A stretch of DNA of 64,000 nucleotides from Verrucomicrobiota bacterium (GTDB lineage: Bacteria > Verrucomicrobiota > Verrucomicrobiia > Verrucomicrobiales > Verrucomicrobiaceae). The notes under the pieces are model-generated. The model saw only the letters and a list, made by a program, of their open reading frames with translations, ran no database searches and was not told the origin of the DNA. The stretch covers positions 1-64,000 of the forward strand of contig JAPLUN010000409.1 of the NCBI GenBank assembly GCA_026397715.1, in the 5' to 3' direction. Positions 1 through 64,000 of the stretch are shown here, in pieces; within the stretch, counting starts at the first letter, position 1; every line of letters begins with the position of its first letter. The translations under genes were made by a program, and so were the position numbers.

Positions 1-3000
1 CGTTTCGAAACCGGCCTGCCCCCCATGCGTTTCGAGAAACGCATCCCTGCCGCGAACGGTGAGGACACGCTCTTTGTCTTCAGCCATCTGGAGACCGGGT
101 CCTACCTGCTGCTCAGCTACAATCTCATCACGCAAAACGTCGCCACGCCGCAGCCCTGCCATGGCTACAGCCTCTTCCCCAGCGGAGAACTCGTGCTCTT
201 TTCGGCTGATGAAGAGCCGCGCAAGCACCACGTCATCCAGGTTTGGCGCACACCATTTGTTTCCGCCGATGTCAGCGAGGCCAAAGCTTCGCAGACCTTC
301 CTCAGCAAGATCGGCAACGCCGAAATCGTCCGCGCCATGGCCGAGTGCCAGGGCGTGCTCACACTGCTTGGCAAAGACGACTCCTTCTCCGGTCTCTACG
401 TCGAACTCTCCCGCTCATGCGGCGACATTGCCGACAGCTACTTCTGGGTCGGCCGCGAAGAAGCCCACGATCTCAAGAGCATCCTCGTCGAAGTCAAGAC
501 CACCGCCGAAGCCGCGCTGGGCGAGTTTGAAAAAGTCAGCCGCATGCGCAAGACCGCAGCGGAGCAAACTGCGACGCTACAGGAGAAATCGCAGAAGGCG
601 CTCAGCGCCGCCTCCAATACCGATCCCACCGACATCCTCGGCTTCGTCCAGCTCCTCACCTCCCTGCGTGAGCTGCGCGGCCAGATCATCGCCTTGCGCG
701 ATGTTCGCTACACCGACGCCGCCGAGATCGACCGCATGGATAAAGCGGTCGCGGAAGGCGCAGACAAGCTCTCGGCCAAATGCGTCACCTTCCTGCTCAA
801 GCCGGAATCGCTGGACCCCTACCGCAAACAGATCTCCGAACAGCAGGCCCGTGTACCTGCGCTGGCCAAAGTCACCGAAGCCCAGGCCGTCGAAGAAGCA
901 CTCGCCAAATCCAGCAGCGAGCTGGAAATGCTCACCGCAATCGTCAGTGGCCTCAAGATCGAAGACGCCACCGAAACCACGCGCATCATCGAAGGCATCT
1001 CCACGCTCTTCGCGCAGCTCAATCAGGTGCGCAGTGTACTGCGCAATCGCCGCAATGACCTCGCCAAGACCGAAGGTGCCGCGCAGTTTCAGGCGCAGCT
1101 CAGCCTGCTCAGCCAGAGTGTGCTGAACTACCTCGAAGTCGCCACCACCCCGGAGAAGTGCGATGAATCCCTCACCCGCGTGCTCGTGCAGATCGAAGAA
1201 ATGGAGACACGCTTCTCCGACTTCGACGACTACGCCGCCGAGCTGATCAAGAAGCGTGAAGAGGTGCAGACCGCCTTCGAATCACGCCGCCAGAGCCTCA
1301 GCGATGCCTTGAACCGCCGCTGCGGCAGCCTCGGCCAGTCCGCCGAACGCATTCTCACCAGCATCCGCAATCGCCTCGCGAACTTCGCCAAGCCCGAGGA
1401 AGTCCACGCCTGGCTCGCCGCAGATGCCATGGTCGCCAAGCTGCGCGACCTCATCGAAGAACTGCGCAAGCTCGGCGACAGCGTCCGCGCCGATGAACTC
1501 CAAACCCGCCTCAAGACCGTCCAGCAGGACTCCCTGAAGCAGATCCGCGACAAGTCGGAGATCTTCGTCGCGGGCGGCGATCTCATTCAGCTCGGCCAAC
1601 ATCAGTTCAGCGTGAACAAACAGCCGCTGGAGCTCACGATTTTACCTCGTGAAAACGGCCTGGCCTTCCATCTCACCGGCACGCGTTTTTATGAGAGCGT
1701 CGAAAACCCAGAACTCGCGACACAGCGCAGCGTGTGGAATCAGGCCGTCGTCTCCGAAAATGCAGACGTCTATCGCGCCGAATACCTCGCCTGGCAGATG
1801 CTCAAGGCCGACGCAGGCGATGACGTGGCCACCTTCATGGCTCAGCGCTATCATGAAGGCTACACCAAAGGTGTGCACGATCACGACGCCGCGCTGATGC
1901 TGAAACCCCTGCGCGAAATGCAGCAGGCCCTCGGCCTCCTCCGCCATTCCCCCGCCGCACGCGGCTACGCCCGCCTGTTCTGGCATACGTGGCCCGAAGA
2001 CGACTCCAAAAAAGCTCTCCTTGCCCGCATGCAGTCCAAAGGTCGCATGCGCGATCTCCTCGGCATCTCGAATGCATCCGTCGATGACGAACTCGCGAAG
2101 CATGTAAAAAGCTCAATGGGCAACACGCTGCCGCGAGCTTCGTCACATCAAATCACCGCCTGCCTCCTCGACGAACTCCAATCCAAGCACCCCTTCACCC
2201 GCTCCGCCGCAGCAACAGAACTCCTGCGTTCCTTCCACCGCGAACTCACCGTCAAACACGCGGCCAAGGAGTTCGAAGAAACCCTGACCTCACTCGCCGC
2301 TCAGCCGCTGCTGGCTTTTGAAATCGCTTTGGAGTGGCTCACCGCCCTTAATCCCACCGCAGCTCCCGGCACCCTGATCGAAACCGCAGCCATGGTCGTA
2401 ACCCACGACCAACCTCCAGCCGCCATCCCCACCGAGCCGTCCGCCCACGCCACCGTCACCGGCTTGATCGGCACGCATGCCCGCATCGCCGACGCAAAAC
2501 TCGAACTCAACTACCACGAATTCACCACACGGCTGCAACGCTACGAGGCCGAAGTCGTCCCGGCTTTTGAGGCCTTCCAGTTGCTCAAGCATCGTCTGGC
2601 CGACACCCGTCGCCGCGAACTACGGCTCGACCAGTTCAAAGCCGGCGTGCTCAGCTCCTTCGTGCGCAACCGCCTCATCGATCAGGTCTATCTGCCTCTA
2701 ATCGGCGCGAATCTCGCCAAGCAACTCGGTGCCGCAGGCAAGGACACCCGCACGGATCGCATGGGCATGCTCCTGCTCATTTCACCGCCCGGTTACGGCA
2801 AAACGACGCTCATGGAATACGTCGCCAGCCGCCTCGGCATCACGCTGGTAAAAATCAACGGTCCCGCTCTCGGCCACAAGGTCACCTCATTGGATCCCGC
2901 CGAGGCCGCCAATGCCAGTGCGCGTGAAGAAGTGGAGAAGCTCAACCTCGCCTTCGAGATGGGCGACAATGTCATGATCTACGTCGATGACATTCAGCAC

Positions 3001-4002
3001 ACGAACCCCGAATTCCTGCAAAAGTTCATCTCCCTCTGCGACGGTACGCGCAAAATCGAAGGCGTGTTCAAAGGCGAAGCCAAGACCTACGACTTGCGCG
3101 GCCGCAAAGTCGCCGTCGTCATGGCGGGCAATCCCTACACCGAAGTCGGCGGCAAATTCCAGGTGCCCGACATGCTCGCCAACCGCGCCGACACCTACAA
3201 CCTCGGCGACATCCTCGGCGGTCATCAGGAAGTCTTCAAAGACAGCTACATCGAGAACAGTCTCACCAGCAACGCCACACTGGCCCGCATCGCCGCCCGC
3301 AGCCATGCCGATGCACTCGCCGTCTTGAAGGTCGCGCAGACCGGCACCCGCGAAGGCGTCGAATTTGAAGGCAGCTACAGCGCCGAAGAGATCAACGAAG
3401 CCGTCGCCGTCATGGAAAAGCTCCTCCACGTGCGCGAGATCATCCTGCGCGTGAATCAGGAATACGTGCGCAGCGCCGCCATGGAGGACGCCTACCGCAC
3501 CGAGCCGCCCTTCAAGCTCCAGGGCAGCTACCGCAACATGAACAAGATCGCGGAGAAAATCCTTCCGCTTATGACCGATGCCGAAGTCGCCAGCCTCATC
3601 GCCGATCACTATCGCGGCGAAGCCCAGACCCTCAGCCAGGCGGCAGAATCAAACCTCCTCAAATGGCGCGAGATCAACGCCCTCTCCACCGAAGCCGATG
3701 TCATCCGCTGGACCGAGATTAAAAGCACCTTCAAACGCAATCTCCTCACCGGCGGCGCAGGCGAAAACGATCCCATCAACCGCATCACCGGCCACATGAA
3801 CGCCTTCACCGTCGGTCTGGAAAAGATCGAGCAGGCCGTGAGCAAACCGACTCTTTCCGATGTCACCATCGAGCGCCTCCAGCGCATCATTGAAGGCCTC
3901 CGCGCCGTCCCCGTAAACGTCGAAATCCGCGTTCAGCCCGTCGAAAAAGAAGCCGCAGGCGAGTCACCCGTGGATGTCTCCAGCACCGTCGAACAGGAAT
4001 GA
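1..4002 (+). CDS. Large coiled-coil protein with C-terminal AAA-type ATPase domain ('DNA repair ATPase'-like); probably 5'-truncated by the window edge
   Basis: ORF 25..4002, but the frame is open back to base 1 (RFETGLPPMRFEK...), so the true start is probably upstream. Walker A-like LLLISPPGYGKTTLMEYVASRLG and Walker B-like MIYVDDIQH near the C-terminus; long charged helical region before it. Confidence 0.8.
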   Translation, partial: RFETGLPPMRFEKRIPAANGEDTLFVFSHLETGSYLLLSYNLITQNVATPQPCHGYSLFPSGELVLFSADEEPRKHHVIQVWRTPFVSADVSEAKASQTFLSKIGNAEIVRAMAECQGVLTLLGKDDSFSGLYVELSRSCGDIADSYFWVGREEAHDLKSILVEVKTTAEAALGEFEKVSRMRKTAAEQTATLQEKSQKALSAASNTDPTDILGFVQLLTSLRELRGQIIALRDVRYTDAAEIDRMDKAVAEGADKLSAKCVTFLLKPESLDPYRKQISEQQARVPALAKVTEAQAVEEALAKSSSELEMLTAIVSGLKIEDATETTRIIEGISTLFAQLNQVRSVLRNRRNDLAKTEGAAQFQAQLSLLSQSVLNYLEVATTPEKCDESLTRVLVQIEEMETRFSDFDDYAAELIKKREEVQTAFESRRQSLSDALNRRCGSLGQSAERILTSIRNRLANFAKPEEVHAWLAADAMVAKLRDLIEELRKLGDSVRADELQTRLKTVQQDSLKQIRDKSEIFVAGGDLIQLGQHQFSVNKQPLELTILPRENGLAFHLTGTRFYESVENPELATQRSVWNQAVVSENADVYRAEYLAWQMLKADAGDDVATFMAQRYHEGYTKGVHDHDAALMLKPLREMQQALGLLRHSPAARGYARLFWHTWPEDDSKKALLARMQSKGRMRDLLGISNASVDDELAKHVKSSMGNTLPRASSHQITACLLDELQSKHPFTRSAAATELLRSFHRELTVKHAAKEFEETLTSLAAQPLLAFEIALEWLTALNPTAAPGTLIETAAMVVTHDQPPAAIPTEPSAHATVTGLIGTHARIADAKLELNYHEFTTRLQRYEAEVVPAFEAFQLLKHRLADTRRRELRLDQFKAGVLSSFVRNRLIDQVYLPLIGANLAKQLGAAGKDTRTDRMGMLLLISPPGYGKTTLMEYVASRLGITLVKINGPALGHKVTSLDPAEAANASAREEVEKLNLAFEMGDNVMIYVDDIQHTNPEFLQKFISLCDGTRKIEGVFKGEAKTYDLRGRKVAVVMAGNPYTEVGGKFQVPDMLANRADTYNLGDILGGHQEVFKDSYIENSLTSNATLARIAARSHADALAVLKVAQTGTREGVEFEGSYSAEEINEAVAVMEKLLHVREIILRVNQEYVRSAAMEDAYRTEPPFKLQGSYRNMNKIAEKILPLMTDAEVASLIADHYRGEAQTLSQAAESNLLKWREINALSTEADVIRWTEIKSTFKRNLLTGGAGENDPINRITGHMNAFTVGLEKIEQAVSKPTLSDVTIERLQRIIEGLRAVPVNVEIRVQPVEKEAAGESPVDVSSTVEQE

Positions 4003-4039
4003 CATATCGCATCGCGCGCGATACCTGACTACCTTTCCC

Positions 4040-4056
4040 GAAGGCCAAAGGCCTTC
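4040..4056. terminator. Possible bidirectional terminator hairpin between convergent genes
   Basis: GAAGGCC-AAA-GGCCTTC perfect 7-bp stem (4040-4046/4050-4056) in the gap between convergent genes ending at 4002 (+) and 4128 (-); no clear T-tract. Confidence 0.35.
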
Positions 4057-4127
4057 CGCATCACAGCGAAGGGATGCCGAGCTTTAGCGAGTACTTCCCT
4101 GGTGCCGCAACAACCACCGCTTTGATC

Positions 4128-5888
4128 TCAAGGGTGAACCGCAACACGGTTCCGTAACGGCTCGCTGGTCAGCAGCTCACGCCTCGCAGCCCTCAACGCC
4201 CCCAGTGTCCAAACCACAGGATAAAGCTGCTCATGATACCACAGCCGCGCAAAGTAGAGACCAATAGGAGCCGTCGGAAAACGAGTGCCGTTCTCCGTAG
4301 CTGCAATGAGCCACTGGATGCTGGAATTTATTTTTTTCCCTTCATCACAGAGTGCATGCAAAGCAACCGCCGTCTCCTCAATGCTGGCAGGCGCATTCGC
4401 ATCTCCACCAAAAGAGCCATCAGGCTTTTGCACCCCGCGCAGGTACTGCCTCCCGCTCTGAATCAATGCATCAAACTTGCTGGCTAGCTGCTCGCTGCCA
4501 CTCAGATGATTGACCACCTGCGCCGTGCCATAGACCGGATTGTTTTCATCCGGCGTGTGCTCATTGCCAAACCACAGCGGAATCCACGAACCATCTGGCA
4601 ACTGCACTCGCTTCAAGTAAGCCAGCGCCTGTCGCGTTCCTTCGTCGATGCGTTTCTTCAAAGCTTGCGGAGCTTCATCATGCCAAACCCACCAAGCACA
4701 CAACGCATGCGCTGTGATCTCCGGCGTGCTGCGGTCAAACGGCAGCGTGCCCCATCCCCGGCAAAACGTGGGAATGCCCCCGTCTCGATTTTGCAAATCA
4801 AGGAGCCAGGTGATCCCCTGCTGAATCGCATCATCGCAGGAATGTCCGATCTTCTTCAGCGCAATGAGCGCACTCGAAGTGTCATCCGCGTCCGGCACAC
4901 CTCCAGGCAGATTTGTCCACGCCCAGCCACCCGGCGGCGCATTGGTAAAAGGGTGAACTTCACGGTACTGCTGCGCCAGCAGCCATGAAATCGGCGGAGC
5001 GCTTATGTCCGAGCTTCGCAGCGACAACGTCGTCCCCCACGTCGCCAGATTCGTATCAATCGGCCAGCTCCCATCCTCACGTTTGGATCCCACAAGAAAC
5101 TCCACCGCCAGCGGAAGGCACGGATGATCCAGCTGCCCGCCACCCGCTAGAGCCATGGTAACAAAACTCGTCAGCGGCGTGGCTTCCAGATACCCCCCGC
5201 TACTGGGCTGCAACGCCTTGAGCATCGGTCGGATGCGCGGCCACGTCAGCGCACGCAACCACCGCAGCGGATTCCACCACGCCGGCGGCGCATTTTTAAA
5301 ACGTGTGTAGCCAATGGCAATCAGCGCCGGCAGCGCATAGCTCACCACTGGCAGCCCCACCGCCCCAAACCAACTCCGTGGCAGCGCAGCAAGCTCAAAC
5401 GGCAGCGCAATGACATGCTTCCACGGCTTCTCCCCCAAGGTGCCGCAAAGCGCGCACAGCATCAAAATGGGAACGGAGAAAGTCTTGTCCTTGCCGTAAC
5501 GGGCTACCACCGACCGGCCGATGGCCGCAGGTTCAAGAGAACCCACCTGCGCGATGATGCACCCATTGGCAGCTTCAACGGTCTGCGAAGTCCGCTTCCC
5601 CACGAGATGCAGCGCACTCCAGCACAGCAGCGTGGTCGAAAGGTTGCTCTTACTCAGCGTCGTGTCACCCCAGCCGCCATCAGCGTTCTGATGATCACAC
5701 AACCACTGCGCCCCGGCAGCAATGTGCACCGCATGCTTGTCACGATCCACCAGCGCCAGCGCGACGATGGCCGTCGCGGTCGAAAGCGCGCTGCTGGAAA
5801 GCCGCCCTTCCCAGTGGCCGCTCGCATTCCGCAGGGCATCCAGATGCGCCTGCGTGTTGGCGATGGCGCTGTCGAGGGCGTCCATCAT
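4128..5888 (-). CDS. Squalene-hopene cyclase-like / prenyltransferase-squalene oxidase repeat protein
   Basis: 586 aa; N-terminus ALDSAIANTQAHLDALRNASGHWEG; QW-type repeats (QNADGGWGD, REDGSWP, QNRDGGIPTF, LPDGSWIPLWFGNEHTPDENNPVYGTAQV, QKPDGSFGG); class II DXDD motif in GVPDADDTSSAL. Confidence 0.88.
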   Translation of the reverse strand: MMDALDSAIANTQAHLDALRNASGHWEGRLSSSALSTATAIVALALVDRDKHAVHIAAGAQWLCDHQNADGGWGDTTLSKSNLSTTLLCWSALHLVGKRTSQTVEAANGCIIAQVGSLEPAAIGRSVVARYGKDKTFSVPILMLCALCGTLGEKPWKHVIALPFELAALPRSWFGAVGLPVVSYALPALIAIGYTRFKNAPPAWWNPLRWLRALTWPRIRPMLKALQPSSGGYLEATPLTSFVTMALAGGGQLDHPCLPLAVEFLVGSKREDGSWPIDTNLATWGTTLSLRSSDISAPPISWLLAQQYREVHPFTNAPPGGWAWTNLPGGVPDADDTSSALIALKKIGHSCDDAIQQGITWLLDLQNRDGGIPTFCRGWGTLPFDRSTPEITAHALCAWWVWHDEAPQALKKRIDEGTRQALAYLKRVQLPDGSWIPLWFGNEHTPDENNPVYGTAQVVNHLSGSEQLASKFDALIQSGRQYLRGVQKPDGSFGGDANAPASIEETAVALHALCDEGKKINSSIQWLIAATENGTRFPTAPIGLYFARLWYHEQLYPVVWTLGALRAARRELLTSEPLRNRVAVHP

Positions 5889-5899
5889 GGCAGAAAATC

Positions 5900-6400
5900 T
5901 CAGGCTTCGAGCTTCAGCTCAGGGCGGGCATCAATGGCCTTGGTGAGCGAAATCCAGCCGCCTTCGCGCTGCTGCTGGAACATGTACAAATACAAGGCGA
6001 CCTGCTTCGCAGGATACGCCGCGAGCAAGGCGGTCACCGCAGCTTCGGCCTTGTCGTCCTCAATCACTTCAGGAAGTTCGGTCACTTCACCTTTGCCATC
6101 ATGCGCGATCTGCGCGGCATCGAGGAAAGTAATAAGCATCTGCGGCTGACCTTTGAGCAGCCAGATCTGGAAGATCTGCGCCGTCACTTCTTCGTTCGAC
6201 TTCGTATTGAGCTGCTCCAGCAGCCACTCGGCCTGCTTGGCACGGGACTTCTCCAGAATGAAAGCAGGGCGAAGACGCTTGGCCGGAGCGAGCGAATCAA
6301 TGACAGCCTTGTATGCAGCGCGCTGATCGGTCTGCATGTAGGTCATGATCTGCATGCGCAGCTCGGCACCGATGGCTTGAAGAAGTTGGTTGGGTCGCAT
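5900..6400 (-). CDS. Hypothetical protein (166 aa), immediately upstream of the cyclase gene
   Basis: Open frame, same strand, 11 bp from the cyclase ORF; no motif recognised. Confidence 0.7.
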   Translation of the reverse strand: MRPNQLLQAIGAELRMQIMTYMQTDQRAAYKAVIDSLAPAKRLRPAFILEKSRAKQAEWLLEQLNTKSNEEVTAQIFQIWLLKGQPQMLITFLDAAQIAHDGKGEVTELPEVIEDDKAEAAVTALLAAYPAKQVALYLYMFQQQREGGWISLTKAIDARPELKLEA

Positions 6401-6533
6401 CTGGAGTTTTTGGTGGGAACGGGGAACTCAGCTAGCACCACGGCACAGAAGTCGCAACCGTTTTGCCTCACAGCAGGCGAATCGTCAGCGGGAAGCCGGA
6501 AACGCCGCCTTAAGAGCCGACACGCAGCCAGAC

Positions 6534-6564
6534 AAAAACGCGGAGCCGGTTTCCCGGCTCCGCG
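6534..6564 (-). terminator. Rho-independent terminator downstream of the Gfo/Idh/MocA gene
   Basis: On the minus strand CGCGGAGCCGG-GAAA-CCGGCTCCGCG (11-bp perfect stem, 6539-6564) followed by TTTTTGTC; lies 30 bp past the stop at 6596. Confidence 0.9.
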
Positions 6565-6595
6565 CAAAGCATCAAATTCGAAGTTCGCTCTCCGT

Positions 6596-8152
6596 TTAGT
6601 TGATTTCCGGCAGCTTGAATTCGTCGACGTAGTTCTCCATCGCGAGTTTGTTGGCTTCATCGGCGAACTCGCCGGTGAACTTCTCGGAGACGGGATCAAA
6701 CTCCAGCCAGGGGCCGGCACTGATCTTGTCCACGTTGAGGTCGATCTTGTTGTCCTCGAGATTCTTCACGAAGTGCTCCAGCGTCTCCAGGCCGGCCTTG
6801 TCATTCTTGAGGCGTTCCTGCACCTCCGCGACGTTCGCAGCCTTGCCCAGGCGGTAGGAGATGTTCGCCAGATGGGCCAGCGAAGCGGCATGGAAACCGT
6901 GGGAGACGTGCAAGTTTGAATTGATGAGCTTGCCGGCACGCACCGAGTTGATGAAATTGAGCATGTGGTCAGCACCGTCATTGAAGTTCTCGAACTTCTT
7001 GATGGCCTGGCCTTCACTGTCATAAGCCTTGGCCTCGATGACGTAGCCACCTTCGCAATGGATGACGTTGCCGACGCGCGCAGCGGCAGTCTTGCCATTC
7101 ACGCGGAAAACTGGCTCCAGCTTCCAGTCCATGTCCTTCAGAGGAAGACCACGGTTGTCAAACAGCAGCGGCGCAGGCTCGTAGGCCCAGAAAGCCATCT
7201 GATTGTTGGCGGTCTCGCCATCATCCTTGTAGCCCCAGCGTCCGCCGAAGCTCATCACGCGCTTGGGCAGCAGTTCAGGATCTCCCAGCGCCCAGCGGCC
7301 CACGTCTGTCTGATGCGGCCCTTGGTTGCCGATGTCGCCGTTGCCGAAAGCCCACTGCCAGTGCCAGTCATAGTGGAACTGCGTGCGGTGCACCGGCTGC
7401 ATGCCACGTGGTCCAGCCCACAGCTTGTAGTCCACATCCACCTCCTGCGGCGCTCCGGCCGGGTCGGTCTTGACGTTGCGAAGATCGTGGAAGGTCCCCT
7501 TGATCATCCCATCCTTAGGCTGGATCGCCTCCGCCACTTTACCGGTAGAAATACGCGACTTGTAGTTCACTCCACGGGAGAGAGTCACCTTGCCGATGTG
7601 GCCTTCCTTGACCCAGGCCATGGCCTCCGCCCAGCCGGGGCTGGAACGGCGCTGCATGCCGTGCTGCACCACAAGTCCCTTCTTGGCGACCTTCTCTGCG
7701 GCATTCAAAAGCTGCCGGCCTTCCCAAATGTTGTGGCACACGGGTTTCTCCACGTACACATGCTTGCCATGCTGCATGGCCGTCATGGCGATGAGTGTGT
7801 GCGTGTGGTTTGGCGTGGCGATGGTCACGGCGTCCACCTCAGGGTCCAGCATGAGCTTCCGGTAGTCGGAGTAAGCCGTGACGGTGTTGTTTTTCTTGGC
7901 CTGGCTTGCCACGCCCTTCGCCAGCACATTGGCATCCACGTCGCAGAGAGCGACGATGCGCACGCCCGGGATTTCCTCCAGGCTCTTGATGTGGCCTGCG
8001 CCACGTCCGTTAAATCCGATGACCGCGACGCGAACATCACCATTGGCACCCAGCGGTGCAGAGAAGGCTCGGGATGCGACAAGACCGGCGGCGCCGGCCA
8101 CAGTGCCGCGAAGAAAGGTTCGGCGGGTGGTTTTGTTTTGTTTTGTTTGCAT
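6596..8152 (-). CDS. Gfo/Idh/MocA family oxidoreductase with Tat signal
   Basis: Start refined from the 8260 ORF to MQTKQNKTTRRTFLRGTVAGAAGLVASRAFSAP (twin-arginine signal); VRVAVIGFNGRGAGHIKSLEEIPGVRIVALCDVD Rossmann fold; EKPVCHN motif. Confidence 0.93.
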   Translation of the reverse strand: MQTKQNKTTRRTFLRGTVAGAAGLVASRAFSAPLGANGDVRVAVIGFNGRGAGHIKSLEEIPGVRIVALCDVDANVLAKGVASQAKKNNTVTAYSDYRKLMLDPEVDAVTIATPNHTHTLIAMTAMQHGKHVYVEKPVCHNIWEGRQLLNAAEKVAKKGLVVQHGMQRRSSPGWAEAMAWVKEGHIGKVTLSRGVNYKSRISTGKVAEAIQPKDGMIKGTFHDLRNVKTDPAGAPQEVDVDYKLWAGPRGMQPVHRTQFHYDWHWQWAFGNGDIGNQGPHQTDVGRWALGDPELLPKRVMSFGGRWGYKDDGETANNQMAFWAYEPAPLLFDNRGLPLKDMDWKLEPVFRVNGKTAAARVGNVIHCEGGYVIEAKAYDSEGQAIKKFENFNDGADHMLNFINSVRAGKLINSNLHVSHGFHAASLAHLANISYRLGKAANVAEVQERLKNDKAGLETLEHFVKNLEDNKIDLNVDKISAGPWLEFDPVSEKFTGEFADEANKLAMENYVDEFKLPEIN

Positions 8153-8369
8153 GGAATGAAGAGTTGGAATCAGGCACAGCCGCACCTGAAAAGCGCGGCA
8201 TGGAATGTTAAGCCTAGCCAAAACGTCAGCGAAAAGACAACCTTTCCTTTCATTCCCCACCGTTTATGCCCAATCCCCCGCCGTTTGTGATTCGTCGGGC
8301 CGACAAACCGGGAGATCAACCTCGCTTCGTATGGCTGTGCTGGATTTGATCCTTCCGAAACAAGCCAGA

Positions 8370-8450
8370 TCAGCGGGCAGAACGGCGGCGACGGAAGGCG
8401 AGGCCCAGAAGTCCAAACAGAAGCAGCAGCACGCGGGTAGGCTCTGGAAC
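8370..8450 (-). other. PEP-CTERM sorting signal coding region
   Basis: VPEP, hydrophobic helix RVLLLLFGLLGLAF, then RRRRSAR at the C-terminus. Confidence 0.88.
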
Positions 8451-11400
8451 TACAACAAGGATACCGTAGGTGGTGAAGGCGCTGGTATCCCAGGCGAGGC
8501 CAGAACTGGTGAGGCTCAGATCAGGCAGATAGAAATCCCCCGTTGCTCCACCTGTGGTGAAGGTAGCAGGATTGTTAAATCCATTGTTCACGATGGAGGT
8601 CCAATCCAGCAGGTTGAACACCTCGCCGTAGGTGAAGCTTGGAGTTCCATTGGCAAACACATGCACCATGCTGCCGCTGCTCAGCGTCAATGTGCCAGCG
8701 ACATTGATGTAGTCGTGGTTTCCAGAAGCTGGAGCAATGTTGATCTCTGTAGCAACCGCTGTGTTGGCAGCTGGCGGAGTCACATTGCCATTGTCGGTGA
8801 TCAGGTTCTGCACATTGCTATACCCGTTGGCAAAGCTGGTGTCGCTGCTGAGGTAATACTGGCCATTGGCGAAAACAAAGCTGGTTGGAGCCGCCACCGT
8901 TGGAGTCGTGATCCCCAGATTCAGCATGGAGCCGCTGCTCACCACGAGATCGTGGCCGATCGTGAGAGAGCCGTTGTTGGCGCCCAAGCTGCCACCCGGC
9001 GCTAGGATGCCCACCGCGCCGGCACCGCCAACCGTCACCGTGCCAGAGGCACTGCCAAGCGTAACGTTGTCATTTGCCGAAAGCACTGCGGCATTTTGAC
9101 CCGTGAAGGTGTTGGTCGCACCACTGTAAGTGCCGAGGGTGCCCGAATTCTTGCTCACCGTGACGGCGGTGGTGTTCGTCTGGCTGCCTGCGAAGTGCAC
9201 CTGTCCGTTGCTCACTGTGGTGGCGCCGGTGTAGGTGTTGGCACCCGAGAGGATCCAGGTGCCCGTGCCGTTCTTGGCAAGGGAGGTGGCACCGGAACCG
9301 TTGTCACCCACCGGAGCGGCCAGAGTGTTGGCGTCGGTGTTCGTGCCGGTCAGGGTCAGCGTGCGGGTGGTGTTGGTGCCGTTGAGGGCTGGTGCCGAGG
9401 TGCTGGTGAGGTTCAGCGCGCTACCGGTTCCGCCGGAAGCGTCAATCGTGCCACCGGCGGTGCCAATGGTGAAGGAACGATCCGTGGTGCCGTCGGTCGC
9501 GCCGGTGCCGGTGTATTTCAGCGTAGAGCCGAGGATTTGCAGGTTGCCCGCAGCGTTGGTGGAAGCACCGATGCTACTGTTGCTGCCACCGTCGGCGAGT
9601 TTCTTCACTTCGAGCGTGCCGCTGTTCGAGATAACTGTGCGGCCGGTGTAACTATTGCTGGTGTCGCTCAGCGTGGTCGTACCGCCTCCGGCTTGGACGA
9701 AGTCACCGGTACCGCTGATGTTGTTGGCGATATTGTAGTCGTTGCTGCGGGAGATGACCAGTTGAGTGCCATTATTGATAACAGCGCCGCTGCCGAGCGT
9801 GCCGGTGGTGGTGCCATTGCCAATCTGCAATGCACCCGTGCTGATGGTGGTCGATCCGTAGCTGTTAGTGCCGGTCAAGGTCAGATCCCCGGTGCCATTC
9901 TTGGTCAGACCAAAGGCACCGCTGACATTTCCACTAACAAGGAGGCCACCGGAGGAGTTGTTCGTCCAGGTCTGGGTGGCACCCAGGGCGACGTTGGCGC
10001 TAATGGAGTGGGAAGCGGAGGTGGAATTGACGGTGATGCCACCGCTGCCGACCGTCAGCGTGTTGGTGCCGGTGCCATTGGCAATGGTAACATTGGTGGT
10101 GTCGGCCGCAGTGCCGCTGCCCGTAAAGGTCAAACTGGCGATGCTGAAGCTGCCATCCAGCGTGGTGGTGAAGTTAGCCGCAGCACCGGAGTTAGCCGTC
10201 ATGAAGACATTGGTCGTGCCTCCACCAGGAATCTGGTTGGCGTCGATCGTGCCAGCAGCATCCGTGGACCAGTTGGTGTTGTTACCAGCGCCAATGCTGC
10301 TCCAGCTGCCCGTGCCGCCGGAACCCTGGTCGCCCGTCCAGTAAGCATTGAGTGCAAACGGGTTGGTAAACACGCTCAACTGCAACTTGGTCGTGGTGGC
10401 GAGGAAATTGGCCGCCGTAGAGGCATTGCCAGTGTCCCACACGAGACCATAGCTGCGGCCACCACCGATCTGCACCAAGTTGCCACCGGCACCGAAGGTA
10501 ATGTTGCCTGTTCCTGCACCAAAGGTGAAGTCACCCGAAGCCGTCGAATTGGCACCGAAGGTAACCAGGTCATACGTACCATTGGCCAGTATCGTTCCGG
10601 CGATGGTGTTCAGGCCCACAATCGTTCCACCTGCATTCAGAAGCAGCCTCTGGTTCACCGCGATGAGGTCCTTGGTATTGGCCGTCGCATTGATGTCCAT
10701 GAGCAGGGATGCCGCCGTAGAAGCCCCGCCCAAGGTCAAGATGGTGGCACCCGCCGTGGCGCTATTCAGCGTCAAAGTATTAATCGTGCCGTCCTGCAGG
10801 CTCAGGATGCCGGCTGTGGCGGTGCTATTCACGGTGACGCTGGCGGAACCAGAAGTGCCGATGGTCCGGTTGCCAGTGATCTTCAGGGTGGCCGCATCGG
10901 CCACGGTAATGGCAGTGCCAGCCAACGAACCGCCAGCCCCGAGCTCAAGAGTACCCGAAGTCACGGTCGTCGTCCCGGTATAGTTGCTCGCTCCTGTCAG
11001 AGTGGTCACGCTGGAAACACCGCCAGCCTGCTGGAGGGAGCCGGTGCCGGTGATGACGTTGCTGATGGTCAGAGCATTGCTGCGATTGACCACCAAGGCA
11101 CCGTTGTTGGTAATCGTTCCGGTACCTGTGCCGAGATCCCCTGTGGTGCTGCCATTGCCGATCTGCAGCGTTCCAGCGCTGATCGTGTTTGTGCCCGAGT
11201 AGGTGTTGGCTGCTGTGAACACCAGCTTGCCCGCGCCAGTCTTGGTGATGCTGTCGCCCGCACTGCCAGATCCGTTAGAAATCGTGGCGTTGACAGTCAG
11301 GTCGTCGGTTGCGGTGCTGTCCCCCACGGCGAAGGTGCGATTGGCCGCGCCAGGAAGCCCCGTTCCCACGGCGGTGCCGCCCAAGGAAACAAAACCAGAA

Positions 11401-14400
11401 CCCGAGATCGTGGAGCCATTCGGATTGTTCGTGGCATCGTAGGTGACGTTGCCCAGCAAGGTCAGAGTGCCTGAGGTGCCTGTCTGAACGTTGTTGGTGC
11501 TCGTGCTGGTCGCACCCGCTCCGCCAAAGGTAAGCGAAGCAATGCTATTGGTGAAATTAGCCAGATTAAGCAGTCCGGTTTCACCAGCAGTCGTGTTGTT
11601 GATGGTCACGGCTGAGGAAGACGGCAGAGCATTGCTGGCCGCTAGGGTGATCGTGCCACGGTTGATCGTGGTGGAGCCACTATAGCTGTTCGGGCCGCCC
11701 AGGGTCAATGTGCCGCTGCCCACCTTCACCAAGTTCAAGGTGGATCCCACGTTGTTAGTGATCGCACCACCAAAGCCTGTGCTGCTCGAGTCTCCAACGG
11801 TGAAGGTTGCAGTTCCTGTGGTAGCTGAGTTGGTGATAAGACCGCCGGTGGTGCTGCTGTCGCCAGCCAGTGACGCAACCGTGGTGCTGTTGGCATTCAG
11901 ATCCAACGTACCGCCGGACAGCACCGAAAGCGCCGTGGCTGTGGGGAGCGCACCCAAGTTGCCCAGCTTGAGAAGACCACCGCTGACTGTGGTGGCACCG
12001 ACATAACTGTTGAAGCTGTTGGCCACGGCCGCGCCACCGAAGGTGATGTTCTGGTTCACCACCGAGGCGGTGAGCGCGTTGTTCAGGGTGATGATGCCCG
12101 TGGCTGTGTCAACATTCGTGATGGTCGTGGAGGCGGCAATACCCACGCCCGTCACCGTCGATCCAACGGACAGCGTGGCAGCCTGCCCAGTGCTCACCGT
12201 CAGGGTGGTGGCACCTGCCGCCCCGGCAGTGGACGCGTAGGTCTGGGTCGTGCCAAAAGCAAAGTTACCCGCGTTCGTGGTGGCCACGGCAGCTTGCGAA
12301 AGGGTGACAGCACTGCCTGCTACAGACGACACCGTCGTCCCCGGAGCAATACCTGTTCCATGAACAGTCATGCCAGCGACAACACCTGCGGCGGCAGTGG
12401 CGCTCAAAGTGAGCGTCGTTGTGCCAGCAACGGTTGCATTTGTGGCAGCACCAGTCGCGCTAAGCGCACCAGTCGTCGTCGGTGTCAAAGTCAACGTACC
12501 GTCGCCGACTTTCAACAGACCGCCCGCAGTTCCGGTCACAATGCCACCCATCGTGGCGGTCACCTGCGGGCTGGTCACCGTGAGGGTGCGCGCCGCGCCG
12601 CCCAGGTTCACCGTTCCGTTCAGCGTCAGGTTGTGCGTGCTGGCCGTTCCACCAAAAGTGAAGTTGCCATTCACCACCACGTTGTTCGAGAAGGTGCGGG
12701 CGGTGTTGTCAGACTGGAGGGTGGTGCCCCCTGCAATGGTGAGTATGCCTGTGCCCAACGGACCGCTGGTGATGCCGGCACCTGCGGTGCTCGTCGTGCT
12801 GGCAGCACCAATGATGAGCGTGCCCGCGTTGAGCTGCACACCGCCTGCGAAGGTGCTCGCACCGCTCAGCACCAAGGAACTGGTGCCTGCTTTGACAAGG
12901 CCTGCCGCCGTGGTGCTCATGGTGTTCTGCACCACACCGCTCATGATCATTCCCATGGGGGAACTGCCGTTGACCGTGATGGTCTTCGTCACGCCATTGA
13001 GTTCAAGGATGGAGGCAATCGTTGGCGTGAAGCCATAGTTGTCGTTGGTCGTGGTAATAGCACCGTTGATCACGATCGTGCCACCGGTGACGGTCGGAGT
13101 GGCCGAGCCGCCACTGTTGTTGAAGGTGAGCGACTGGAAGGTGTTCTGATTGACCAGGGTCAGGACTCCACCGCCGTTGATGGTGATGTTGCTAGTGGGC
13201 GCGATGGAGCCGTTGTTTGTGATCTGGGTGGCATTGGCATTGTTCAGGATCAGGTTGCCGGGAACCTGGATACCACCGAGCTGGGAAGCCGCGTTGCTGA
13301 TCTGGAGCGTGCCTTGGTTGACCACCGTGTCACCCGTGTAGGTATTGGAGAAGTAAGGCAGCGGTGCAGTGAAGGTGAGCGAAGTTGCACCAGAGCCAGT
13401 GGCGGCCGCAGACAAGACAAAGGACGTGCCGTTGGTGATGGAGGCGATGGTCGTACCGTTGGGAATGTTGGTGCCGAAGACAGGCATGCCGACCGCCAGG
13501 CCCGTAGTGCTGCCCGCGGTCACCGCCGTGGTTCCGGCGAGGGTGAAGGTGGACGTGGTGCTCGGCACGTAGTTGGCAATCGGCGCTCCGAAGATCAGAT
13601 TGTTCGAGGTAGCCGAGGCAGTGGCATTAGCCGCTGCGCCAGTACTCGCACTGACAAGCGTCACGGTGTTGCCACTGACGGATCCAACGACCGTATTTTG
13701 CGGAATGCCGACCCCCTGCACATACATGCCAGCCACGATGCCCGCCGCCTCAGCCGCTGAGGCCATGGTGATGGTGTTGCTAGCACTGGTGACGGAGGCG
13801 ATGGCCGTGCGGCCGACCGCGGGAGACACACCATAGTAGGCATTGGCGGTACCAGTGGCGGAAGCGTTGGCAGAAAGGGTGATGGTGGTACCATCCACGA
13901 TGCTCGCGACCGTCGTGCCGGACGGAACGCCAGGGCCTTGCACTGGCTGACCGACGAACATGCCCAGGCTGCTCAGGACCTTAACCGTGCTGCTGCCGCT
14001 GGTGGTGGCAGAAATGATGGAACGCTCGGCAGGTGCGGTAGCAGACAGCGAAGTCACGGCCGCCGTGGTATTCGCTGAGATGGTGACCGTGGCACCGGCT
14101 CCGGTACCGGAGAGGGCGGTAATGTAGGAATTGGCCGGGATACCCGTGCCAGTGACCAACTGACCAACCACGAGGCCGGTGGCATTCGTCAGCGACAACG
14201 TATTGGTGCCGCTGGTATTGGACACGGCGATCGTGCCTTGAGTCGCAATAGGAGCGAAGAGCAGTGTCGCGGAGCCCGTGCCGGTCGCATTAGCGGACAG
14301 GGTAACGGTATTGCCAGACACACTGATCACAGTGGTGTTTGCCGCCAGAGTGCCGGTGCTGCCGACAGCCGTGGAGACCACCATACCTGGATACACCACC

Positions 14401-15815
14401 GTCCCGGCCGGAACGGTGACTGTGGCCGAGCCGCTGGTCACATTTAGGTTACCAAGCACCTCGGTCGTCGGCGCAGTGAAGGTCGTATCTGCAGCAGTCG
14501 CGGTGCCAGTCGTCACATTCTGGCTGACGGTGAGGGTCGTGCCACTGTTGATCTGGGTGATGATGGAAGAGGCTGGGATGCCCACGACGCCCGCGTTCAA
14601 ACCCATGCCGACTACAAGGCCAGCAACACCCGTCTGACCGGTGCTGTTGGCACCGGCAGTGGTGACCAAGGAGCTGCCTGTCGTCGAGCTGGCAAAGCTG
14701 AGACGCGGCTCAACACGGATGGCGACCGTCGCGCCACCCGACTTCACGAAGTTCACCGCACCGCCGCCGTTGTTTTCCAGGCGGCTCAGGAACTGGGTGG
14801 TCCCGTTGTTGGCGAATGCGTAAATGGTTGAGTTCGCCGTGGTGCCGGCGGTCATGCGGCCATTCAGGAAGTTCACCTGCTGGCCGTTGTTGTTGGTAAG
14901 AATACCACCGGTTCCGATGGTCAGCAGCTGGTCCATGGAACGGAACAACACACTTGCTGCTGCGGACGCGGCAGTATTGCGCACCGCCCAAGAGTTGATC
15001 GTGCGAGCGGTGATGTCCGACACGCCGCCACCGGTGTTGATGTTATCTGCTGCAACACCAGCCGTGATGGCATTGGCGGAATAGCCTCCAAACGGCGTCT
15101 GGCCGTTGGTGCTGAAGCCCAGGTTGCCGACCCCGAAAGCGCCGGTGATTGGATCCACCGTTGAGCGGTAGCTGGCGAAGTCTGCGCCGTTGATCACCGC
15201 CCAACCGCCGATGATGCCATTGACGAGCGTTGGCGCGGAGGTGATGACGATCTGCGGGTTGGCTCCCTGGTTGAGCAGGGCCGTGTTGGATGCATTGACG
15301 ATAGTGCTCACCGGGCCGCCAAGGTTGCCGCCGGCACTCGTGAAGTTGATGGTGGACTGCACCGCACTGCCACGGGTGAGGCTGGCGAGGGTCAGCACCG
15401 AGCTTGATCCAGAGGTGGCGCCACTGGCGAAGATGGTATTGTTGATGACGTTGGCACCACCGTTGATGGTGATCGCGCCGAGGGTCTGGGTATCTGAAAT
15501 GTCGCCGGCTAGGAAGGACAGGGTGCCGCCTGTCATGCTGAAGGCACCCGCGCCGATGCGGGAGGAACTGACGATGCCGATGCCACTGTTGTCGAGTGTC
15601 ACCTGACCAAATGGCAGGCTGATTGTGCCAGTGGTGGTCATGGTGGCGCTATCACGGAGAACCACAGAGCCGCCACGCACAGTGAAGCTGCCTGAGCCGA
15701 GGTTGCTGGCACTCACAAGAGTGAGGCTGTTGGAACCCTGTTTTTCAAAGTTGATGTTTCCACCGGAGATAGCTCCCGCGAAAGTGGTGGCTGTGTTGTC
15801 CTGAACCACCAGCAA
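8370..15815 (-). CDS. C-terminal part of a giant autotransporter-associated beta-strand repeat protein with PEP-CTERM anchor
   Basis: 2481 aa; repeated SGANTYTGATTVSNGxL / TGTxSYxGxTTxxxGxLxxG modules (PF12951/TIGR02601-type); no signal peptide; ends VPEPTRVLLLLFGLLGLAFRRRRSAR. Appears to be the 3' part of the 15865..36423 gene, displaced by +1 frame. Confidence 0.9.
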   Translation of the reverse strand: MLVVQDNTATTFAGAISGGNINFEKQGSNSLTLVSASNLGSGSFTVRGGSVVLRDSATMTTTGTISLPFGQVTLDNSGIGIVSSSRIGAGAFSMTGGTLSFLAGDISDTQTLGAITINGGANVINNTIFASGATSGSSSVLTLASLTRGSAVQSTINFTSAGGNLGGPVSTIVNASNTALLNQGANPQIVITSAPTLVNGIIGGWAVINGADFASYRSTVDPITGAFGVGNLGFSTNGQTPFGGYSANAITAGVAADNINTGGGVSDITARTINSWAVRNTAASAAASVLFRSMDQLLTIGTGGILTNNNGQQVNFLNGRMTAGTTANSTIYAFANNGTTQFLSRLENNGGGAVNFVKSGGATVAIRVEPRLSFASSTTGSSLVTTAGANSTGQTGVAGLVVGMGLNAGVVGIPASSIITQINSGTTLTVSQNVTTGTATAADTTFTAPTTEVLGNLNVTSGSATVTVPAGTVVYPGMVVSTAVGSTGTLAANTTVISVSGNTVTLSANATGTGSATLLFAPIATQGTIAVSNTSGTNTLSLTNATGLVVGQLVTGTGIPANSYITALSGTGAGATVTISANTTAAVTSLSATAPAERSIISATTSGSSTVKVLSSLGMFVGQPVQGPGVPSGTTVASIVDGTTITLSANASATGTANAYYGVSPAVGRTAIASVTSASNTITMASAAEAAGIVAGMYVQGVGIPQNTVVGSVSGNTVTLVSASTGAAANATASATSNNLIFGAPIANYVPSTTSTFTLAGTTAVTAGSTTGLAVGMPVFGTNIPNGTTIASITNGTSFVLSAAATGSGATSLTFTAPLPYFSNTYTGDTVVNQGTLQISNAASQLGGIQVPGNLILNNANATQITNNGSIAPTSNITINGGGVLTLVNQNTFQSLTFNNSGGSATPTVTGGTIVINGAITTTNDNYGFTPTIASILELNGVTKTITVNGSSPMGMIMSGVVQNTMSTTAAGLVKAGTSSLVLSGASTFAGGVQLNAGTLIIGAASTTSTAGAGITSGPLGTGILTIAGGTTLQSDNTARTFSNNVVVNGNFTFGGTASTHNLTLNGTVNLGGAARTLTVTSPQVTATMGGIVTGTAGGLLKVGDGTLTLTPTTTGALSATGAATNATVAGTTTLTLSATAAAGVVAGMTVHGTGIAPGTTVSSVAGSAVTLSQAAVATTNAGNFAFGTTQTYASTAGAAGATTLTVSTGQAATLSVGSTVTGVGIAASTTITNVDTATGIITLNNALTASVVNQNITFGGAAVANSFNSYVGATTVSGGLLKLGNLGALPTATALSVLSGGTLDLNANSTTVASLAGDSSTTGGLITNSATTGTATFTVGDSSSTGFGGAITNNVGSTLNLVKVGSGTLTLGGPNSYSGSTTINRGTITLAASNALPSSSAVTINNTTAGETGLLNLANFTNSIASLTFGGAGATSTSTNNVQTGTSGTLTLLGNVTYDATNNPNGSTISGSGFVSLGGTAVGTGLPGAANRTFAVGDSTATDDLTVNATISNGSGSAGDSITKTGAGKLVFTAANTYSGTNTISAGTLQIGNGSTTGDLGTGTGTITNNGALVVNRSNALTISNVITGTGSLQQAGGVSSVTTLTGASNYTGTTTVTSGTLELGAGGSLAGTAITVADAATLKITGNRTIGTSGSASVTVNSTATAGILSLQDGTINTLTLNSATAGATILTLGGASTAASLLMDINATANTKDLIAVNQRLLLNAGGTIVGLNTIAGTILANGTYDLVTFGANSTASGDFTFGAGTGNITFGAGGNLVQIGGGRSYGLVWDTGNASTAANFLATTTKLQLSVFTNPFALNAYWTGDQGSGGTGSWSSIGAGNNTNWSTDAAGTIDANQIPGGGTTNVFMTANSGAAANFTTTLDGSFSIASLTFTGSGTAADTTNVTIANGTGTNTLTVGSGGITVNSTSASHSISANVALGATQTWTNNSSGGLLVSGNVSGAFGLTKNGTGDLTLTGTNSYGSTTISTGALQIGNGTTTGTLGSGAVINNGTQLVISRSNDYNIANNISGTGDFVQAGGGTTTLSDTSNSYTGRTVISNSGTLEVKKLADGGSNSSIGASTNAAGNLQILGSTLKYTGTGATDGTTDRSFTIGTAGGTIDASGGTGSALNLTSTSAPALNGTNTTRTLTLTGTNTDANTLAAPVGDNGSGATSLAKNGTGTWILSGANTYTGATTVSNGQVHFAGSQTNTTAVTVSKNSGTLGTYSGATNTFTGQNAAVLSANDNVTLGSASGTVTVGGAGAVGILAPGGSLGANNGSLTIGHDLVVSSGSMLNLGITTPTVAAPTSFVFANGQYYLSSDTSFANGYSNVQNLITDNGNVTPPAANTAVATEINIAPASGNHDYINVAGTLTLSSGSMVHVFANGTPSFTYGEVFNLLDWTSIVNNGFNNPATFTTGGATGDFYLPDLSLTSSGLAWDTSAFTTYGILVVVPEPTRVLLLLFGLLGLAFRRRRSAR
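10180..10370 (-). other. Internal passenger-start-like module inside the giant protein
   Basis: AYWTGDQGSGGTGSWSSIGAGNNTNWSTDAAGTIDANQIPGGG resembles the mature N-terminus of the upstream ORF (LYWDQDSTALGNVTTGGGLGGTGTWDITSPNWWNGVATDAAW). Confidence 0.6.
13356..14690 (-). repeat. Six tandem ~70-aa 'VGM-V-GxGIPxxTxVxSxxGxTxTLS' modules in the giant protein
   Basis: Translated copies such as GLVVGQLVTGTGIPANSYITALSGTGAGATVTISANT, GMFVGQPVQGPGVPSGTTVASIVDGTTITLSANA, GIVAGMYVQGVGIPQNTVVGSVSGNTVTLVSA, GLAVGMPVFGTNIPNGTTIASITNGTSFVLSAA. Confidence 0.8.
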
Positions 15816-15864
15816 CGTGGCAGTGGTGCCGCTGCTGTTGGTGACGGTGCCAGCACCACCAGCA

Positions 15865-18800
15865 TTAGATGTTTAAAGTGGTGTTGGTCAGCCTGCGGAT
15901 GGCCTGGGTGTTGCCATTGAGGTCGAACGTGCCGCTGTTGACGTTCAGGTCAGCAACCGTCGCGACGGTTGCCGTCGGGATCACAAGCAGCGGATTCGTG
16001 CCAAGGCCGGTGCCGAGCTGCAATGTGCCATTATTCACAGTAGTAGCGCCTGTGTTGTAGCTTCTGCCGCTCAAGATTGCTGTGCCTGCGTCGGATTTCA
16101 CGATCCCGCCCGTGCCGAGGATGGTGGAGCCCAAGCTGAGGGTGGTGCCGGAACCGAGCACATGGAAGTGCATTGGGTTGGCACCGGAGATGATGGAGCC
16201 GCCGGAGAAGCCGGTGTTGCCAGAGTTGGCGATCACGCCGCCACTGGTGATGGTGAGCGTGTTGAGGGCGCCGTTGAGGCCATAGAACTGGCCGCTCGGA
16301 CTGTTGGTGGAAGCCAGGTTGCCGCCACTGAAGTAGCCAACACCACCGCCATTATTAAGCGTGAGGCTCTGGAATGTCGTGGCCTGCTGAATGGCGTTCG
16401 ACACGGTGGTGACAAAGTTGGCGGCGGCGGTGGCTCCAAAAGTGATGCGTTGGGTCTGCAGGCCACCTGTTGTGGCTGCACTCAAGGTGATGGTATTCCC
16501 TGCCACGCTGCTGATCACCGAGTTCGCTGCAATGCCGGTGCCACTGACAGCCATACCCGCAAACAGATTGGAAGCATCCTGAACCTGCAGTGTGGTGGAG
16601 TTGTTCATCGACCCGTTCAGCACCACTCCTGCACCGGTGGTTGACGTGAGAAGACTGCGGTACTCGGCAGAGGTCAGCAGACGGAAGCCGTTCGTGTCAT
16701 GGGTAACGAATCCGCCCGTGGTGTTGGTGGAATCGATGCCGATGATGTCAGGACGGATACCATTCGTGACTGAGCCGCTCGTTCCAGGGTTGGTACCAAC
16801 GAGAGTAGGTGTCGTGGCAAAGACTGTGACTCGGTTGGCTCCGGCAGCACCGCCGCCCAAGGTGCCGGTCGCACCCGCATTGAGCACCAAGTTGCCAGTG
16901 TTTGCAGCACTTTGTGCGGAGAGCGTGCCCAGGTTGATACGGGTCTGGTTGCCCGTGTTCTGCGTCAGGTTCCACTGGGTCTGACCAGCTAGGTTGGTGA
17001 CGGTGTTCAAATTCTCGACCACGGCGGAACTGCTGCTGCCCTGATAGTTCAGGACACCACCACGGTTGTTGAAAACACGGTCGGCGGTCGTTGTCTGGAT
17101 CGAAGTGGTGCCACCGAGGCGGTCACTGATGGCACCGGTGCCGTTCAAGGTGAGGACACCACCCCTGCCGAGGTTGGTGGTCACAAAGCCCAACTTACCG
17201 GTGGCCTGGTCCATGAGGACAGCATCACCGAGGATGGTCAGCGTGCCCAGCAAGGCACCTGAGCTGTCGCCTGTGAGCGTCCAGTCTCCCGAACCAACCT
17301 TCGTGACTGACAGCAGGCCGGAGGTGTAGTCACTGAGGAAAGTGCCCGCGAAGGTGCCAGAGGTGCTGTCACCCGTGACCAACGTGGCCCCAGTGCTGAC
17401 GTTGAAGTTCTTGATGAAAGTGCCTGTCGCGCCGCTGATGGTGCCAACCACAATGTTGCTGTTGCCACGCATGTCGAGAATGGTCCCGGTATTGGCAAGA
17501 TTGATGGCAGTGGAGACATAATTGGAGGCCGCCGTGCCAGTGCTTGGGCCGAGCACCAGAGTTCCGGCATTGACATTGACCATGAGTGTCTGGCTGCTGA
17601 AGCCGCCCAACTGAAGAACGCCTGCGCCTTCCTTATTGATGGTGCCGCTGGTAAGGATATTCGAGTTGATGGCGAGACCAATCTGCTCATTCGACTGACC
17701 GGTGGTGCCTTGGACTGCAGTCAGTCCGCCAGCCACCTGGGCCACGGTGATGGTTGCCGTCGAGGGCAGCGCGAGGCGTCCGCTGAGCATGGGCACGATG
17801 CGTACATCATCCAATGCGCTGGCGCTGATTGTATCAACCGTGTTGGTCAGAGTCAGAGTGCCGATGCCACTGATGACAAAGGTGCTGCCAGGACCGTTCG
17901 TCGCCGTCACGAATCCACCTTGCGACTGGAACGCGAGCTTGGAAACCGTTTCGTTGAAACCATTGAGATCCCAGGCTGCACCACCGCGAACTGTGACTGT
18001 GGCAGTGTCAGCGATCTGCTGGCTGCCGAGATTGCGTGTGGTGGCATTACCAACGCCAGCAGTGTCACCACCGCTCTGAGTGCCGCCTGTGACCACCAGG
18101 CTACCGGTGATCGCATTGCCAGAACCGGTCTGATTGTTGAGGAGAAGGAGTACGCCGTTGCTATAAGCGGTGCCGGTATAGGTGTTGGCGTTGGCGAGGT
18201 TGATGGTCGGGGTGTTGGCAACCTGGGCCATGGCGTCCATCACCAGATCAAAGGTGCCGGCGCCGTTGGCACCGATGTCGGAGTTGATGGTCAGGGTATT
18301 GGCACCGTTGTGGAGGAAGAGTTCTGAGCCGCTGGTGGTCAGGCGGCCACGAACCGCCGTAGAGCCGATCGTGCGTGCGGCATTGTCAGTGCCGGAGAGA
18401 AGGCCCCCAGAGGCGAGGGTGAGCGTGTCGGTGCCTGCAGCGAAGTTCACCGTGGAAGCCGCACCGTTCAGGGTGAGGGAGTTGATGATCTGGCCTCCGT
18501 TGATCACACTTTGAGTACCGCTAAAGCGAACGTTGCTGGTGCTGGTGGCCGCTGCCAGCGTGGTTGTTTGTTCGATGCCGTTCAACTGGCGGATGCCAGT
18601 GGCGGGGTCGTATTTGGCAAACTCGGCGTTTACAGCAGCGAGGGTGCCGTCATTGGTGACCACGGTGGCCCAGCCGCCGATGATATTGCTGGTGTTGGCG
18701 GTCAGGCCTGCGGCGGTGGCGGTGACGAACGGATTGTTGCCCAGCACACCGCCACCAGAAGTGAAGGTGAGGGTGGAGCCAGTGGAGCGGCTGAAGGTAC

Positions 18801-21800
18801 CGCCAAGATTAAGGGTGGCCTGGCCGAGACCGCTGTTGCCGACGTTGGCACGGATGACGGCATTGCCGCCCGTGACAGAGAGGTTGCCCAAGGTGACAGA
18901 CCCGACAGTCCCGCTGCGGCTGATGTACTCGAAGGCACCGCCATCGAGGTTGACCGCCACGGCACTGCTGATGCGGTTGCTCATGGCCTGGATGCCGGAG
19001 TCATCCCAGCGCAGGAGGCTGTTGCGAATGCTGATGGTGTCACCAGCAGCCATGCCGGACAGACGGCCCTGATCCACAAGCGTGGTGATGCTGCCCATGA
19101 AGGTGGCGTTGCCGGTAAACTGGTTGTTGTCGCGCAGGTTGAGCTGCGTGCCGCCGGTCTTGATGAAATTCAGGTTGCCATTGATCTGGCCAGTCCAGTC
19201 ACGAGCCGTACCCACGTTTGTGATGAACGTCGCAAGCGATCCCGCGTTGTTGATAATGCCGCCGCTGCCCGGGGTGCTGTTGCGGCTGAGGAGGTCCCCG
19301 AAAATCTGATTGTTGCCGTTCAACTCGAGCAGACCACCAGTCATGACGAGGGCATCGTTGTTGGCGGTGGTAGTGTTGGCGTTGATGAGCGGAGCCGTGG
19401 CAAAGCGGTAGAAGATTGCGTTGTCCGGAGCACCGGCGGCGATTTCCACCGTGCCGAGGTTGATGATGGTGGCACCGGTGTAGCTGTTGCCGGTGGTCGA
19501 GTTGAGCAGCACCTTGCCGTCGCCGCTCTTGAAGAAGCCGCCTGTCGTCGGGGCCACACGTCCGCCGAGCGCCACATCCAACGTCAGCGTCGTGCTGCTG
19601 CCCATGGTGTGAATGGTCCAGGCAGTGGTGGCCGCGGTGGTGGTCAGTGTACCTGCGCCGGTAATGGACGAACTGGTCTTGGCCAGGATACCGCCTGACT
19701 CGACCTGCAGGTTGCGGAACGCGTTCACCGTGAACGGCCCGGCGTTCTCGAAGGTGATGGAGTTGACGCTGTTGGAGGTGACGCCCGTGGCTGCCGCACC
19801 GGAGTTCAAAGCTCCCGTGACACGCATGTTAGCATTTGCCGTGAACGCCGTGGCCATTTCAGTGCTGGTGTTCAGTGGGCGAAGGCCATTAGTGGCACCA
19901 TCGTTAACCAGGAACTGGGTCGTGGCGGTCGTTCCATTGCTCGTCGACGAGGTGTCGGCGATGGCCCACGGGAGGATCTGTTTGTTGGTGGTACCATTGG
20001 CGCCGGCTTGGCCGAGAAAGGTCTGGAAATTGGTCGGCGCCGTGGTGGTGGCGAGGATGATGTTGGTGTTGGTGGCACCCGTGCCTTGGCCAAGAGCATC
20101 ACCACGAATGAACAAGGTTGCACCGTTGGCGCGGGAGAGCGTGCCGGTGCCAGCGGTCGTGATGCGAAGATTCGCGCCATTGTTGTCCAGCGAGATGAGG
20201 TTGTACCCGACGTTGATCGCAATCTGCGCGTCCGTTGCCAGCGCTTCGTTCACCGCCGTGCTGCTGTTGCCAAGTATTTCCAGCAGACCACCGTTCAGAG
20301 TGAGCCCACGTGTGCCGAGACGGGCGCTGCTGGCAGTGCCCGTGTTGTCGAGTGACAGCTTCACATCCGGGGTGATGCCGGTGTAGGTGGCGTTGTTGAG
20401 GGTGGTGGCAGTGGTGCCGAATATGCCGAGCGTTCCACTGCCGCTAAGCGTGATGCTGCCCTGGTTGATTGTGGTGGTTCCCGTTGTTGCGGTGCCGTAA
20501 GTATTGGCAGCGGTCAAAGTGAGGTTGTTGGTGCCGACCTTGGTGAGGGTGAAAGCCCCGCTGACCACGCCACTCAGAGTGATGTCACCAGAAGTCACAC
20601 CACTCAGAGCGTTGACGCGGCTGCCACCAATGCTGGTGGCAGCTGACATCACCACCGGACCGGCAAGGCTGGCTGCAGTCGAGGATGAGTTGATCAACGC
20701 AGCCAGAGAACTGACTGTGCCGACGCCTGAAAGGGTGCCGCTGCCGCCGAAGCCAGCACCAGCGATGGTGATCGGCTCAGCACCGATGGTCATGCCGTTG
20801 AGATCAAGCACTGCGCCGGTGGAGAGGGTAGTGCCGTTCGTCGTGTCGCTCAAGGCACCGGCATCCCCCAATTTCAAGGTGCCTAGATTGACAGCAAGGG
20901 TAGTGAAGCTGTTGCCGGAGCCCGAGAGGGTCAGGTTATTGGTGCCTGTCTTGGTCAGGGCGAAGGCACCGGTGATGTTGCTGCTGAAGGTCAAATCTCC
21001 GTAGCCGCCGATCGAGGAAGCGCTACCGAGGGTGATGGCACCGGATAGCGTTGCTGCCGTGGCGCTGCTGTTCCAGATGGCACCCTTGAAGTTGCCAGAG
21101 AGCGGAGCGGTGCCAGTGCCGTTGATGGTCAGCGCCTTGCTGATGCTCAAACCATTCACGTCCAACATGCCGTTGGTGGCCCCCACCAAGTTAGTGATGC
21201 TTCCAGAGGCCGTAGCGCCCTGCGAAATGGTGATCTGCGAGGCACTGTCCACGCTGACAATATAGGCACCGTTCGGGATACCGGTGCCAGTCACCGCCAT
21301 GCCCTGCTGCATGCTCGCGGTGGAAGTGATGCCCGTGATCACGGAAGAACCAGCGGCAGTCGTGGCCGCAGCCTGGGCGGTCAGGGTAGTTCCAGACACC
21401 GTAACGAGGCCAGACGGCAGCGCCCCAACGTGATTGAGCATGACTGTGCCGTCCTGGATGGCAAGGTCGCCGGTGAAGGTGCCGGCAGTGGCGTTGTTTC
21501 CACCGAGGATGAGGGTGCCTTGGCCGGCCTTGATCAGCGCGCCACTGGCCCCCGTGCCGGTGACCAGACCCGTACCGCTTTGGGTAATGGTGCCGATGAG
21601 GTTCAACGTGCCAGCACTGGCAGCAGTGCCCACATTCGTGGTTGCGATGATCGCGCCCGTGCCGATGGAGATCAGGCCGTCCGCGCCGAACCAGCCGGTG
21701 CCGAAACTGCCAGAGGCACCATTGGTGACATTCAGGATGGAGCTGTTGCCCAGCACCATGGAGAAGGTGCCTGCGCCTTGAGTGCCCGCTGTGTCGATTT

Positions 21801-24800
21801 GGTTGGCAGCCTGGGGAGCGACCACCGCACCGAACTGGGTACCAAAGGAGTCGAGCGTGGCCGTGGTGCCGTTGCCCAAATAGTAGGCATTGTTGATGAT
21901 GGCAGCACCATTGTAGCCGTTCGCAGCAGTGGGAGCTGCGAGGGTGCCGAAGAGATTGCTGGAGGCGATGGACTGGAAGCTGTTCCCGGTGTCGGCACCG
22001 GAGTAGAACAGGCGGAAGCCGCCGGAGCTGCCGGCATTAGTGACCTTGTAAACAATGGAGTGATAGCCGCTGGTGAGGTTCAAGGTGACGTTGGCAAGGT
22101 CGCTGAGGCCGTGGCCGAAGGTGCCGTCACTGGCGACAGCGACGCCATCGAGGTAAAGGGCGAGACCGTCGTCGGAACCAGAACGGAAGGTGTAATTACC
22201 CCCTGTCGTAATGTTCACGAAGCCGGAATAGGCGGCGGCACCATTGGTGAAGGTGGCAGCGGTGGCGGCCGGACGATAGGCGATGGTGCCGTCAGAAAGC
22301 TGGTTGATGAACATGTTCGAACCCGAGAAGCCCACTCCAGAGAATGCCTGGGAGACCGTGGCGGTCGGTGCCGCAGCAAGCTGGGCAAAGGCACCGTTGA
22401 GGCCGCCGCTGCTGTAGCCGTAGCTGGTCATGTTCGCACCCGTGAGCACAGCACTGTTGATCTGAATGGGATAAGCGCCATTGAGGACAATCGGTGCGCC
22501 AGAACTGAGGGTGGTCGTGGTGCCGATCTGAACTTGGTCGGTAAAGAGCAGGTTCCCCTGGCCGACATTGACAGGCTTGTCTCCGGACCAACCGAAGACG
22601 ACCACTGTGGAACCGGAGGCGACGTTGATCATGGGCGCGGCACCACCCACCGTGTCACCGCTGATGTTCACCAGGCGCAGAGTGTAGCCGTTGGCGCTCG
22701 AGACGTTGAGGATCTGGCCGCCATTGAGTTGCAGGTCGTTGATGGCGATGGTGTTGCCCGTGTTGGCACCGTTGTTGCCGACGTTGAGGCTGGCCGCAGC
22801 AAGCGAGCCGTTGATGACAATGTTGTTGGCGTAAGAGATGACACCATTGTTGGCCGTTCCGTTGTTCTGAAGGGAGAGCAGACCTCCGTTGCCGATGGTG
22901 GCAAGGGTGCCGGAGAAGACAGGGGCCGTGCTATTGTCGTTGAGGCCGGCGAGGGTGAGCGTGCCCGCGTTGACCGTGACACCACCCTTGAAGGTGTTGT
23001 TACTGCCCAGAAGCAACGTGCCAAGACCTTCCTTGGTGATTCCGTAGCCATTGCCGCCGTCATCCAGAAGCATGTTCAGGGCCAGCACCGCCTGGGGTGC
23101 ATCCACTGTCACCGTCGTATTGCCCAGCAATGTGGTCGTGGTGTTATTGCCCTGGATGGTCAGGTTGTTGGTACCCTTGAGCGTGATCTGCGTGCCGCTG
23201 AGCACCAGAGCATTGCTCAAAGTATTCGCGCCGGTGGAGGTCAGGTAGGTGCCCGCCGCACCGATGGTGAGAGCGCCGGTGCCAATCGGGCCGTTAGCGA
23301 AGGCGGAGACGATACCCGTAGTGCCATCACGCGTGGTCACGTTCGTGCTGCCACCGACGGCGAGACCGCCCGCCTGCACATTCACGCCGCCGCCGAAGAG
23401 GCTTGCGCCGGAAAGTTGGAGGAGGCCATTGCCGGTTTTGTTCATGCCTGCGCCCGAGACTGCGGAATCGCCGATTGGAGCACTGATTGCCAGCGTCGGG
23501 GTGACGTTGGCAACGGTGGTGTTGCCGTTCACTGTGACGGGTGCAACGTTGAACGTGCGGTTCGCGCCGTTGAGATCCAAGGCGATGCCGCCGGTGCCGG
23601 CGCCAGAGATGGTGGAGACGGTGCCAACGTTAGAGGAGATGGCGGTGATGCCGCCGGTCAACTTCAGGATGCCGGTGCCAGTGGTCACGCTCGGCGCAGT
23701 GGTACCGCCGTTGTTCTCGAATGCCAGACCCGCGAGGGTCTGGTTGTTGTTGTTGAGTTGGAGAATGGCAAACTGGCCACGCAGGATGGGCGTGATGCCG
23801 AAGTTGATCTGGTTGGCCTGAAGGAGGCGGACGTTGCCGCCGTTAATAATAAGCGAATCAGCGACGGTCGTTGCAAGAGGAATCGCGGAATTGCCATTGG
23901 CACCAGTCGCCCCGGTCACGTTCAGATCCATGATGCCGTTGGTCTGTGAACCGTTCGGAGTGTTGACGACCGTGCCACCTGTGTAGGTATTCCCGCCGTT
24001 CCTGATTTCGAGTGTGCTGGCGTTGTAGCCCGTATAAGTGAGGCGCAACGGGTCGGCACCATTGTCCACAATGCGTGAGTTGATGATGTTTGCGGCGGCC
24101 GAAGTAAGCACGAGATTGAGGGTGTCAGCCACCGAGTCCGGCGTCCCACCCGCAGTCAGGCGACCACTGTCCACGGCGGAACCGATGGTGGTGCTAAAGG
24201 CTCCTGACTTGACCAACAAACCAGCGGTCAGATTGAGGATGTCGGTGCTGTTTGCATAAGTGAAGGTCTGAGCGGCTCCTGGATTCAAGGCCAGCGCGTT
24301 CACGTTTAGCCCGCCGGTCGGCAGATTGATCGCTGTAGTGGCCACCTTGTAGTTGCCGGTGGCGTTGTTGGCGGCAGGAAGGACCGTGCCGTCATAGCCC
24401 TGGTAGCCCGGCTGGTTCAGTGCCGCGAAACCACCACTTAGGTTGCCTGCAGTCGGAGCCACGTAGCTGACCAGATCGGCACCACCAGAGTTCATCCACG
24501 GCACGATGCCATTGACAAGAAGGCTGGCTCCGTTCGTCGCCGTCATGCGGGCGGCAGTGCCCATCTGGCCGCTCATGCTGTTGAGCAGCAACATGGCACC
24601 GTTACTGTTCGTGATGTTGCCAAGGGAAAGGACAGCCGAACGAACCACGCCCACAGCACCATTGTTCATCACAATATTGTTTCCGCCTTCGGCAATCAGG
24701 ATATCCCCGAGTGTTTCGGTCGAGTTGATCGAATCGCGACCTGTGTAGGTCAGGACACCTCCACGCATGCTGATCGTTGCGGCATTGTTGACGCGGTCTG

Positions 24801-27800
24801 CATTCGACATCGTACCGGCTTCCGTGATGGTCAGGCTTCCGCCATTGAGAGCGATGCCTGAGGTGGCGGAAAGTCTGCCTTCATCCTGCAGGGTGAGTGT
24901 GCCGCCAGTGATGATCGTGGCACCCGTGTAAGTGTTGTTGCTGAAGAAGACGGTGCCGGTGGAACCAGCCTTGTTAAAGACCAATCCCGTGCCCTGGATG
25001 CTGCCACCCCAGCCTGCTGTGGTGCCCTGTGTATCCGCCGAAATGAGAAGATTGGTGCCGGTAATCACGCCACCAGTGCCGGCAAAGGCCGTACGATTGG
25101 GTGAGGTGATTTGGCCAACCATTTGGGCATTGGCTCCGAGGTTGAGCGTTGCTCCCGGACCTACGGCAAGGTTCTGGCCAGCCGTGCCACCCTGTGCTCC
25201 CTGCCAGAGGGTGTTCTCACCACCGGCGAGGGTGACGGTGCCACCATTGATGGTGAAGTAACTGGTGCTTGTGTTGAAGAATTGCTTGGTATTGAACGTG
25301 AGGTTTCCGTTCAGGCCCTTGGTCATGTTGACCGTGCCAGCAATGGCCGCATTCACAGTCAGATCCGCGCCGGTATCCACCAGAAGCCCACCTTCCACCG
25401 CGCCAAAGTTGATGACGGGAGCGGAATTCAAGCCAACCAAGGTGGCGTTACCGATGGTCTGACCGGCCGCTGTCGAAAGCAGATTCCCTGAAGTCAGGGT
25501 GAGCTGATTGCCACCTGAGGTGGCGAAGGTCACGTCCGTGTTGGCACCGTCGATTCGGAGGGCGTTTAGCGTGCGTCCGTTCAGACCCGGATTGCTCAGC
25601 GCGGCAGTGTCGCCGGTGACGTTGTAGGTCGTGGTGGCGCTGAAGACACCGGCCACGTTGGAGGCATTGATGCCGTAAGCGGTGCCGCCGTTGACGTTGG
25701 TAAAGGCCAGATCGCCTCCTGTGCCCGTGCCGTTGGAGACGGTGTAAGCAGAGAAAGCGGTGACAGCTGCAGCCGCAGCAGACTGGGTGGCAAAGTTCGT
25801 GCCTGCGCCGTCTTTGATGACAGTGCGGGCGATGATGCCTGCGGTCTGCGGAGCCAAGGCGGTAAAGATCAACTGGTTCGTCGTACCGTTGAAAGTCTGG
25901 GCGCTATTGAGGCTGAGCACCGAACCGCCGCCAATAGCCGCGAGGCTGGCAAAGGTCAGAGTGGCGTTGGAGCCACCACCGTTGTTCAGCGTCAGGGTGT
26001 TGGCACCCCAGGAGGAGGTCAATGCACCGAAGGCCTGCGCGGAAACCGCAGCGCCGTTGGCGGTGTAGGTCAGGCTGCCGTTGGTGAGACCCACGGCGCG
26101 CGTACCGGCAATGCGAAGCAGCGGACCGCCCGTGGTGTCGTCGATGTTCAACAATGCGTTGTTGTTGACGGTGATGTTGCCAGTTGCACCGGTGAGCTGG
26201 CCTGCGCCGCTGATGTTAAACGTCCCCTGCGTCACAGTGATTGCCGCGGTACTACTGGCGGTCCCGGTGAGGTTCAAGGTGCCAGTGCCAATCTTGGAAA
26301 AGGCCGCTGTGTTGGGTGTGTAACTGGCAAGATTGATGATGCCAGTGCCAACTGCGTTAAATGTCGGACTGTTGGTGTTGGCCATGGCCCCGGCGGTGAT
26401 GTTCAGGGTGGCACCGCTGGCTGCGCCGAGAATGTATCCGACCGCGGACGTATTGGTAATGCTCCCGCTGAGAGTGTTGTTACCGCTGGCCGAAAACACT
26501 GCCCCGGTGTTATTGATACCGAAGCCGTTGCCACCGCCGGTAGCCAAGTTAATGGGGCTTGCAAGATTGATGTTGTTTGTCAACCAGAGCGCACCACCGC
26601 CTTGTGATGTGTTCGTGCCTGGGGCAGCGACGTTGATCTGACCGGATCCGAGCGCGTTGACATTGTCGATCTGAACGACACCCTGGGCGATGGTCGTCGT
26701 GCCGGTGCGGGTGCTGTTGTTGGCAGTGATGATGAGCGTGCCAAAATCATTCTTCTGCAAGGCATTGGCGGCGGCACTAAAGGTGAAGGCAGTGTCGATA
26801 GTTGCGGTGGTATTTGCAGCGACATCAATACCAACGGTCGCTGCATTGAGGTTGATGGTGCGGCCCGTAAGGGTGTAGGTGGTGCCCCCTGCGAGACGCA
26901 GGCCCTGGGTGCCGGAGTTGGCGCTGAGACGGACGACGTTGGAGGCCTCTCCAAGGCCACTGTTGGCGTTCACAGAAAGAATGCCCGCTGTCACGTCGAT
27001 GATGGCACTGCTGCCACCGAAGGTGTTGACGCCAGTGAGCGCCAGGGTGCCCGCACCGGACTTGGTGAGCACGACGTTCGACGCACCCGTGGCACCACCG
27101 CTGACGATGCCGCTGAGGACGAGGCCGTCGTTGGTATTGGAGTTGTTGGCAGTGGCGACGTTGAAGACAGGTGTTGCTGCGATGGTCGACAGTGCAACGC
27201 CATCAGACAAGGCGAGCTGGTACTGGTTGGCGTTGTTGACCGTGAGGCCGCTGGCGAGGGAACTGAAAGAGGTAGGCGTGATGATTTTGTTGATCGCCTG
27301 ATTCCAGAGGACGGTCTGGCCTGCGCGACCGATGGAGATGGTCGGCGGCGACGCGGTCATGGTGATGGCTCCGACATTGATGACATCGTTCTGCACGTCA
27401 CCGTCACCGTCAGTGAGGAGGCCGAGGGTGCCGCCGTCGTTCAGGGAGATCGGGATTGCTCCGGCACCCGTCAGATTGATGATCAAGTTACCCAATCCGG
27501 TCTTGGTCACACTGGTGAGGGAGCCAGCGGTGGTGATAGGGCCAACGAAAGCCGCGGTGAGGTTGGGATTGTCCACGTTGACGGTGAGAGCGCCCGTCGG
27601 TGTGGTGATGGAACCATTGAGAGTGATGGTTCGGGTGGTGCCGGTTGTCGTGTTACGGAAGGTGGGGGTGCCGAGAAAGGTAATAGGGTTAGCCAAAGTA
27701 CGATCTGTATCATTGGTAAGCAGGGCAGTACCCGAAGCCATGGAGACAGATCCTGTGCCAGCAGGGCCACTCAGAATGGCGTTGGCATTGAGTCCCGTGC

Positions 27801-30800
27801 CAGCGGTAATAATGCTAGCAGCATTCGAACCCAGCATAAGGCCACCGCTGGTGCCACCAACTGTGGTCCCACCGGTGTAGGTGTTAGCACCGCTGAGCAG
27901 CAGGATGCCATCACCCGTCTTGCTGATAGACGATGGGCTAGCCCCATTGGCAATAATGGATGCGATGGTCAGCGTGGGCTGAACCGTGGTGTACGTAACG
28001 CCACCGACCGCGATGGGAGCAATGCTGAACGTATTTGCACCACTGGCCAGGGCCACTGTGCCGCCAGTGATGATGGCGGTGGTTGCGGCGTTGCTGGAGG
28101 TAGCGGTGATTGGGCTGGAACTGGAGAGGGTGAGGATGCCGCCGACGTTGATCGTGGGGGTGTTCACGTTACCGCCGATGTTGTTGAAGGTGACGCTGTT
28201 CAGCGTGTTGTTGCCCACCAGGGTCAGGGTGCCCTGGCCGTTGATGGTCACATTGCTGGTGGTGGCGATCTGGCCCGCGTTGGTGATCATCGCCACAGTG
28301 GAACCGCCGCCAGTCACCCCGCCGTTGATAGTGAGGTTGCCGGGGATGACGACCGCCCCGGCCGCGCCGTTCAGGTTGAGCGTACCCCGGTTCACGATGG
28401 TGCCGCCGCTGTAGGCGCTGGCGTTCCCCGTGTAGTCATTCGTGAGAGAGAGAATGCTCGCGCCGTCCTTGATCAAAGCGAGAGCCCCCTGAATGGCCGA
28501 GTTGATGGTAAGCGTGCCCTGGTTGTTGTAGGTGATCAACTCGCTGGTGCCGCTGGTGATGATCCCGCGCGTGCCCGTCGTGCCGATAGTGGTATTGTTT
28601 GCGTTGTCACTGCGGAGGATGCCGCCGAGTTCCAGATTCAACACATCCGAGGCGCCGGTGAAGAGAATGTCATTGGTGAAGGCACCGCCGATGCGCAGCA
28701 GCCCCGTTGTGGTCGTGCCGGACGGCAGGAGCGTCGAAGCTGCGGCGGTGGCATTGAGATTCGTGATGCTCCCGGAGGCAAACACGCCAGCGAGTGGAAC
28801 GGTATTTGCAGTGCCGATATTTTGGCTGTTGTAGCCGGTGTAACCTCCCTGACCCACGACGCCAACGCCCTGGCCGGCGTTATAAGCAGCATAGTCTGTC
28901 TGATTGGCCACGGCCCAGGCACCTAAGATGCCACCGCCGACAACCGCCGGAGCGGAGGCAAAGACGATGCGGGCGTTGTTGCCCTGCTGGCCCAGATTGG
29001 TGCCGGTGAAATTGATCGTGGAACCTGCCGTGCGGGTAAGGGCACCGAAGGTGAGATCGACTGAACTGAAGGCACTGCTTCCGGCTGTGGGTGTGGCAGT
29101 GATGGTGTTGGAACCCTGGGCAAGGGAGATGGCTCCAAACGTTTCTGTGGCAATTGTGCCCACGCGACCGGTGTAAGTGATGGTGCCGCCGCGCAGGGTG
29201 ATCGGCGCTGCGTCGTTGATGCGGTTGTTGTTCTGAGTCTGCAGGTTGGTATTGTTTGAGAGAGTCAGACCCGCGTAGTTGATATCGATGGCACTGGTAT
29301 TGGTGAGAGCGCCGTCATTTTCCAAGGTGATGGTCTGGCCAAGGATGCTCGTCGTCCCCGTGTAAGTCTGGGCCATGGCGAATGTCTGAGCATTCGCACC
29401 GGTTTTGACAAAATTGATCCCGCCAGTGATCTGACCACCGAAGCTACCGCCATCGCGCGTTACAAAGGTGGGCGTGCCCGTCGTGCTGGTCACCGTGCCA
29501 CTCGTGCCGGGAAGTCCAGAGCCATAGCTGTTCAGAGCCCCCACATACTGGGTGTTGCCATTCAGATCGAGCGTGGTGCCCACATCTAGACTCAGGGTGC
29601 CTGGGGTGGCACTGCCGGCGGCGAAGAGGGTATTCATTCCCCCATTAAGCCTCACCGTTCCTCCCGCGATGTTCGTCGTGGTGTTATAGAACTGGGCAGC
29701 ATTGAGGTTCAACTGGCCCGCACCGGTCTTTTGAATGGTCTGTCCGACCAGGGCTCCATTAAGATCCAAAGTGGTGCCCGAATCTGTCTGGAGGAAAAGG
29801 GTCTGGCCACCGGTGATCTGGGCTGCGGTGATGGCGTTGTTTCCACCGGTGTTGAGAATATTGCCCGCTGTCAGAGTGAGGGTTCGCCCTGCCGTGCCGA
29901 CGGTGAGACCGGTGCCGGTGATCTTCAGCGCATTGATTGTGCGGCTTGCTGTCAGACCCGTGCTGGCATTCACACTCATGGTGGCCGTGGCCGGAGCGGT
30001 ATTGATGCTCCCGGTATTGTAACCGGTGAAGGCCTGGAGACCGTTGGCATTGGGGTTGGTACCGTCGTGATTGTAACTGACAAAATCACCCGCGATCATC
30101 ACCTTGGACACAATGCCGCTGGTTGCAGGCAAAATCCCCAAGCCCGTAGAGGTGGTGAAGAAGATCTGGTTGCTGGTGCCGAGTCCCGTGACACCGCTGA
30201 TGTCAAGAGCGGCTGGACTCCCGGTGAAGGTGACCGAGGCAAAGGTGAGGCTGTTCGTGCCCACGCCAGACATGTTGATGCTGCTAGGCCCCGTCACAGT
30301 CAGAGCGCCAGCGACTTCCGCTGTGGTGTTACCGATCAGGGAGAGCGTGCCGCCCACCATCGAGATCGCGCCTGTATCAAAAAGGCGGTTACTGTTATTG
30401 TTGACACTGTTATCCAACGTCAGGGTACCAGCGTTGAGGGTGAAGGTTCCAGCAGTCCAAGCTCCATTGGGACCACTCAAGGTGACAGCCCCACGATTGA
30501 CGGTGAGAGCGCCGGTGGCGGTGTTTGCTCCAGTGGAGGTGAAAGTGCCAGTGCCCGAATAGGTCAGTGCATTGGCTCCGGTGCCTGCCGCGTAGATGCC
30601 GTTGAGAGTGGTAGTGCCCGAACCGAGAACGGTCAACGTCGAGGCTGCGGTATTGGAAATGTTCCCCGTGATGGTCAACGAACCGCCGGAGATGTTGTTG
30701 ACCAACAGACGGCTGGCCGCCAGCGAGAGCGCGGTTGCGGCGCTGAGTTCAATGCTGTTGCCGCCGCTGAAGGTGGCCGGGTCACCACCCAGGGTGATCG

Positions 30801-33800
30801 GGGTGGCGATGGCGCTGGTGCCCGTCAAGGCAAAGCTGCCCTGCACCTCGCCGCCATTAAAGGCAAAGGTGGAGGTCGCGCCCAAGGGATTGACACCCGC
30901 TGTTTTGTTGAGAATCAGCCTACCTTGGACGAGGGTGGTGGCTCCAGTGTAGGTATTGGCCGCGCCAGCCATTGTGAACGAGGCGTCTGGATGGATGCCG
31001 ATGTTCCAAGCAATCTTGCCGCCAGCCGCTGCATTCTCGGTGATTGCGCCATTCCAAAGCGTGGAGCCGTAACCGCGGAAGCTGATCGTTTGGGTCGCTG
31101 CCGTGGTTCCAGCTTCAGCGTTGACGAAGTTCCCATTGACGGTGAGGAGCGCTCCATTTTCCAGGTTGTTACTGATCGTCCACTGGTTGTTGCCAGCCGT
31201 CTTTGTCACGCTGTTATTTAGGGTTATCGCATTCTGCCCAGCAAATACGCCGGTCGAGTTGTTTCCCTGAACAGTTACAGCAGTGGTCAGCGCACCACCG
31301 AAGGCAAAGATGCCACCATTGTTGATATTGATCGCGCTGGCAGCACCGATGCCATTCGCCGTAAGGCCCAGCAAGCCACCGTTTGAACTGATGGCACCAG
31401 TGAAGGTGTTCGCGCTGGCTGGATTGAGTATCCACACACCACCGTCGGCTTTGGTCACGGCCAAAGTGTTTGCACCGTTACCCAAAACAGAAGTGACGAC
31501 GTTGTTGTCCGTGTTGGTCCCACGAAGCTGCAAGGTCAGTGCAAAGGCTCCGGTTTGACTATTGGTAATGCTGGAAAGACTCAGCGCGCCGCTGCCCGAA
31601 CTATCAATGGTGTAAGTACGTGCGGCAGTCATGGCCGGCGTAAAGGTAATTGGGCGCGATGATGTCTCGCCCGAACCTACGTAGAGCAGGTTGAGAGCAG
31701 CGTCACCGTTCCAGTTGAACGTGCCGCCACTGGCGCCAAGGCTGCTGCTTGCTGTACCACTGGCATTACCCAGAGAAGTGACGATCAGAGAACCATTATT
31801 CAGAATGGTGTTGGCCGTGTAGGTGTTCGCATTCCCAACGATGAGCGTGCCGGCTCCGCTCTTCGTAAGCGTGCCACCCGCACCGCCGGAAATGACGCCG
31901 GAAACTGTGGCGAAATCGAGATTCGTGGTGCCATTGTCATCCACCTGAATGGTGCGTGCCGCAGTGCCGAGGTTGATCGGATTGATCAACTCGACATCCG
32001 CCAGCGCGGTGGTGGAACTAAGGATGAGGGTGCTGCCAGCCGTGGGTGCCGTACCGAGAGCGAGGGTTGCACCGGAACTGAGATTCACAGTGAGCTTGGA
32101 AGTGCTGGCAGCAAAACCACCGATGCCGGTGAATTGCACCTGACCGGCTCCCGTGCCGAGATTCATGGCGAAGGTCCCGGAGGTTTGCAGAACGCCGCCG
32201 TTGAGGGTCAGGTTGCTGTTTGCCGAGAGCCCTTGAATGAGAGAAGCCTGCGCAGCCACCTGGAGGGCGCCACCAGTGATTGTCGTCGCACCCGCGTAGG
32301 TGTTGGAACTGGTGGGATCAAGAATCCAGAGACCAACGCCGGACTTGGTCAGCGCAAAGTTTGCGTTGTTCAGCAACGGCACGAAACGGTTGTCACCGGT
32401 GGACGTACCCGCGAGGCCGAGCGTGGCTGTGCCCGAGCCGGCATAGGCGATTGCGTTCGTGTTGTTGAACACGAGCGTTGCATTGTTCGCAGAGCTGGCT
32501 GCTGCGGTGTTGTTCCCAAACTGGCCCGAGGAGTCAATGGTGCCAGTGGCACCACCGGTGATCGTGAACAGACGGTCAATGGATACGGATGGGGTCTGTG
32601 TGGTCTGGAAGACGCTGGTACTGGCTCCAGTGTAAAGGATGGTATTGGCACCGCTGGCAAAGACGATACTGGCCTGATTGGTGGCTGTGCTCGTGTTATC
32701 ACCGCGTCCAATACTGCTGGCGACGCCAATGTTGGCGAGGGTCGTGGCTGCAATCGTACTCGCTCCTGTACCAGTGAGTGTGAGCGGTCCAGTGAAGGTG
32801 TTGAGGCCGGTCAGTGTTTGTGTGGCAGTCCCCGTCTTGGTGAGCGCCACCGTGCCTGCTCCGTTTTGAATGATGCCCGAGAAAATGCCGGCGGTATTGC
32901 CACTGCCAATCGCGATGGTCGAGGTCGTGCCAGCATTACCGTTAGTGACAGTGCCCGCACCGGCAAGGGCATTCAAGGGCAGTGTGGCCGTGCCTGAGAC
33001 GACTGGCGTGGCCGAGACGTTGACACCATTGACATCCAAAGTGGTTCCCTGACGCACTGTCAGGTTCATGTTGGTAGCACCTAGGGTGGTGGTGGCACCC
33101 GACAGGCGCAGAGTGCCCTCATTCACATTGATCGTGGACGCTGCTCCTGCATTAACCGCGTTTAAAACCAAGGTGCCCGCACCATTTTTGCTAAATCCAC
33201 CGGTGGTACCAACAAGGATCGGAGTTGAGAGTGTGAGGGTATCGCTGGCAGTATCTGTGCGGAAGACAAGTTCCGCAGCCCCACCGCTGGTGATCCCAGT
33301 GCCACCTGAAATAGTGGAACTGAAGCCACCCGTCTGCAGGATGCCACCGGACACGGTATTCCCGCCATTCTGAAGCGTTAGGGTCTGTCCAGATGCCAAG
33401 GTGAGCGCCCGTGCGCTGGAGAATTTAATACCCGCGTTGATCGTAGCGGTGGTCTGAGCGGTCACGTCGCCGGTTACGAAGTATGGCAGCGTGTTGGCGG
33501 TGGTGAGCGCGGCACCGCCAGCAAACGTGCTGTAGGTGGCCGCTGCCGCCGTGGTGGTGCCGCCGAGGAAGTCCGCACCATTGAAGTAAGCGCGGGCACC
33601 GACAATGCCGTTAACAAGGGTGTTGCCGGTAGTGAAGGCAATGCTGTTGGTGCCAGGGCTCGCCGGGACGACCAAGTTCAAGCTCGTTCCCGTCGCTGGG
33701 ACGACCATCGAACCGAAAGTCAGAGTGTTGGTGCCACTCGCACCAGGGGTGATCTGCACGGTGCCGGCACCTGCGGTGACGGAGAGGATGCCTGCTGTCT

Positions 33801-36423
33801 GCGTGCTGCCCGTAGAGAACGCCTTGTAGTTGAGCGTGCCGCCTGCAAAACCGTTGTTGCGGATTGTGTCCGCAGCGAAGACGACGTTGGTCAGACCGCT
33901 GAGCACTGGGGATGCTGCCGCAGCCGCCAGCGGGTTCAACTGCACCGTGCCGCCCGTGATTGTAAGTGGCCCGCCGAAGTTCGGACTGCTCGTAGGGGTG
34001 ATGGTGACACCACTGGCCACACCACCGACGGTAACCGTGCTCCCCGTGGTGCTGGCAAGAGTCACCACGGTGCCGCTGGTGATGGCGCTGATATACCAAC
34101 TGCCGGTAAGGCCCGTGCCGGTGACCTGCTGGCCGACCACCAGGTTCGCCGTGCTGCCAAAGGTCAGGGTGGGCGCGGTCGTGGTGCCAGCGCTGACCGC
34201 CGTGGTCGCGATCCCCGTAGTCGCGCCAGTGACCGTGCCCAGGACGACCGTCGAACCTGTGCTGGTCAGATTCTGGCTCGTCGTGAACTGCGTGGGGCTG
34301 ATGATCTGGCTGATCACGGTACTGAACGGAACCCCCGTGCCCGAGATCGGCTGCCCGACCACAAGGCCAGTGGTGCTGGTCGTGGTGATAGTGCTCGATG
34401 CTGTGGTCCCAACCGCCGTGATACCAAAGGCGGCATTTGCCGTGCCGATAGTGCTGGAAGTTGTTCCAGGGCTGGAAATCTGCCACAAGCCGGAGTCATA
34501 CTTTGTGACGCCTGCACCCACGGTGGTGTTCGTGATGATTCCCTGGATGTCGTTCGTGTTCGTATTGGCACCACCGAGCACCAAATTCTTGGCACCTGTA
34601 CCATTGTTGACAATGTTGGGCTGGACAACAAGCGCACCTGTGCCGTTGCTCGTCAGGATGTTGTTCGTGGCATTGAGCAGGAGCACCTTGTTCGTCCAAG
34701 TCTGCGCCGCACCCGTATAGTTGAGCGTACCACCGCCGAAGACCACGCGGCCGGTGCTCACCGCATTCGTATTGTCATTGAGTGCCCCGATGCTGCTGAT
34801 GTTGAGTGTGCCAGCGTTGACGTTGGTGGCTCCGGTGTAGGTGCCAGCCGTTCCCTGAATGGTAAGGGTGCCCGTACCTGCCTTGGTCAAAACGATCGAT
34901 CCGGTGCCCTGAGTAGGCTCCAAGATGTTGCCCGTCAGCACCATTTCACCCGTTGAGGTCAGTGTGAGAGTGCGGGTCGTGGTTTCAGTGGGGCGGCTGA
35001 TGTTTGCATTGACGGTCATCGTTCCGTTGCTGGCGTTTGCGAGGGCTCCCGTGCCCCCGTTCGTCCATGTAATTGTTCCGCTAGGGCCGCTAAAGCTGGA
35101 GTTGAACCCGTTGCGTCCGTTCACTTGGAGGTTGGCGTTCAAATCCATCGAAATGTTCCCGAAGGTAATCGTCTGGTTGATCGGATTCGTGGTGTAGTTT
35201 CCAATGCTGTGATCAACAGTGATACCGTTGCTGTTTCCACGGACGCGGAAGCCGATGGTGCCCCAGTTCGTCGTGTCTGATCGGATTTCAAGGCCCTGGG
35301 TCGTTCCCGCACCATTCAAATCCACCGATCCCACTGCGCCAGTGGTGACTGAGCTGAAGCCGAGCGCCGAGGGCGTTGATACACGAACGGTGCCGCTGTC
35401 AATACGCATCGTTTGAGCGAAGCTGTTATTGCTGTTCTGCAGCCAAAGGGTGGAGGCGATGGTTGTTCCACTCTTGATGAAGCGATCTGTCGCGTTATCG
35501 GTCCCCAAAACTCTGCCGCTAACAATCCAGTTCCCGTTGCCGAAAAGAATGTTTGCGGCACCGGTGCCCAAATTCAGATTCCCACTGAGGGTGGTGATGC
35601 CATGGGTCGCCACAGCGCGTCCCTCGGTAGCTGCATTCCCCAAGGTGAGGTTGCCAGCCAAGGTGTTGTAGCCAATGCTAACAACGCCACCGCTCGCATT
35701 CGCCGTACCCGGACCACGACCCGCAACTGAAATCTCTCGGGTGAAATTGATTATCGAACTGGAGCCATCCAGAACAAGTGTCCCACCGGAGTATCCCGGG
35801 TTCCCAGTGCCGGCAATCCCAGTGATAGAGATGGCTGTGGTGCCAGTGCCAAGTTGACCTTGGCTGGTCACCACAAGATTCCCACCTTTGATCGCAACAT
35901 CTCCTGACAGCCCCGTGTTAGCGCCACCGAGAACCAAAGTTCCGTTACCCGTTTTGGTAAACCCCGAGGTACCCGCAAGCGAGGCAGAAATCGTGGCACG
36001 ATTTGTTCCCAAGCCACTGTTGTTCACCGCAAGCAAGGGTGAGGTAACCCCAGAAGGTGCCGTGAGCGTCAGAATATTGCCACCGCCTGCAATGGTGTAA
36101 CCACTGGAGTTGAAGGTAAGCCCACCCGCTGTGATCGGCCCGCCCAGCGTCACAGTGCCTGCGGTGCCGGTGAAGATGGCGATGTCCGTGCCATTGATCC
36201 AAGCTGCATCCGTGGCGACGCCATTCCACCAATTCGGCGAAGTTATATCCCAAGTGCCTGTGCCACCCAGCCCGCCACCCGTGGTCACATTGCCGAGCGC
36301 GGTGCTGTCCTGATCCCAATAAAGCGTCGCGGCCTGCAAGGGCTGTCCGATCTGCCAGGAGAAGATCAAGAGAATCATCGAAAGGCCGACGGTTTGTCTG
36401 TAGGCGCGTAAGAGCATTAACAT
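15865..36423 (-). CDS. Giant autotransporter-associated beta-strand repeat protein, N-terminal and central part (6852 aa)
   Basis: Signal peptide MLMLLRAYRQTVGLSMILLIFSWQIGQPLQA; mature start ATLYWDQDST...GTGTWDITSPNWWNG; very many GxGTLxLxGxNTYTGxTTVxxGTLxL modules; stops at IRRLTNTTLNI without any C-terminal anchor. Confidence 0.93.
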   Translation of the reverse strand: MLMLLRAYRQTVGLSMILLIFSWQIGQPLQAATLYWDQDSTALGNVTTGGGLGGTGTWDITSPNWWNGVATDAAWINGTDIAIFTGTAGTVTLGGPITAGGLTFNSSGYTIAGGGNILTLTAPSGVTSPLLAVNNSGLGTNRATISASLAGTSGFTKTGNGTLVLGGANTGLSGDVAIKGGNLVVTSQGQLGTGTTAISITGIAGTGNPGYSGGTLVLDGSSSIINFTREISVAGRGPGTANASGGVVSIGYNTLAGNLTLGNAATEGRAVATHGITTLSGNLNLGTGAANILFGNGNWIVSGRVLGTDNATDRFIKSGTTIASTLWLQNSNNSFAQTMRIDSGTVRVSTPSALGFSSVTTGAVGSVDLNGAGTTQGLEIRSDTTNWGTIGFRVRGNSNGITVDHSIGNYTTNPINQTITFGNISMDLNANLQVNGRNGFNSSFSGPSGTITWTNGGTGALANASNGTMTVNANISRPTETTTRTLTLTSTGEMVLTGNILEPTQGTGSIVLTKAGTGTLTIQGTAGTYTGATNVNAGTLNISSIGALNDNTNAVSTGRVVFGGGTLNYTGAAQTWTNKVLLLNATNNILTSNGTGALVVQPNIVNNGTGAKNLVLGGANTNTNDIQGIITNTTVGAGVTKYDSGLWQISSPGTTSSTIGTANAAFGITAVGTTASSTITTTSTTGLVVGQPISGTGVPFSTVISQIISPTQFTTSQNLTSTGSTVVLGTVTGATTGIATTAVSAGTTTAPTLTFGSTANLVVGQQVTGTGLTGSWYISAITSGTVVTLASTTGSTVTVGGVASGVTITPTSSPNFGGPLTITGGTVQLNPLAAAAASPVLSGLTNVVFAADTIRNNGFAGGTLNYKAFSTGSTQTAGILSVTAGAGTVQITPGASGTNTLTFGSMVVPATGTSLNLVVPASPGTNSIAFTTGNTLVNGIVGARAYFNGADFLGGTTTAAAATYSTFAGGAALTTANTLPYFVTGDVTAQTTATINAGIKFSSARALTLASGQTLTLQNGGNTVSGGILQTGGFSSTISGGTGITSGGAAELVFRTDTASDTLTLSTPILVGTTGGFSKNGAGTLVLNAVNAGAASTINVNEGTLRLSGATTTLGATNMNLTVRQGTTLDVNGVNVSATPVVSGTATLPLNALAGAGTVTNGNAGTTSTIAIGSGNTAGIFSGIIQNGAGTVALTKTGTATQTLTGLNTFTGPLTLTGTGASTIAATTLANIGVASSIGRGDNTSTATNQASIVFASGANTILYTGASTSVFQTTQTPSVSIDRLFTITGGATGTIDSSGQFGNNTAAASSANNATLVFNNTNAIAYAGSGTATLGLAGTSTGDNRFVPLLNNANFALTKSGVGLWILDPTSSNTYAGATTITGGALQVAAQASLIQGLSANSNLTLNGGVLQTSGTFAMNLGTGAGQVQFTGIGGFAASTSKLTVNLSSGATLALGTAPTAGSTLILSSTTALADVELINPINLGTAARTIQVDDNGTTNLDFATVSGVISGGAGGTLTKSGAGTLIVGNANTYTANTILNNGSLIVTSLGNASGTASSSLGASGGTFNWNGDAALNLLYVGSGETSSRPITFTPAMTAARTYTIDSSGSGALSLSSITNSQTGAFALTLQLRGTNTDNNVVTSVLGNGANTLAVTKADGGVWILNPASANTFTGAISSNGGLLGLTANGIGAASAININNGGIFAFGGALTTAVTVQGNNSTGVFAGQNAITLNNSVTKTAGNNQWTISNNLENGALLTVNGNFVNAEAGTTAATQTISFRGYGSTLWNGAITENAAAGGKIAWNIGIHPDASFTMAGAANTYTGATTLVQGRLILNKTAGVNPLGATSTFAFNGGEVQGSFALTGTSAIATPITLGGDPATFSGGNSIELSAATALSLAASRLLVNNISGGSLTITGNISNTAASTLTVLGSGTTTLNGIYAAGTGANALTYSGTGTFTSTGANTATGALTVNRGAVTLSGPNGAWTAGTFTLNAGTLTLDNSVNNNSNRLFDTGAISMVGGTLSLIGNTTAEVAGALTVTGPSSINMSGVGTNSLTFASVTFTGSPAALDISGVTGLGTSNQIFFTTSTGLGILPATSGIVSKVMIAGDFVSYNHDGTNPNANGLQAFTGYNTGSINTAPATATMSVNASTGLTASRTINALKITGTGLTVGTAGRTLTLTAGNILNTGGNNAITAAQITGGQTLFLQTDSGTTLDLNGALVGQTIQKTGAGQLNLNAAQFYNTTTNIAGGTVRLNGGMNTLFAAGSATPGTLSLDVGTTLDLNGNTQYVGALNSYGSGLPGTSGTVTSTTGTPTFVTRDGGSFGGQITGGINFVKTGANAQTFAMAQTYTGTTSILGQTITLENDGALTNTSAIDINYAGLTLSNNTNLQTQNNNRINDAAPITLRGGTITYTGRVGTIATETFGAISLAQGSNTITATPTAGSSAFSSVDLTFGALTRTAGSTINFTGTNLGQQGNNARIVFASAPAVVGGGILGAWAVANQTDYAAYNAGQGVGVVGQGGYTGYNSQNIGTANTVPLAGVFASGSITNLNATAAASTLLPSGTTTTGLLRIGGAFTNDILFTGASDVLNLELGGILRSDNANNTTIGTTGTRGIITSGTSELITYNNQGTLTINSAIQGALALIKDGASILSLTNDYTGNASAYSGGTIVNRGTLNLNGAAGAVVIPGNLTINGGVTGGGSTVAMITNAGQIATTSNVTINGQGTLTLVGNNTLNSVTFNNIGGNVNTPTINVGGILTLSSSSPITATSSNAATTAIITGGTVALASGANTFSIAPIAVGGVTYTTVQPTLTIASIIANGASPSSISKTGDGILLLSGANTYTGGTTVGGTSGGLMLGSNAASIITAGTGLNANAILSGPAGTGSVSMASGTALLTNDTDRTLANPITFLGTPTFRNTTTGTTRTITLNGSITTPTGALTVNVDNPNLTAAFVGPITTAGSLTSVTKTGLGNLIINLTGAGAIPISLNDGGTLGLLTDGDGDVQNDVINVGAITMTASPPTISIGRAGQTVLWNQAINKIITPTSFSSLASGLTVNNANQYQLALSDGVALSTIAATPVFNVATANNSNTNDGLVLSGIVSGGATGASNVVLTKSGAGTLALTGVNTFGGSSAIIDVTAGILSVNANSGLGEASNVVRLSANSGTQGLRLAGGTTYTLTGRTINLNAATVGIDVAANTTATIDTAFTFSAAANALQKNDFGTLIITANNSTRTGTTTIAQGVVQIDNVNALGSGQINVAAPGTNTSQGGGALWLTNNINLASPINLATGGGNGFGINNTGAVFSASGNNTLSGSITNTSAVGYILGAASGATLNITAGAMANTNSPTFNAVGTGIINLASYTPNTAAFSKIGTGTLNLTGTASSTAAITVTQGTFNISGAGQLTGATGNITVNNNALLNIDDTTGGPLLRIAGTRAVGLTNGSLTYTANGAAVSAQAFGALTSSWGANTLTLNNGGGSNATLTFASLAAIGGGSVLSLNSAQTFNGTTNQLIFTALAPQTAGIIARTVIKDGAGTNFATQSAAAAAVTAFSAYTVSNGTGTGGDLAFTNVNGGTAYGINASNVAGVFSATTTYNVTGDTAALSNPGLNGRTLNALRIDGANTDVTFATSGGNQLTLTSGNLLSTAAGQTIGNATLVGLNSAPVINFGAVEGGLLVDTGADLTVNAAIAGTVNMTKGLNGNLTFNTKQFFNTSTSYFTINGGTVTLAGGENTLWQGAQGGTAGQNLAVGPGATLNLGANAQMVGQITSPNRTAFAGTGGVITGTNLLISADTQGTTAGWGGSIQGTGLVFNKAGSTGTVFFSNNTYTGATIITGGTLTLQDEGRLSATSGIALNGGSLTITEAGTMSNADRVNNAATISMRGGVLTYTGRDSINSTETLGDILIAEGGNNIVMNNGAVGVVRSAVLSLGNITNSNGAMLLLNSMSGQMGTAARMTATNGASLLVNGIVPWMNSGGADLVSYVAPTAGNLSGGFAALNQPGYQGYDGTVLPAANNATGNYKVATTAINLPTGGLNVNALALNPGAAQTFTYANSTDILNLTAGLLVKSGAFSTTIGSAVDSGRLTAGGTPDSVADTLNLVLTSAAANIINSRIVDNGADPLRLTYTGYNASTLEIRNGGNTYTGGTVVNTPNGSQTNGIMDLNVTGATGANGNSAIPLATTVADSLIINGGNVRLLQANQINFGITPILRGQFAILQLNNNNQTLAGLAFENNGGTTAPSVTTGTGILKLTGGITAISSNVGTVSTISGAGTGGIALDLNGANRTFNVAPVTVNGNTTVANVTPTLAISAPIGDSAVSGAGMNKTGNGLLQLSGASLFGGGVNVQAGGLAVGGSTNVTTRDGTTGIVSAFANGPIGTGALTIGAAGTYLTSTGANTLSNALVLSGTQITLKGTNNLTIQGNNTTTTLLGNTTVTVDAPQAVLALNMLLDDGGNGYGITKEGLGTLLLGSNNTFKGGVTVNAGTLTLAGLNDNSTAPVFSGTLATIGNGGLLSLQNNGTANNGVISYANNIVINGSLAAASLNVGNNGANTGNTIAINDLQLNGGQILNVSSANGYTLRLVNISGDTVGGAAPMINVASGSTVVVFGWSGDKPVNVGQGNLLFTDQVQIGTTTTLSSGAPIVLNGAYPIQINSAVLTGANMTSYGYSSGGLNGAFAQLAAAPTATVSQAFSGVGFSGSNMFINQLSDGTIAYRPAATAATFTNGAAAYSGFVNITTGGNYTFRSGSDDGLALYLDGVAVASDGTFGHGLSDLANVTLNLTSGYHSIVYKVTNAGSSGGFRLFYSGADTGNSFQSIASSNLFGTLAAPTAANGYNGAAIINNAYYLGNGTTATLDSFGTQFGAVVAPQAANQIDTAGTQGAGTFSMVLGNSSILNVTNGASGSFGTGWFGADGLISIGTGAIIATTNVGTAASAGTLNLIGTITQSGTGLVTGTGASGALIKAGQGTLILGGNNATAGTFTGDLAIQDGTVMLNHVGALPSGLVTVSGTTLTAQAAATTAAGSSVITGITSTASMQQGMAVTGTGIPNGAYIVSVDSASQITISQGATASGSITNLVGATNGMLDVNGLSISKALTINGTGTAPLSGNFKGAIWNSSATAATLSGAITLGSASSIGGYGDLTFSSNITGAFALTKTGTNNLTLSGSGNSFTTLAVNLGTLKLGDAGALSDTTNGTTLSTGAVLDLNGMTIGAEPITIAGAGFGGSGTLSGVGTVSSLAALINSSSTAASLAGPVVMSAATSIGGSRVNALSGVTSGDITLSGVVSGAFTLTKVGTNNLTLTAANTYGTATTGTTTINQGSITLSGSGTLGIFGTTATTLNNATYTGITPDVKLSLDNTGTASSARLGTRGLTLNGGLLEILGNSSTAVNEALATDAQIAINVGYNLISLDNNGANLRITTAGTGTLSRANGATLFIRGDALGQGTGATNTNIILATTTAPTNFQTFLGQAGANGTTNKQILPWAIADTSSTSNGTTATTQFLVNDGATNGLRPLNTSTEMATAFTANANMRVTGALNSGAAATGVTSNSVNSITFENAGPFTVNAFRNLQVESGGILAKTSSSITGAGTLTTTAATTAWTIHTMGSSTTLTLDVALGGRVAPTTGGFFKSGDGKVLLNSTTGNSYTGATIINLGTVEIAAGAPDNAIFYRFATAPLINANTTTANNDALVMTGGLLELNGNNQIFGDLLSRNSTPGSGGIINNAGSLATFITNVGTARDWTGQINGNLNFIKTGGTQLNLRDNNQFTGNATFMGSITTLVDQGRLSGMAAGDTISIRNSLLRWDDSGIQAMSNRISSAVAVNLDGGAFEYISRSGTVGSVTLGNLSVTGGNAVIRANVGNSGLGQATLNLGGTFSRSTGSTLTFTSGGGVLGNNPFVTATAAGLTANTSNIIGGWATVVTNDGTLAAVNAEFAKYDPATGIRQLNGIEQTTTLAAATSTSNVRFSGTQSVINGGQIINSLTLNGAASTVNFAAGTDTLTLASGGLLSGTDNAARTIGSTAVRGRLTTSGSELFLHNGANTLTINSDIGANGAGTFDLVMDAMAQVANTPTINLANANTYTGTAYSNGVLLLLNNQTGSGNAITGSLVVTGGTQSGGDTAGVGNATTRNLGSQQIADTATVTVRGGAAWDLNGFNETVSKLAFQSQGGFVTATNGPGSTFVISGIGTLTLTNTVDTISASALDDVRIVPMLSGRLALPSTATITVAQVAGGLTAVQGTTGQSNEQIGLAINSNILTSGTINKEGAGVLQLGGFSSQTLMVNVNAGTLVLGPSTGTAASNYVSTAINLANTGTILDMRGNSNIVVGTISGATGTFIKNFNVSTGATLVTGDSTSGTFAGTFLSDYTSGLLSVTKVGSGDWTLTGDSSGALLGTLTILGDAVLMDQATGKLGFVTTNLGRGGVLTLNGTGAISDRLGGTTSIQTTTADRVFNNRGGVLNYQGSSSSAVVENLNTVTNLAGQTQWNLTQNTGNQTRINLGTLSAQSAANTGNLVLNAGATGTLGGGAAGANRVTVFATTPTLVGTNPGTSGSVTNGIRPDIIGIDSTNTTGGFVTHDTNGFRLLTSAEYRSLLTSTTGAGVVLNGSMNNSTTLQVQDASNLFAGMAVSGTGIAANSVISSVAGNTITLSAATTGGLQTQRITFGATAAANFVTTVSNAIQQATTFQSLTLNNGGGVGYFSGGNLASTNSPSGQFYGLNGALNTLTITSGGVIANSGNTGFSGGSIISGANPMHFHVLGSGTTLSLGSTILGTGGIVKSDAGTAILSGRSYNTGATTVNNGTLQLGTGLGTNPLLVIPTATVATVADLNVNSGTFDLNGNTQAIRRLTNTTLNI
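21950..22330 (-). other. PA14-like domain embedded in the giant protein
   Basis: SGSNMFINQLSDGTIAYRPAATAATFTNGAAAYSGFVNITTGGNYTFRSGSDDGLALYLDGVAVASDGTFGHGLSDLANVTLNLTSGYHSIVYKVTNAGSSGGFRLFYSG: PA14-type FxSDDGxxLYIDG...GxHxIxxxYxxxGGxxxxxLxY pattern. Confidence 0.78.
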
Positions 36424-36453
36424 ATTGCTGGAAATTTGAACGGAGGGGGCTGA

Positions 36454-36530
36454 ATTATAAAGAATAATGCAGCTGCAGAATAAAGAATAATGGACAAAAA
36501 TGCCAAACTTTTGTTTGATTTTAAATCAAA
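36454..36530 (-). promoter_or_regulatory. Candidate promoter/operator region of the giant gene
   Basis: Perfect TATAAT on the minus strand (36454-36459), 30 nt before the ATG at 36423; 13-bp direct repeat ATAAAGAATAATG (plus strand, 36457-36469 and 36480-36492) flanking GCAGCTGC; inverted repeat TTTGATTT-T-AAATCAAA (36514-36530). Confidence 0.5.
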
Positions 36531-36918
36531 TAATTAATTGATTCCGAGGGCTTTGTAGGGATTTCAACTTGATCTCATTCACGGAAGACCGTCGCCCCAC
36601 GATTCAGCGTTGAGTTGCTTTGCCGACTGAGGTCTCTCCCACCTCGCTCCCAGTCACCAACTTTGCCAAATGTTGTAGACCAAATACAATCGAGTTTTAA
36701 AACTATCCACAACATTGTAAATAAATGTTTTATACATCTGTCATGCCATCTACCACATGAATTGCCTTGCGAGTGTGATTCTTAAAAGTGTTATTTTGGC
36801 TCTTTGAAAGTAAAGTTTTGCGCTGTCCAAATCTAGGGAATTCAACTGTAGGACTTATCCTCTATCTGTCCCTCCGGCATGGCGCAAACTGATCATCGCG
36901 CCATTTTCGTTCCGCAGC

Positions 36919-37779
36919 TCAAGGTTGCGGTTTAGGCGCAGGAAGCCGTGCAGCGTCCGGCTCAAAGTCGAGCACGTCCTGATGGGTGCGCAGAGCCTTG
37001 CGAGCCTTGTCAAAGAAAGAGGAGAGATCCTCGGCGTTCATCTGCTGCTTGTCGTCGATGTAAGCATGCAGCTTTTGGATCTGCGCGTCTGCATCCAGAT
37101 TCACCGAACCCATAACCTTCTGGGCCTGCTTGTAGGTGCCGGAGAACTTGCTCTGCGCCTGCTCAAAGGCCTCCTTGGCACCTTCCTGGCGCAGATATTC
37201 CTTCTCGGCATCGCGAAAATCGCTGCTGAAGAGACGCTTGAAGAAGCCGCCCTTCGGTTTGGTGATTTGCTTGGAGGCTTGGGCGTCAAAATAGTTCGCC
37301 AGCTCCTGAAACTCCTGCATCGGCTTCTGATACTGTTTTTTCAGGTAGCCGAGTCCGGTGGTGATGATCGAAAGCTTTTCCACTTCCGCCTTCGAAAGCG
37401 CCTGTCCGGCCTTCACCTTGTCTTCCAGCAGGTCAATGTACTGCAGCGTGGTCTTGTTGCCCTCAAAAATGTTTTCAAACTCCTTGGCCGCGATGGCCAG
37501 GCGCTTGCGCTCGCCCGTGCGCAGTTCATCGATCTTTTTCTCGTGTTCATCATTGATCGCAGTGATCATTTTCTGATGCTGCGCCGCCTGGGTGTCGAGC
37601 GTACGCTGGAATTCAGCCGCCTTCGCACTCATCTCTTCGGCATGCGTGGTTTTAATCTGCTCAAGCTCTGCATGCACGGCCGCAAGATCCGCGTGCGACT
37701 GAAACAGGAACCAGCCGAGCACTCCGGAAGCGAGAAAGCTCAGCACCAGCAGAGCGGTAAGATTTTTGATGGCGGTCAT
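36919..37779 (-). CDS. Membrane-anchored coiled-coil protein, function unknown
   Basis: Start refined to MTAIKNLTALLVLSFLASGVLGWFLFQSHADL (single TM), then a long charged helical region. Confidence 0.75.
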   Translation of the reverse strand: MTAIKNLTALLVLSFLASGVLGWFLFQSHADLAAVHAELEQIKTTHAEEMSAKAAEFQRTLDTQAAQHQKMITAINDEHEKKIDELRTGERKRLAIAAKEFENIFEGNKTTLQYIDLLEDKVKAGQALSKAEVEKLSIITTGLGYLKKQYQKPMQEFQELANYFDAQASKQITKPKGGFFKRLFSSDFRDAEKEYLRQEGAKEAFEQAQSKFSGTYKQAQKVMGSVNLDADAQIQKLHAYIDDKQQMNAEDLSSFFDKARKALRTHQDVLDFEPDAARLPAPKPQP

Positions 37780-37930
37780 GGTAGGGAAGAGTTGATGAGA
37801 CTGCGAGGCACGCAAGTCTATTCATTGGGACGCTTTTGCGCTGCAATACACGGCTCATGCACGCCTTCCGCCGCTTCATCAAGTTGGAATCCTGTTAGGG
37901 CTGGCTGATTTTCTGCGTCTTGTATCTTCG

Positions 37931-39229
37931 ATGTCTTCCACCTCCCGCCCCACGATCGTCCGCCATCAAATCCTTGCCACGGCGACGATGGTGGCCTTCC
38001 TGATGTATCTGGACCGCATTTGCCTGGCACAGATCGTGGCCTCAGATTCGTTTCAAAAAAGTGTCGCGTTGGAAGGCTGGCAGATTGACTGGGTGAAGGG
38101 CGCGTTCTTCTGGGCTTATGCCCTGGCTCAAGTCCCCGCCGGTTGGCTGAGCGATCGCTTCGGCACGCGCGTTCTGATCACCATCTACATTGCCACGTGG
38201 TCCGTCTTCACTGCCGCCTCCAGCTTTTCACTGGGCTTCACCACGCTGCTGATCGCCCGGCTCTGCTGCGGCCTTGCCGAAGCGGGCTACTATCCCGCCA
38301 GCAGCGGCCTGCTCACCCGCTGGGCTCACATTGAATCACGCGGATTTGCCAGCAGCATGATTTCATGGGGCGGACGTGTGGGCGGCGCTGTGGCACCGGC
38401 CCTCACCGCCTTTGTCATTTTACGATCTGGCGACTGGCGCTGGGCGGGGTGGCTCTATGGGTTGGTCGGCGTGATCGTCGCCATCTGCTACTGGCGCGTG
38501 TTTCGTGAGCACCCACGTCAGCATCCACAATGCAACGCAGCGGAGATCGACCTGCTGGCCGAAGGACGGGGTGACTTCCAGCCCATCAAAGATCCCCCAC
38601 GGCGTTTCCCCCTCAAGGCCGCCTGCAAGAGCCTCAACCTATGGATGGCGAATGCCGTGCAGTTCTTCACCAACATCGGCTGGGCATTTCTCATCCTTTC
38701 CCTGCCCGATTATCTCAAAAAGGTGATGCATCTGGAGGAAGATCTGGCCGGCTACATCACCACCGGCGCGCTTTCCATTGGCATCGTGGCACTCCCTCTT
38801 GGCGGTTTCATCACCGACTACATCACACGCCATCATGGCAAACGCATGGGCCGCATGCTCCCCATGTCCGTGACCAAGTTCGCCGCAGCCGGCTGTTACG
38901 TGCTGGCTTTGTGGACTGACTCGCCTTGGGGCATGGCCGCAGCCTTTGGCCTTGCCGCCTTTTTTGGCGATATCGGTCTGCCTGCCATGTGGACTACCAT
39001 GCAGGACATCAGCGGCAAAAATCAGGCGCAGCTCTTTGGCTGGTCCAACATGTGGGGAAACTTCGGCGCCGCCATCATGCCCATGCTCTTCACCCTGGTG
39101 CTCAAGTCTTATGACACCAATCACGACTTCCACGAAGGCGTGTGGATGTGTGCCACGGCCTTCGTGCTCGCCGGTTTGTTTGCCCTGTTCGTGAACGCAG
39201 AAAAGCCCGTGATTCAGGAGGGCGCATAA
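37931..39229 (+). CDS. MFS transporter (ACS / hexuronate-type)
   Basis: 432 aa, many hydrophobic helices; MYLDRICLAQI, QVPAGWLSDRFGTRVLI, GGFITDYITRHHGKRMGR motifs. Confidence 0.88.
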   Translation: MSSTSRPTIVRHQILATATMVAFLMYLDRICLAQIVASDSFQKSVALEGWQIDWVKGAFFWAYALAQVPAGWLSDRFGTRVLITIYIATWSVFTAASSFSLGFTTLLIARLCCGLAEAGYYPASSGLLTRWAHIESRGFASSMISWGGRVGGAVAPALTAFVILRSGDWRWAGWLYGLVGVIVAICYWRVFREHPRQHPQCNAAEIDLLAEGRGDFQPIKDPPRRFPLKAACKSLNLWMANAVQFFTNIGWAFLILSLPDYLKKVMHLEEDLAGYITTGALSIGIVALPLGGFITDYITRHHGKRMGRMLPMSVTKFAAAGCYVLALWTDSPWGMAAAFGLAAFFGDIGLPAMWTTMQDISGKNQAQLFGWSNMWGNFGAAIMPMLFTLVLKSYDTNHDFHEGVWMCATAFVLAGLFALFVNAEKPVIQEGA

Positions 39230-39276
39230 CGCTCTCACCGGATCACGGGCGTGAAATCTAAAATCAGGGTCAGGTG

Positions 39277-39741
39277 TTACCAGCCGCCGCCGTCGCCGCC
39301 GTCGCCACGGTTGCCACGGTCGAAACCGCCGCCACCGCGCTTGCCGCCGCCACCGCCGCCACCACCACCGTAGCCGCCACGGCCACCGCCGCCGCCACCA
39401 CCACCGTAGCCGCCACGGCCACCGCCGCCGCCGCCACCACCGCCGCCGTAGCCACCGCGTCCGCCACCACCGCCGCCGCCTGCCGGACGTTCTTCACGTG
39501 GGCGGGCTTCATTGATGGCAAGCTTGCGGCCCATGAATTCCTGGCCGTTTTGCGCGTTGATCGAAGCATTCATGGCTTCTGCGGAGTCCATGGTCACGAA
39601 GGCAAAGCCACGCGGACGACCGCTTTCGCGATCCATCGGGAGGAACACTTCGGTGACACCACCGTATTGTGAAAACAGCTCACGAATGTCTTGTTCTTGA
39701 GCGGCGAAGGGCAGATTGCCCACGTACATCTTGGTATTCAT
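39277..39741 (-). CDS. RRM-type RNA-binding protein with C-terminal RGG/GYGG tail
   Basis: Start refined to [30 protein letters not shown]2 MYVGNL, RNP1 RGFAFVTM; tail [21 protein letters not shown]... Confidence 0.93.
39361..39432. repeat. Two perfect 36-bp tandem copies in the RGG tail
   Basis: ACCACCACCGTAGCCGCCACGGCCACCGCCGCCGCC at 39361-39396 repeated at 39397-39432, followed by a degenerate third copy. Confidence 0.88.
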
Positions 39742-39914
39742 ATCTTTATCGTTGTTGGGTGCCGTCCTCTGCCTCGTGTCAGAACCAGCCCCGATCATCG
39801 GTATATGAACACCAACGGATTCGAAATCACCTGATGAACGACTGAGCCTGACCCTTAACAGGTGACTTACGGCGTTTTATCGCCGGAAATAGGCCAAAGG
39901 CAAACGAAACTTTT

Positions 39915-41342
39915 CTACGGTTTCATGCCCGCCGCCACCGCCGCCAGTTGGGCCACCGCAGCCCCCATCTTCACCCGCTGGCCGTCGCTGCATTTGCCGA
40001 CGATGCTGCCTGCCATGACCCGTACTGCGGATTTTAAGCGCCCATCGTCGGGATAAAGACCCGCCAAAGTCTGCAATTCAGGCAGGGCCTCCACGGTCAT
40101 GCCCATGGCCTCAAACTCATCCAACAAGGCTTTGACAGCCGGTTTCGTGACCGCATCCACTTCCATCCGCTCCTCCTTGCGCTCTGGCGGTAACGCCAAA
40201 CTCAGATCCCCCAGCCCGCGCAGAATAATTTGATGGTAAACAGTTCGCGCATTGTGCGCGTCCATCAAGCGGCCGTTCGGAGCCTGGCCAGGAGACACAC
40301 CCACGCGAAATTTCTTCACCGCCCCCGTGAGATACTTCATATCGCCCGTGGCTCGATAGGCTTGTGCCAGCAGAGAGATGGAGAAAGCGTTGTAATTGAA
40401 GTTCGCGCAGCACTTCTGCGTCAGTGCCCAGTCAGCTGCGCGCAATCCGGCCTGCTTCCACGTCTCATTGCCATGCAGCAGTCCGGCCTGGAGCAGCGCA
40501 GCGCCACAAACACCGGTGTCGAATTGCGACCCGCCATCCGGGTCGGCGGTGATCAACCATCCGTCTTTGACCTCGACCGCTCCCGCGTCCAGCTGCCGCG
40601 TGATCATGTCACCAAAGCGGATGTTTTTGCCGCGCAGATCGGGAAAAGGAAACAATCCATTGGGCTGCTGCAAGGTCAGCAGGATCGTTGCAAGACCACT
40701 CGTCAGCCGGTCGAGATCCTTCAGCACTTCGGGCTGATGCTTTTCGACACAAGGCCGGACAATCGTCATCCCATTCAAAATGTCGGCATAGATCCGCAGC
40801 ATCTGATCCGGCAGCGGTTTGCCTTCGCTGAGCTGGCGCACTCGCCGGCCTTCAGTCTTCAAAGCGTCGACGAAGAGCTTGGTCGCCGCGGCCTCGCTCA
40901 GCGTGCACGGTTCGGCTTTGACTCCGGCTCGGCGTCCATCCGGCACGCCGGCCTGATCACCAAGAACCTTCAGCATTTCCTGCGTCACCGCCCGGACCTG
41001 CGCGGCGTCATCGCTCTCCATCGCAGCGGCAAGTTGGGCTTTCAACTCGGGCTGCCTGGCCTTCATCTCCGCCGTCCCATGAAACAGCGGCTGGCCGGCC
41101 ATCGACCATCCGCCGGGATCGATGCCCACGGCGGATTCCACTTCACGCAGACGTGCCTCCACATCAGCGGGCGGTTCTCCTTTGAGGTCACGACCCAGCT
41201 TTTCGACCTGGGCGACGAGTGAGCGGTCATTGCGCTCACGTGCGATTTGCAAGGCCATGCGCAACCGCGCCTCGACTTCATCCGGTGTTGACGCAATAAC
41301 AGAAGCCACACCGAGGGCCAGCAGGATGCATAAGATGCGCAT
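39915..41342 (-). CDS. Secreted protein of unknown function, possible alpha/alpha-toroid-like region
   Basis: Signal peptide MRILCILLALGVASVIAS; LLTLQQPNGLFPFPD, DTGVCGAALLQAGLLHGNETWKQAGLRAADWAL patterns. Confidence 0.7.
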   Translation of the reverse strand: MRILCILLALGVASVIASTPDEVEARLRMALQIARERNDRSLVAQVEKLGRDLKGEPPADVEARLREVESAVGIDPGGWSMAGQPLFHGTAEMKARQPELKAQLAAAMESDDAAQVRAVTQEMLKVLGDQAGVPDGRRAGVKAEPCTLSEAAATKLFVDALKTEGRRVRQLSEGKPLPDQMLRIYADILNGMTIVRPCVEKHQPEVLKDLDRLTSGLATILLTLQQPNGLFPFPDLRGKNIRFGDMITRQLDAGAVEVKDGWLITADPDGGSQFDTGVCGAALLQAGLLHGNETWKQAGLRAADWALTQKCCANFNYNAFSISLLAQAYRATGDMKYLTGAVKKFRVGVSPGQAPNGRLMDAHNARTVYHQIILRGLGDLSLALPPERKEERMEVDAVTKPAVKALLDEFEAMGMTVEALPELQTLAGLYPDDGRLKSAVRVMAGSIVGKCSDGQRVKMGAAVAQLAAVAAGMKP

Positions 41343-41360
41343 GTGTAGGAGACGCTGACG

Positions 41361-42200
41361 TTACTTCTTCAGCTTGCCTTCCACATAGGTGAGGATGCGT
41401 CCGACCTTCTCTGCATCCTGGGCTTCCTTCGCAGCTTCAAAGGCTGTCTTGGCCTGCACCAGCTCGCGCAGCAATGGCAAGGAAATGATTTCCTGCCCCG
41501 CCGCCTGCACGCTTTCATAACGCCCCCGCAGAGTTTCCACATCGGTGCTGCCGGGCTCGAATTTGGCAAAATCCACTTTCTCCACCTCGGCCTCCAGCTC
41601 CTTGAAATGCGAGTCTTCCATCAGCTCATCCAGCTCCTTGTTGGCTTCGGCAAACTGACTGCTTTTGATCAGCTTCTCGATTTCTCCGCCACGATACTTC
41701 ATCGCTTCCGTCGGCGGTACACCCAGAGCCTCCACCGCAGCCCTGAGCTTGCCAGCTTTCTCCTTCACTTTCGCCTCCAGTCCGCTGCCAGCAGCCAGCT
41801 TCGGTGGCCCGAGTTTTTTCACCTGGGCCAGCTGCTCCGGTGTCAGGACATCACGCACACCGATCAGCGCCCGCAGCTGCAGTTGTTTGATCGCGGCTTC
41901 CGCATCCAAAAGCTTGGTCAGCTGCGCCGCCGCCACGTCAGCACTGGTGCTTGGGTCCTGCAGCAGATGATTGAGCACTTTCTTCTGTTCCTGCACCGCC
42001 TGCTCCAGCGGTTCAGCCTGGGAACGAGCCTCGCTGAGCTGAGAATTGAGTTTGGTCTGCTGCTCTTCCGTCAAGGCCAGCTGTTCACGCACCGAGGCGA
42101 TCAGGTCCGGATGCAGCAGCCCGCTTTTCAGCCAGTCTTCGACTTGAGCAGCAGGCAGACTGGCGACGGTGAGCAAAAGGCAGCAAAGGAGCTTTTTCAT
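41361..42200 (-). CDS. Spy/CpxP-like (LTxxQ-type) periplasmic protein
   Basis: Signal peptide MKKLLCCLLLTVASLPAA; LTEEQQTKLNSQLSEARSQ and LTPEQLAQVKKL motifs. Confidence 0.65.
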   Translation of the reverse strand: MKKLLCCLLLTVASLPAAQVEDWLKSGLLHPDLIASVREQLALTEEQQTKLNSQLSEARSQAEPLEQAVQEQKKVLNHLLQDPSTSADVAAAQLTKLLDAEAAIKQLQLRALIGVRDVLTPEQLAQVKKLGPPKLAAGSGLEAKVKEKAGKLRAAVEALGVPPTEAMKYRGGEIEKLIKSSQFAEANKELDELMEDSHFKELEAEVEKVDFAKFEPGSTDVETLRGRYESVQAAGQEIISLPLLRELVQAKTAFEAAKEAQDAEKVGRILTYVEGKLKK

Positions 42201-42544
42201 GGATTGTAGGGGTTGAGATGATCGGGCAAAAGAAAATCTGAAGGCGCTTCAAAGCTCATGAGTGATGGCTCCATGCTGGCAAACAACTCGCCTGGCTGAG
42301 ACTCAAGCAACGGCGGCAGCGCCTCACTCAGTCGCGGCTCATGCATAGGCGCGTGGGTGAAGAAGACCGCCACCACGATCACACTGGCTGCCACCAGCGC
42401 CGCCGGTATCCACCGCAGCGGGGTGGCAGGCCTCTGCCGGGGTCCGTCCAGCAGCTCCGGCCTCCAGGCAGGTGCATCCTCCCGGTCACGCCGGCGCGCG
42501 TGCGAAAAAATCTCGAGCAGGTCATCGTCAGACTGCGGTTTCAT
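42197..42544 (-). CDS. Small single-TM protein, candidate anti-sigma factor
   Basis: 115 aa, TM RWIPAALVAASVIVVAVFF; overlaps both the upstream ECF sigma ORF and the downstream Spy-like start (ATGA overlap). Confidence 0.6.
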   Translation of the reverse strand: MKPQSDDDLLEIFSHARRRDREDAPAWRPELLDGPRQRPATPLRWIPAALVAASVIVVAVFFTHAPMHEPRLSEALPPLLESQPGELFASMEPSLMSFEAPSDFLLPDHLNPYNP

Positions 42545-43058
42545 GCAGGTGTTCGGGTTGCAGCAGCGTGCGCAGGCGCGCTTTGCCGCGTTCGTAATGC
42601 TGGCGCACGGAACCGATGCTCACTCGCATCACCTCCGCCGCCTCGTTGAGCGTGAGATCCTGGTAAAACACCAGATGCAGCACCTCCGCCTGTCGTGCCG
42701 GCAGTTGCGCCAGGCAGCGCCGCAGCTCGGCCGTGCGTTCGTCCAGCTCCATCTTTCGTGCAGGCGACGGTTGCGGATCGTGGGCATCGCCCGTGAGTTG
42801 CAGCAGCAGCTTTCCCAGCAAGGATTCCCGGTAGCGCAGCCGTCGGAACTCCTCGTGCGCCGTGAAGCGGATCACTCCAAACCACCACGTCTTGAAGCTG
42901 GAGCGCCCGTCGTGCTGCGCTCGTTGCTGGGCTAGTTTGAGATACGCGTTTTGCAGCACATCCTCCGCGCGCCCATGCTCGCCGGCACAACAGTGCAGCG
43001 CCCAGCCAAAGGCGTCGGGATGCAGGGCTTCGAGCTGGTCGGCAATGGCGCGTTCCAT
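42528..43058 (-). CDS. ECF RNA polymerase sigma factor
   Basis: Region 2: GRAEDVLQNAYLKLAQQ...FKTWWFGVIRFTAHEEFRR; region 4: LPARQAEVLHLVFYQDLTLNEAAEVMRVSIGSVRQHYERGKARLR. Confidence 0.92.
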   Translation of the reverse strand: MERAIADQLEALHPDAFGWALHCCAGEHGRAEDVLQNAYLKLAQQRAQHDGRSSFKTWWFGVIRFTAHEEFRRLRYRESLLGKLLLQLTGDAHDPQPSPARKMELDERTAELRRCLAQLPARQAEVLHLVFYQDLTLNEAAEVMRVSIGSVRQHYERGKARLRTLLQPEHLHETAV

Positions 43059-43133
43059 TCATTTCCCGCTGAGTGACGCGGGGACGCCGCGTTGTATGAC
43101 ACCTTCCTCAAAAAAACCAGCCGCTTCCACGCC

Positions 43134-44180
43134 TCATTTGAGCAGCACCCCGAGACCCAGCACCAGAGTCAGCATCAGCATGCCACCCGCAGCATACCAC
43201 AGTTGCACGATTTGCTCGGGCGTCATCAGCCCCCGCTGGGGCAGCAGCGCCACGGCAAAAATCAGCCCCACCTGCAGCCAGCTCGCGAGAATGAACACCT
43301 TGGGAGTGTAGGGCTTGGGATGCGAATGAGCCGCCTCCTCCATCGTCATGATCGGCACCCCATCATCCGCAGAGAGAACCGACGGCGGCGGCAGAACCAG
43401 TGGACGCCCGGTGGTCGCCGGAGACTGCTCCGCCTTTTTCACCAGATTGATCCCTCCCTCCTCGCTTCCGCTCGGACTCCCCTGCCGTGCGATGATCTTG
43501 GGAGCATATTCGGCGTTCTTCGCCAAAATGGATGGCGCATGCGGCGCTGCAGCCACAGGCACCATCGGCTTCGCCACGGGATGCGTCATTGCCGCTGCCT
43601 CGCCAGAGCGAAGGAGCAGCACCCTGCCGCCAATGCTCAAACTCACCGGCAGCTCCAGCTCAGCCTCGTTTTCACCCGCACGTCCCACCCAGCCCACCAC
43701 AGCAGACTCATCCAGCACCTGCACCAGCAGCTTGGTTCCTGCCCCCCAAAGGGCCATCAGTACATCCGGACATCCCGCATCTGGAATGACCACCCCACAG
43801 GCAACACTCGCGCCCAGCAGCAGCGGCTTGTCCGTTGGCAGCACCAGCCGGGTTTCCCCCGCGCTCAAACCTTGCAAAATCAATTCGCGCCCAGCCTTGC
43901 TCTGGTCCGCTTTGAAAGGACGCTGCAGTTCCAGTTCTATCCCCGCCAGCGTGACCTTCCAGGGCAGCGGCTGCGCATAAGGTACGCTGCCATTGGCAGG
44001 ATGCACCACCAGGAACTGGCAGCCGTTCACAAACTGCGCCGTCAGCTCCACCTCCTGCGCAGCATCCCCCGTCAGTCGAATGCTGCAAGCCTCACCACGC
44101 CCGACACTGATCGTCTCCCCGTCCTGCACCAGCAGAAAGCGTCGGCGGCCGTTCAGTTCGTAAGCAACAGGGATCTTCAT
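43134..44180 (-). CDS. FHA-like N-terminal domain(s) with C-terminal transmembrane helices
   Basis: LNGRRRFLLVQDGETISVGRGEACSIRLTGDAAQEVELTAQFVNGCQFLVVHP; C-terminal hydrophobic helices VFILASWLQVGLIFAVALL and WYAAGGMLMLTLVLGLGVLL. Confidence 0.55.
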   Translation of the reverse strand: MKIPVAYELNGRRRFLLVQDGETISVGRGEACSIRLTGDAAQEVELTAQFVNGCQFLVVHPANGSVPYAQPLPWKVTLAGIELELQRPFKADQSKAGRELILQGLSAGETRLVLPTDKPLLLGASVACGVVIPDAGCPDVLMALWGAGTKLLVQVLDESAVVGWVGRAGENEAELELPVSLSIGGRVLLLRSGEAAAMTHPVAKPMVPVAAAPHAPSILAKNAEYAPKIIARQGSPSGSEEGGINLVKKAEQSPATTGRPLVLPPPSVLSADDGVPIMTMEEAAHSHPKPYTPKVFILASWLQVGLIFAVALLPQRGLMTPEQIVQLWYAAGGMLMLTLVLGLGVLLK

Positions 44181-44350
44181 GCACGGGTTGTTTACGCTGC
44201 AACAACGCGCAAGTCGAACAAACCCTCATCCCCTGCTCAGGCTATGGCTGCCGCCCAGCCCCCCTTGCCCCGCCACGTCAAAATGACGATTGCGATGTCG
44301 GAACGGTCCTTGCTAATATCATCCGACGATACGGCCCACGACTTTTCCCT

Positions 44351-44869
44351 ATGAGCACTTCATCTGCTTCCAGCTCCAGACCCTCAAAAGGCTGGCAGCC
44401 GCCAACTCTGGAAGAAATGCAGGCCATGCTTCCGCAGTATCAGTTTGTCTCACTGCTCGGACGCGGCGGCATGGGTGCCGTTTACAAGGCCGTCCAAGTT
44501 TCGCTGGACCGCCCTGTCGCCATCAAGGTGCTGCCCCTCGATTTGGTGGACGACGATGACGATGCGCAATTCGCCGCGCGCTTCAAAAATGAAGCACGCA
44601 CGATGGCTAAAATGAGCCATCCCAGCATTGTCAGCGTGTTCGACTTCGGCGAAACGCCGACCGGCCTGCTCTACATCGTCATGGAGTTCATCGACGGCAC
44701 GGATGTGTCCAGAATGATCGTTTCCCAGGGCAAACTGCCCGAGGATTACGCCCTCTCCATCACTGCCCATGTCTGCGACGCGCTCAACTACGCCCACCGC
44801 AACGGCATCATCCACCGCGACCGACCTCTACGCCATCGGCGTGATGCTTTACCAGATGCTCACCGGTGA
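44351..44869 (+). pseudogene. Ser/Thr protein kinase, N-lobe only (catalytic core missing)
   Basis: GRGGMGAVYKAVQ P-loop, VAIKVLP lysine, MEFIDG, NGIIHRD; after HRD the reading turns to RPLRHRRDALPDAHR*, which is out-of-frame DLYAIGVMLYQML sequence. Confidence 0.8.
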
Positions 44870-47800
44870 AGTCCCCCGAGGTCTCTGGACTCTTCCGGCA
44901 GCGAAACACGGCACCGATCCTCGCTTCGACGCGATTATCTCCAAGGCGATGCAGACGGATCGCGAGACACGCTATCAAACCGCCGCCGAGATCCGTCAGG
45001 AGCTTGATGTCATCCTCACCACGCCGCGCGCCTTGCTCATCCAGCAGCAGCAGGCCGCTGCCGAGGCTGCCGCACGTGCCACGCGGGCGCAAAAAAACGC
45101 TGCCAGCAATCCGCCAGAGCCCACGCCAGACGAATGCCAAAAGCGCATTCAAGAACAGCCTGCTCGCCAAGCACCAGCTCCAGATAGAAAATCCAGCCTC
45201 GGCCCCGTCATCGGCATCGCCGCCGCCCTCGTGATCATCGCGGGTCTGGTTTACACGCTCACACCACCTGCGAGAAAGTCCGCTCCTCAGACCGCGCCAC
45301 CAACGACGGCATCCATGCCAGAATCAGCGCCTGCTCCCACGCCTGTCCCGGGTGGTAGTGCAGGTTTCTCCAACTTCGCTCCCGCAGCCCAATGGCGAGA
45401 TGAGCTGGCAGGCTCAGATGACTGGGGTCCGGCCTGGCAGCGTGTGGGCGGCGAGATGCACGTCATCGAGTCCAAGAATGCCATGCACCTTTTTGCCGAC
45501 TTGCGCAGAGACTCTGCGCTGCGCGTCCGCTTCCGTTCCCAAAACACCGACGCCTGCCTGGACCTCATTCAACGCCTCAACAAAGTCGGCATCGGTCCGC
45601 GCTATATCATCACTGTCTGTACCAAAGAAAAAAATGACGGCACACTGGATCTTATCCCGCTCAAGAAGGACGGGGAGAGGCGCAAGCTGGCCCAGCTGAA
45701 AAGCCAGCCTTTGGTGAACACCGGCACCGAGCACACTGCTGAGCTCTACGCCATTGGGAACCGCCTCACCTTCTTCTTTGACGGACAACGGCTGGGCGAA
45801 GCCCGGGACAGCACTTTCCCAGAAGGTTTCCCGGGTCTTGGTGCCAGCCATGGCATCGAACTCATCCGTGTGGAGACGGCCGTCCTCGACCCTCAATCCT
45901 CAACCTCACCACCAGTCGAAGTGCTCTCTTTCGGCGGCCATCGTTATCAGTTTTCTCCTGAAAAACTTGGTTGGGAAGATGCCAAAGCCAAGGCCGCAGC
46001 CACAGGCGGTCATCTGGCAACGATCACCAGCAAAGAAGAAAACCAGTGGATCCTGGACACCTTCGTCGCCAAACTGCCTGAGAACCTCTCCCTCTGGCTC
46101 GGTGGCACCAATGACAACCCCACACGTCAGTGGACTTGGGTCACTGGCGAGCCCTTCACCTTCACCGCCTGGGGCAGTCAGGAACCTGGCGGGATGGCCA
46201 ATGAGTTTGCGCTCTGTTTCTCACGCATGAGCAAGGGCTGGGGAGACATCCGCAGCAACGGCCTCGGCCAGGCCGACCGTCGCGGCGGCTATCTGATCGA
46301 ATGGGATGATACCACCACGAATCCGGTGCCCGCCACCCCCGTCCCCGTCGCCAGCATATCGTCGATTTCGCCCTCTGGCTGGACGGACCTTCTCGCCAAT
46401 GTTGACGTGGCGCGTGATACGATCCTCGGAGAGTGGCAGAAGACATCGGCGGGACTCGCCATAGAAACAGGGCCAGCCCCCAGAGTTTGGCCCATTGAGT
46501 TCAAAGCGTCTGCCCCGGAGGAATATGATTTTGAAATCGACTTCACCTTGCCAAGCGGCGAACAGGATGTGTCGCAAATCCTGCCAGTGCCGGGCCACTG
46601 GTTCACCGCGCGCATGACTTCCCACGGCTGTTACCTCGGCCAGTTTCTGGATGGCAAGGCCGACCGCGATCCTGATCGCACGGAAGCCAGGAATTTGGAC
46701 TTCAAGATGGAAGCTGATCACCGATATCGCTCGCGGGTCGAGGTGCGGCGCGGCTCCGTGCGCTTGATGATTGATGACAAGGAAGTGGTGGCCTTTCGCG
46801 GTGACTTCAAACGCCTGACTCCGGATCCCAAGTTCGCCATGCGTGATGTCGCCCATCCCGGAGTCGCCAGCCATTGGTCAAAAATGATCGTCCACCAAGC
46901 GCTGCTGCGGCCTGCCCCTGCGACGGAGACAATGGCTGACCTTCTGGCCTCCCATCCTCAAATCGCCAAGCTCGAATCCGGCTTCAAGGCCCGCTATGAG
47001 TCCGATGCGCAGAAGCCTTTCCTCACCGCCCTGGCTGCGTTGAATCAAAGCTACGTGACCAACGGCATCACCCGCTCTCGTGCCGTCGCACAGGCCAAAG
47101 GCAGCCTCAGTGAAGTCACCGTCCTTGACGCAGAAAAAGCCGCCATCACAAAAGGCGAAGGCGTTCCCGCCGAAGATGCGGATACCACGCCCGCTGCGCT
47201 CAAAACTCTCCGCACCACCTACCGCACCACCCTCGCCAAAATCACCGCCGAGCGAGACACCAAAGCCTCAACACTCTACGACCTCTATTTGCAGGCCCTC
47301 GATCTTTACATCGCCGATCTCACCAAGACCGGCAAACTCGACGACGTCAGTCGCGTGAAGGCTCTGCGTGATAAGATCGCGCAACAAAAGCCGCAGACCA
47401 CCATCGCGAGCACAATGCCCGCAACGCCGCCGCCCTCTGCGCCTACGCCGCCTGCCGCCCCCCCTTCCACCAAAAGCGCCACCACCGGCAGCACTTGGCG
47501 CACCGCCGCAGAATATCTCGTCAACAATGGCGGTGTGTTTGTTGCCTCCACCGATGGCACCCCCACTCAGATCCTCACCGCCAAAGACATTCCCGCAGGT
47601 CGTTTCGAGATCGTCGAACTCTCGCTCGACCGCCTCAACTCCGTCCTGCCCCCGCTCAAAACCAAAGACCTCCTCCCACTCGTCGGTCTGCACGATCTGC
47701 GCCGCGTCATGGTTCGGCCCAATCAGCCTGGACTGGGTGACACCGCCTTCGCCTTCCTCGCCGGCAACAAAGAACTCAACTGGATCAACCTCGAGGGGGT

Positions 47801-48305
47801 GTCCGATGTCACTGACGAAGTGCTTGCCTACCTCGCCGACGCCAAAAAGCTCGATCACCTCGGCATTCAATACGCCACAAAATTTACCGGCAAAGGCCTC
47901 GACAAACTTCCTTGTACCGAGTCTCTCACCAGCCTCGAACTCCTCGGCTGCGGCATTTCCGGAGACGGCCTCAAAGCCATCTCCACCTTCAAGGCGCTCC
48001 GTAATCTGCGCATCACTGCCGGCACATGCTCGGACAAAGATTTCGCCCTCTTGGGCGGCTTGAAATCACTCACCAATCTCACCGTTTCCACCACCAACTT
48101 TGGCAACAAAGCTGCCGAAGCAATCTCCGGCCTCAAGAGCCTCACTTCGCTGAATCTTCAAGGCACCTATCTCACCAATGCAGGTCTGGAAAAACTCCAG
48201 ACCCTGAAGAATCTCACAGAACTCGTCCTTAACGGCACCGAGGTCACGCCGAAAGCAGCGGCCGAATTTCAAAAAGCCATGCCCCAGTGCCGCGTGAGCC
48301 GTTAG
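44817..48305 (+). CDS. Kinase C-lobe remnant + TM + concanavalin-like + C-type lectin-like + LRR domains (downstream part of the split kinase)
   Basis: ORF 44769..48305; homologous reading begins at TDLYAIGVMLYQMLTGE (about 44820); TM LGPVIGIAAALVIIAGLVYTL; CTLD FSPEKLGWEDAKAKAAATGGHLATITSKEEN...LWLGGTND...WTWVTGEPFTFTAW; C-terminal LRRs LTSLELLGCGISGDGLKAI... LTSLNLQGTYLTNAGLEKLQTLKNLTELVLNGTEVT. Confidence 0.82.
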   Translation, partial: ATDLYAIGVMLYQMLTGEVPRGLWTLPAAKHGTDPRFDAIISKAMQTDRETRYQTAAEIRQELDVILTTPRALLIQQQQAAAEAAARATRAQKNAASNPPEPTPDECQKRIQEQPARQAPAPDRKSSLGPVIGIAAALVIIAGLVYTLTPPARKSAPQTAPPTTASMPESAPAPTPVPGGSAGFSNFAPAAQWRDELAGSDDWGPAWQRVGGEMHVIESKNAMHLFADLRRDSALRVRFRSQNTDACLDLIQRLNKVGIGPRYIITVCTKEKNDGTLDLIPLKKDGERRKLAQLKSQPLVNTGTEHTAELYAIGNRLTFFFDGQRLGEARDSTFPEGFPGLGASHGIELIRVETAVLDPQSSTSPPVEVLSFGGHRYQFSPEKLGWEDAKAKAAATGGHLATITSKEENQWILDTFVAKLPENLSLWLGGTNDNPTRQWTWVTGEPFTFTAWGSQEPGGMANEFALCFSRMSKGWGDIRSNGLGQADRRGGYLIEWDDTTTNPVPATPVPVASISSISPSGWTDLLANVDVARDTILGEWQKTSAGLAIETGPAPRVWPIEFKASAPEEYDFEIDFTLPSGEQDVSQILPVPGHWFTARMTSHGCYLGQFLDGKADRDPDRTEARNLDFKMEADHRYRSRVEVRRGSVRLMIDDKEVVAFRGDFKRLTPDPKFAMRDVAHPGVASHWSKMIVHQALLRPAPATETMADLLASHPQIAKLESGFKARYESDAQKPFLTALAALNQSYVTNGITRSRAVAQAKGSLSEVTVLDAEKAAITKGEGVPAEDADTTPAALKTLRTTYRTTLAKITAERDTKASTLYDLYLQALDLYIADLTKTGKLDDVSRVKALRDKIAQQKPQTTIASTMPATPPPSAPTPPAAPPSTKSATTGSTWRTAAEYLVNNGGVFVASTDGTPTQILTAKDIPAGRFEIVELSLDRLNSVLPPLKTKDLLPLVGLHDLRRVMVRPNQPGLGDTAFAFLAGNKELNWINLEGVSDVTDEVLAYLADAKKLDHLGIQYATKFTGKGLDKLPCTESLTSLELLGCGISGDGLKAISTFKALRNLRITAGTCSDKDFALLGGLKSLTNLTVSTTNFGNKAAEAISGLKSLTSLNLQGTYLTNAGLEKLQTLKNLTELVLNGTEVTPKAAAEFQKAMPQCRVSR

Positions 48306-48311
48306 TCGGGC

Positions 48312-48776
48312 TCACTGCGGAAACAGCTCCCTCACCGCCTTCTCCCGGTAGGCAAAGATGCGCTTCAGCTGCGGCCGCACCAGCCATGCATGCGCCAGAT
48401 CTCCCAGCGGCGCAAAGGGCAGCACGTACGTCGCCTTGTCCTCCATTTCGATTCGGCCGTCGCCCAGATCGTGAAACTCATGCTCATGATGCCACACCGC
48501 ATACGGCCCCACACGCTGCTCGTCGATGAACCTCACCCCGGGTTCCACCAGCGTGATCTCAGACAGCCACGTCATCGGCAGTCCCAGCAGCGGTCTCACG
48601 CGGTACGCGATCATCATCCCCTCCCGCACCTGCGGCACCAGATCCGGTGTGATGATTTCAAACCCCAGTTCCGGCGGCGTGATCTTCGCCAGATTCCTCG
48701 GGTTCGAGAAAAAATCCCAAGCCTCCTGCCGCGTCGCCCGGATGATCTGCTTCGTGTGCAAAGTGTGAACAGCCAT
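48312..48776 (-). CDS. SRPBCC family protein
   Basis: Start refined to MAVHTLHTKQIIRATRQEAWDFFSNPRNLAKITPPELGFEI; DEQRVGPYAVWHHEHEF motif typical of the family. Confidence 0.85.
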   Translation of the reverse strand: MAVHTLHTKQIIRATRQEAWDFFSNPRNLAKITPPELGFEIITPDLVPQVREGMMIAYRVRPLLGLPMTWLSEITLVEPGVRFIDEQRVGPYAVWHHEHEFHDLGDGRIEMEDKATYVLPFAPLGDLAHAWLVRPQLKRIFAYREKAVRELFPQ

Positions 48777-48778
48777 GG

Positions 48779-49597
48779 TCAGTTTGGAAAATCCGTGTTT
48801 GCCGCCACCACTCCCCACTGCTCCACCTCGCGCGTCAGCGCCGCCGCTTTGTCCCGCATCTTCTTCACCACATACTTGCCCAGAGGCAGCCGCAGCGGTG
48901 CCTCTCCATCCAGCACCATCTTCACGATGGCCTCCGCCGCACGCACCGGGTCTCCCGGCTGCTTGCCGTTCACCGTTTCCAGAAACGTGGCAAACTTGCG
49001 CGCACTGCCCGCATAATCCGCGATCTCACTCGCAGCCTTTTCCAAACCTCGCGCGATGAAATCCGTCCGGAACGGCCCCGGCTGCACCAGCGTCACCTGA
49101 ATTCCCAGCGGTGCCAGTTCCAGCCGCAGGCTCTCGCTCATCATCTCCAGCGCCGCCTTCGCTCCTCCATAGATGCCAAAACCCGGGTAATTCGAAATCG
49201 CCGCCGCCGCGCTGATGTTCACGATATGCCCGCTCCTCTGCGCCCGCAGCATCGGCAGCGCCGCACGGATCACATTCAGCGGCCCAAAAAAATTCGTCTC
49301 CATACTGCGGCGAATCTGCTCGTCACTGCACTCCTCCACCGCACCGATCAGTCCGTAGCCCGCGTTGTTCACGATCACATCCAGCGCTCCCGCAGCCGCG
49401 ATCACCTCACGCACATTCTCAGCATCCGTGATGTCCAGCGCCATCACCTCACAGCTTCCCGCACGCTCCAGATCCGCAATGCTCCGCACATCCCTCGCCG
49501 TGGCGATCACACGCTGCCCCGCGGCCAGCGCCGCCTCCGCTATCGCTCGGCCAAAGCCGCTCGAACATCCTGTGATCAGCCAGTTCTTTTGTGTCAT
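48779..49597 (-). CDS. SDR family NAD(P)-dependent oxidoreductase
   Basis: Start refined to MTQKNWLITGCSSGFGRAIAEAALAAGQRVIATAR; TGxxxGxG, NNAGYG, YGGAK (catalytic YxxxK). Confidence 0.93.
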   Translation of the reverse strand: MTQKNWLITGCSSGFGRAIAEAALAAGQRVIATARDVRSIADLERAGSCEVMALDITDAENVREVIAAAGALDVIVNNAGYGLIGAVEECSDEQIRRSMETNFFGPLNVIRAALPMLRAQRSGHIVNISAAAAISNYPGFGIYGGAKAALEMMSESLRLELAPLGIQVTLVQPGPFRTDFIARGLEKAASEIADYAGSARKFATFLETVNGKQPGDPVRAAEAIVKMVLDGEAPLRLPLGKYVVKKMRDKAAALTREVEQWGVVAANTDFPN

Positions 49598-50070
49598 GAG
49601 GGATTCAATTTCCAAAGCGTGTAGTTCAGGGTCATTGCAAACGTGACCCACGCCAAATACGGCACAAACAGCCATCCGGCTGCCCTCTTCACGCGTCTAA
49701 AACTCAGCAGCGTCGCCAGAATCGCGATCCACAGCACCACGATTTCGACCAAAGCCCAGCCAAGCTGGTGCGCCCCAAAGAAAATAGGCGTCCACGCCGC
49801 ATTCAGCACCAGTTGCACGAAATAGAACCCCAGCGGCCGTGTAAATCCAACCCGCTTCCACACCAGCCACGCTGCGACCGCCATCAGCGTGTAAAGCAGC
49901 GTCCAGGCAGGACCAAACAACCACGCCGGCGGATTCCATGACGGCTTCTGCAAGGCCGCATACCACGCACCCGGCATGGAGCCCACACTCAGCAGTGGCG
50001 CGCAGAACGTGATGACGATGAATCCGACCAGCGCGAGGCCGCTGCGTGATTTGGAAGATGAAGTGCTCAT
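49594..50070 (-). CDS. tspO: TspO/MBR family protein
   Basis: Start refined to MSTSSSKSRSG; WYAALQKPSWNPPAWLFGPAWTLLYTLMAVAAWLVW, LNAAWTPIFFGAHQLGWALVEI, and Trp-rich TM pattern; ATGA overlap with the SDR gene. Confidence 0.93.
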   Translation of the reverse strand: MSTSSSKSRSGLALVGFIVITFCAPLLSVGSMPGAWYAALQKPSWNPPAWLFGPAWTLLYTLMAVAAWLVWKRVGFTRPLGFYFVQLVLNAAWTPIFFGAHQLGWALVEIVVLWIAILATLLSFRRVKRAAGWLFVPYLAWVTFAMTLNYTLWKLNPS

Positions 50071-50156
50071 AGTTGACTCAAATACGCCTCTCGTGGCCGA
50101 TTTGCGGGTTTCTTCCAAACCACTCGCCGCAAAAATCTCAGGATTCTCCATAGCAG

Positions 50157-53100
50157 ATGCATGCACCTTGCATGTTCATCAGCGTTGGTTTCTGCATGCT
50201 GCGTCTCATGTCGAAACCTCTGCTCCTCTTCCTCGCCCTCTCCCTTTCCGCCCATGCGGACCCGGTGAGCTTCAGCCGCGAGGTGATGCCGCTGCTTTCA
50301 GACAACTGCCTTTCCTGCCACGGCCAGGACGCCGGACACCGCAAGGCCGACCTCCGCCTCGATACCCAGGAAGGCGCACGCGAAGTCCTCAAATCCGGCG
50401 ATTTCATCGACCGCATCGTCACCACCGATCCCGAGGAGATCATGCCACCCCCGAAGTCGCACAAACCCGCCCTCAAGCCAGAGCAGGTCGCTCTCCTTAA
50501 ACGCTGGATCGCCGAAGGCGCGAAGTGGGGAAAACACTGGTCCCTCGAAAAACCCGTGAAAGCGAAAGCCGAAGGCCATCCTGTGGACTTCTTCGTCAAA
50601 GCCCGCCTCGCCAAAGAAGGCCTCACACTCTCCCCCAAAGCCCCCGCTCACACCCTCCTCCGCCGCCTCTCCTTCGATCTCACCGGCCTCCCTCCTACCA
50701 TCCAGCATCAAGGCTCTAGCATCCAGGATCTAGCCGACACCCTCCTCGCCTCCCCCCACTTCGGCGAGCGCATGGCCATGAACTGGCTCGACGCCGCACG
50801 CTACGCTGACACCGACGGCTTCCAATCAGATGCCTCCCGCACCAACTGGCCCTGGCGCGACTACGTGGTCGCGTCCTTCAACGCCAACAAACCCTTCGAC
50901 CAGTTCACCCTGGAACAATTCGCCGGAGATCTCCTCCCCAACGCCACGCCCGAACAAAAACTCGCCACCTGCTTCCACCGCAATCACATGACCAACGGCG
51001 AAGGCGGTCGCGACAAGGAAGAATCCCGCATCGACTACGTCATCGACCGCGTGAACACCATGGGCACCGTCTGGCTCGGCCTCACCCTCGGCTGCACGCA
51101 GTGCCACTCGCACAAGTTCGATCCCATCTCCCAGCACGACTACTACAGTCTGAACGCCTTCTTCAACAGCATCGACGAAGACGGCGCCGCCGGCACGGGT
51201 GCCAAGCCCTATCTGAACTACCAGTCACCCCTCGCCAAGCGTGCGGTGGATGAAGCCCAAAAACTCGTCGATGCCCGCAAGCCCATCGAAGCCAAGGCCA
51301 AAGCCGACGCCGCCAAACCCTTCGAGAAATGGCTCGCGGAGCGTCAGAACGCCGTGAAGGGCGGCTTCCAGGCCTGGCATGTCATGCACGGCGCGGTGGA
51401 GTCCCAGGAAGGCTCAAAGCTGGCTCAGTCCAAAGACGGCACCGTCACCGCCAGCGGCCCCAATCCCAAGCAGGACGACTACCGCCTCATCTCGGTGATC
51501 AAACTCCCCCTCCTCACCGGCCTGAAGCTCGAAGTGCTGCCGCAAAAAGGCGTGCTCTCACGCGGCAAGGACGGCGAATTCATCCTGACCGACATCAAGC
51601 TGCAGGTGCGTCGCAAGGGCAGCTCCCAGATCCGCGATGTCCTCGTCAAATACGCCGTCGCCGATACCAAGACTGAAGCCAAGGCCCGCGAGTATGGCGA
51701 TGTGAAAGGCACGCTCGACGACGATCCCCGCAACGGCTGGACCACGAAGGGCTTCCCCAAAGACCAGCCGCACACCGCCCTCTACGGCCTCGCCGAACCG
51801 CTCGTGCTCGAAAGCGATGAAGAACTCATCTTCGAACTTCGCCACCGCTCCACCAACGGCGACGCCAACATCGCCAGCTTCCGCGTTTCCGCCACCGATC
51901 AGCCCGGCCCTGCCGTGCGCGAAATCGGCCCGACCCCGCTCGAACAACTCGCGATTGGCAAACCCGACCGTCACCGCCTGCTCGATCAATTCCTGGAAGA
52001 TCACGAACCCTACCAGATCGCGAAAGCCTCCCTCGATCGCGCCAATGCCCAGCTCAAGGAAGTTCAGGCCGCCGCCGGCAAGCTCAACGTCATGGTGCTC
52101 GCCGAGCGCAAAGAACCACGCGACACCCACGTCCTCGTTCGCGGTGTCTGGGACAAAAAAGGCGATGTCGTCCAGCGCGATGTCCCCGCCGCCATCGCTC
52201 CCTGGCCCGCTGGCATCGCACGGGACCGCATCGGCCTCGCCAAGTGGCTCACCTCCAAAGAAAATCCCCTCACCGCCCGCGTGTTCGTCAATCAAGTCTG
52301 GCAGATGCTCTTCGGTGCCGGACTCGTCCGCACCCCCGATGATTTCGGCCTGCAAGGCCAGCGCCCAACTCACCCCGAACTGCTCGACTGGCTCGCCGTC
52401 GATTTCATGGAGAATGGCTGGGACGTGAAGAAACTCATCAAGCTCATCGTCACCAGCGAGACCTACCAGCAGGCATCAGACCGCACCGATCCATCTGACC
52501 CTTCGAACCTCCTCCTCTCACGCGGCCCGCGCTTCCGCCTGCCCGCCTGGATGATCCGTGACGCCGCCCTCGCTTCCTCCGGCCTGCTCAATCCCGCTCT
52601 CGGTGGCCCACCCGTGCGCCCCCACCAGCCCGATGGCGTGTGGGAGGAGATCTTCATGGGCCGCTTCACCTATGAGCCCAGCCAGGGCGCGGCCCAGCAC
52701 CGGCGCACCTTGTACGCCTTCTGGCGTCGTAGCATCGCCCCCACCTTCCTCTTCGACAGCGCCCAGCGCCGCGTCTGTGAAGTCAGCATGAGCCGCACCA
52801 ACACCCCTCTCCAAGCCCTCACCCTCCTCAATGACGAGACCATGATGGAAGCCTCCCGCGCCCTCGCCAAACGCATGCTCGCCGCGAAAACCGAAGATCG
52901 TCTCCCCCTGATCTACCACGCCGTATTGACCCGCGATGCTTCTGCACAAGAACTCGCCATCCTCCAGCGCGAACTCGACCGCGCTCTCTCCCATTACCGC
53001 GCCCATCCTGAAGACGCCCGCAAACTGCAAACCACGCCCGAACTCGCCGCGCACACGCTCGTGGCCAGTCTGGTCCTCAATCTCGACGAAGCCATCACCC

Positions 53101-53108
<8 letters not shown>
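50157..53108 (+). CDS. Planctomycete-type cytochrome c + DUF1549 + DUF1553 protein
   Basis: CLSCHG heme motif after signal peptide; LRRLSFDLTGLPPT; MNWLDAARYADTDGFQ; VFVNQVWQMLFGAGLVRTPDDFGLQG; SRTNTPLQALTLLNDE. Exact start uncertain (MSKPLLLFLALSLSAHA is a likely signal start). Confidence 0.93.
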
Positions 53109-54525
<1,417 letters not shown>

Positions 54526-54641
54526 CCCCCGCTGCTCAGCGCCCCTCTAAATCGTCCTCGTCTTCGTTCTCCTACTCGTCCTCGATCCTGCCACTCCGCT
54601 CCACTCAACATAATCGCACAACCCAGCGCTGTTCCGTAGTT

Positions 54642-54655
54642 CCGCCTTCAGGCGG
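54642..54655. repeat. Small extragenic hairpin CCGCC-TTCA-GGCGG
   Basis: Perfect 5-bp stem in TCCGTAGTTCCGCCTTCAGGCGGTCTGG, between convergent genes. Confidence 0.45.
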
Positions 54656-54723
54656 TCTGGAAAGCTCCGCCAGCTCACCTGCATCATCCTCGCCCCAGTC
54701 GCTCTTCAGCAGCAGAAAGCCAC

Positions 54724-56265
54724 TCACCCCTGCCCACCACACCCCTCCCTCACCCTCCGCGCCTGCTCCTGAATCGCCTCCCGCTTCTCCGCACTCAGTC
54801 GCCCCAGATTCTTCAGCTGCATCGCCATCCTCTGATTCCCCCGCAGCCTCACCTCATGCTGCAGCAGATAGTCCCAATACAGCGTCGTAAAAGGACACGC
54901 CTTCGCCCCCGTGGCCTGTGCCGGATCATACTTGCAGCCCGTGCAGTAGTTGCTCATCCGCTGGATGTATTTGCCGCTCGCAACATACGGCTTGCTGGCC
55001 ATCAGGCCGCCGTCCCCATACTGGGACATGCCCAGCGTGTTGGGCAGTTCCACCCACTCCACCGCGTCCACATACACCGCCAGATACCACTCGTGCACCT
55101 GATGCGGGTCCACCCCGTAGAGCAGCGCAAACAAACCCGTTACCATCAGCCGCTGAATGTGGTGCGCATACCCGTAGCGCAGCGTCTGTGAAAGAGCATC
55201 CCTCAGGCAGTTCATGTCCGTCTCCCCCGTCCAGTAAAAACCCGGCAGCGCTTCGTGCGCCTGCATTTCATTCAGCCGCACATAGTCCGGCATCTTCAGC
55301 CAGTAGATACCACGCACATACTCTCGCCAGCCAAGAATCTGCCGGATGAATCCCTCGACCGCAGCCAGCGGCGCATGCCCGGAGCGCCACGCCTTTTCCG
55401 CTGCCGCGATCACCAAGCGCGGGTTCAGTAGCTTCAGGTTCATCGCCGCACTCAGCCGTGAATGATACAGCCACGGCTCATTCACCCACATGGCATCCTG
55501 ATACTGCCCAAACTGCGCCAGCCGATGCGCGATGAAATCCTCCAGCGCCTCCACACTCTGCGCCGCCGTCACTGGCCAGTCGAAATCCTTCAGCGTGCCA
55601 GGATGTTTGGCAAAGCGCTCCTCCACCAGTGCGATGACCTCCCGCGTGATCTCATCCGGCACGAACCGCCGTGGAGGCACCCGCAGCAGATCCGGCCCCT
55701 CTTTGCCAAAGGCCCCGCGATTGTCGTGGTCAAAGTTCCACTGCCCGCCCGCCGGCTTGCCCTCCTCCATCAGCACCCCCGTGCGCTGCCGCATCTCCCG
55801 ATAAAAGAACTCCATGCGCAGCTGTTTTCGCCCTTTGGCATGCTCCGCAAACTCAGCCGTTGTGCAAAGAAAGTGCCGGTCCTCCCTTACCTCCAAAGCC
55901 ACCCCCAGCTCCGCAGCCACAGCCTCCAGATCACGCTGCACTCCCCATTCCCCCGCCTGCACCATCACCAGTGCCGAAGGACGGAGTTCCAGCAAACTGG
56001 CGCGCAACGCCTCCACAAAGCTCTCATGCGCACCCATCTCATGATAAACCACCCGCCATCCCTTCTCCCGCAGCGCCTCACGGAAATGCCGCATGGCCGC
56101 GAGAAAGACCGCGATGCGCGCCTTCACGCTCCACACCTTGGTCGACTCCGCCGCCACCTCGGCCATCCACACCACATCCCGCAGCGGATCAAAGCCGTCA
56201 AAAGCGGCGGATTGAAGATCAAGCTGGTCTCCCAGCACTAGCACAAGTCGGGGTCGGGATGGCAT
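54724..56265 (-). CDS. Deoxyribodipyrimidine photolyase-related protein (DPRP/cryptochrome family, probable Fe-S)
   Basis: MPSRPRLVLVLGDQLDLQSAAFDGFDPLRDVVWMAEVAAESTKVWSVKARIAVFLAAMRHFREAL; GWREYVRGIYWLKMPDY; YCTGCKYDPAQATGAKACPFTTLYWDYL (Cys cluster region). Confidence 0.92.
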   Translation of the reverse strand: MPSRPRLVLVLGDQLDLQSAAFDGFDPLRDVVWMAEVAAESTKVWSVKARIAVFLAAMRHFREALREKGWRVVYHEMGAHESFVEALRASLLELRPSALVMVQAGEWGVQRDLEAVAAELGVALEVREDRHFLCTTAEFAEHAKGRKQLRMEFFYREMRQRTGVLMEEGKPAGGQWNFDHDNRGAFGKEGPDLLRVPPRRFVPDEITREVIALVEERFAKHPGTLKDFDWPVTAAQSVEALEDFIAHRLAQFGQYQDAMWVNEPWLYHSRLSAAMNLKLLNPRLVIAAAEKAWRSGHAPLAAVEGFIRQILGWREYVRGIYWLKMPDYVRLNEMQAHEALPGFYWTGETDMNCLRDALSQTLRYGYAHHIQRLMVTGLFALLYGVDPHQVHEWYLAVYVDAVEWVELPNTLGMSQYGDGGLMASKPYVASGKYIQRMSNYCTGCKYDPAQATGAKACPFTTLYWDYLLQHEVRLRGNQRMAMQLKNLGRLSAEKREAIQEQARRVREGCGGQG

Positions 56266-56379
56266 GGCGCATGCCCATTACGCCCCACGCGATGCCGAGG
56301 CCGCAACCGGCTTCTATGTCATACCCGGCCTTCCTATTTGCCCCTGCGCTGACTCGCTTCATAGGAAGCCACACTCCCC

Positions 56380-56778
56380 ATGCCCCTGATCCGCTACCTG
56401 CAAAACCTCTCCACCGGCCGCACCATCCTCTGGTGCTACTTCATCTGGTGGGTGCTCAGCATCATCCATCATTTCGATCCCACTCCGCGCATCTGGCTCA
56501 CCTCACTCGGCCTCAGCGGCATAATCGGCGCCGCGCTGATCCTCAGCACACGTCCATCCTCCGGCAACGCCACCAAGACCGACCCTTGGGTCCTCTTCCG
56601 CCTCTTTCTCATGCCCTTCTGCGTCTCCAGCTTCGCCGCCTTGGTGAAAGACGCAGGCTACCTTCTGGTCTTCCCTCCATCCCTCAAAGAAAACGCCATC
56701 GGCATCAGCTTGATCACGGTGTTCCTCCTCACCGTGTGGAGCATCAAAAAGCTTACGCCATGCGCCCTTCCGAAGTGA
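56380..56778 (+). CDS. Small hypothetical membrane protein
   Basis: 132 aa, about four hydrophobic helices; no family recognised. Confidence 0.6.
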   Translation: MPLIRYLQNLSTGRTILWCYFIWWVLSIIHHFDPTPRIWLTSLGLSGIIGAALILSTRPSSGNATKTDPWVLFRLFLMPFCVSSFAALVKDAGYLLVFPPSLKENAIGISLITVFLLTVWSIKKLTPCALPK

Positions 56779-56855
56779 TGCAGGCACTCCTGCCTGCAAC
56801 CATCGAAGCCCACCGCCGCCTGCCACCCATTCGCAACCTTGGCGCCCCCTTTTTC

Positions 56856-58250
56856 TCATGCCGCAGGCAGCCTGACCGTAAACGTGCTCCCCTGACCCAC
56901 CACGCTCGTCACGCTCACACCGCCCCCGTGCGCTTCCGTCAGCGCCTTCACAATCGACAACCCCAGCCCGCTGCCCCCATGCACACGGGAACGCGCCTTG
57001 TCCACGCGGTAGAAGCGCTCAAACAAATGCGGCAGATGCTCCGGCGCAATTCCCCCGCCCGTGTCTATGACCTGCACCTCAATCCACGGCGGCACTTTGG
57101 AAACTCGCACCGTCACATGTTCTCCCGCCGGTGAGTACCTCACAGCGTTCTCAACAAGGTTCGCCACCACCCGCTCCAGCGCAATCCGGTCGCCGTTCAC
57201 ACTGAGCGGTTCATTCGTGCCGTCCTCATGCTGCAACGCGATGCGCTTCTCACCCGCAAGTCCCTGCAGCCGCGCAGTCACGCCTGCGCAAAGCTCGCTC
57301 ACATTCACCAGCTCCCGCTGCGCGATGCCATCCCCGACATCCACCTGCGCAAGCGCGAGCATGTTTTCCGTGAGCCGGGACAGCCGCTCGATCTCCTCCT
57401 TGTTGCTGACGAGCACTTCACGGTAATCTTCCGCGCTGCGCGGCTTTCTGAGCGCCACCTCGATCTCCCCTCGCAGCACCGTCAGCGGCGTGCGCAGTTC
57501 ATGTGAAGCATCCGCCGTGAACCGCTGCTGCGTCGCATGCGCAGATTCCAGACGGTCCAGCAGCAGATTGAACGAAGCCGCCAGTGCCGCCAGCTCCGCG
57601 TCATCCGCAGGCACAAACAAACGCCGCAGTCCCAGTTCCGCACTGCTCAGTCCGCGCGCCGCTTCCTCCAGATTCGCCACCGATCGCAGCCATTGTCGGC
57701 TCAGATGCCAGGCCGCCATAGCCCCTGCAGCCAGCATGGCCGCGCCACAGCTCACCAGCCAGACCAGCAGCCGCCGTTCACGCGCATGCACCGCCTCCAG
57801 CGGCATCAGAGCCTGCGCATACAGAGTCACGGGGTCTCCCCACAGCTCTCGACGCGGATGCGTCGCCACGCGGTAGGCACGTCCATCCGCATGCAGCGTC
57901 TCGATCACCGCATTGCCCGCAGGATGCTCCGAGCGTCGCGCTTCATCACTCAGCGGAATCGCCTGCGCAAGATTGCTCGACTTCCCAGCCACGCTGCCGT
58001 CCGCCGCAAAAACCTGCAGCATGAAATGACGCTCCTGCACCTGCAGCTCCTGCTCGATCCACGGCTCAATCCGGTTCCGCATCGGCGTCACCAGCCTGCC
58101 AAGCAGCGTTGCTTTCGACCGCAGAAAATCATCCAGATCATTCGTCATCGCCTCGCGCGCCACCAACCACGCAATGACACCAAACATCAGCAGCGCCGCC
58201 GCCAGCAGCGCAGTGAAACTGATGCAAAGCCGTGCGCGCAGAGATTTCAT
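56856..58250 (-). CDS. Sensor histidine kinase (HAMP/HisKA/HATPase_c)
   Basis: Start refined to MKSLRARLCISFTALLAAALLMFGV; FTADASHELRTPLTVLRGEIEVAL H-box; NLVENAVRYSP N-box; DTGGGIAPEHLPHLFERFYRVDKARSRVHGGSGLGLSIVKAL. Confidence 0.95.
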   Translation of the reverse strand: MKSLRARLCISFTALLAAALLMFGVIAWLVAREAMTNDLDDFLRSKATLLGRLVTPMRNRIEPWIEQELQVQERHFMLQVFAADGSVAGKSSNLAQAIPLSDEARRSEHPAGNAVIETLHADGRAYRVATHPRRELWGDPVTLYAQALMPLEAVHARERRLLVWLVSCGAAMLAAGAMAAWHLSRQWLRSVANLEEAARGLSSAELGLRRLFVPADDAELAALAASFNLLLDRLESAHATQQRFTADASHELRTPLTVLRGEIEVALRKPRSAEDYREVLVSNKEEIERLSRLTENMLALAQVDVGDGIAQRELVNVSELCAGVTARLQGLAGEKRIALQHEDGTNEPLSVNGDRIALERVVANLVENAVRYSPAGEHVTVRVSKVPPWIEVQVIDTGGGIAPEHLPHLFERFYRVDKARSRVHGGSGLGLSIVKALTEAHGGGVSVTSVVGQGSTFTVRLPAA

Positions 58251-58918
58251 GATGTTTGCAGCAGGTAGCCCGCGCCACGCACGGTTTGGATCAGTGCCGG
58301 TGAGAAGCCACGATCGATCTTCTCCCGCAAATGGTAAACCGTGACTTCGATCACATTGCTCGGCGTGTTCGGCAGGTCTTCCCACACCGTCTCCGCCAGC
58401 TCCGCCCGCGTCACCACATTCCCCGCACGGCGCAGCAGATGCGCCAGCACGCCGAACTCCTTGGAGGAGAGCGTCACCAGCTTCCCGCCCCGCGTCACAC
58501 GCCGCGCACGCAGATCCACCTGAACATCCGCCGCATGCAGCAGCGCAGACTCCTCAGCAATGCTCCGCCGCAACAGCGCACGCACGCGCGCCAGCAGCTC
58601 CGCAAAGGCAAACGGCTTCACCAGATAATCATCCGCTCCAAGATCCAGCCCCTGCACCCGATCCCCCACGCCATCTCGCGCAGTGAGCATCATCACCCGC
58701 GTGGACACACCCGCTGCCCTCAGCGCACGCAGCACCGAAAATCCATCTCGCAGTGGCAGCATCACATCAAGGATGATCAGATCAAAACTGCCCTCCCTTG
58801 CTTTGACCAGCCCTGCCTCACCATCCAGGGCGGTTTCGACAGCAAACCCCTCCTCGCGCAGCCCGCGTTCAATGAAGCGGGCCACCTTGATTTCATCTTC
58901 GATGACGAGGAGGCGCAT
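58247..58918 (-). CDS. OmpR/PhoB-type response regulator
   Basis: Start refined to MRLLVIEDEIKVARFIERGL; DLIILDVMLPLRDG; winged-helix C-terminus; overlaps the kinase start. Confidence 0.95.
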   Translation of the reverse strand: MRLLVIEDEIKVARFIERGLREEGFAVETALDGEAGLVKAREGSFDLIILDVMLPLRDGFSVLRALRAAGVSTRVMMLTARDGVGDRVQGLDLGADDYLVKPFAFAELLARVRALLRRSIAEESALLHAADVQVDLRARRVTRGGKLVTLSSKEFGVLAHLLRRAGNVVTRAELAETVWEDLPNTPSNVIEVTVYHLREKIDRGFSPALIQTVRGAGYLLQTS

Positions 58919-58957
58919 GCAGGCCAAGAAACGCGGCGATGCCGATCGTGAAACCCG

Positions 58958-59569
58958 TTATTTCTTCTCCAGCACCATGAGGAACTGCCCGGCCTGCGGA
59001 TTGGTCTGCAGTTTGGTGGGCCGAGTGGAGTTCGGGTTGTCGTTCGCTGAGCACCATTTCAAAGTCTTGCTGTCGAGGTCAAAAATGCCCTCATATTTTT
59101 TACCCGCGAACTGCCCTTCCGTCCCCGTGGCATCAATGCGCTTGCCCGAAATCTTGTACGTTCCTGCGCCCATCTCTCGGTTCCCCTGCGGATTGGAAGC
59201 GGTGATTTTATCCGCCGTGATCACCAGCCGGATGTCCCCATGCTTGGAGCCATCACTGTCCGCCATGAAGCCATCCCACGTGCCAATGAGCTGCTGCTTC
59301 ACATCGTCCTTCTCCTCCGTCTTCACCGCTGCAGGCTTGGAGGCAGCCGCCCCCTGCTCTTTGACAAAGGTCTGATCAGCCTCGCTCAGGCGTGCCAGCG
59401 GCAGCTGCAGCGTGCCACCATTCCCCGTGCGCACCACCACCGCACTTCCCTGCACACTGACAAAATCACCCTCCAAAGTGCGCCCCGTCTGCGCCTCCGT
59501 CCAGGTGCGGGACTGAAGACTCGAAAGGGCGCAAAAAACCAGGCCGAAGTGAAGCAGAAGCGTTTTCAT
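58958..59569 (-). CDS. Secreted SHD1-like domain protein
   Basis: Signal MKTLLLHFGLVFCALSSLQS followed by RTWTEAQTGRTLEGDFVSVQGSAVVVRTGNGGTLQLPLARLSEADQTFVKE (SHD1-like pattern common in PVC bacteria). Confidence 0.7.
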   Translation of the reverse strand: MKTLLLHFGLVFCALSSLQSRTWTEAQTGRTLEGDFVSVQGSAVVVRTGNGGTLQLPLARLSEADQTFVKEQGAAASKPAAVKTEEKDDVKQQLIGTWDGFMADSDGSKHGDIRLVITADKITASNPQGNREMGAGTYKISGKRIDATGTEGQFAGKKYEGIFDLDSKTLKWCSANDNPNSTRPTKLQTNPQAGQFLMVLEKK

Positions 59570-59636
59570 GACGATGCGATGAAGGTTGCCCGCCCCCACG
59601 CACCGCGATAATTAAAATCACTTCATCTTCCTCCAC

Positions 59637-60893
59637 TCATGCCGCCATCGGTACTCCATAGGGCAGGATGTCGGGTATCGGAGAGAACTCTCGGATCTTC
59701 GTCCACAGGGATGAATAGTCCTTGTTCACATCGCCGGACAGGCAGTCGGTGATCTCGTCACCGGCGTCCGGATACTTCATCACCACATCCTTGAAGGAAA
59801 AGTTCGGATTGTAGAAGGCGTACACCAGCTTGCGCATGTTATCGATTCCCTGGCGCATGAACTCGGCGTATTCGGCAAAGCGCTCCGGCGACACATCACC
59901 CGCCACCAGCGCCTCATGCACCGCATCTCCCGCCAGCACGCCGCTCTTCAGCGCCAGCATCACGCCGCTGCTGAACACCGGATCCAGAAACGCAAACGCA
60001 TCCCCCACCAGCAGCAGGCCCGGCGATGCACCGTACTTCGAGTGGCGTGAGTACTCGCTCGTGATCCAGTATTCACCCGTCGAGACTCCCGTCGAAAGAT
60101 GGTCCTTGATCCACTGGTTCTCACCGATCTCACGCTCAAACATCGCCTTCGGATCCTTCACTCCATCACGGCTCAGATACTTGCCCTCGGCCACGACGCC
60201 CACGCTCACCATGTCATTATGCATTGGAATGTGCCAGAACCAGCCCTTGTCCGGCACGAACGCGATCGTCGTCGCACCCTCATCCAGGCCTGCCTCGCGC
60301 TTCGACCCCTTGTAGTACGTCCACACCGCCACCTTGTTGAGATAAGGATCACCCACGCGCCAGCCTTCACGCACCGAGGCAAACGCCTCCTTGCCCGAGG
60401 CATCGATCACCAGCTTGGCCAGCAGGTGCTCCTTGCTGCCGTCCTTGTTCTGCACCGCCACGCCGATCACCCGGCCGCTATCATCCTTGAGCAGCTGCGT
60501 CACCGTCGTTTCCTCCCGCACCGTGGCGCCCTTGCCACGCGCATGCTCCATCAGCATCTGGTCAAACTCCGAGCGCATCACCTGCCACGTCTGCGCCACC
60601 GTCTCGCGGTCATAGCGATTGTAAAAGTAGAAGGGTTGCGAGCGCCGGCCATCTGGCTGCACAAAACTCACGCTGAACTTCTTCATGAAGTGCGACTTCT
60701 TCATCGTCGGAATCAAACCCAGCCGCTCCAGCGGTCCAAAGGTGAACGGGATCAACGACTCCCCCACATGATAACGCGGAAATTTCTCCCGCTCGAGCAC
60801 CAGCACTTTGTGGCCATGCTCTGCGAGGATGGCTGCAGTGCTCGTTCCGGCTGGGCCGCCGCCGATGATGATGACTTCGTGGGTACTGTTCAT
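59637..60893 (-). CDS. FAD-dependent oxidoreductase (tryptophan halogenase / geranylgeranyl reductase-like)
   Basis: Start refined to MNSTHEVIIIGGGPAGTSTAAILAEHGHKVLVLEREKFPRYHVGESLIPFT; LLVGDAFAFLDPVFSSGVMLALKSG. Confidence 0.88.
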   Translation of the reverse strand: MNSTHEVIIIGGGPAGTSTAAILAEHGHKVLVLEREKFPRYHVGESLIPFTFGPLERLGLIPTMKKSHFMKKFSVSFVQPDGRRSQPFYFYNRYDRETVAQTWQVMRSEFDQMLMEHARGKGATVREETTVTQLLKDDSGRVIGVAVQNKDGSKEHLLAKLVIDASGKEAFASVREGWRVGDPYLNKVAVWTYYKGSKREAGLDEGATTIAFVPDKGWFWHIPMHNDMVSVGVVAEGKYLSRDGVKDPKAMFEREIGENQWIKDHLSTGVSTGEYWITSEYSRHSKYGASPGLLLVGDAFAFLDPVFSSGVMLALKSGVLAGDAVHEALVAGDVSPERFAEYAEFMRQGIDNMRKLVYAFYNPNFSFKDVVMKYPDAGDEITDCLSGDVNKDYSSLWTKIREFSPIPDILPYGVPMAA

Positions 60894-61041
60894 GTGCATA
60901 ACAACTTCAATACGAATGAATGCTGTCTGCTGGTACGCCACCTGCAATACCATTTCAGCATCACTTTCATGCCCGTTTGCGATAAGGGCGGATGGAAAAC
61001 AAAAACTTCCCATTCAAAGCCACGTTTGGCACAACCCCGAC

Positions 61042-62022
61042 ATGAACAAGCCCCTCACCCCTGCGGTCAACCGCCGCGACTTCATGACCCGCAGCGCGCA
61101 GGTCGCCGCCGTGGGCCTCCTTGGCTCCGCCTTCGGCACCACTTCCCCCGCCACCTCGGAAACCCTCGTCCAGCAGCTCTACGGCAGCATGGACGAAGCC
61201 CAGCGCAAAACCCTCTGCTTCGCCTGGAGCGATCCCCGCCGCCTCAAGGTCGACAACAACTGGCACATCACCCCGCAGAAAATCCGCGACGTCCTCAAGC
61301 CCGACCAGCAGGAACTCGTGCGCGAGATCTTCGACAAACTCCACAGCGACGAATACAAAGCCGAAGTCTAGCGTCAGTTCGATCAGGACAACAAAGGCGA
61401 CGGCGGCTTTGGCAGCGCCTCCATCGCGCTCTTCGGCCAGCCCAGCACCAGTCAGTTCGAGTTCGTCCTCACCGGCCGCCACTGCACCCGCCGCTGCGAT
61501 GGCGACAGCGAGAAAGGCGCAGCCTTCGGCGGCCCCATCTTCTACGGCCACGCTGCCCAGGGCTTCAATGAAAAGCCCGACCACCCCGGCAACGCCTACT
61601 GGTACCAGGCCAAACGCGCCAACGAAGTCTTCCAAGCCCTCGACGGCAAACAACGCGAGCTCGCCCTCCTCGGCGAATCCCGCGATGAAGACGGCAACAA
61701 CACCGTCAAGCTCACCGGCAAAACCAAGGGCCTCGAAGGCATCCCCCTCACCGAACTCAGCGCCGACCAAAAAGACCTCGTCAAAAAAGTCATCGCCGAT
61801 TTGCTGAAACCCTTCCGCCAATCCGAGCGCGAAGAGTCCCTGAAGTACATCGAAGCCAGCGGCTACGACAATCTCCACATGGCCTTCTTCAAAAACCAAG
61901 ACGTCGGCAAAGACGGCATCTGGGACGTCTGGCAGATCGAAGGCCCCAACATGGTCTGGTTCTTCCGCGGCGACCCCCACGTCCACTGCTGGGCCCACAT
62001 CCGCGCTCTGCAGAAGGTGTGA
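61042..62022 (+). pseudogene. DUF3500-like Tat-exported protein with in-frame TAG
   Basis: MNKPLTPAVNRRDFMTRSAQVAAVGLLGSAFG Tat signal; frame continues past TAG at 61369-61371 as RQFDQDNKGDGGFGSASIALFGQPSTSQFEFVLTGRHCTRRCDGDSEKGAAFGGPIFYGH... to 62022 with no other stop. Confidence 0.75.
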
Positions 62023-62583
62023 TCAATTCACCGCTGTCTTCATTGGCAGAGGTGATTCGCTCATCATCTTTTCCACCTCGGTGCGAAATTGAAGCAAGAC
62101 CGGCTCCAGCGCGGCACGGCTCCAGACATAAACACAGAACGGTGCAGACGCTGACTCTGAGTCCATAGCCAGCGCCGCTGAGACATAGGTGCCGCCCTCG
62201 CCATCGGGACATCGCACGTCCCGAATGTGAAACTGTGCCAGCGCAGAAGCAGGAACAATGAGTCGATGGCCAGGAATCGACAGAGAGGCATTGCGCCGGT
62301 CAAAAATCAGAATCGGACCCTCCTTTCGAAACCACAGGGCAATCCCAATGACGACAATTATCATCACACCCCCAAAGCTCATCCACAGTCCGAGGAATGA
62401 TTGCGTGAAATCAAAGCGTGCCACCACCCAGGCCAATCCTGCCAAAATGACGCTCATAGACACCACAGGAGCCCACCACCGGCCCTTCTGAAACATTTCG
62501 ACTCGCTGCTCAATCACCCGAACAGCAGGACGGCGCGCCATCCACACTTTGGGCCGTTTCAAGCTGTCGATGGAGGAAATCAT
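62023..62583 (-). CDS. Hypothetical membrane protein (186 aa)
   Basis: Two TM stretches (WAPVVSMSVILAGLAWVVA, FLGLWMSFGGVMIIVVIGIALWF) then a soluble domain. Confidence 0.65.
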   Translation of the reverse strand: MISSIDSLKRPKVWMARRPAVRVIEQRVEMFQKGRWWAPVVSMSVILAGLAWVVARFDFTQSFLGLWMSFGGVMIIVVIGIALWFRKEGPILIFDRRNASLSIPGHRLIVPASALAQFHIRDVRCPDGEGGTYVSAALAMDSESASAPFCVYVWSRAALEPVLLQFRTEVEKMMSESPLPMKTAVN

Positions 62584-62613
62584 GAATATCGATTACGTGA
62601 GCAAACCAGCATT

Positions 62614-63981
62614 TCACTTCTTAACTTCTCCCAGCAATCGTAGAGCCACCTCCACCAGCCTCTCACCACTGCCCACCTCTCCACGCGCGCTGACGATCTC
62701 ATAATTCCCCTGCGGATAAGACTCCCGGTTCGGCACATACCCCACACTCCCATTCGCCAGCTCCGCGATGATCGTGTTCTTGAACGGCGAGGCCTTTTTC
62801 AGCGCCAGCCCCAGCTCCACAAAAATCTCTCCCGGCAGCGCCACGATGGCCAGCTCATCACTCAGCGCGATCACCTGCACCTCGGCGAGCAGCGGCACAC
62901 TCTGCTTCTCCACCGTTTCCAAAATGCACACCGTCTCCGCCATCGGCACCGTGCCGTAGTTCTTCGTCAACATATTGGCCGCCATGTCCTTTGCCTTCGC
63001 AATCTGCTCCGGCGTGAAGCTGCGACGCTGCAGTGTCACCAGCTCGGAGCGCACACGCGGCGCGAATGTGGCAACCGTCTTCAAGCCCGGCCACGCAGCA
63101 TCCGTCGCATCCGCCAGCGCAGTGCCAAGCTCCAAAGTGCTTCGGCGCTTTCCGTTGATGTAGTCCCCATGATTGATGTTCCCACAGCAGCCATTCGCAA
63201 ACACCGAGATCATACCAGGTCCGTGCCTCTCACTGACGAGCTTCGTAAACACTCCGGGATAATCCGCCGAGATCTTCGTGCCCGCGCCCACCGAGGTCGG
63301 ATGCATCGCAAAGTTCAGCAGCGCGCCCAGCGGTGCGGCATCCGCACCCGCTCCATGAAAGGCCACCACGCCCACATCCGGATCAATCGGCCCCGCCGGT
63401 TTGTCCGTGGCTTGATTGAGCTTCTGCGGCTGCCAGATCGCCTCCTTCACACCCTCACGCAGCACGCGTCGGTTGAAGCTGATCCCCTCCGCCTTTCCCA
63501 TCGCCACCGAGGCTCTCGCAGCCGTCAGCTTCGCCTTCGCCTCCTTCACTGACTGCGCAATCAATCCCGGCAGCGCGCTGATGTAGGCCACCCCCGGCGG
63601 CGAGTTCACCTTCGTGATGTCATCCATCAGCGACCCACGCGGCTGCTGCGGCCCCGAATGCGTGTGCGTGCCAGAAATCATCACATGATCTCCCTCAATA
63701 CCACACTGCTCCTGGATCGCCTTCCGCGACTCCGCCACCAGCGGCCTTACCGTGCCCGAAAGATCCAGCACCACGATGGCCGCATGCACGCCGTCCTTTT
63801 CAAACACCAGCGTCTTCGCATACAGCGGATCCAGCACACCCTCCGAACCCCGAAACTTGTAGAACCCACCCAGCGGCGTCCCATCCTTCGGCGTGATGTC
63901 CACCCTCGCCGCACCCACACGAAAATCACCGGCGTGGGCTTGGAGAACAAGAAGGAGACAGAAAAACAGGCGCAGGATCAT
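62614..63981 (-). CDS. Neutral/alkaline non-lysosomal ceramidase-like secreted protein
   Basis: MILRLFFCLLLVLQAHAGDFRVGAARVDITPKDGTPLGGF; VMISGTHTHSGPQ; VFANGCCGNINHGDY. Confidence 0.85.
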   Translation of the reverse strand: MILRLFFCLLLVLQAHAGDFRVGAARVDITPKDGTPLGGFYKFRGSEGVLDPLYAKTLVFEKDGVHAAIVVLDLSGTVRPLVAESRKAIQEQCGIEGDHVMISGTHTHSGPQQPRGSLMDDITKVNSPPGVAYISALPGLIAQSVKEAKAKLTAARASVAMGKAEGISFNRRVLREGVKEAIWQPQKLNQATDKPAGPIDPDVGVVAFHGAGADAAPLGALLNFAMHPTSVGAGTKISADYPGVFTKLVSERHGPGMISVFANGCCGNINHGDYINGKRRSTLELGTALADATDAAWPGLKTVATFAPRVRSELVTLQRRSFTPEQIAKAKDMAANMLTKNYGTVPMAETVCILETVEKQSVPLLAEVQVIALSDELAIVALPGEIFVELGLALKKASPFKNTIIAELANGSVGYVPNRESYPQGNYEIVSARGEVGSGERLVEVALRLLGEVKK

Positions 63982-64000
63982 GCAAGCCATACGCAGTGCG

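Follow-up and report, generated by a model that had tools for sequence, protein, structure and literature searches.

Organization of the giant gene

The window (the whole stretch of DNA that was analysed, 64,000 nucleotides long) carries on its minus strand two adjoining open reading frames of 6,852 and 2,481 aa, the second of which is called ORF B here, that lie in different frames and together make up a single very large coding unit with the following features.

8370..36423, minus strand: whole giant gene of about 9,350 codons, a single gene by orthology, with one frame break
36500..36519, minus strand: AT-rich block ATCAAACAAAAGTTTGGCAT, located some 80 bases ahead of the ATG and conserved in the related genome G001; possibly part of a promoter
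15865..36423, minus strand: 5' part, the 6,852-aa ORF with an ATG start; signal peptide and PATR/beta-strand repeats
36331..36423, minus strand: Sec-type signal peptide, residues 1-31, with likely cleavage at ...QPLQA/ATLYWD (by inspection; conserved in relatives)
15865..15867, minus strand: TAA stop that is due to one extra base, which four intact relatives lack (junction alignment)
8370..15815, minus strand: 3' part, the 2,481-aa ORF from a spurious TTG; repeats and C-terminal anchor
8370..8450, minus strand: PEP-CTERM sorting signal consisting of a VPEP motif, a transmembrane helix and an RRRR tail (TIGR02595, helix 428-449 of the C-terminal model, alignment)

The coordinates and lengths of both ORFs, the signal peptide on the first and the PEP-CTERM signal on the second are all as an earlier sequence-only reading had described them, and so is its arithmetic, since the span of 28,054 nt equals 9,351 codons plus 1 nt. 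The open frame of ORF B begins slightly upstream of its TTG, and the GC content by codon position shifts phase at the ORF junction, as is expected if there is one gene with a change of frame. That some 9,350 codons should stay free of stops but for one lesion goes far beyond what chance would produce. The giant protein is rich in threonine (17%), glycine (15%) and alanine (12%), followed by asparagine and serine (9% each), with a pI near 5. Cysteine typically makes up about 0.9% of residues in bacteria, so that some 80 would be expected in a protein of this size; the absence of cysteine that had been noticed on reading the translations holds on counting (zero in the 6,852-aa ORF and zero in the 2,481-aa ORF).

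Just upstream of the gene there is a 23-bp direct repeat at 36449-36492. A close match to the upstream block at 36500-36519 occurs nowhere else in the genome, and the idea that the block is a motif shared by a regulon of giant genes was rejected because an exact copy occurs at the window locus only.

Intact orthologues in relatives

When 96 related genomes were searched at the DNA level, 1 kb around the junction serving as the query, four orthologous junctions emerged, all in the same genus (labelled Prosthecobacter), with identities of 97% (G001), 77% (G011), 74% (G008) and 74% (G004). All four relatives harbor the gene as an uninterrupted single ORF, of 11,053 codons in G001 (C73:40676-73834), 8,918 in G008, 8,523 in G011 and 8,416 in G004, and the N- and C-terminal features of the window gene are common to these orthologues; the two ORFs of the window are therefore one gene. 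The earlier proposal of one giant protein of about 9,350 residues gains its support from these relatives, each of which is one base shorter at the junction. That the window would contain two independent genes, as a mechanical reading of its two ORFs has it, is extremely improbable: the relatives have a single ORF, which already refutes an independent second gene for them, and ORF B has neither a signal peptide nor a promoter-like site. The sequence-only reading had named a separate promoter and start with a signal sequence for the 2,481-aa ORF as the result that would overturn it, and the start region of ORF B showed no promoter-like site, no signal peptide and no conserved start.

The frame break at the junction

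The frame is broken about 73% of the way along the giant gene, where the window has exactly one base more across the junction than G001, G008, G011 and G004 (four of four alignments). When some 40 kb of the alignment between the window and G001 were inspected by eye, the other frame-changing gaps in coding sequence were compensated within a few bases or lay at ORF ends, which leaves the extra base at the junction as the only isolated, uncompensated one seen. The dN/dS ratio against G001 is 0.30 before the break and 0.24 after it (about 0.2-0.3 on either side), values of purifying selection; the low ratio after the stop indicates that the 3' part was under selection at the protein level until recently. 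Judged from these alignments, the locus consists of a single giant gene whose frame is shifted by one base, whether through a mutation of recent date or through an error in the assembly, and the sequence as written in the window would yield a 6,852-aa protein devoid of its anchor.

The chances are about even that the break arose in assembly or sequencing and that the organism's gene is intact, with about 9,350 codons. The genome is a draft of 703 contigs, the lesion is the only one in about 9,350 codons, dN/dS is low on both sides and four relatives are intact; however, no long homopolymer lies at the site, and the rest of the alignment between the window and G001 shows no comparable isolated frameshift, which suggests a low error rate in the assembly. 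There is a somewhat less than even chance that the strain itself carries the break, as a recent mutation or as an off state; it would then secrete an anchorless protein of 6,852 residues and leave the 3' part untranslated. The extra base is present in the sequence and the remaining aligned coding sequence looks clean, but the rest of the gene shows no decay, and the junction lacks a repeat tract suitable for phase variation. Programmed ribosomal frameshifting that links both ORFs is very unlikely, even though a T_TTA_AAC heptamer stands in the correct phase shortly before the stop: a -1 shift at this heptamer leads into the wrong frame and terminates after 52 residues, whereas joining the ORFs requires +1, the frame is continuous in the relatives and the heptamer is missing from G001. 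The intact relatives already largely refute programmed frameshifting, and a -1 shift at T_TTA_AAC was rejected.

Sorting signals, repeats and exosortases

The N-terminus of the giant protein, MLMLLRAYRQTVGLSMILLIFSWQIGQPLQA/ATLYWD, is by inspection a conventional Sec signal, and at the other end TIGR02595 (PEP-CTERM) matches ORF B at residues 2456-2479 with 21.2 bits against a cut-off of 16. The relatives share the signal block at the N-terminus and the C-terminal block of VPEP, transmembrane helix and RRRR, with the exception of G001, which has VPEA. The genome encodes three exosortases (PF09721), one of which is XrtU, above the NCBIfam cut-off, while another scores above the TIGR02602 cut-off for a general exosortase and has an EpsI-like neighbour; there are eleven PEP-CTERM matches in the genome. 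The protein thus combines the C-terminal signal, the N-terminal signal peptide and the exosortase in the same genome that characterize PEP-CTERM sorted proteins, its processing and surface location being putative.

Between these signals, PF12951 (PATR) and TIGR02601 repeats were found above cut-off in all three parts scanned, although recognisable PATR matches cover a small fraction of the length. A second type of repeat, GLVVGM...GIPASSIITQI.SGTT.T.S.N, occurs at 14316-14640 and elsewhere in ORF B among the PATR repeats and has no Pfam match. Pfam and NCBIfam scans of all parts detected no autotransporter beta-barrel family, and a type Va autotransporter was rejected since there is no C-terminal barrel and the C-terminus is PEP-CTERM. 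Phage families gave no match.

Structure prediction had been suggested for the beta-helical fold that the sequence-only reading proposed, segment by segment, and its outcome was divided. For the last 450 residues AlphaFold2 gives a beta-rich model (pTM 0.73) that ends in a helix at 428-449. Its best PDB matches in Foldseek, all of them non-significant (E of 0.03 or more), are a beta-helix domain from a metagenome and the passengers of autotransporters. The model of a central segment of 500 residues has a mean pLDDT of 38.7 and no confident fold. Hydrophobic residues show a weak 22-residue periodicity, a search of the ORF B sequence against the PDB gave no match at E 0.01, and a fold search against viral proteins returned nothing significant. 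A beta-helical fold of the giant protein is plausible and weakly supported by these models.

Mosaic structure of the giant gene

The window and G001 are syntenic at this locus, and most flanking genes share 88-99% protein identity; a 1,178-aa ORF at 44769-48305, with C-type lectin and LRR matches, is missing from the otherwise syntenic G001 locus. Synonymous divergence (dS) between the two genomes is 0.26-0.55 in the flanks (0.34 overall). Within the giant gene it falls to 0.04-0.16 at residues 4500-7000 and 8000-9000, whereas it approaches or exceeds 1 over most of residues 0-4000 as well as at residues 7000-7500; G001 also has some 1,500 additional residues. Relationships change along the gene as well: at residues 350-1400 G001 resembles G008 (65-83%) more than it does the window (44-46%), at residues 1750-2100 the window is nearer to G008 (81%) than to G001 (65%), and quartet site counts flip between 1:1:38 at residues 1050-1400 and 41:4:0 at residues 5250-5600. 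With blocks far below and far above the divergence of the flanks and topologies that switch among species, the giant gene is, by these comparisons, a recombinational mosaic, of which repeated exchange of blocks between species is the plain reading. In G008, G011 and G004 the gene lies in a different neighbourhood from that in the window and G001, and the whole gene has possibly moved between places. The N-terminal blocks are the most variable, which would suit a surface-exposed distal end.

Giant genes across the genus

PVC bacteria are rich in proteins of more than 5,000 residues (PMC11573180). When 48 genomes of the genus were scanned with the junction-region and C-terminal alignments as queries (all counts being lower bounds), at least 67 distinct open frames of at least 5,000 aa were found in 26 of them; at least 38 of these frames reach 8,000 aa, and at least 24, distributed over 15 genomes, reach 10,000 aa. 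The longest frame among the matches listed has 14,657 aa. Two of the largest, in G002 (C102:2274-46244, 14,657 codons) and G001 (C83:236373-279500, 14,376 codons), are the two entries of the tally that were read through, and both show a signal peptide, an ATLYWD mature start, a VPEPSR...RRRRR end and one cysteine. By this tally the size of the window protein is well within the range of the genus: the estimate of about 9,350 residues stands, but such a size is not in itself exceptional, given at least 67 frames of 5,000 aa or more.

A tentative extension, held to be possible rather than probable, is that Prosthecobacter-like Verrucomicrobia keep a repertoire of giant PEP-CTERM fibres (about 5,000-14,700 residues, several per genome) that would vary by internal block swaps between species; this would constitute an undescribed modular system of surface variation, perhaps driven by phages or grazers.

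Proposed model and significance

It is highly probable that the locus encodes one giant exported surface protein, a PATR-repeat fibre with PEP-CTERM sorting, whose frame is broken in the assembly and which diversifies by block swaps with homologues. The protein of this Prosthecobacter-like verrucomicrobium would be made with a Sec signal peptide, and its body, almost wholly composed of beta-strand-rich PATR-type repeats, is probably stacked as a long beta-solenoid fibre. One of the cell's exosortases probably cleaves and processes the PEP-CTERM tail and would thereby bring the fibre to the cell surface or into the exopolysaccharide matrix, where its role would most likely be adhesion or that of an envelope or matrix component. 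The one-base insertion breaks the frame in the assembly, through recent mutation or assembly error, and the gene would diversify by exchanging blocks with the homologues of other species.

The kind of protein, with its PATR repeats, Sec signal and PEP-CTERM, is already known and the frame break is ordinary; the mosaic structure is new and, together with the genus-wide repertoire, worth following. Giant surface proteins of PVC bacteria are mostly unstudied, and this locus offers a clear case: at least five species have the giant gene as orthologues, and it shows purifying selection, sharply bounded recombination blocks and a sorting signal of known type. The locus also illustrates how draft annotation splits giant genes, since a single base is enough to make two misleading entries out of a protein of about 9,350 residues.

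Comparison with known systems

It was in Verrucomicrobium spinosum, with its 65 examples, that PEP-CTERM was first seen (Haft et al., 2006, PMC1569441); among the papers searched, none links Prosthecobacter and PEP-CTERM. The window protein shares with PEP-CTERM/exosortase (EpsH) proteins the signal peptide, the Ser/Thr/Asn-rich body, the PEP motif with transmembrane helix and basic tail, and the exosortases in the genome (PMC1569441), but differs from them by its length of about 9,350 residues. Its repeats score above cut-off in every part and are of the family found in the proteins with autotransporter-associated beta-strand (PATR) repeats (TIGR02601, PF12951); unlike those proteins, the window protein lacks a C-terminal barrel and carries PEP-CTERM in its place. 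The huge bacterial proteins of more than 5,000 aa (PMC11573180), and giant surface proteins like those of Apilactobacillus kunkeei (PMC12863079) or the adhesin SiiE (PMC6272769), are likewise giant, exported and repetitive, with a probable role in adhesion or at the surface. Their anchoring and secretion differ from those of the window protein, and the likeness lies in size and presumed role.

Follow-up and report, generated by a model that had tools for sequence, protein, structure and literature searches.

PMC5177795, citing Reva and Tummler 2008, describes giant genes in the Planctomycetes, the longest of which measures 36,239 bp. Gene-breaking indels and assembly errors are in turn known from metagenome assemblies (PMC8021871). 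The locus considered here touches on both subjects. It belongs to a freshwater verrucomicrobium and holds a giant gene for a surface protein, whose frame is broken by a single additional base in a draft assembly of 703 contigs that is 93% complete (G000 below). The window, i.e. the whole stretch of DNA that was analysed, comprises 64,000 nucleotides of one contig (JAPLUN010000409.1). With more than 20 kb and a probable surface protein as its product, the gene resembles the giant genes of the PVC superphylum presented in PMC5177795. A search for PATR or PEP-CTERM giants in Verrucomicrobia yielded no hits in the body of literature that it covered.

Layout of the split gene and its orthologues

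On the minus strand, the sequence around the break reads ACC ACT TTA AAC ATC TAA, exactly as an earlier note on this DNA had reported, with the stop codon at 15867-15865. The features of the locus are as follows.

15865-36423, minus strand: upstream ORF of 6852 aa, with a signal-peptide-like N-terminus and PATR / TIGR02601 beta-strand repeats, ending at the premature TAA
15865-15867, minus strand: premature stop TAA, which includes the surplus base; at this place the relatives carry a Tyr codon, TAT or TAC (alignment)
15871-15877, minus strand: TTTAAAC, the site favoured in the earlier note; a -1 slip is in phase here, the site is not conserved and the slip leads into the wrong frame (alignment and frame check)
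8370-15863, minus strand: downstream piece in the +1 frame, 2497 codons with PATR repeats and the C-terminus; its orthologous counterpart is the final ~2,500 aa of the 11,053-codon ORF in the congener G001
8379-8450, minus strand: PEP-CTERM sorting signal in the region of PEPTRVLLLLFGLLGLAFRRRRSAR, C-terminal in the downstream piece (TIGR02595 match)

A profile search placed PATR repeats (PF12951, TIGR02601) above the curated cut-off in both pieces. The downstream piece additionally matches the PEP-CTERM profile TIGR02595 (E=3.5e-4, 21.2 bits against a cut-off of 16), and its C-terminus fits the PEP-CTERM layout of a motif followed by a hydrophobic stretch and a basic tail. For the exosortase family, three matches over the PF09721 cut-off are present in the genome. 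The N-terminus of the upstream ORF carries what looks by eye like a signal-peptide stretch (MLMLLRAYRQTVGLSMILLIFSWQIGQPLQA), and a C-terminal sorting signal is absent from this ORF. In the downstream piece, neither a signal peptide nor an evident ribosome-binding site is present, and no ATG lies close to the start; the first in-frame near-cognate start is the TTG at 15815. Since a signal-peptide-like start occurs only upstream and PEP-CTERM only downstream, the two pieces are, as judged from their sequences, opposite ends of a single exported protein with ~9,350 residues (elsewhere in the analysis roughly 9,300). Based on these signals, the intact protein would be exported through its N-terminal signal peptide, after which an exosortase would process or anchor the C-terminal PEP-CTERM.

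Congeners were searched with the 400 residues that flank the junction on either side. In four of these (G001, G011, G004 and G008), both flanks match adjacent places inside one ORF, with single-frame lengths of 11,053, 8,523, 8,416 and 8,918 codons, respectively. The amino acid identity of the two flanks is 96% and 90% for G001, 78% and 79% for G011, 67% and 64% for G004, and 65% and 70% for G008, and no stops are present inside the matched region in any of the four. A chance ORF boundary at the break is thereby ruled out. At the level of sequence, this comparison settles the ancestral frame as the uninterrupted one. The junction comparison in relatives had been set beforehand in the earlier note, and the homologue is a single gene, not two, in every orthologue found. 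The main claim of that note, one repeat-protein gene broken by a +1 base, thus holds: the +1 frame runs for 2,497 codons from 15863 to 8370 and the orthologues are unbroken. The congeners contain several PATR giants of 8,000-14,700 codons each, whose matched parts are without internal stops.

Both halves of the gene are, from codon comparison with G001, under equal purifying selection, with a dN/dS of 0.249 for 2,496 downstream codons and of 0.241 for 3,150 upstream codons. No further stop lies inside the downstream piece. Together, these two observations argue that the break is very recent or absent from the organism, and an old pseudogene was rejected for the same reasons, the downstream half being undecayed.

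The synonymous divergence along the gene is uneven. Relative to G001 contig C73, the dS of 500-codon blocks varies between 0.05 and 1.56 along the window's 8370-25323 (minus strand); that of seven neighbouring genes lies between 0.26 and 0.62. This unevenness suggests segment exchange by recombination within the giant gene. The centre of the gene (window ~25300-35350) is highly divergent from its counterpart in G001 (C73 ~57650-72710), and the G001 ORF is ~5.1 kb longer than the window's giant gene, apparently in frame. Near the gene, the ORFs at 36919-37815 and 39915-41342 (both minus strand) have no Pfam match, the latter being conserved in G001 with a dN/dS of 0.12.

Position of the surplus base

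To position the surplus base, the junction was compared by BLASTN with orthologous and paralogous loci and aligned independently using MAFFT. Both methods place it at the A at 15865 or 15866, inside the stop codon, and find it in none of the four orthologues. The window's CTAATGC corresponds to CTATG, TTATG or CTACG in the orthologues, including a conserved Tyr codon. The surplus base relative to the relatives therefore turns this Tyr codon into TAA and shifts the frame. In the earlier note, the extra base had been assigned to the TTTAAA run a few bases upstream. This location had to be rejected as the lesion, since the alignment places the surplus base downstream of it and no aligned relative has TTTAAA: the counterpart is TTTCAAC in G001, the nearest relative, and GCTGAAC, CTTGAAC or GCTGAAT in the others. 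Around the junction, the residues of the relatives are L/F-N-I/T/V-Y-A/D. The TTA (Leu) before the break and the GCT (Ala) after it encode the majority residues in their respective frames. As a consequence of the wrong placement in TTTAAA, the bridging peptide proposed earlier (TNTTLTSNAGG..., with TTLTSNAGG at its core) is an artefact around the junction.

Explanations for the break

As for its cause, the earlier note had listed a sequencing indel, a real mutation, phase variation and recoding; the former two remain candidates and the latter two find no support in the site. Programmed recoding, in which a +1 or -2 frameshift near TTTAAAC/TAA would join both ORFs in the cell, has in its favour that T_TTA_AAC is a canonical -1 heptamer lying in phase shortly before the stop. 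However, a -1 slip at this heptamer does not reach the downstream frame but one with a stop after 52 codons, neither the heptamer nor the break is found in the relatives, a second in-phase TTTAAAC of the same ORF sits in unbroken sequence, and nine XXXYYYZ heptamers occur in phase in the upstream ORF. With AUC as the P-site codon before UAA, there is no good +1 re-pairing either. Other translational routes also miss the downstream frame: readthrough of the TAA yields 39 codons of unrelated sequence, and the ATG of a re-initiation at TAATG lies in the -1 frame, so both were rejected. Recoding is consequently considered exceedingly improbable. Hardly better placed is a phase-variation switch, by which slipped-strand changes at the site would toggle the full-length protein. 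Phase variation often affects large surface proteins, but no homopolymer of at least 4 and no short tandem repeat occurs within 100 nt of the break, no run of at least 6 is present anywhere in either ORF, and all four orthologues are in frame, none having a repeat at the site. Even taken together, recoding and phase variation are regarded as very unlikely. The mechanical ORF list, with its two long ORFs separated by a 49-nt gap, could also be read as two natural genes with separate working proteins. Such an arrangement is scarcely credible, as the downstream piece would lack a signal peptide, a nearby ATG and an evident ribosome-binding site and yet alone possess the sorting signal, and as the orthologues form single genes.

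The most probable cause of the split is an error in the assembly or consensus. The giant PATR-repeat / PEP-CTERM gene (~9,350 codons) would then be intact in the lineage, the surplus base having been introduced during assembly or consensus calling and presumably not being part of the organism's own DNA. The indel is private, being absent from all relatives compared, and other such lesions occur in the same assembly. In a sample of ~43,000 aligned codons against G001 (contigs C521, C447, C520 and C522), a DUF1501 gene that is whole in G001, G004, G008 and G011 is broken twice relative to G001, by a 115-bp loss at C447:25517 and by a 2-bp gain in its N-terminal region at C447:~26225. Compared with G001 as the single relative, ~110 bp are lost from RecD2 (C522:~12799) and ~104 bp from a MoxR-type ATPase (C522:~8896). 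Outside this sample, a second PATR giant (G000:C226 7650-7880) is frame-broken relative to G008, the only relative compared, by a loss of ~95 bp at ~7764. In the opposite direction, the ~43,000 codons gave no convincing break in G001. Candidate breaks at C447:8824, C447:37570, C447:15820-16872, C447:62176 and C521:64053 were left uncounted, as they fall at 5' ends of ORFs or are intergenic or unassignable. An assembly cause is favoured because frame-breaking indels hit several conserved genes, several of them near 100 bp, and the similar sizes of these ~100-bp losses suggest a systematic assembly artefact. The joints of the ~100-115 bp losses in DUF1501, RecD2 and MoxR show little or no homology. 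Against an assembly error, it must be said that the other lesions are mostly ~100-bp losses, with only one other gain of 1-2 bases, and that short-read errors seldom take the form of a 1-base gain outside a homopolymer. The main rival is a genuine frameshift mutation, recent and private to the sampled strain or to a variant in the population, which would truncate the protein and remove its PEP-CTERM anchor. The letters themselves support it, the undecayed downstream half fits a very recent event, and the loss of one among several PATR proteins could be tolerated; the lesions in the housekeeping genes RecD2 and MoxR point instead to an assembly-wide cause, and a private frameshift is held to be the less likely alternative. 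It is considerably less likely still that the surplus base is both real and polymorphic, with some cells making a truncated, unanchored protein of 6,852 residues without PEP-CTERM. If true, the polymorphic base would mean that a giant surface protein varies naturally between on and off in the absence of a repeat tract.

Comparison with known systems

With an assembly or consensus error as the preferred reading, the locus mainly calls for caution, giant genes being large targets for single-base assembly errors. One such error would make two ORFs out of a protein reaching from signal peptide to PEP-CTERM, one without an anchor and the other without an export signal. The comparison with congeners also shifts the lesion off a tempting but irrelevant slip site. 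The locus resembles the indel errors reported for draft and metagenome assemblies (PMC8021871, PMC12007338), as a private single-base indel splits a conserved gene; it differs from those cases in that the source of the error is inferred here.

Relative to the giant genes treated in PMC5177795, the present gene belongs to a relative within the Verrucomicrobiaceae and its size is unexceptional. The closest likeness is to the PATR, or autotransporter-associated beta-strand repeat, proteins with PEP-CTERM, which have the same repeats and the same C-terminal signal, in keeping with the exosortase-family matches in this genome. From these proteins the gene is set apart by the frame break in this assembly only, being otherwise an ordinary member.
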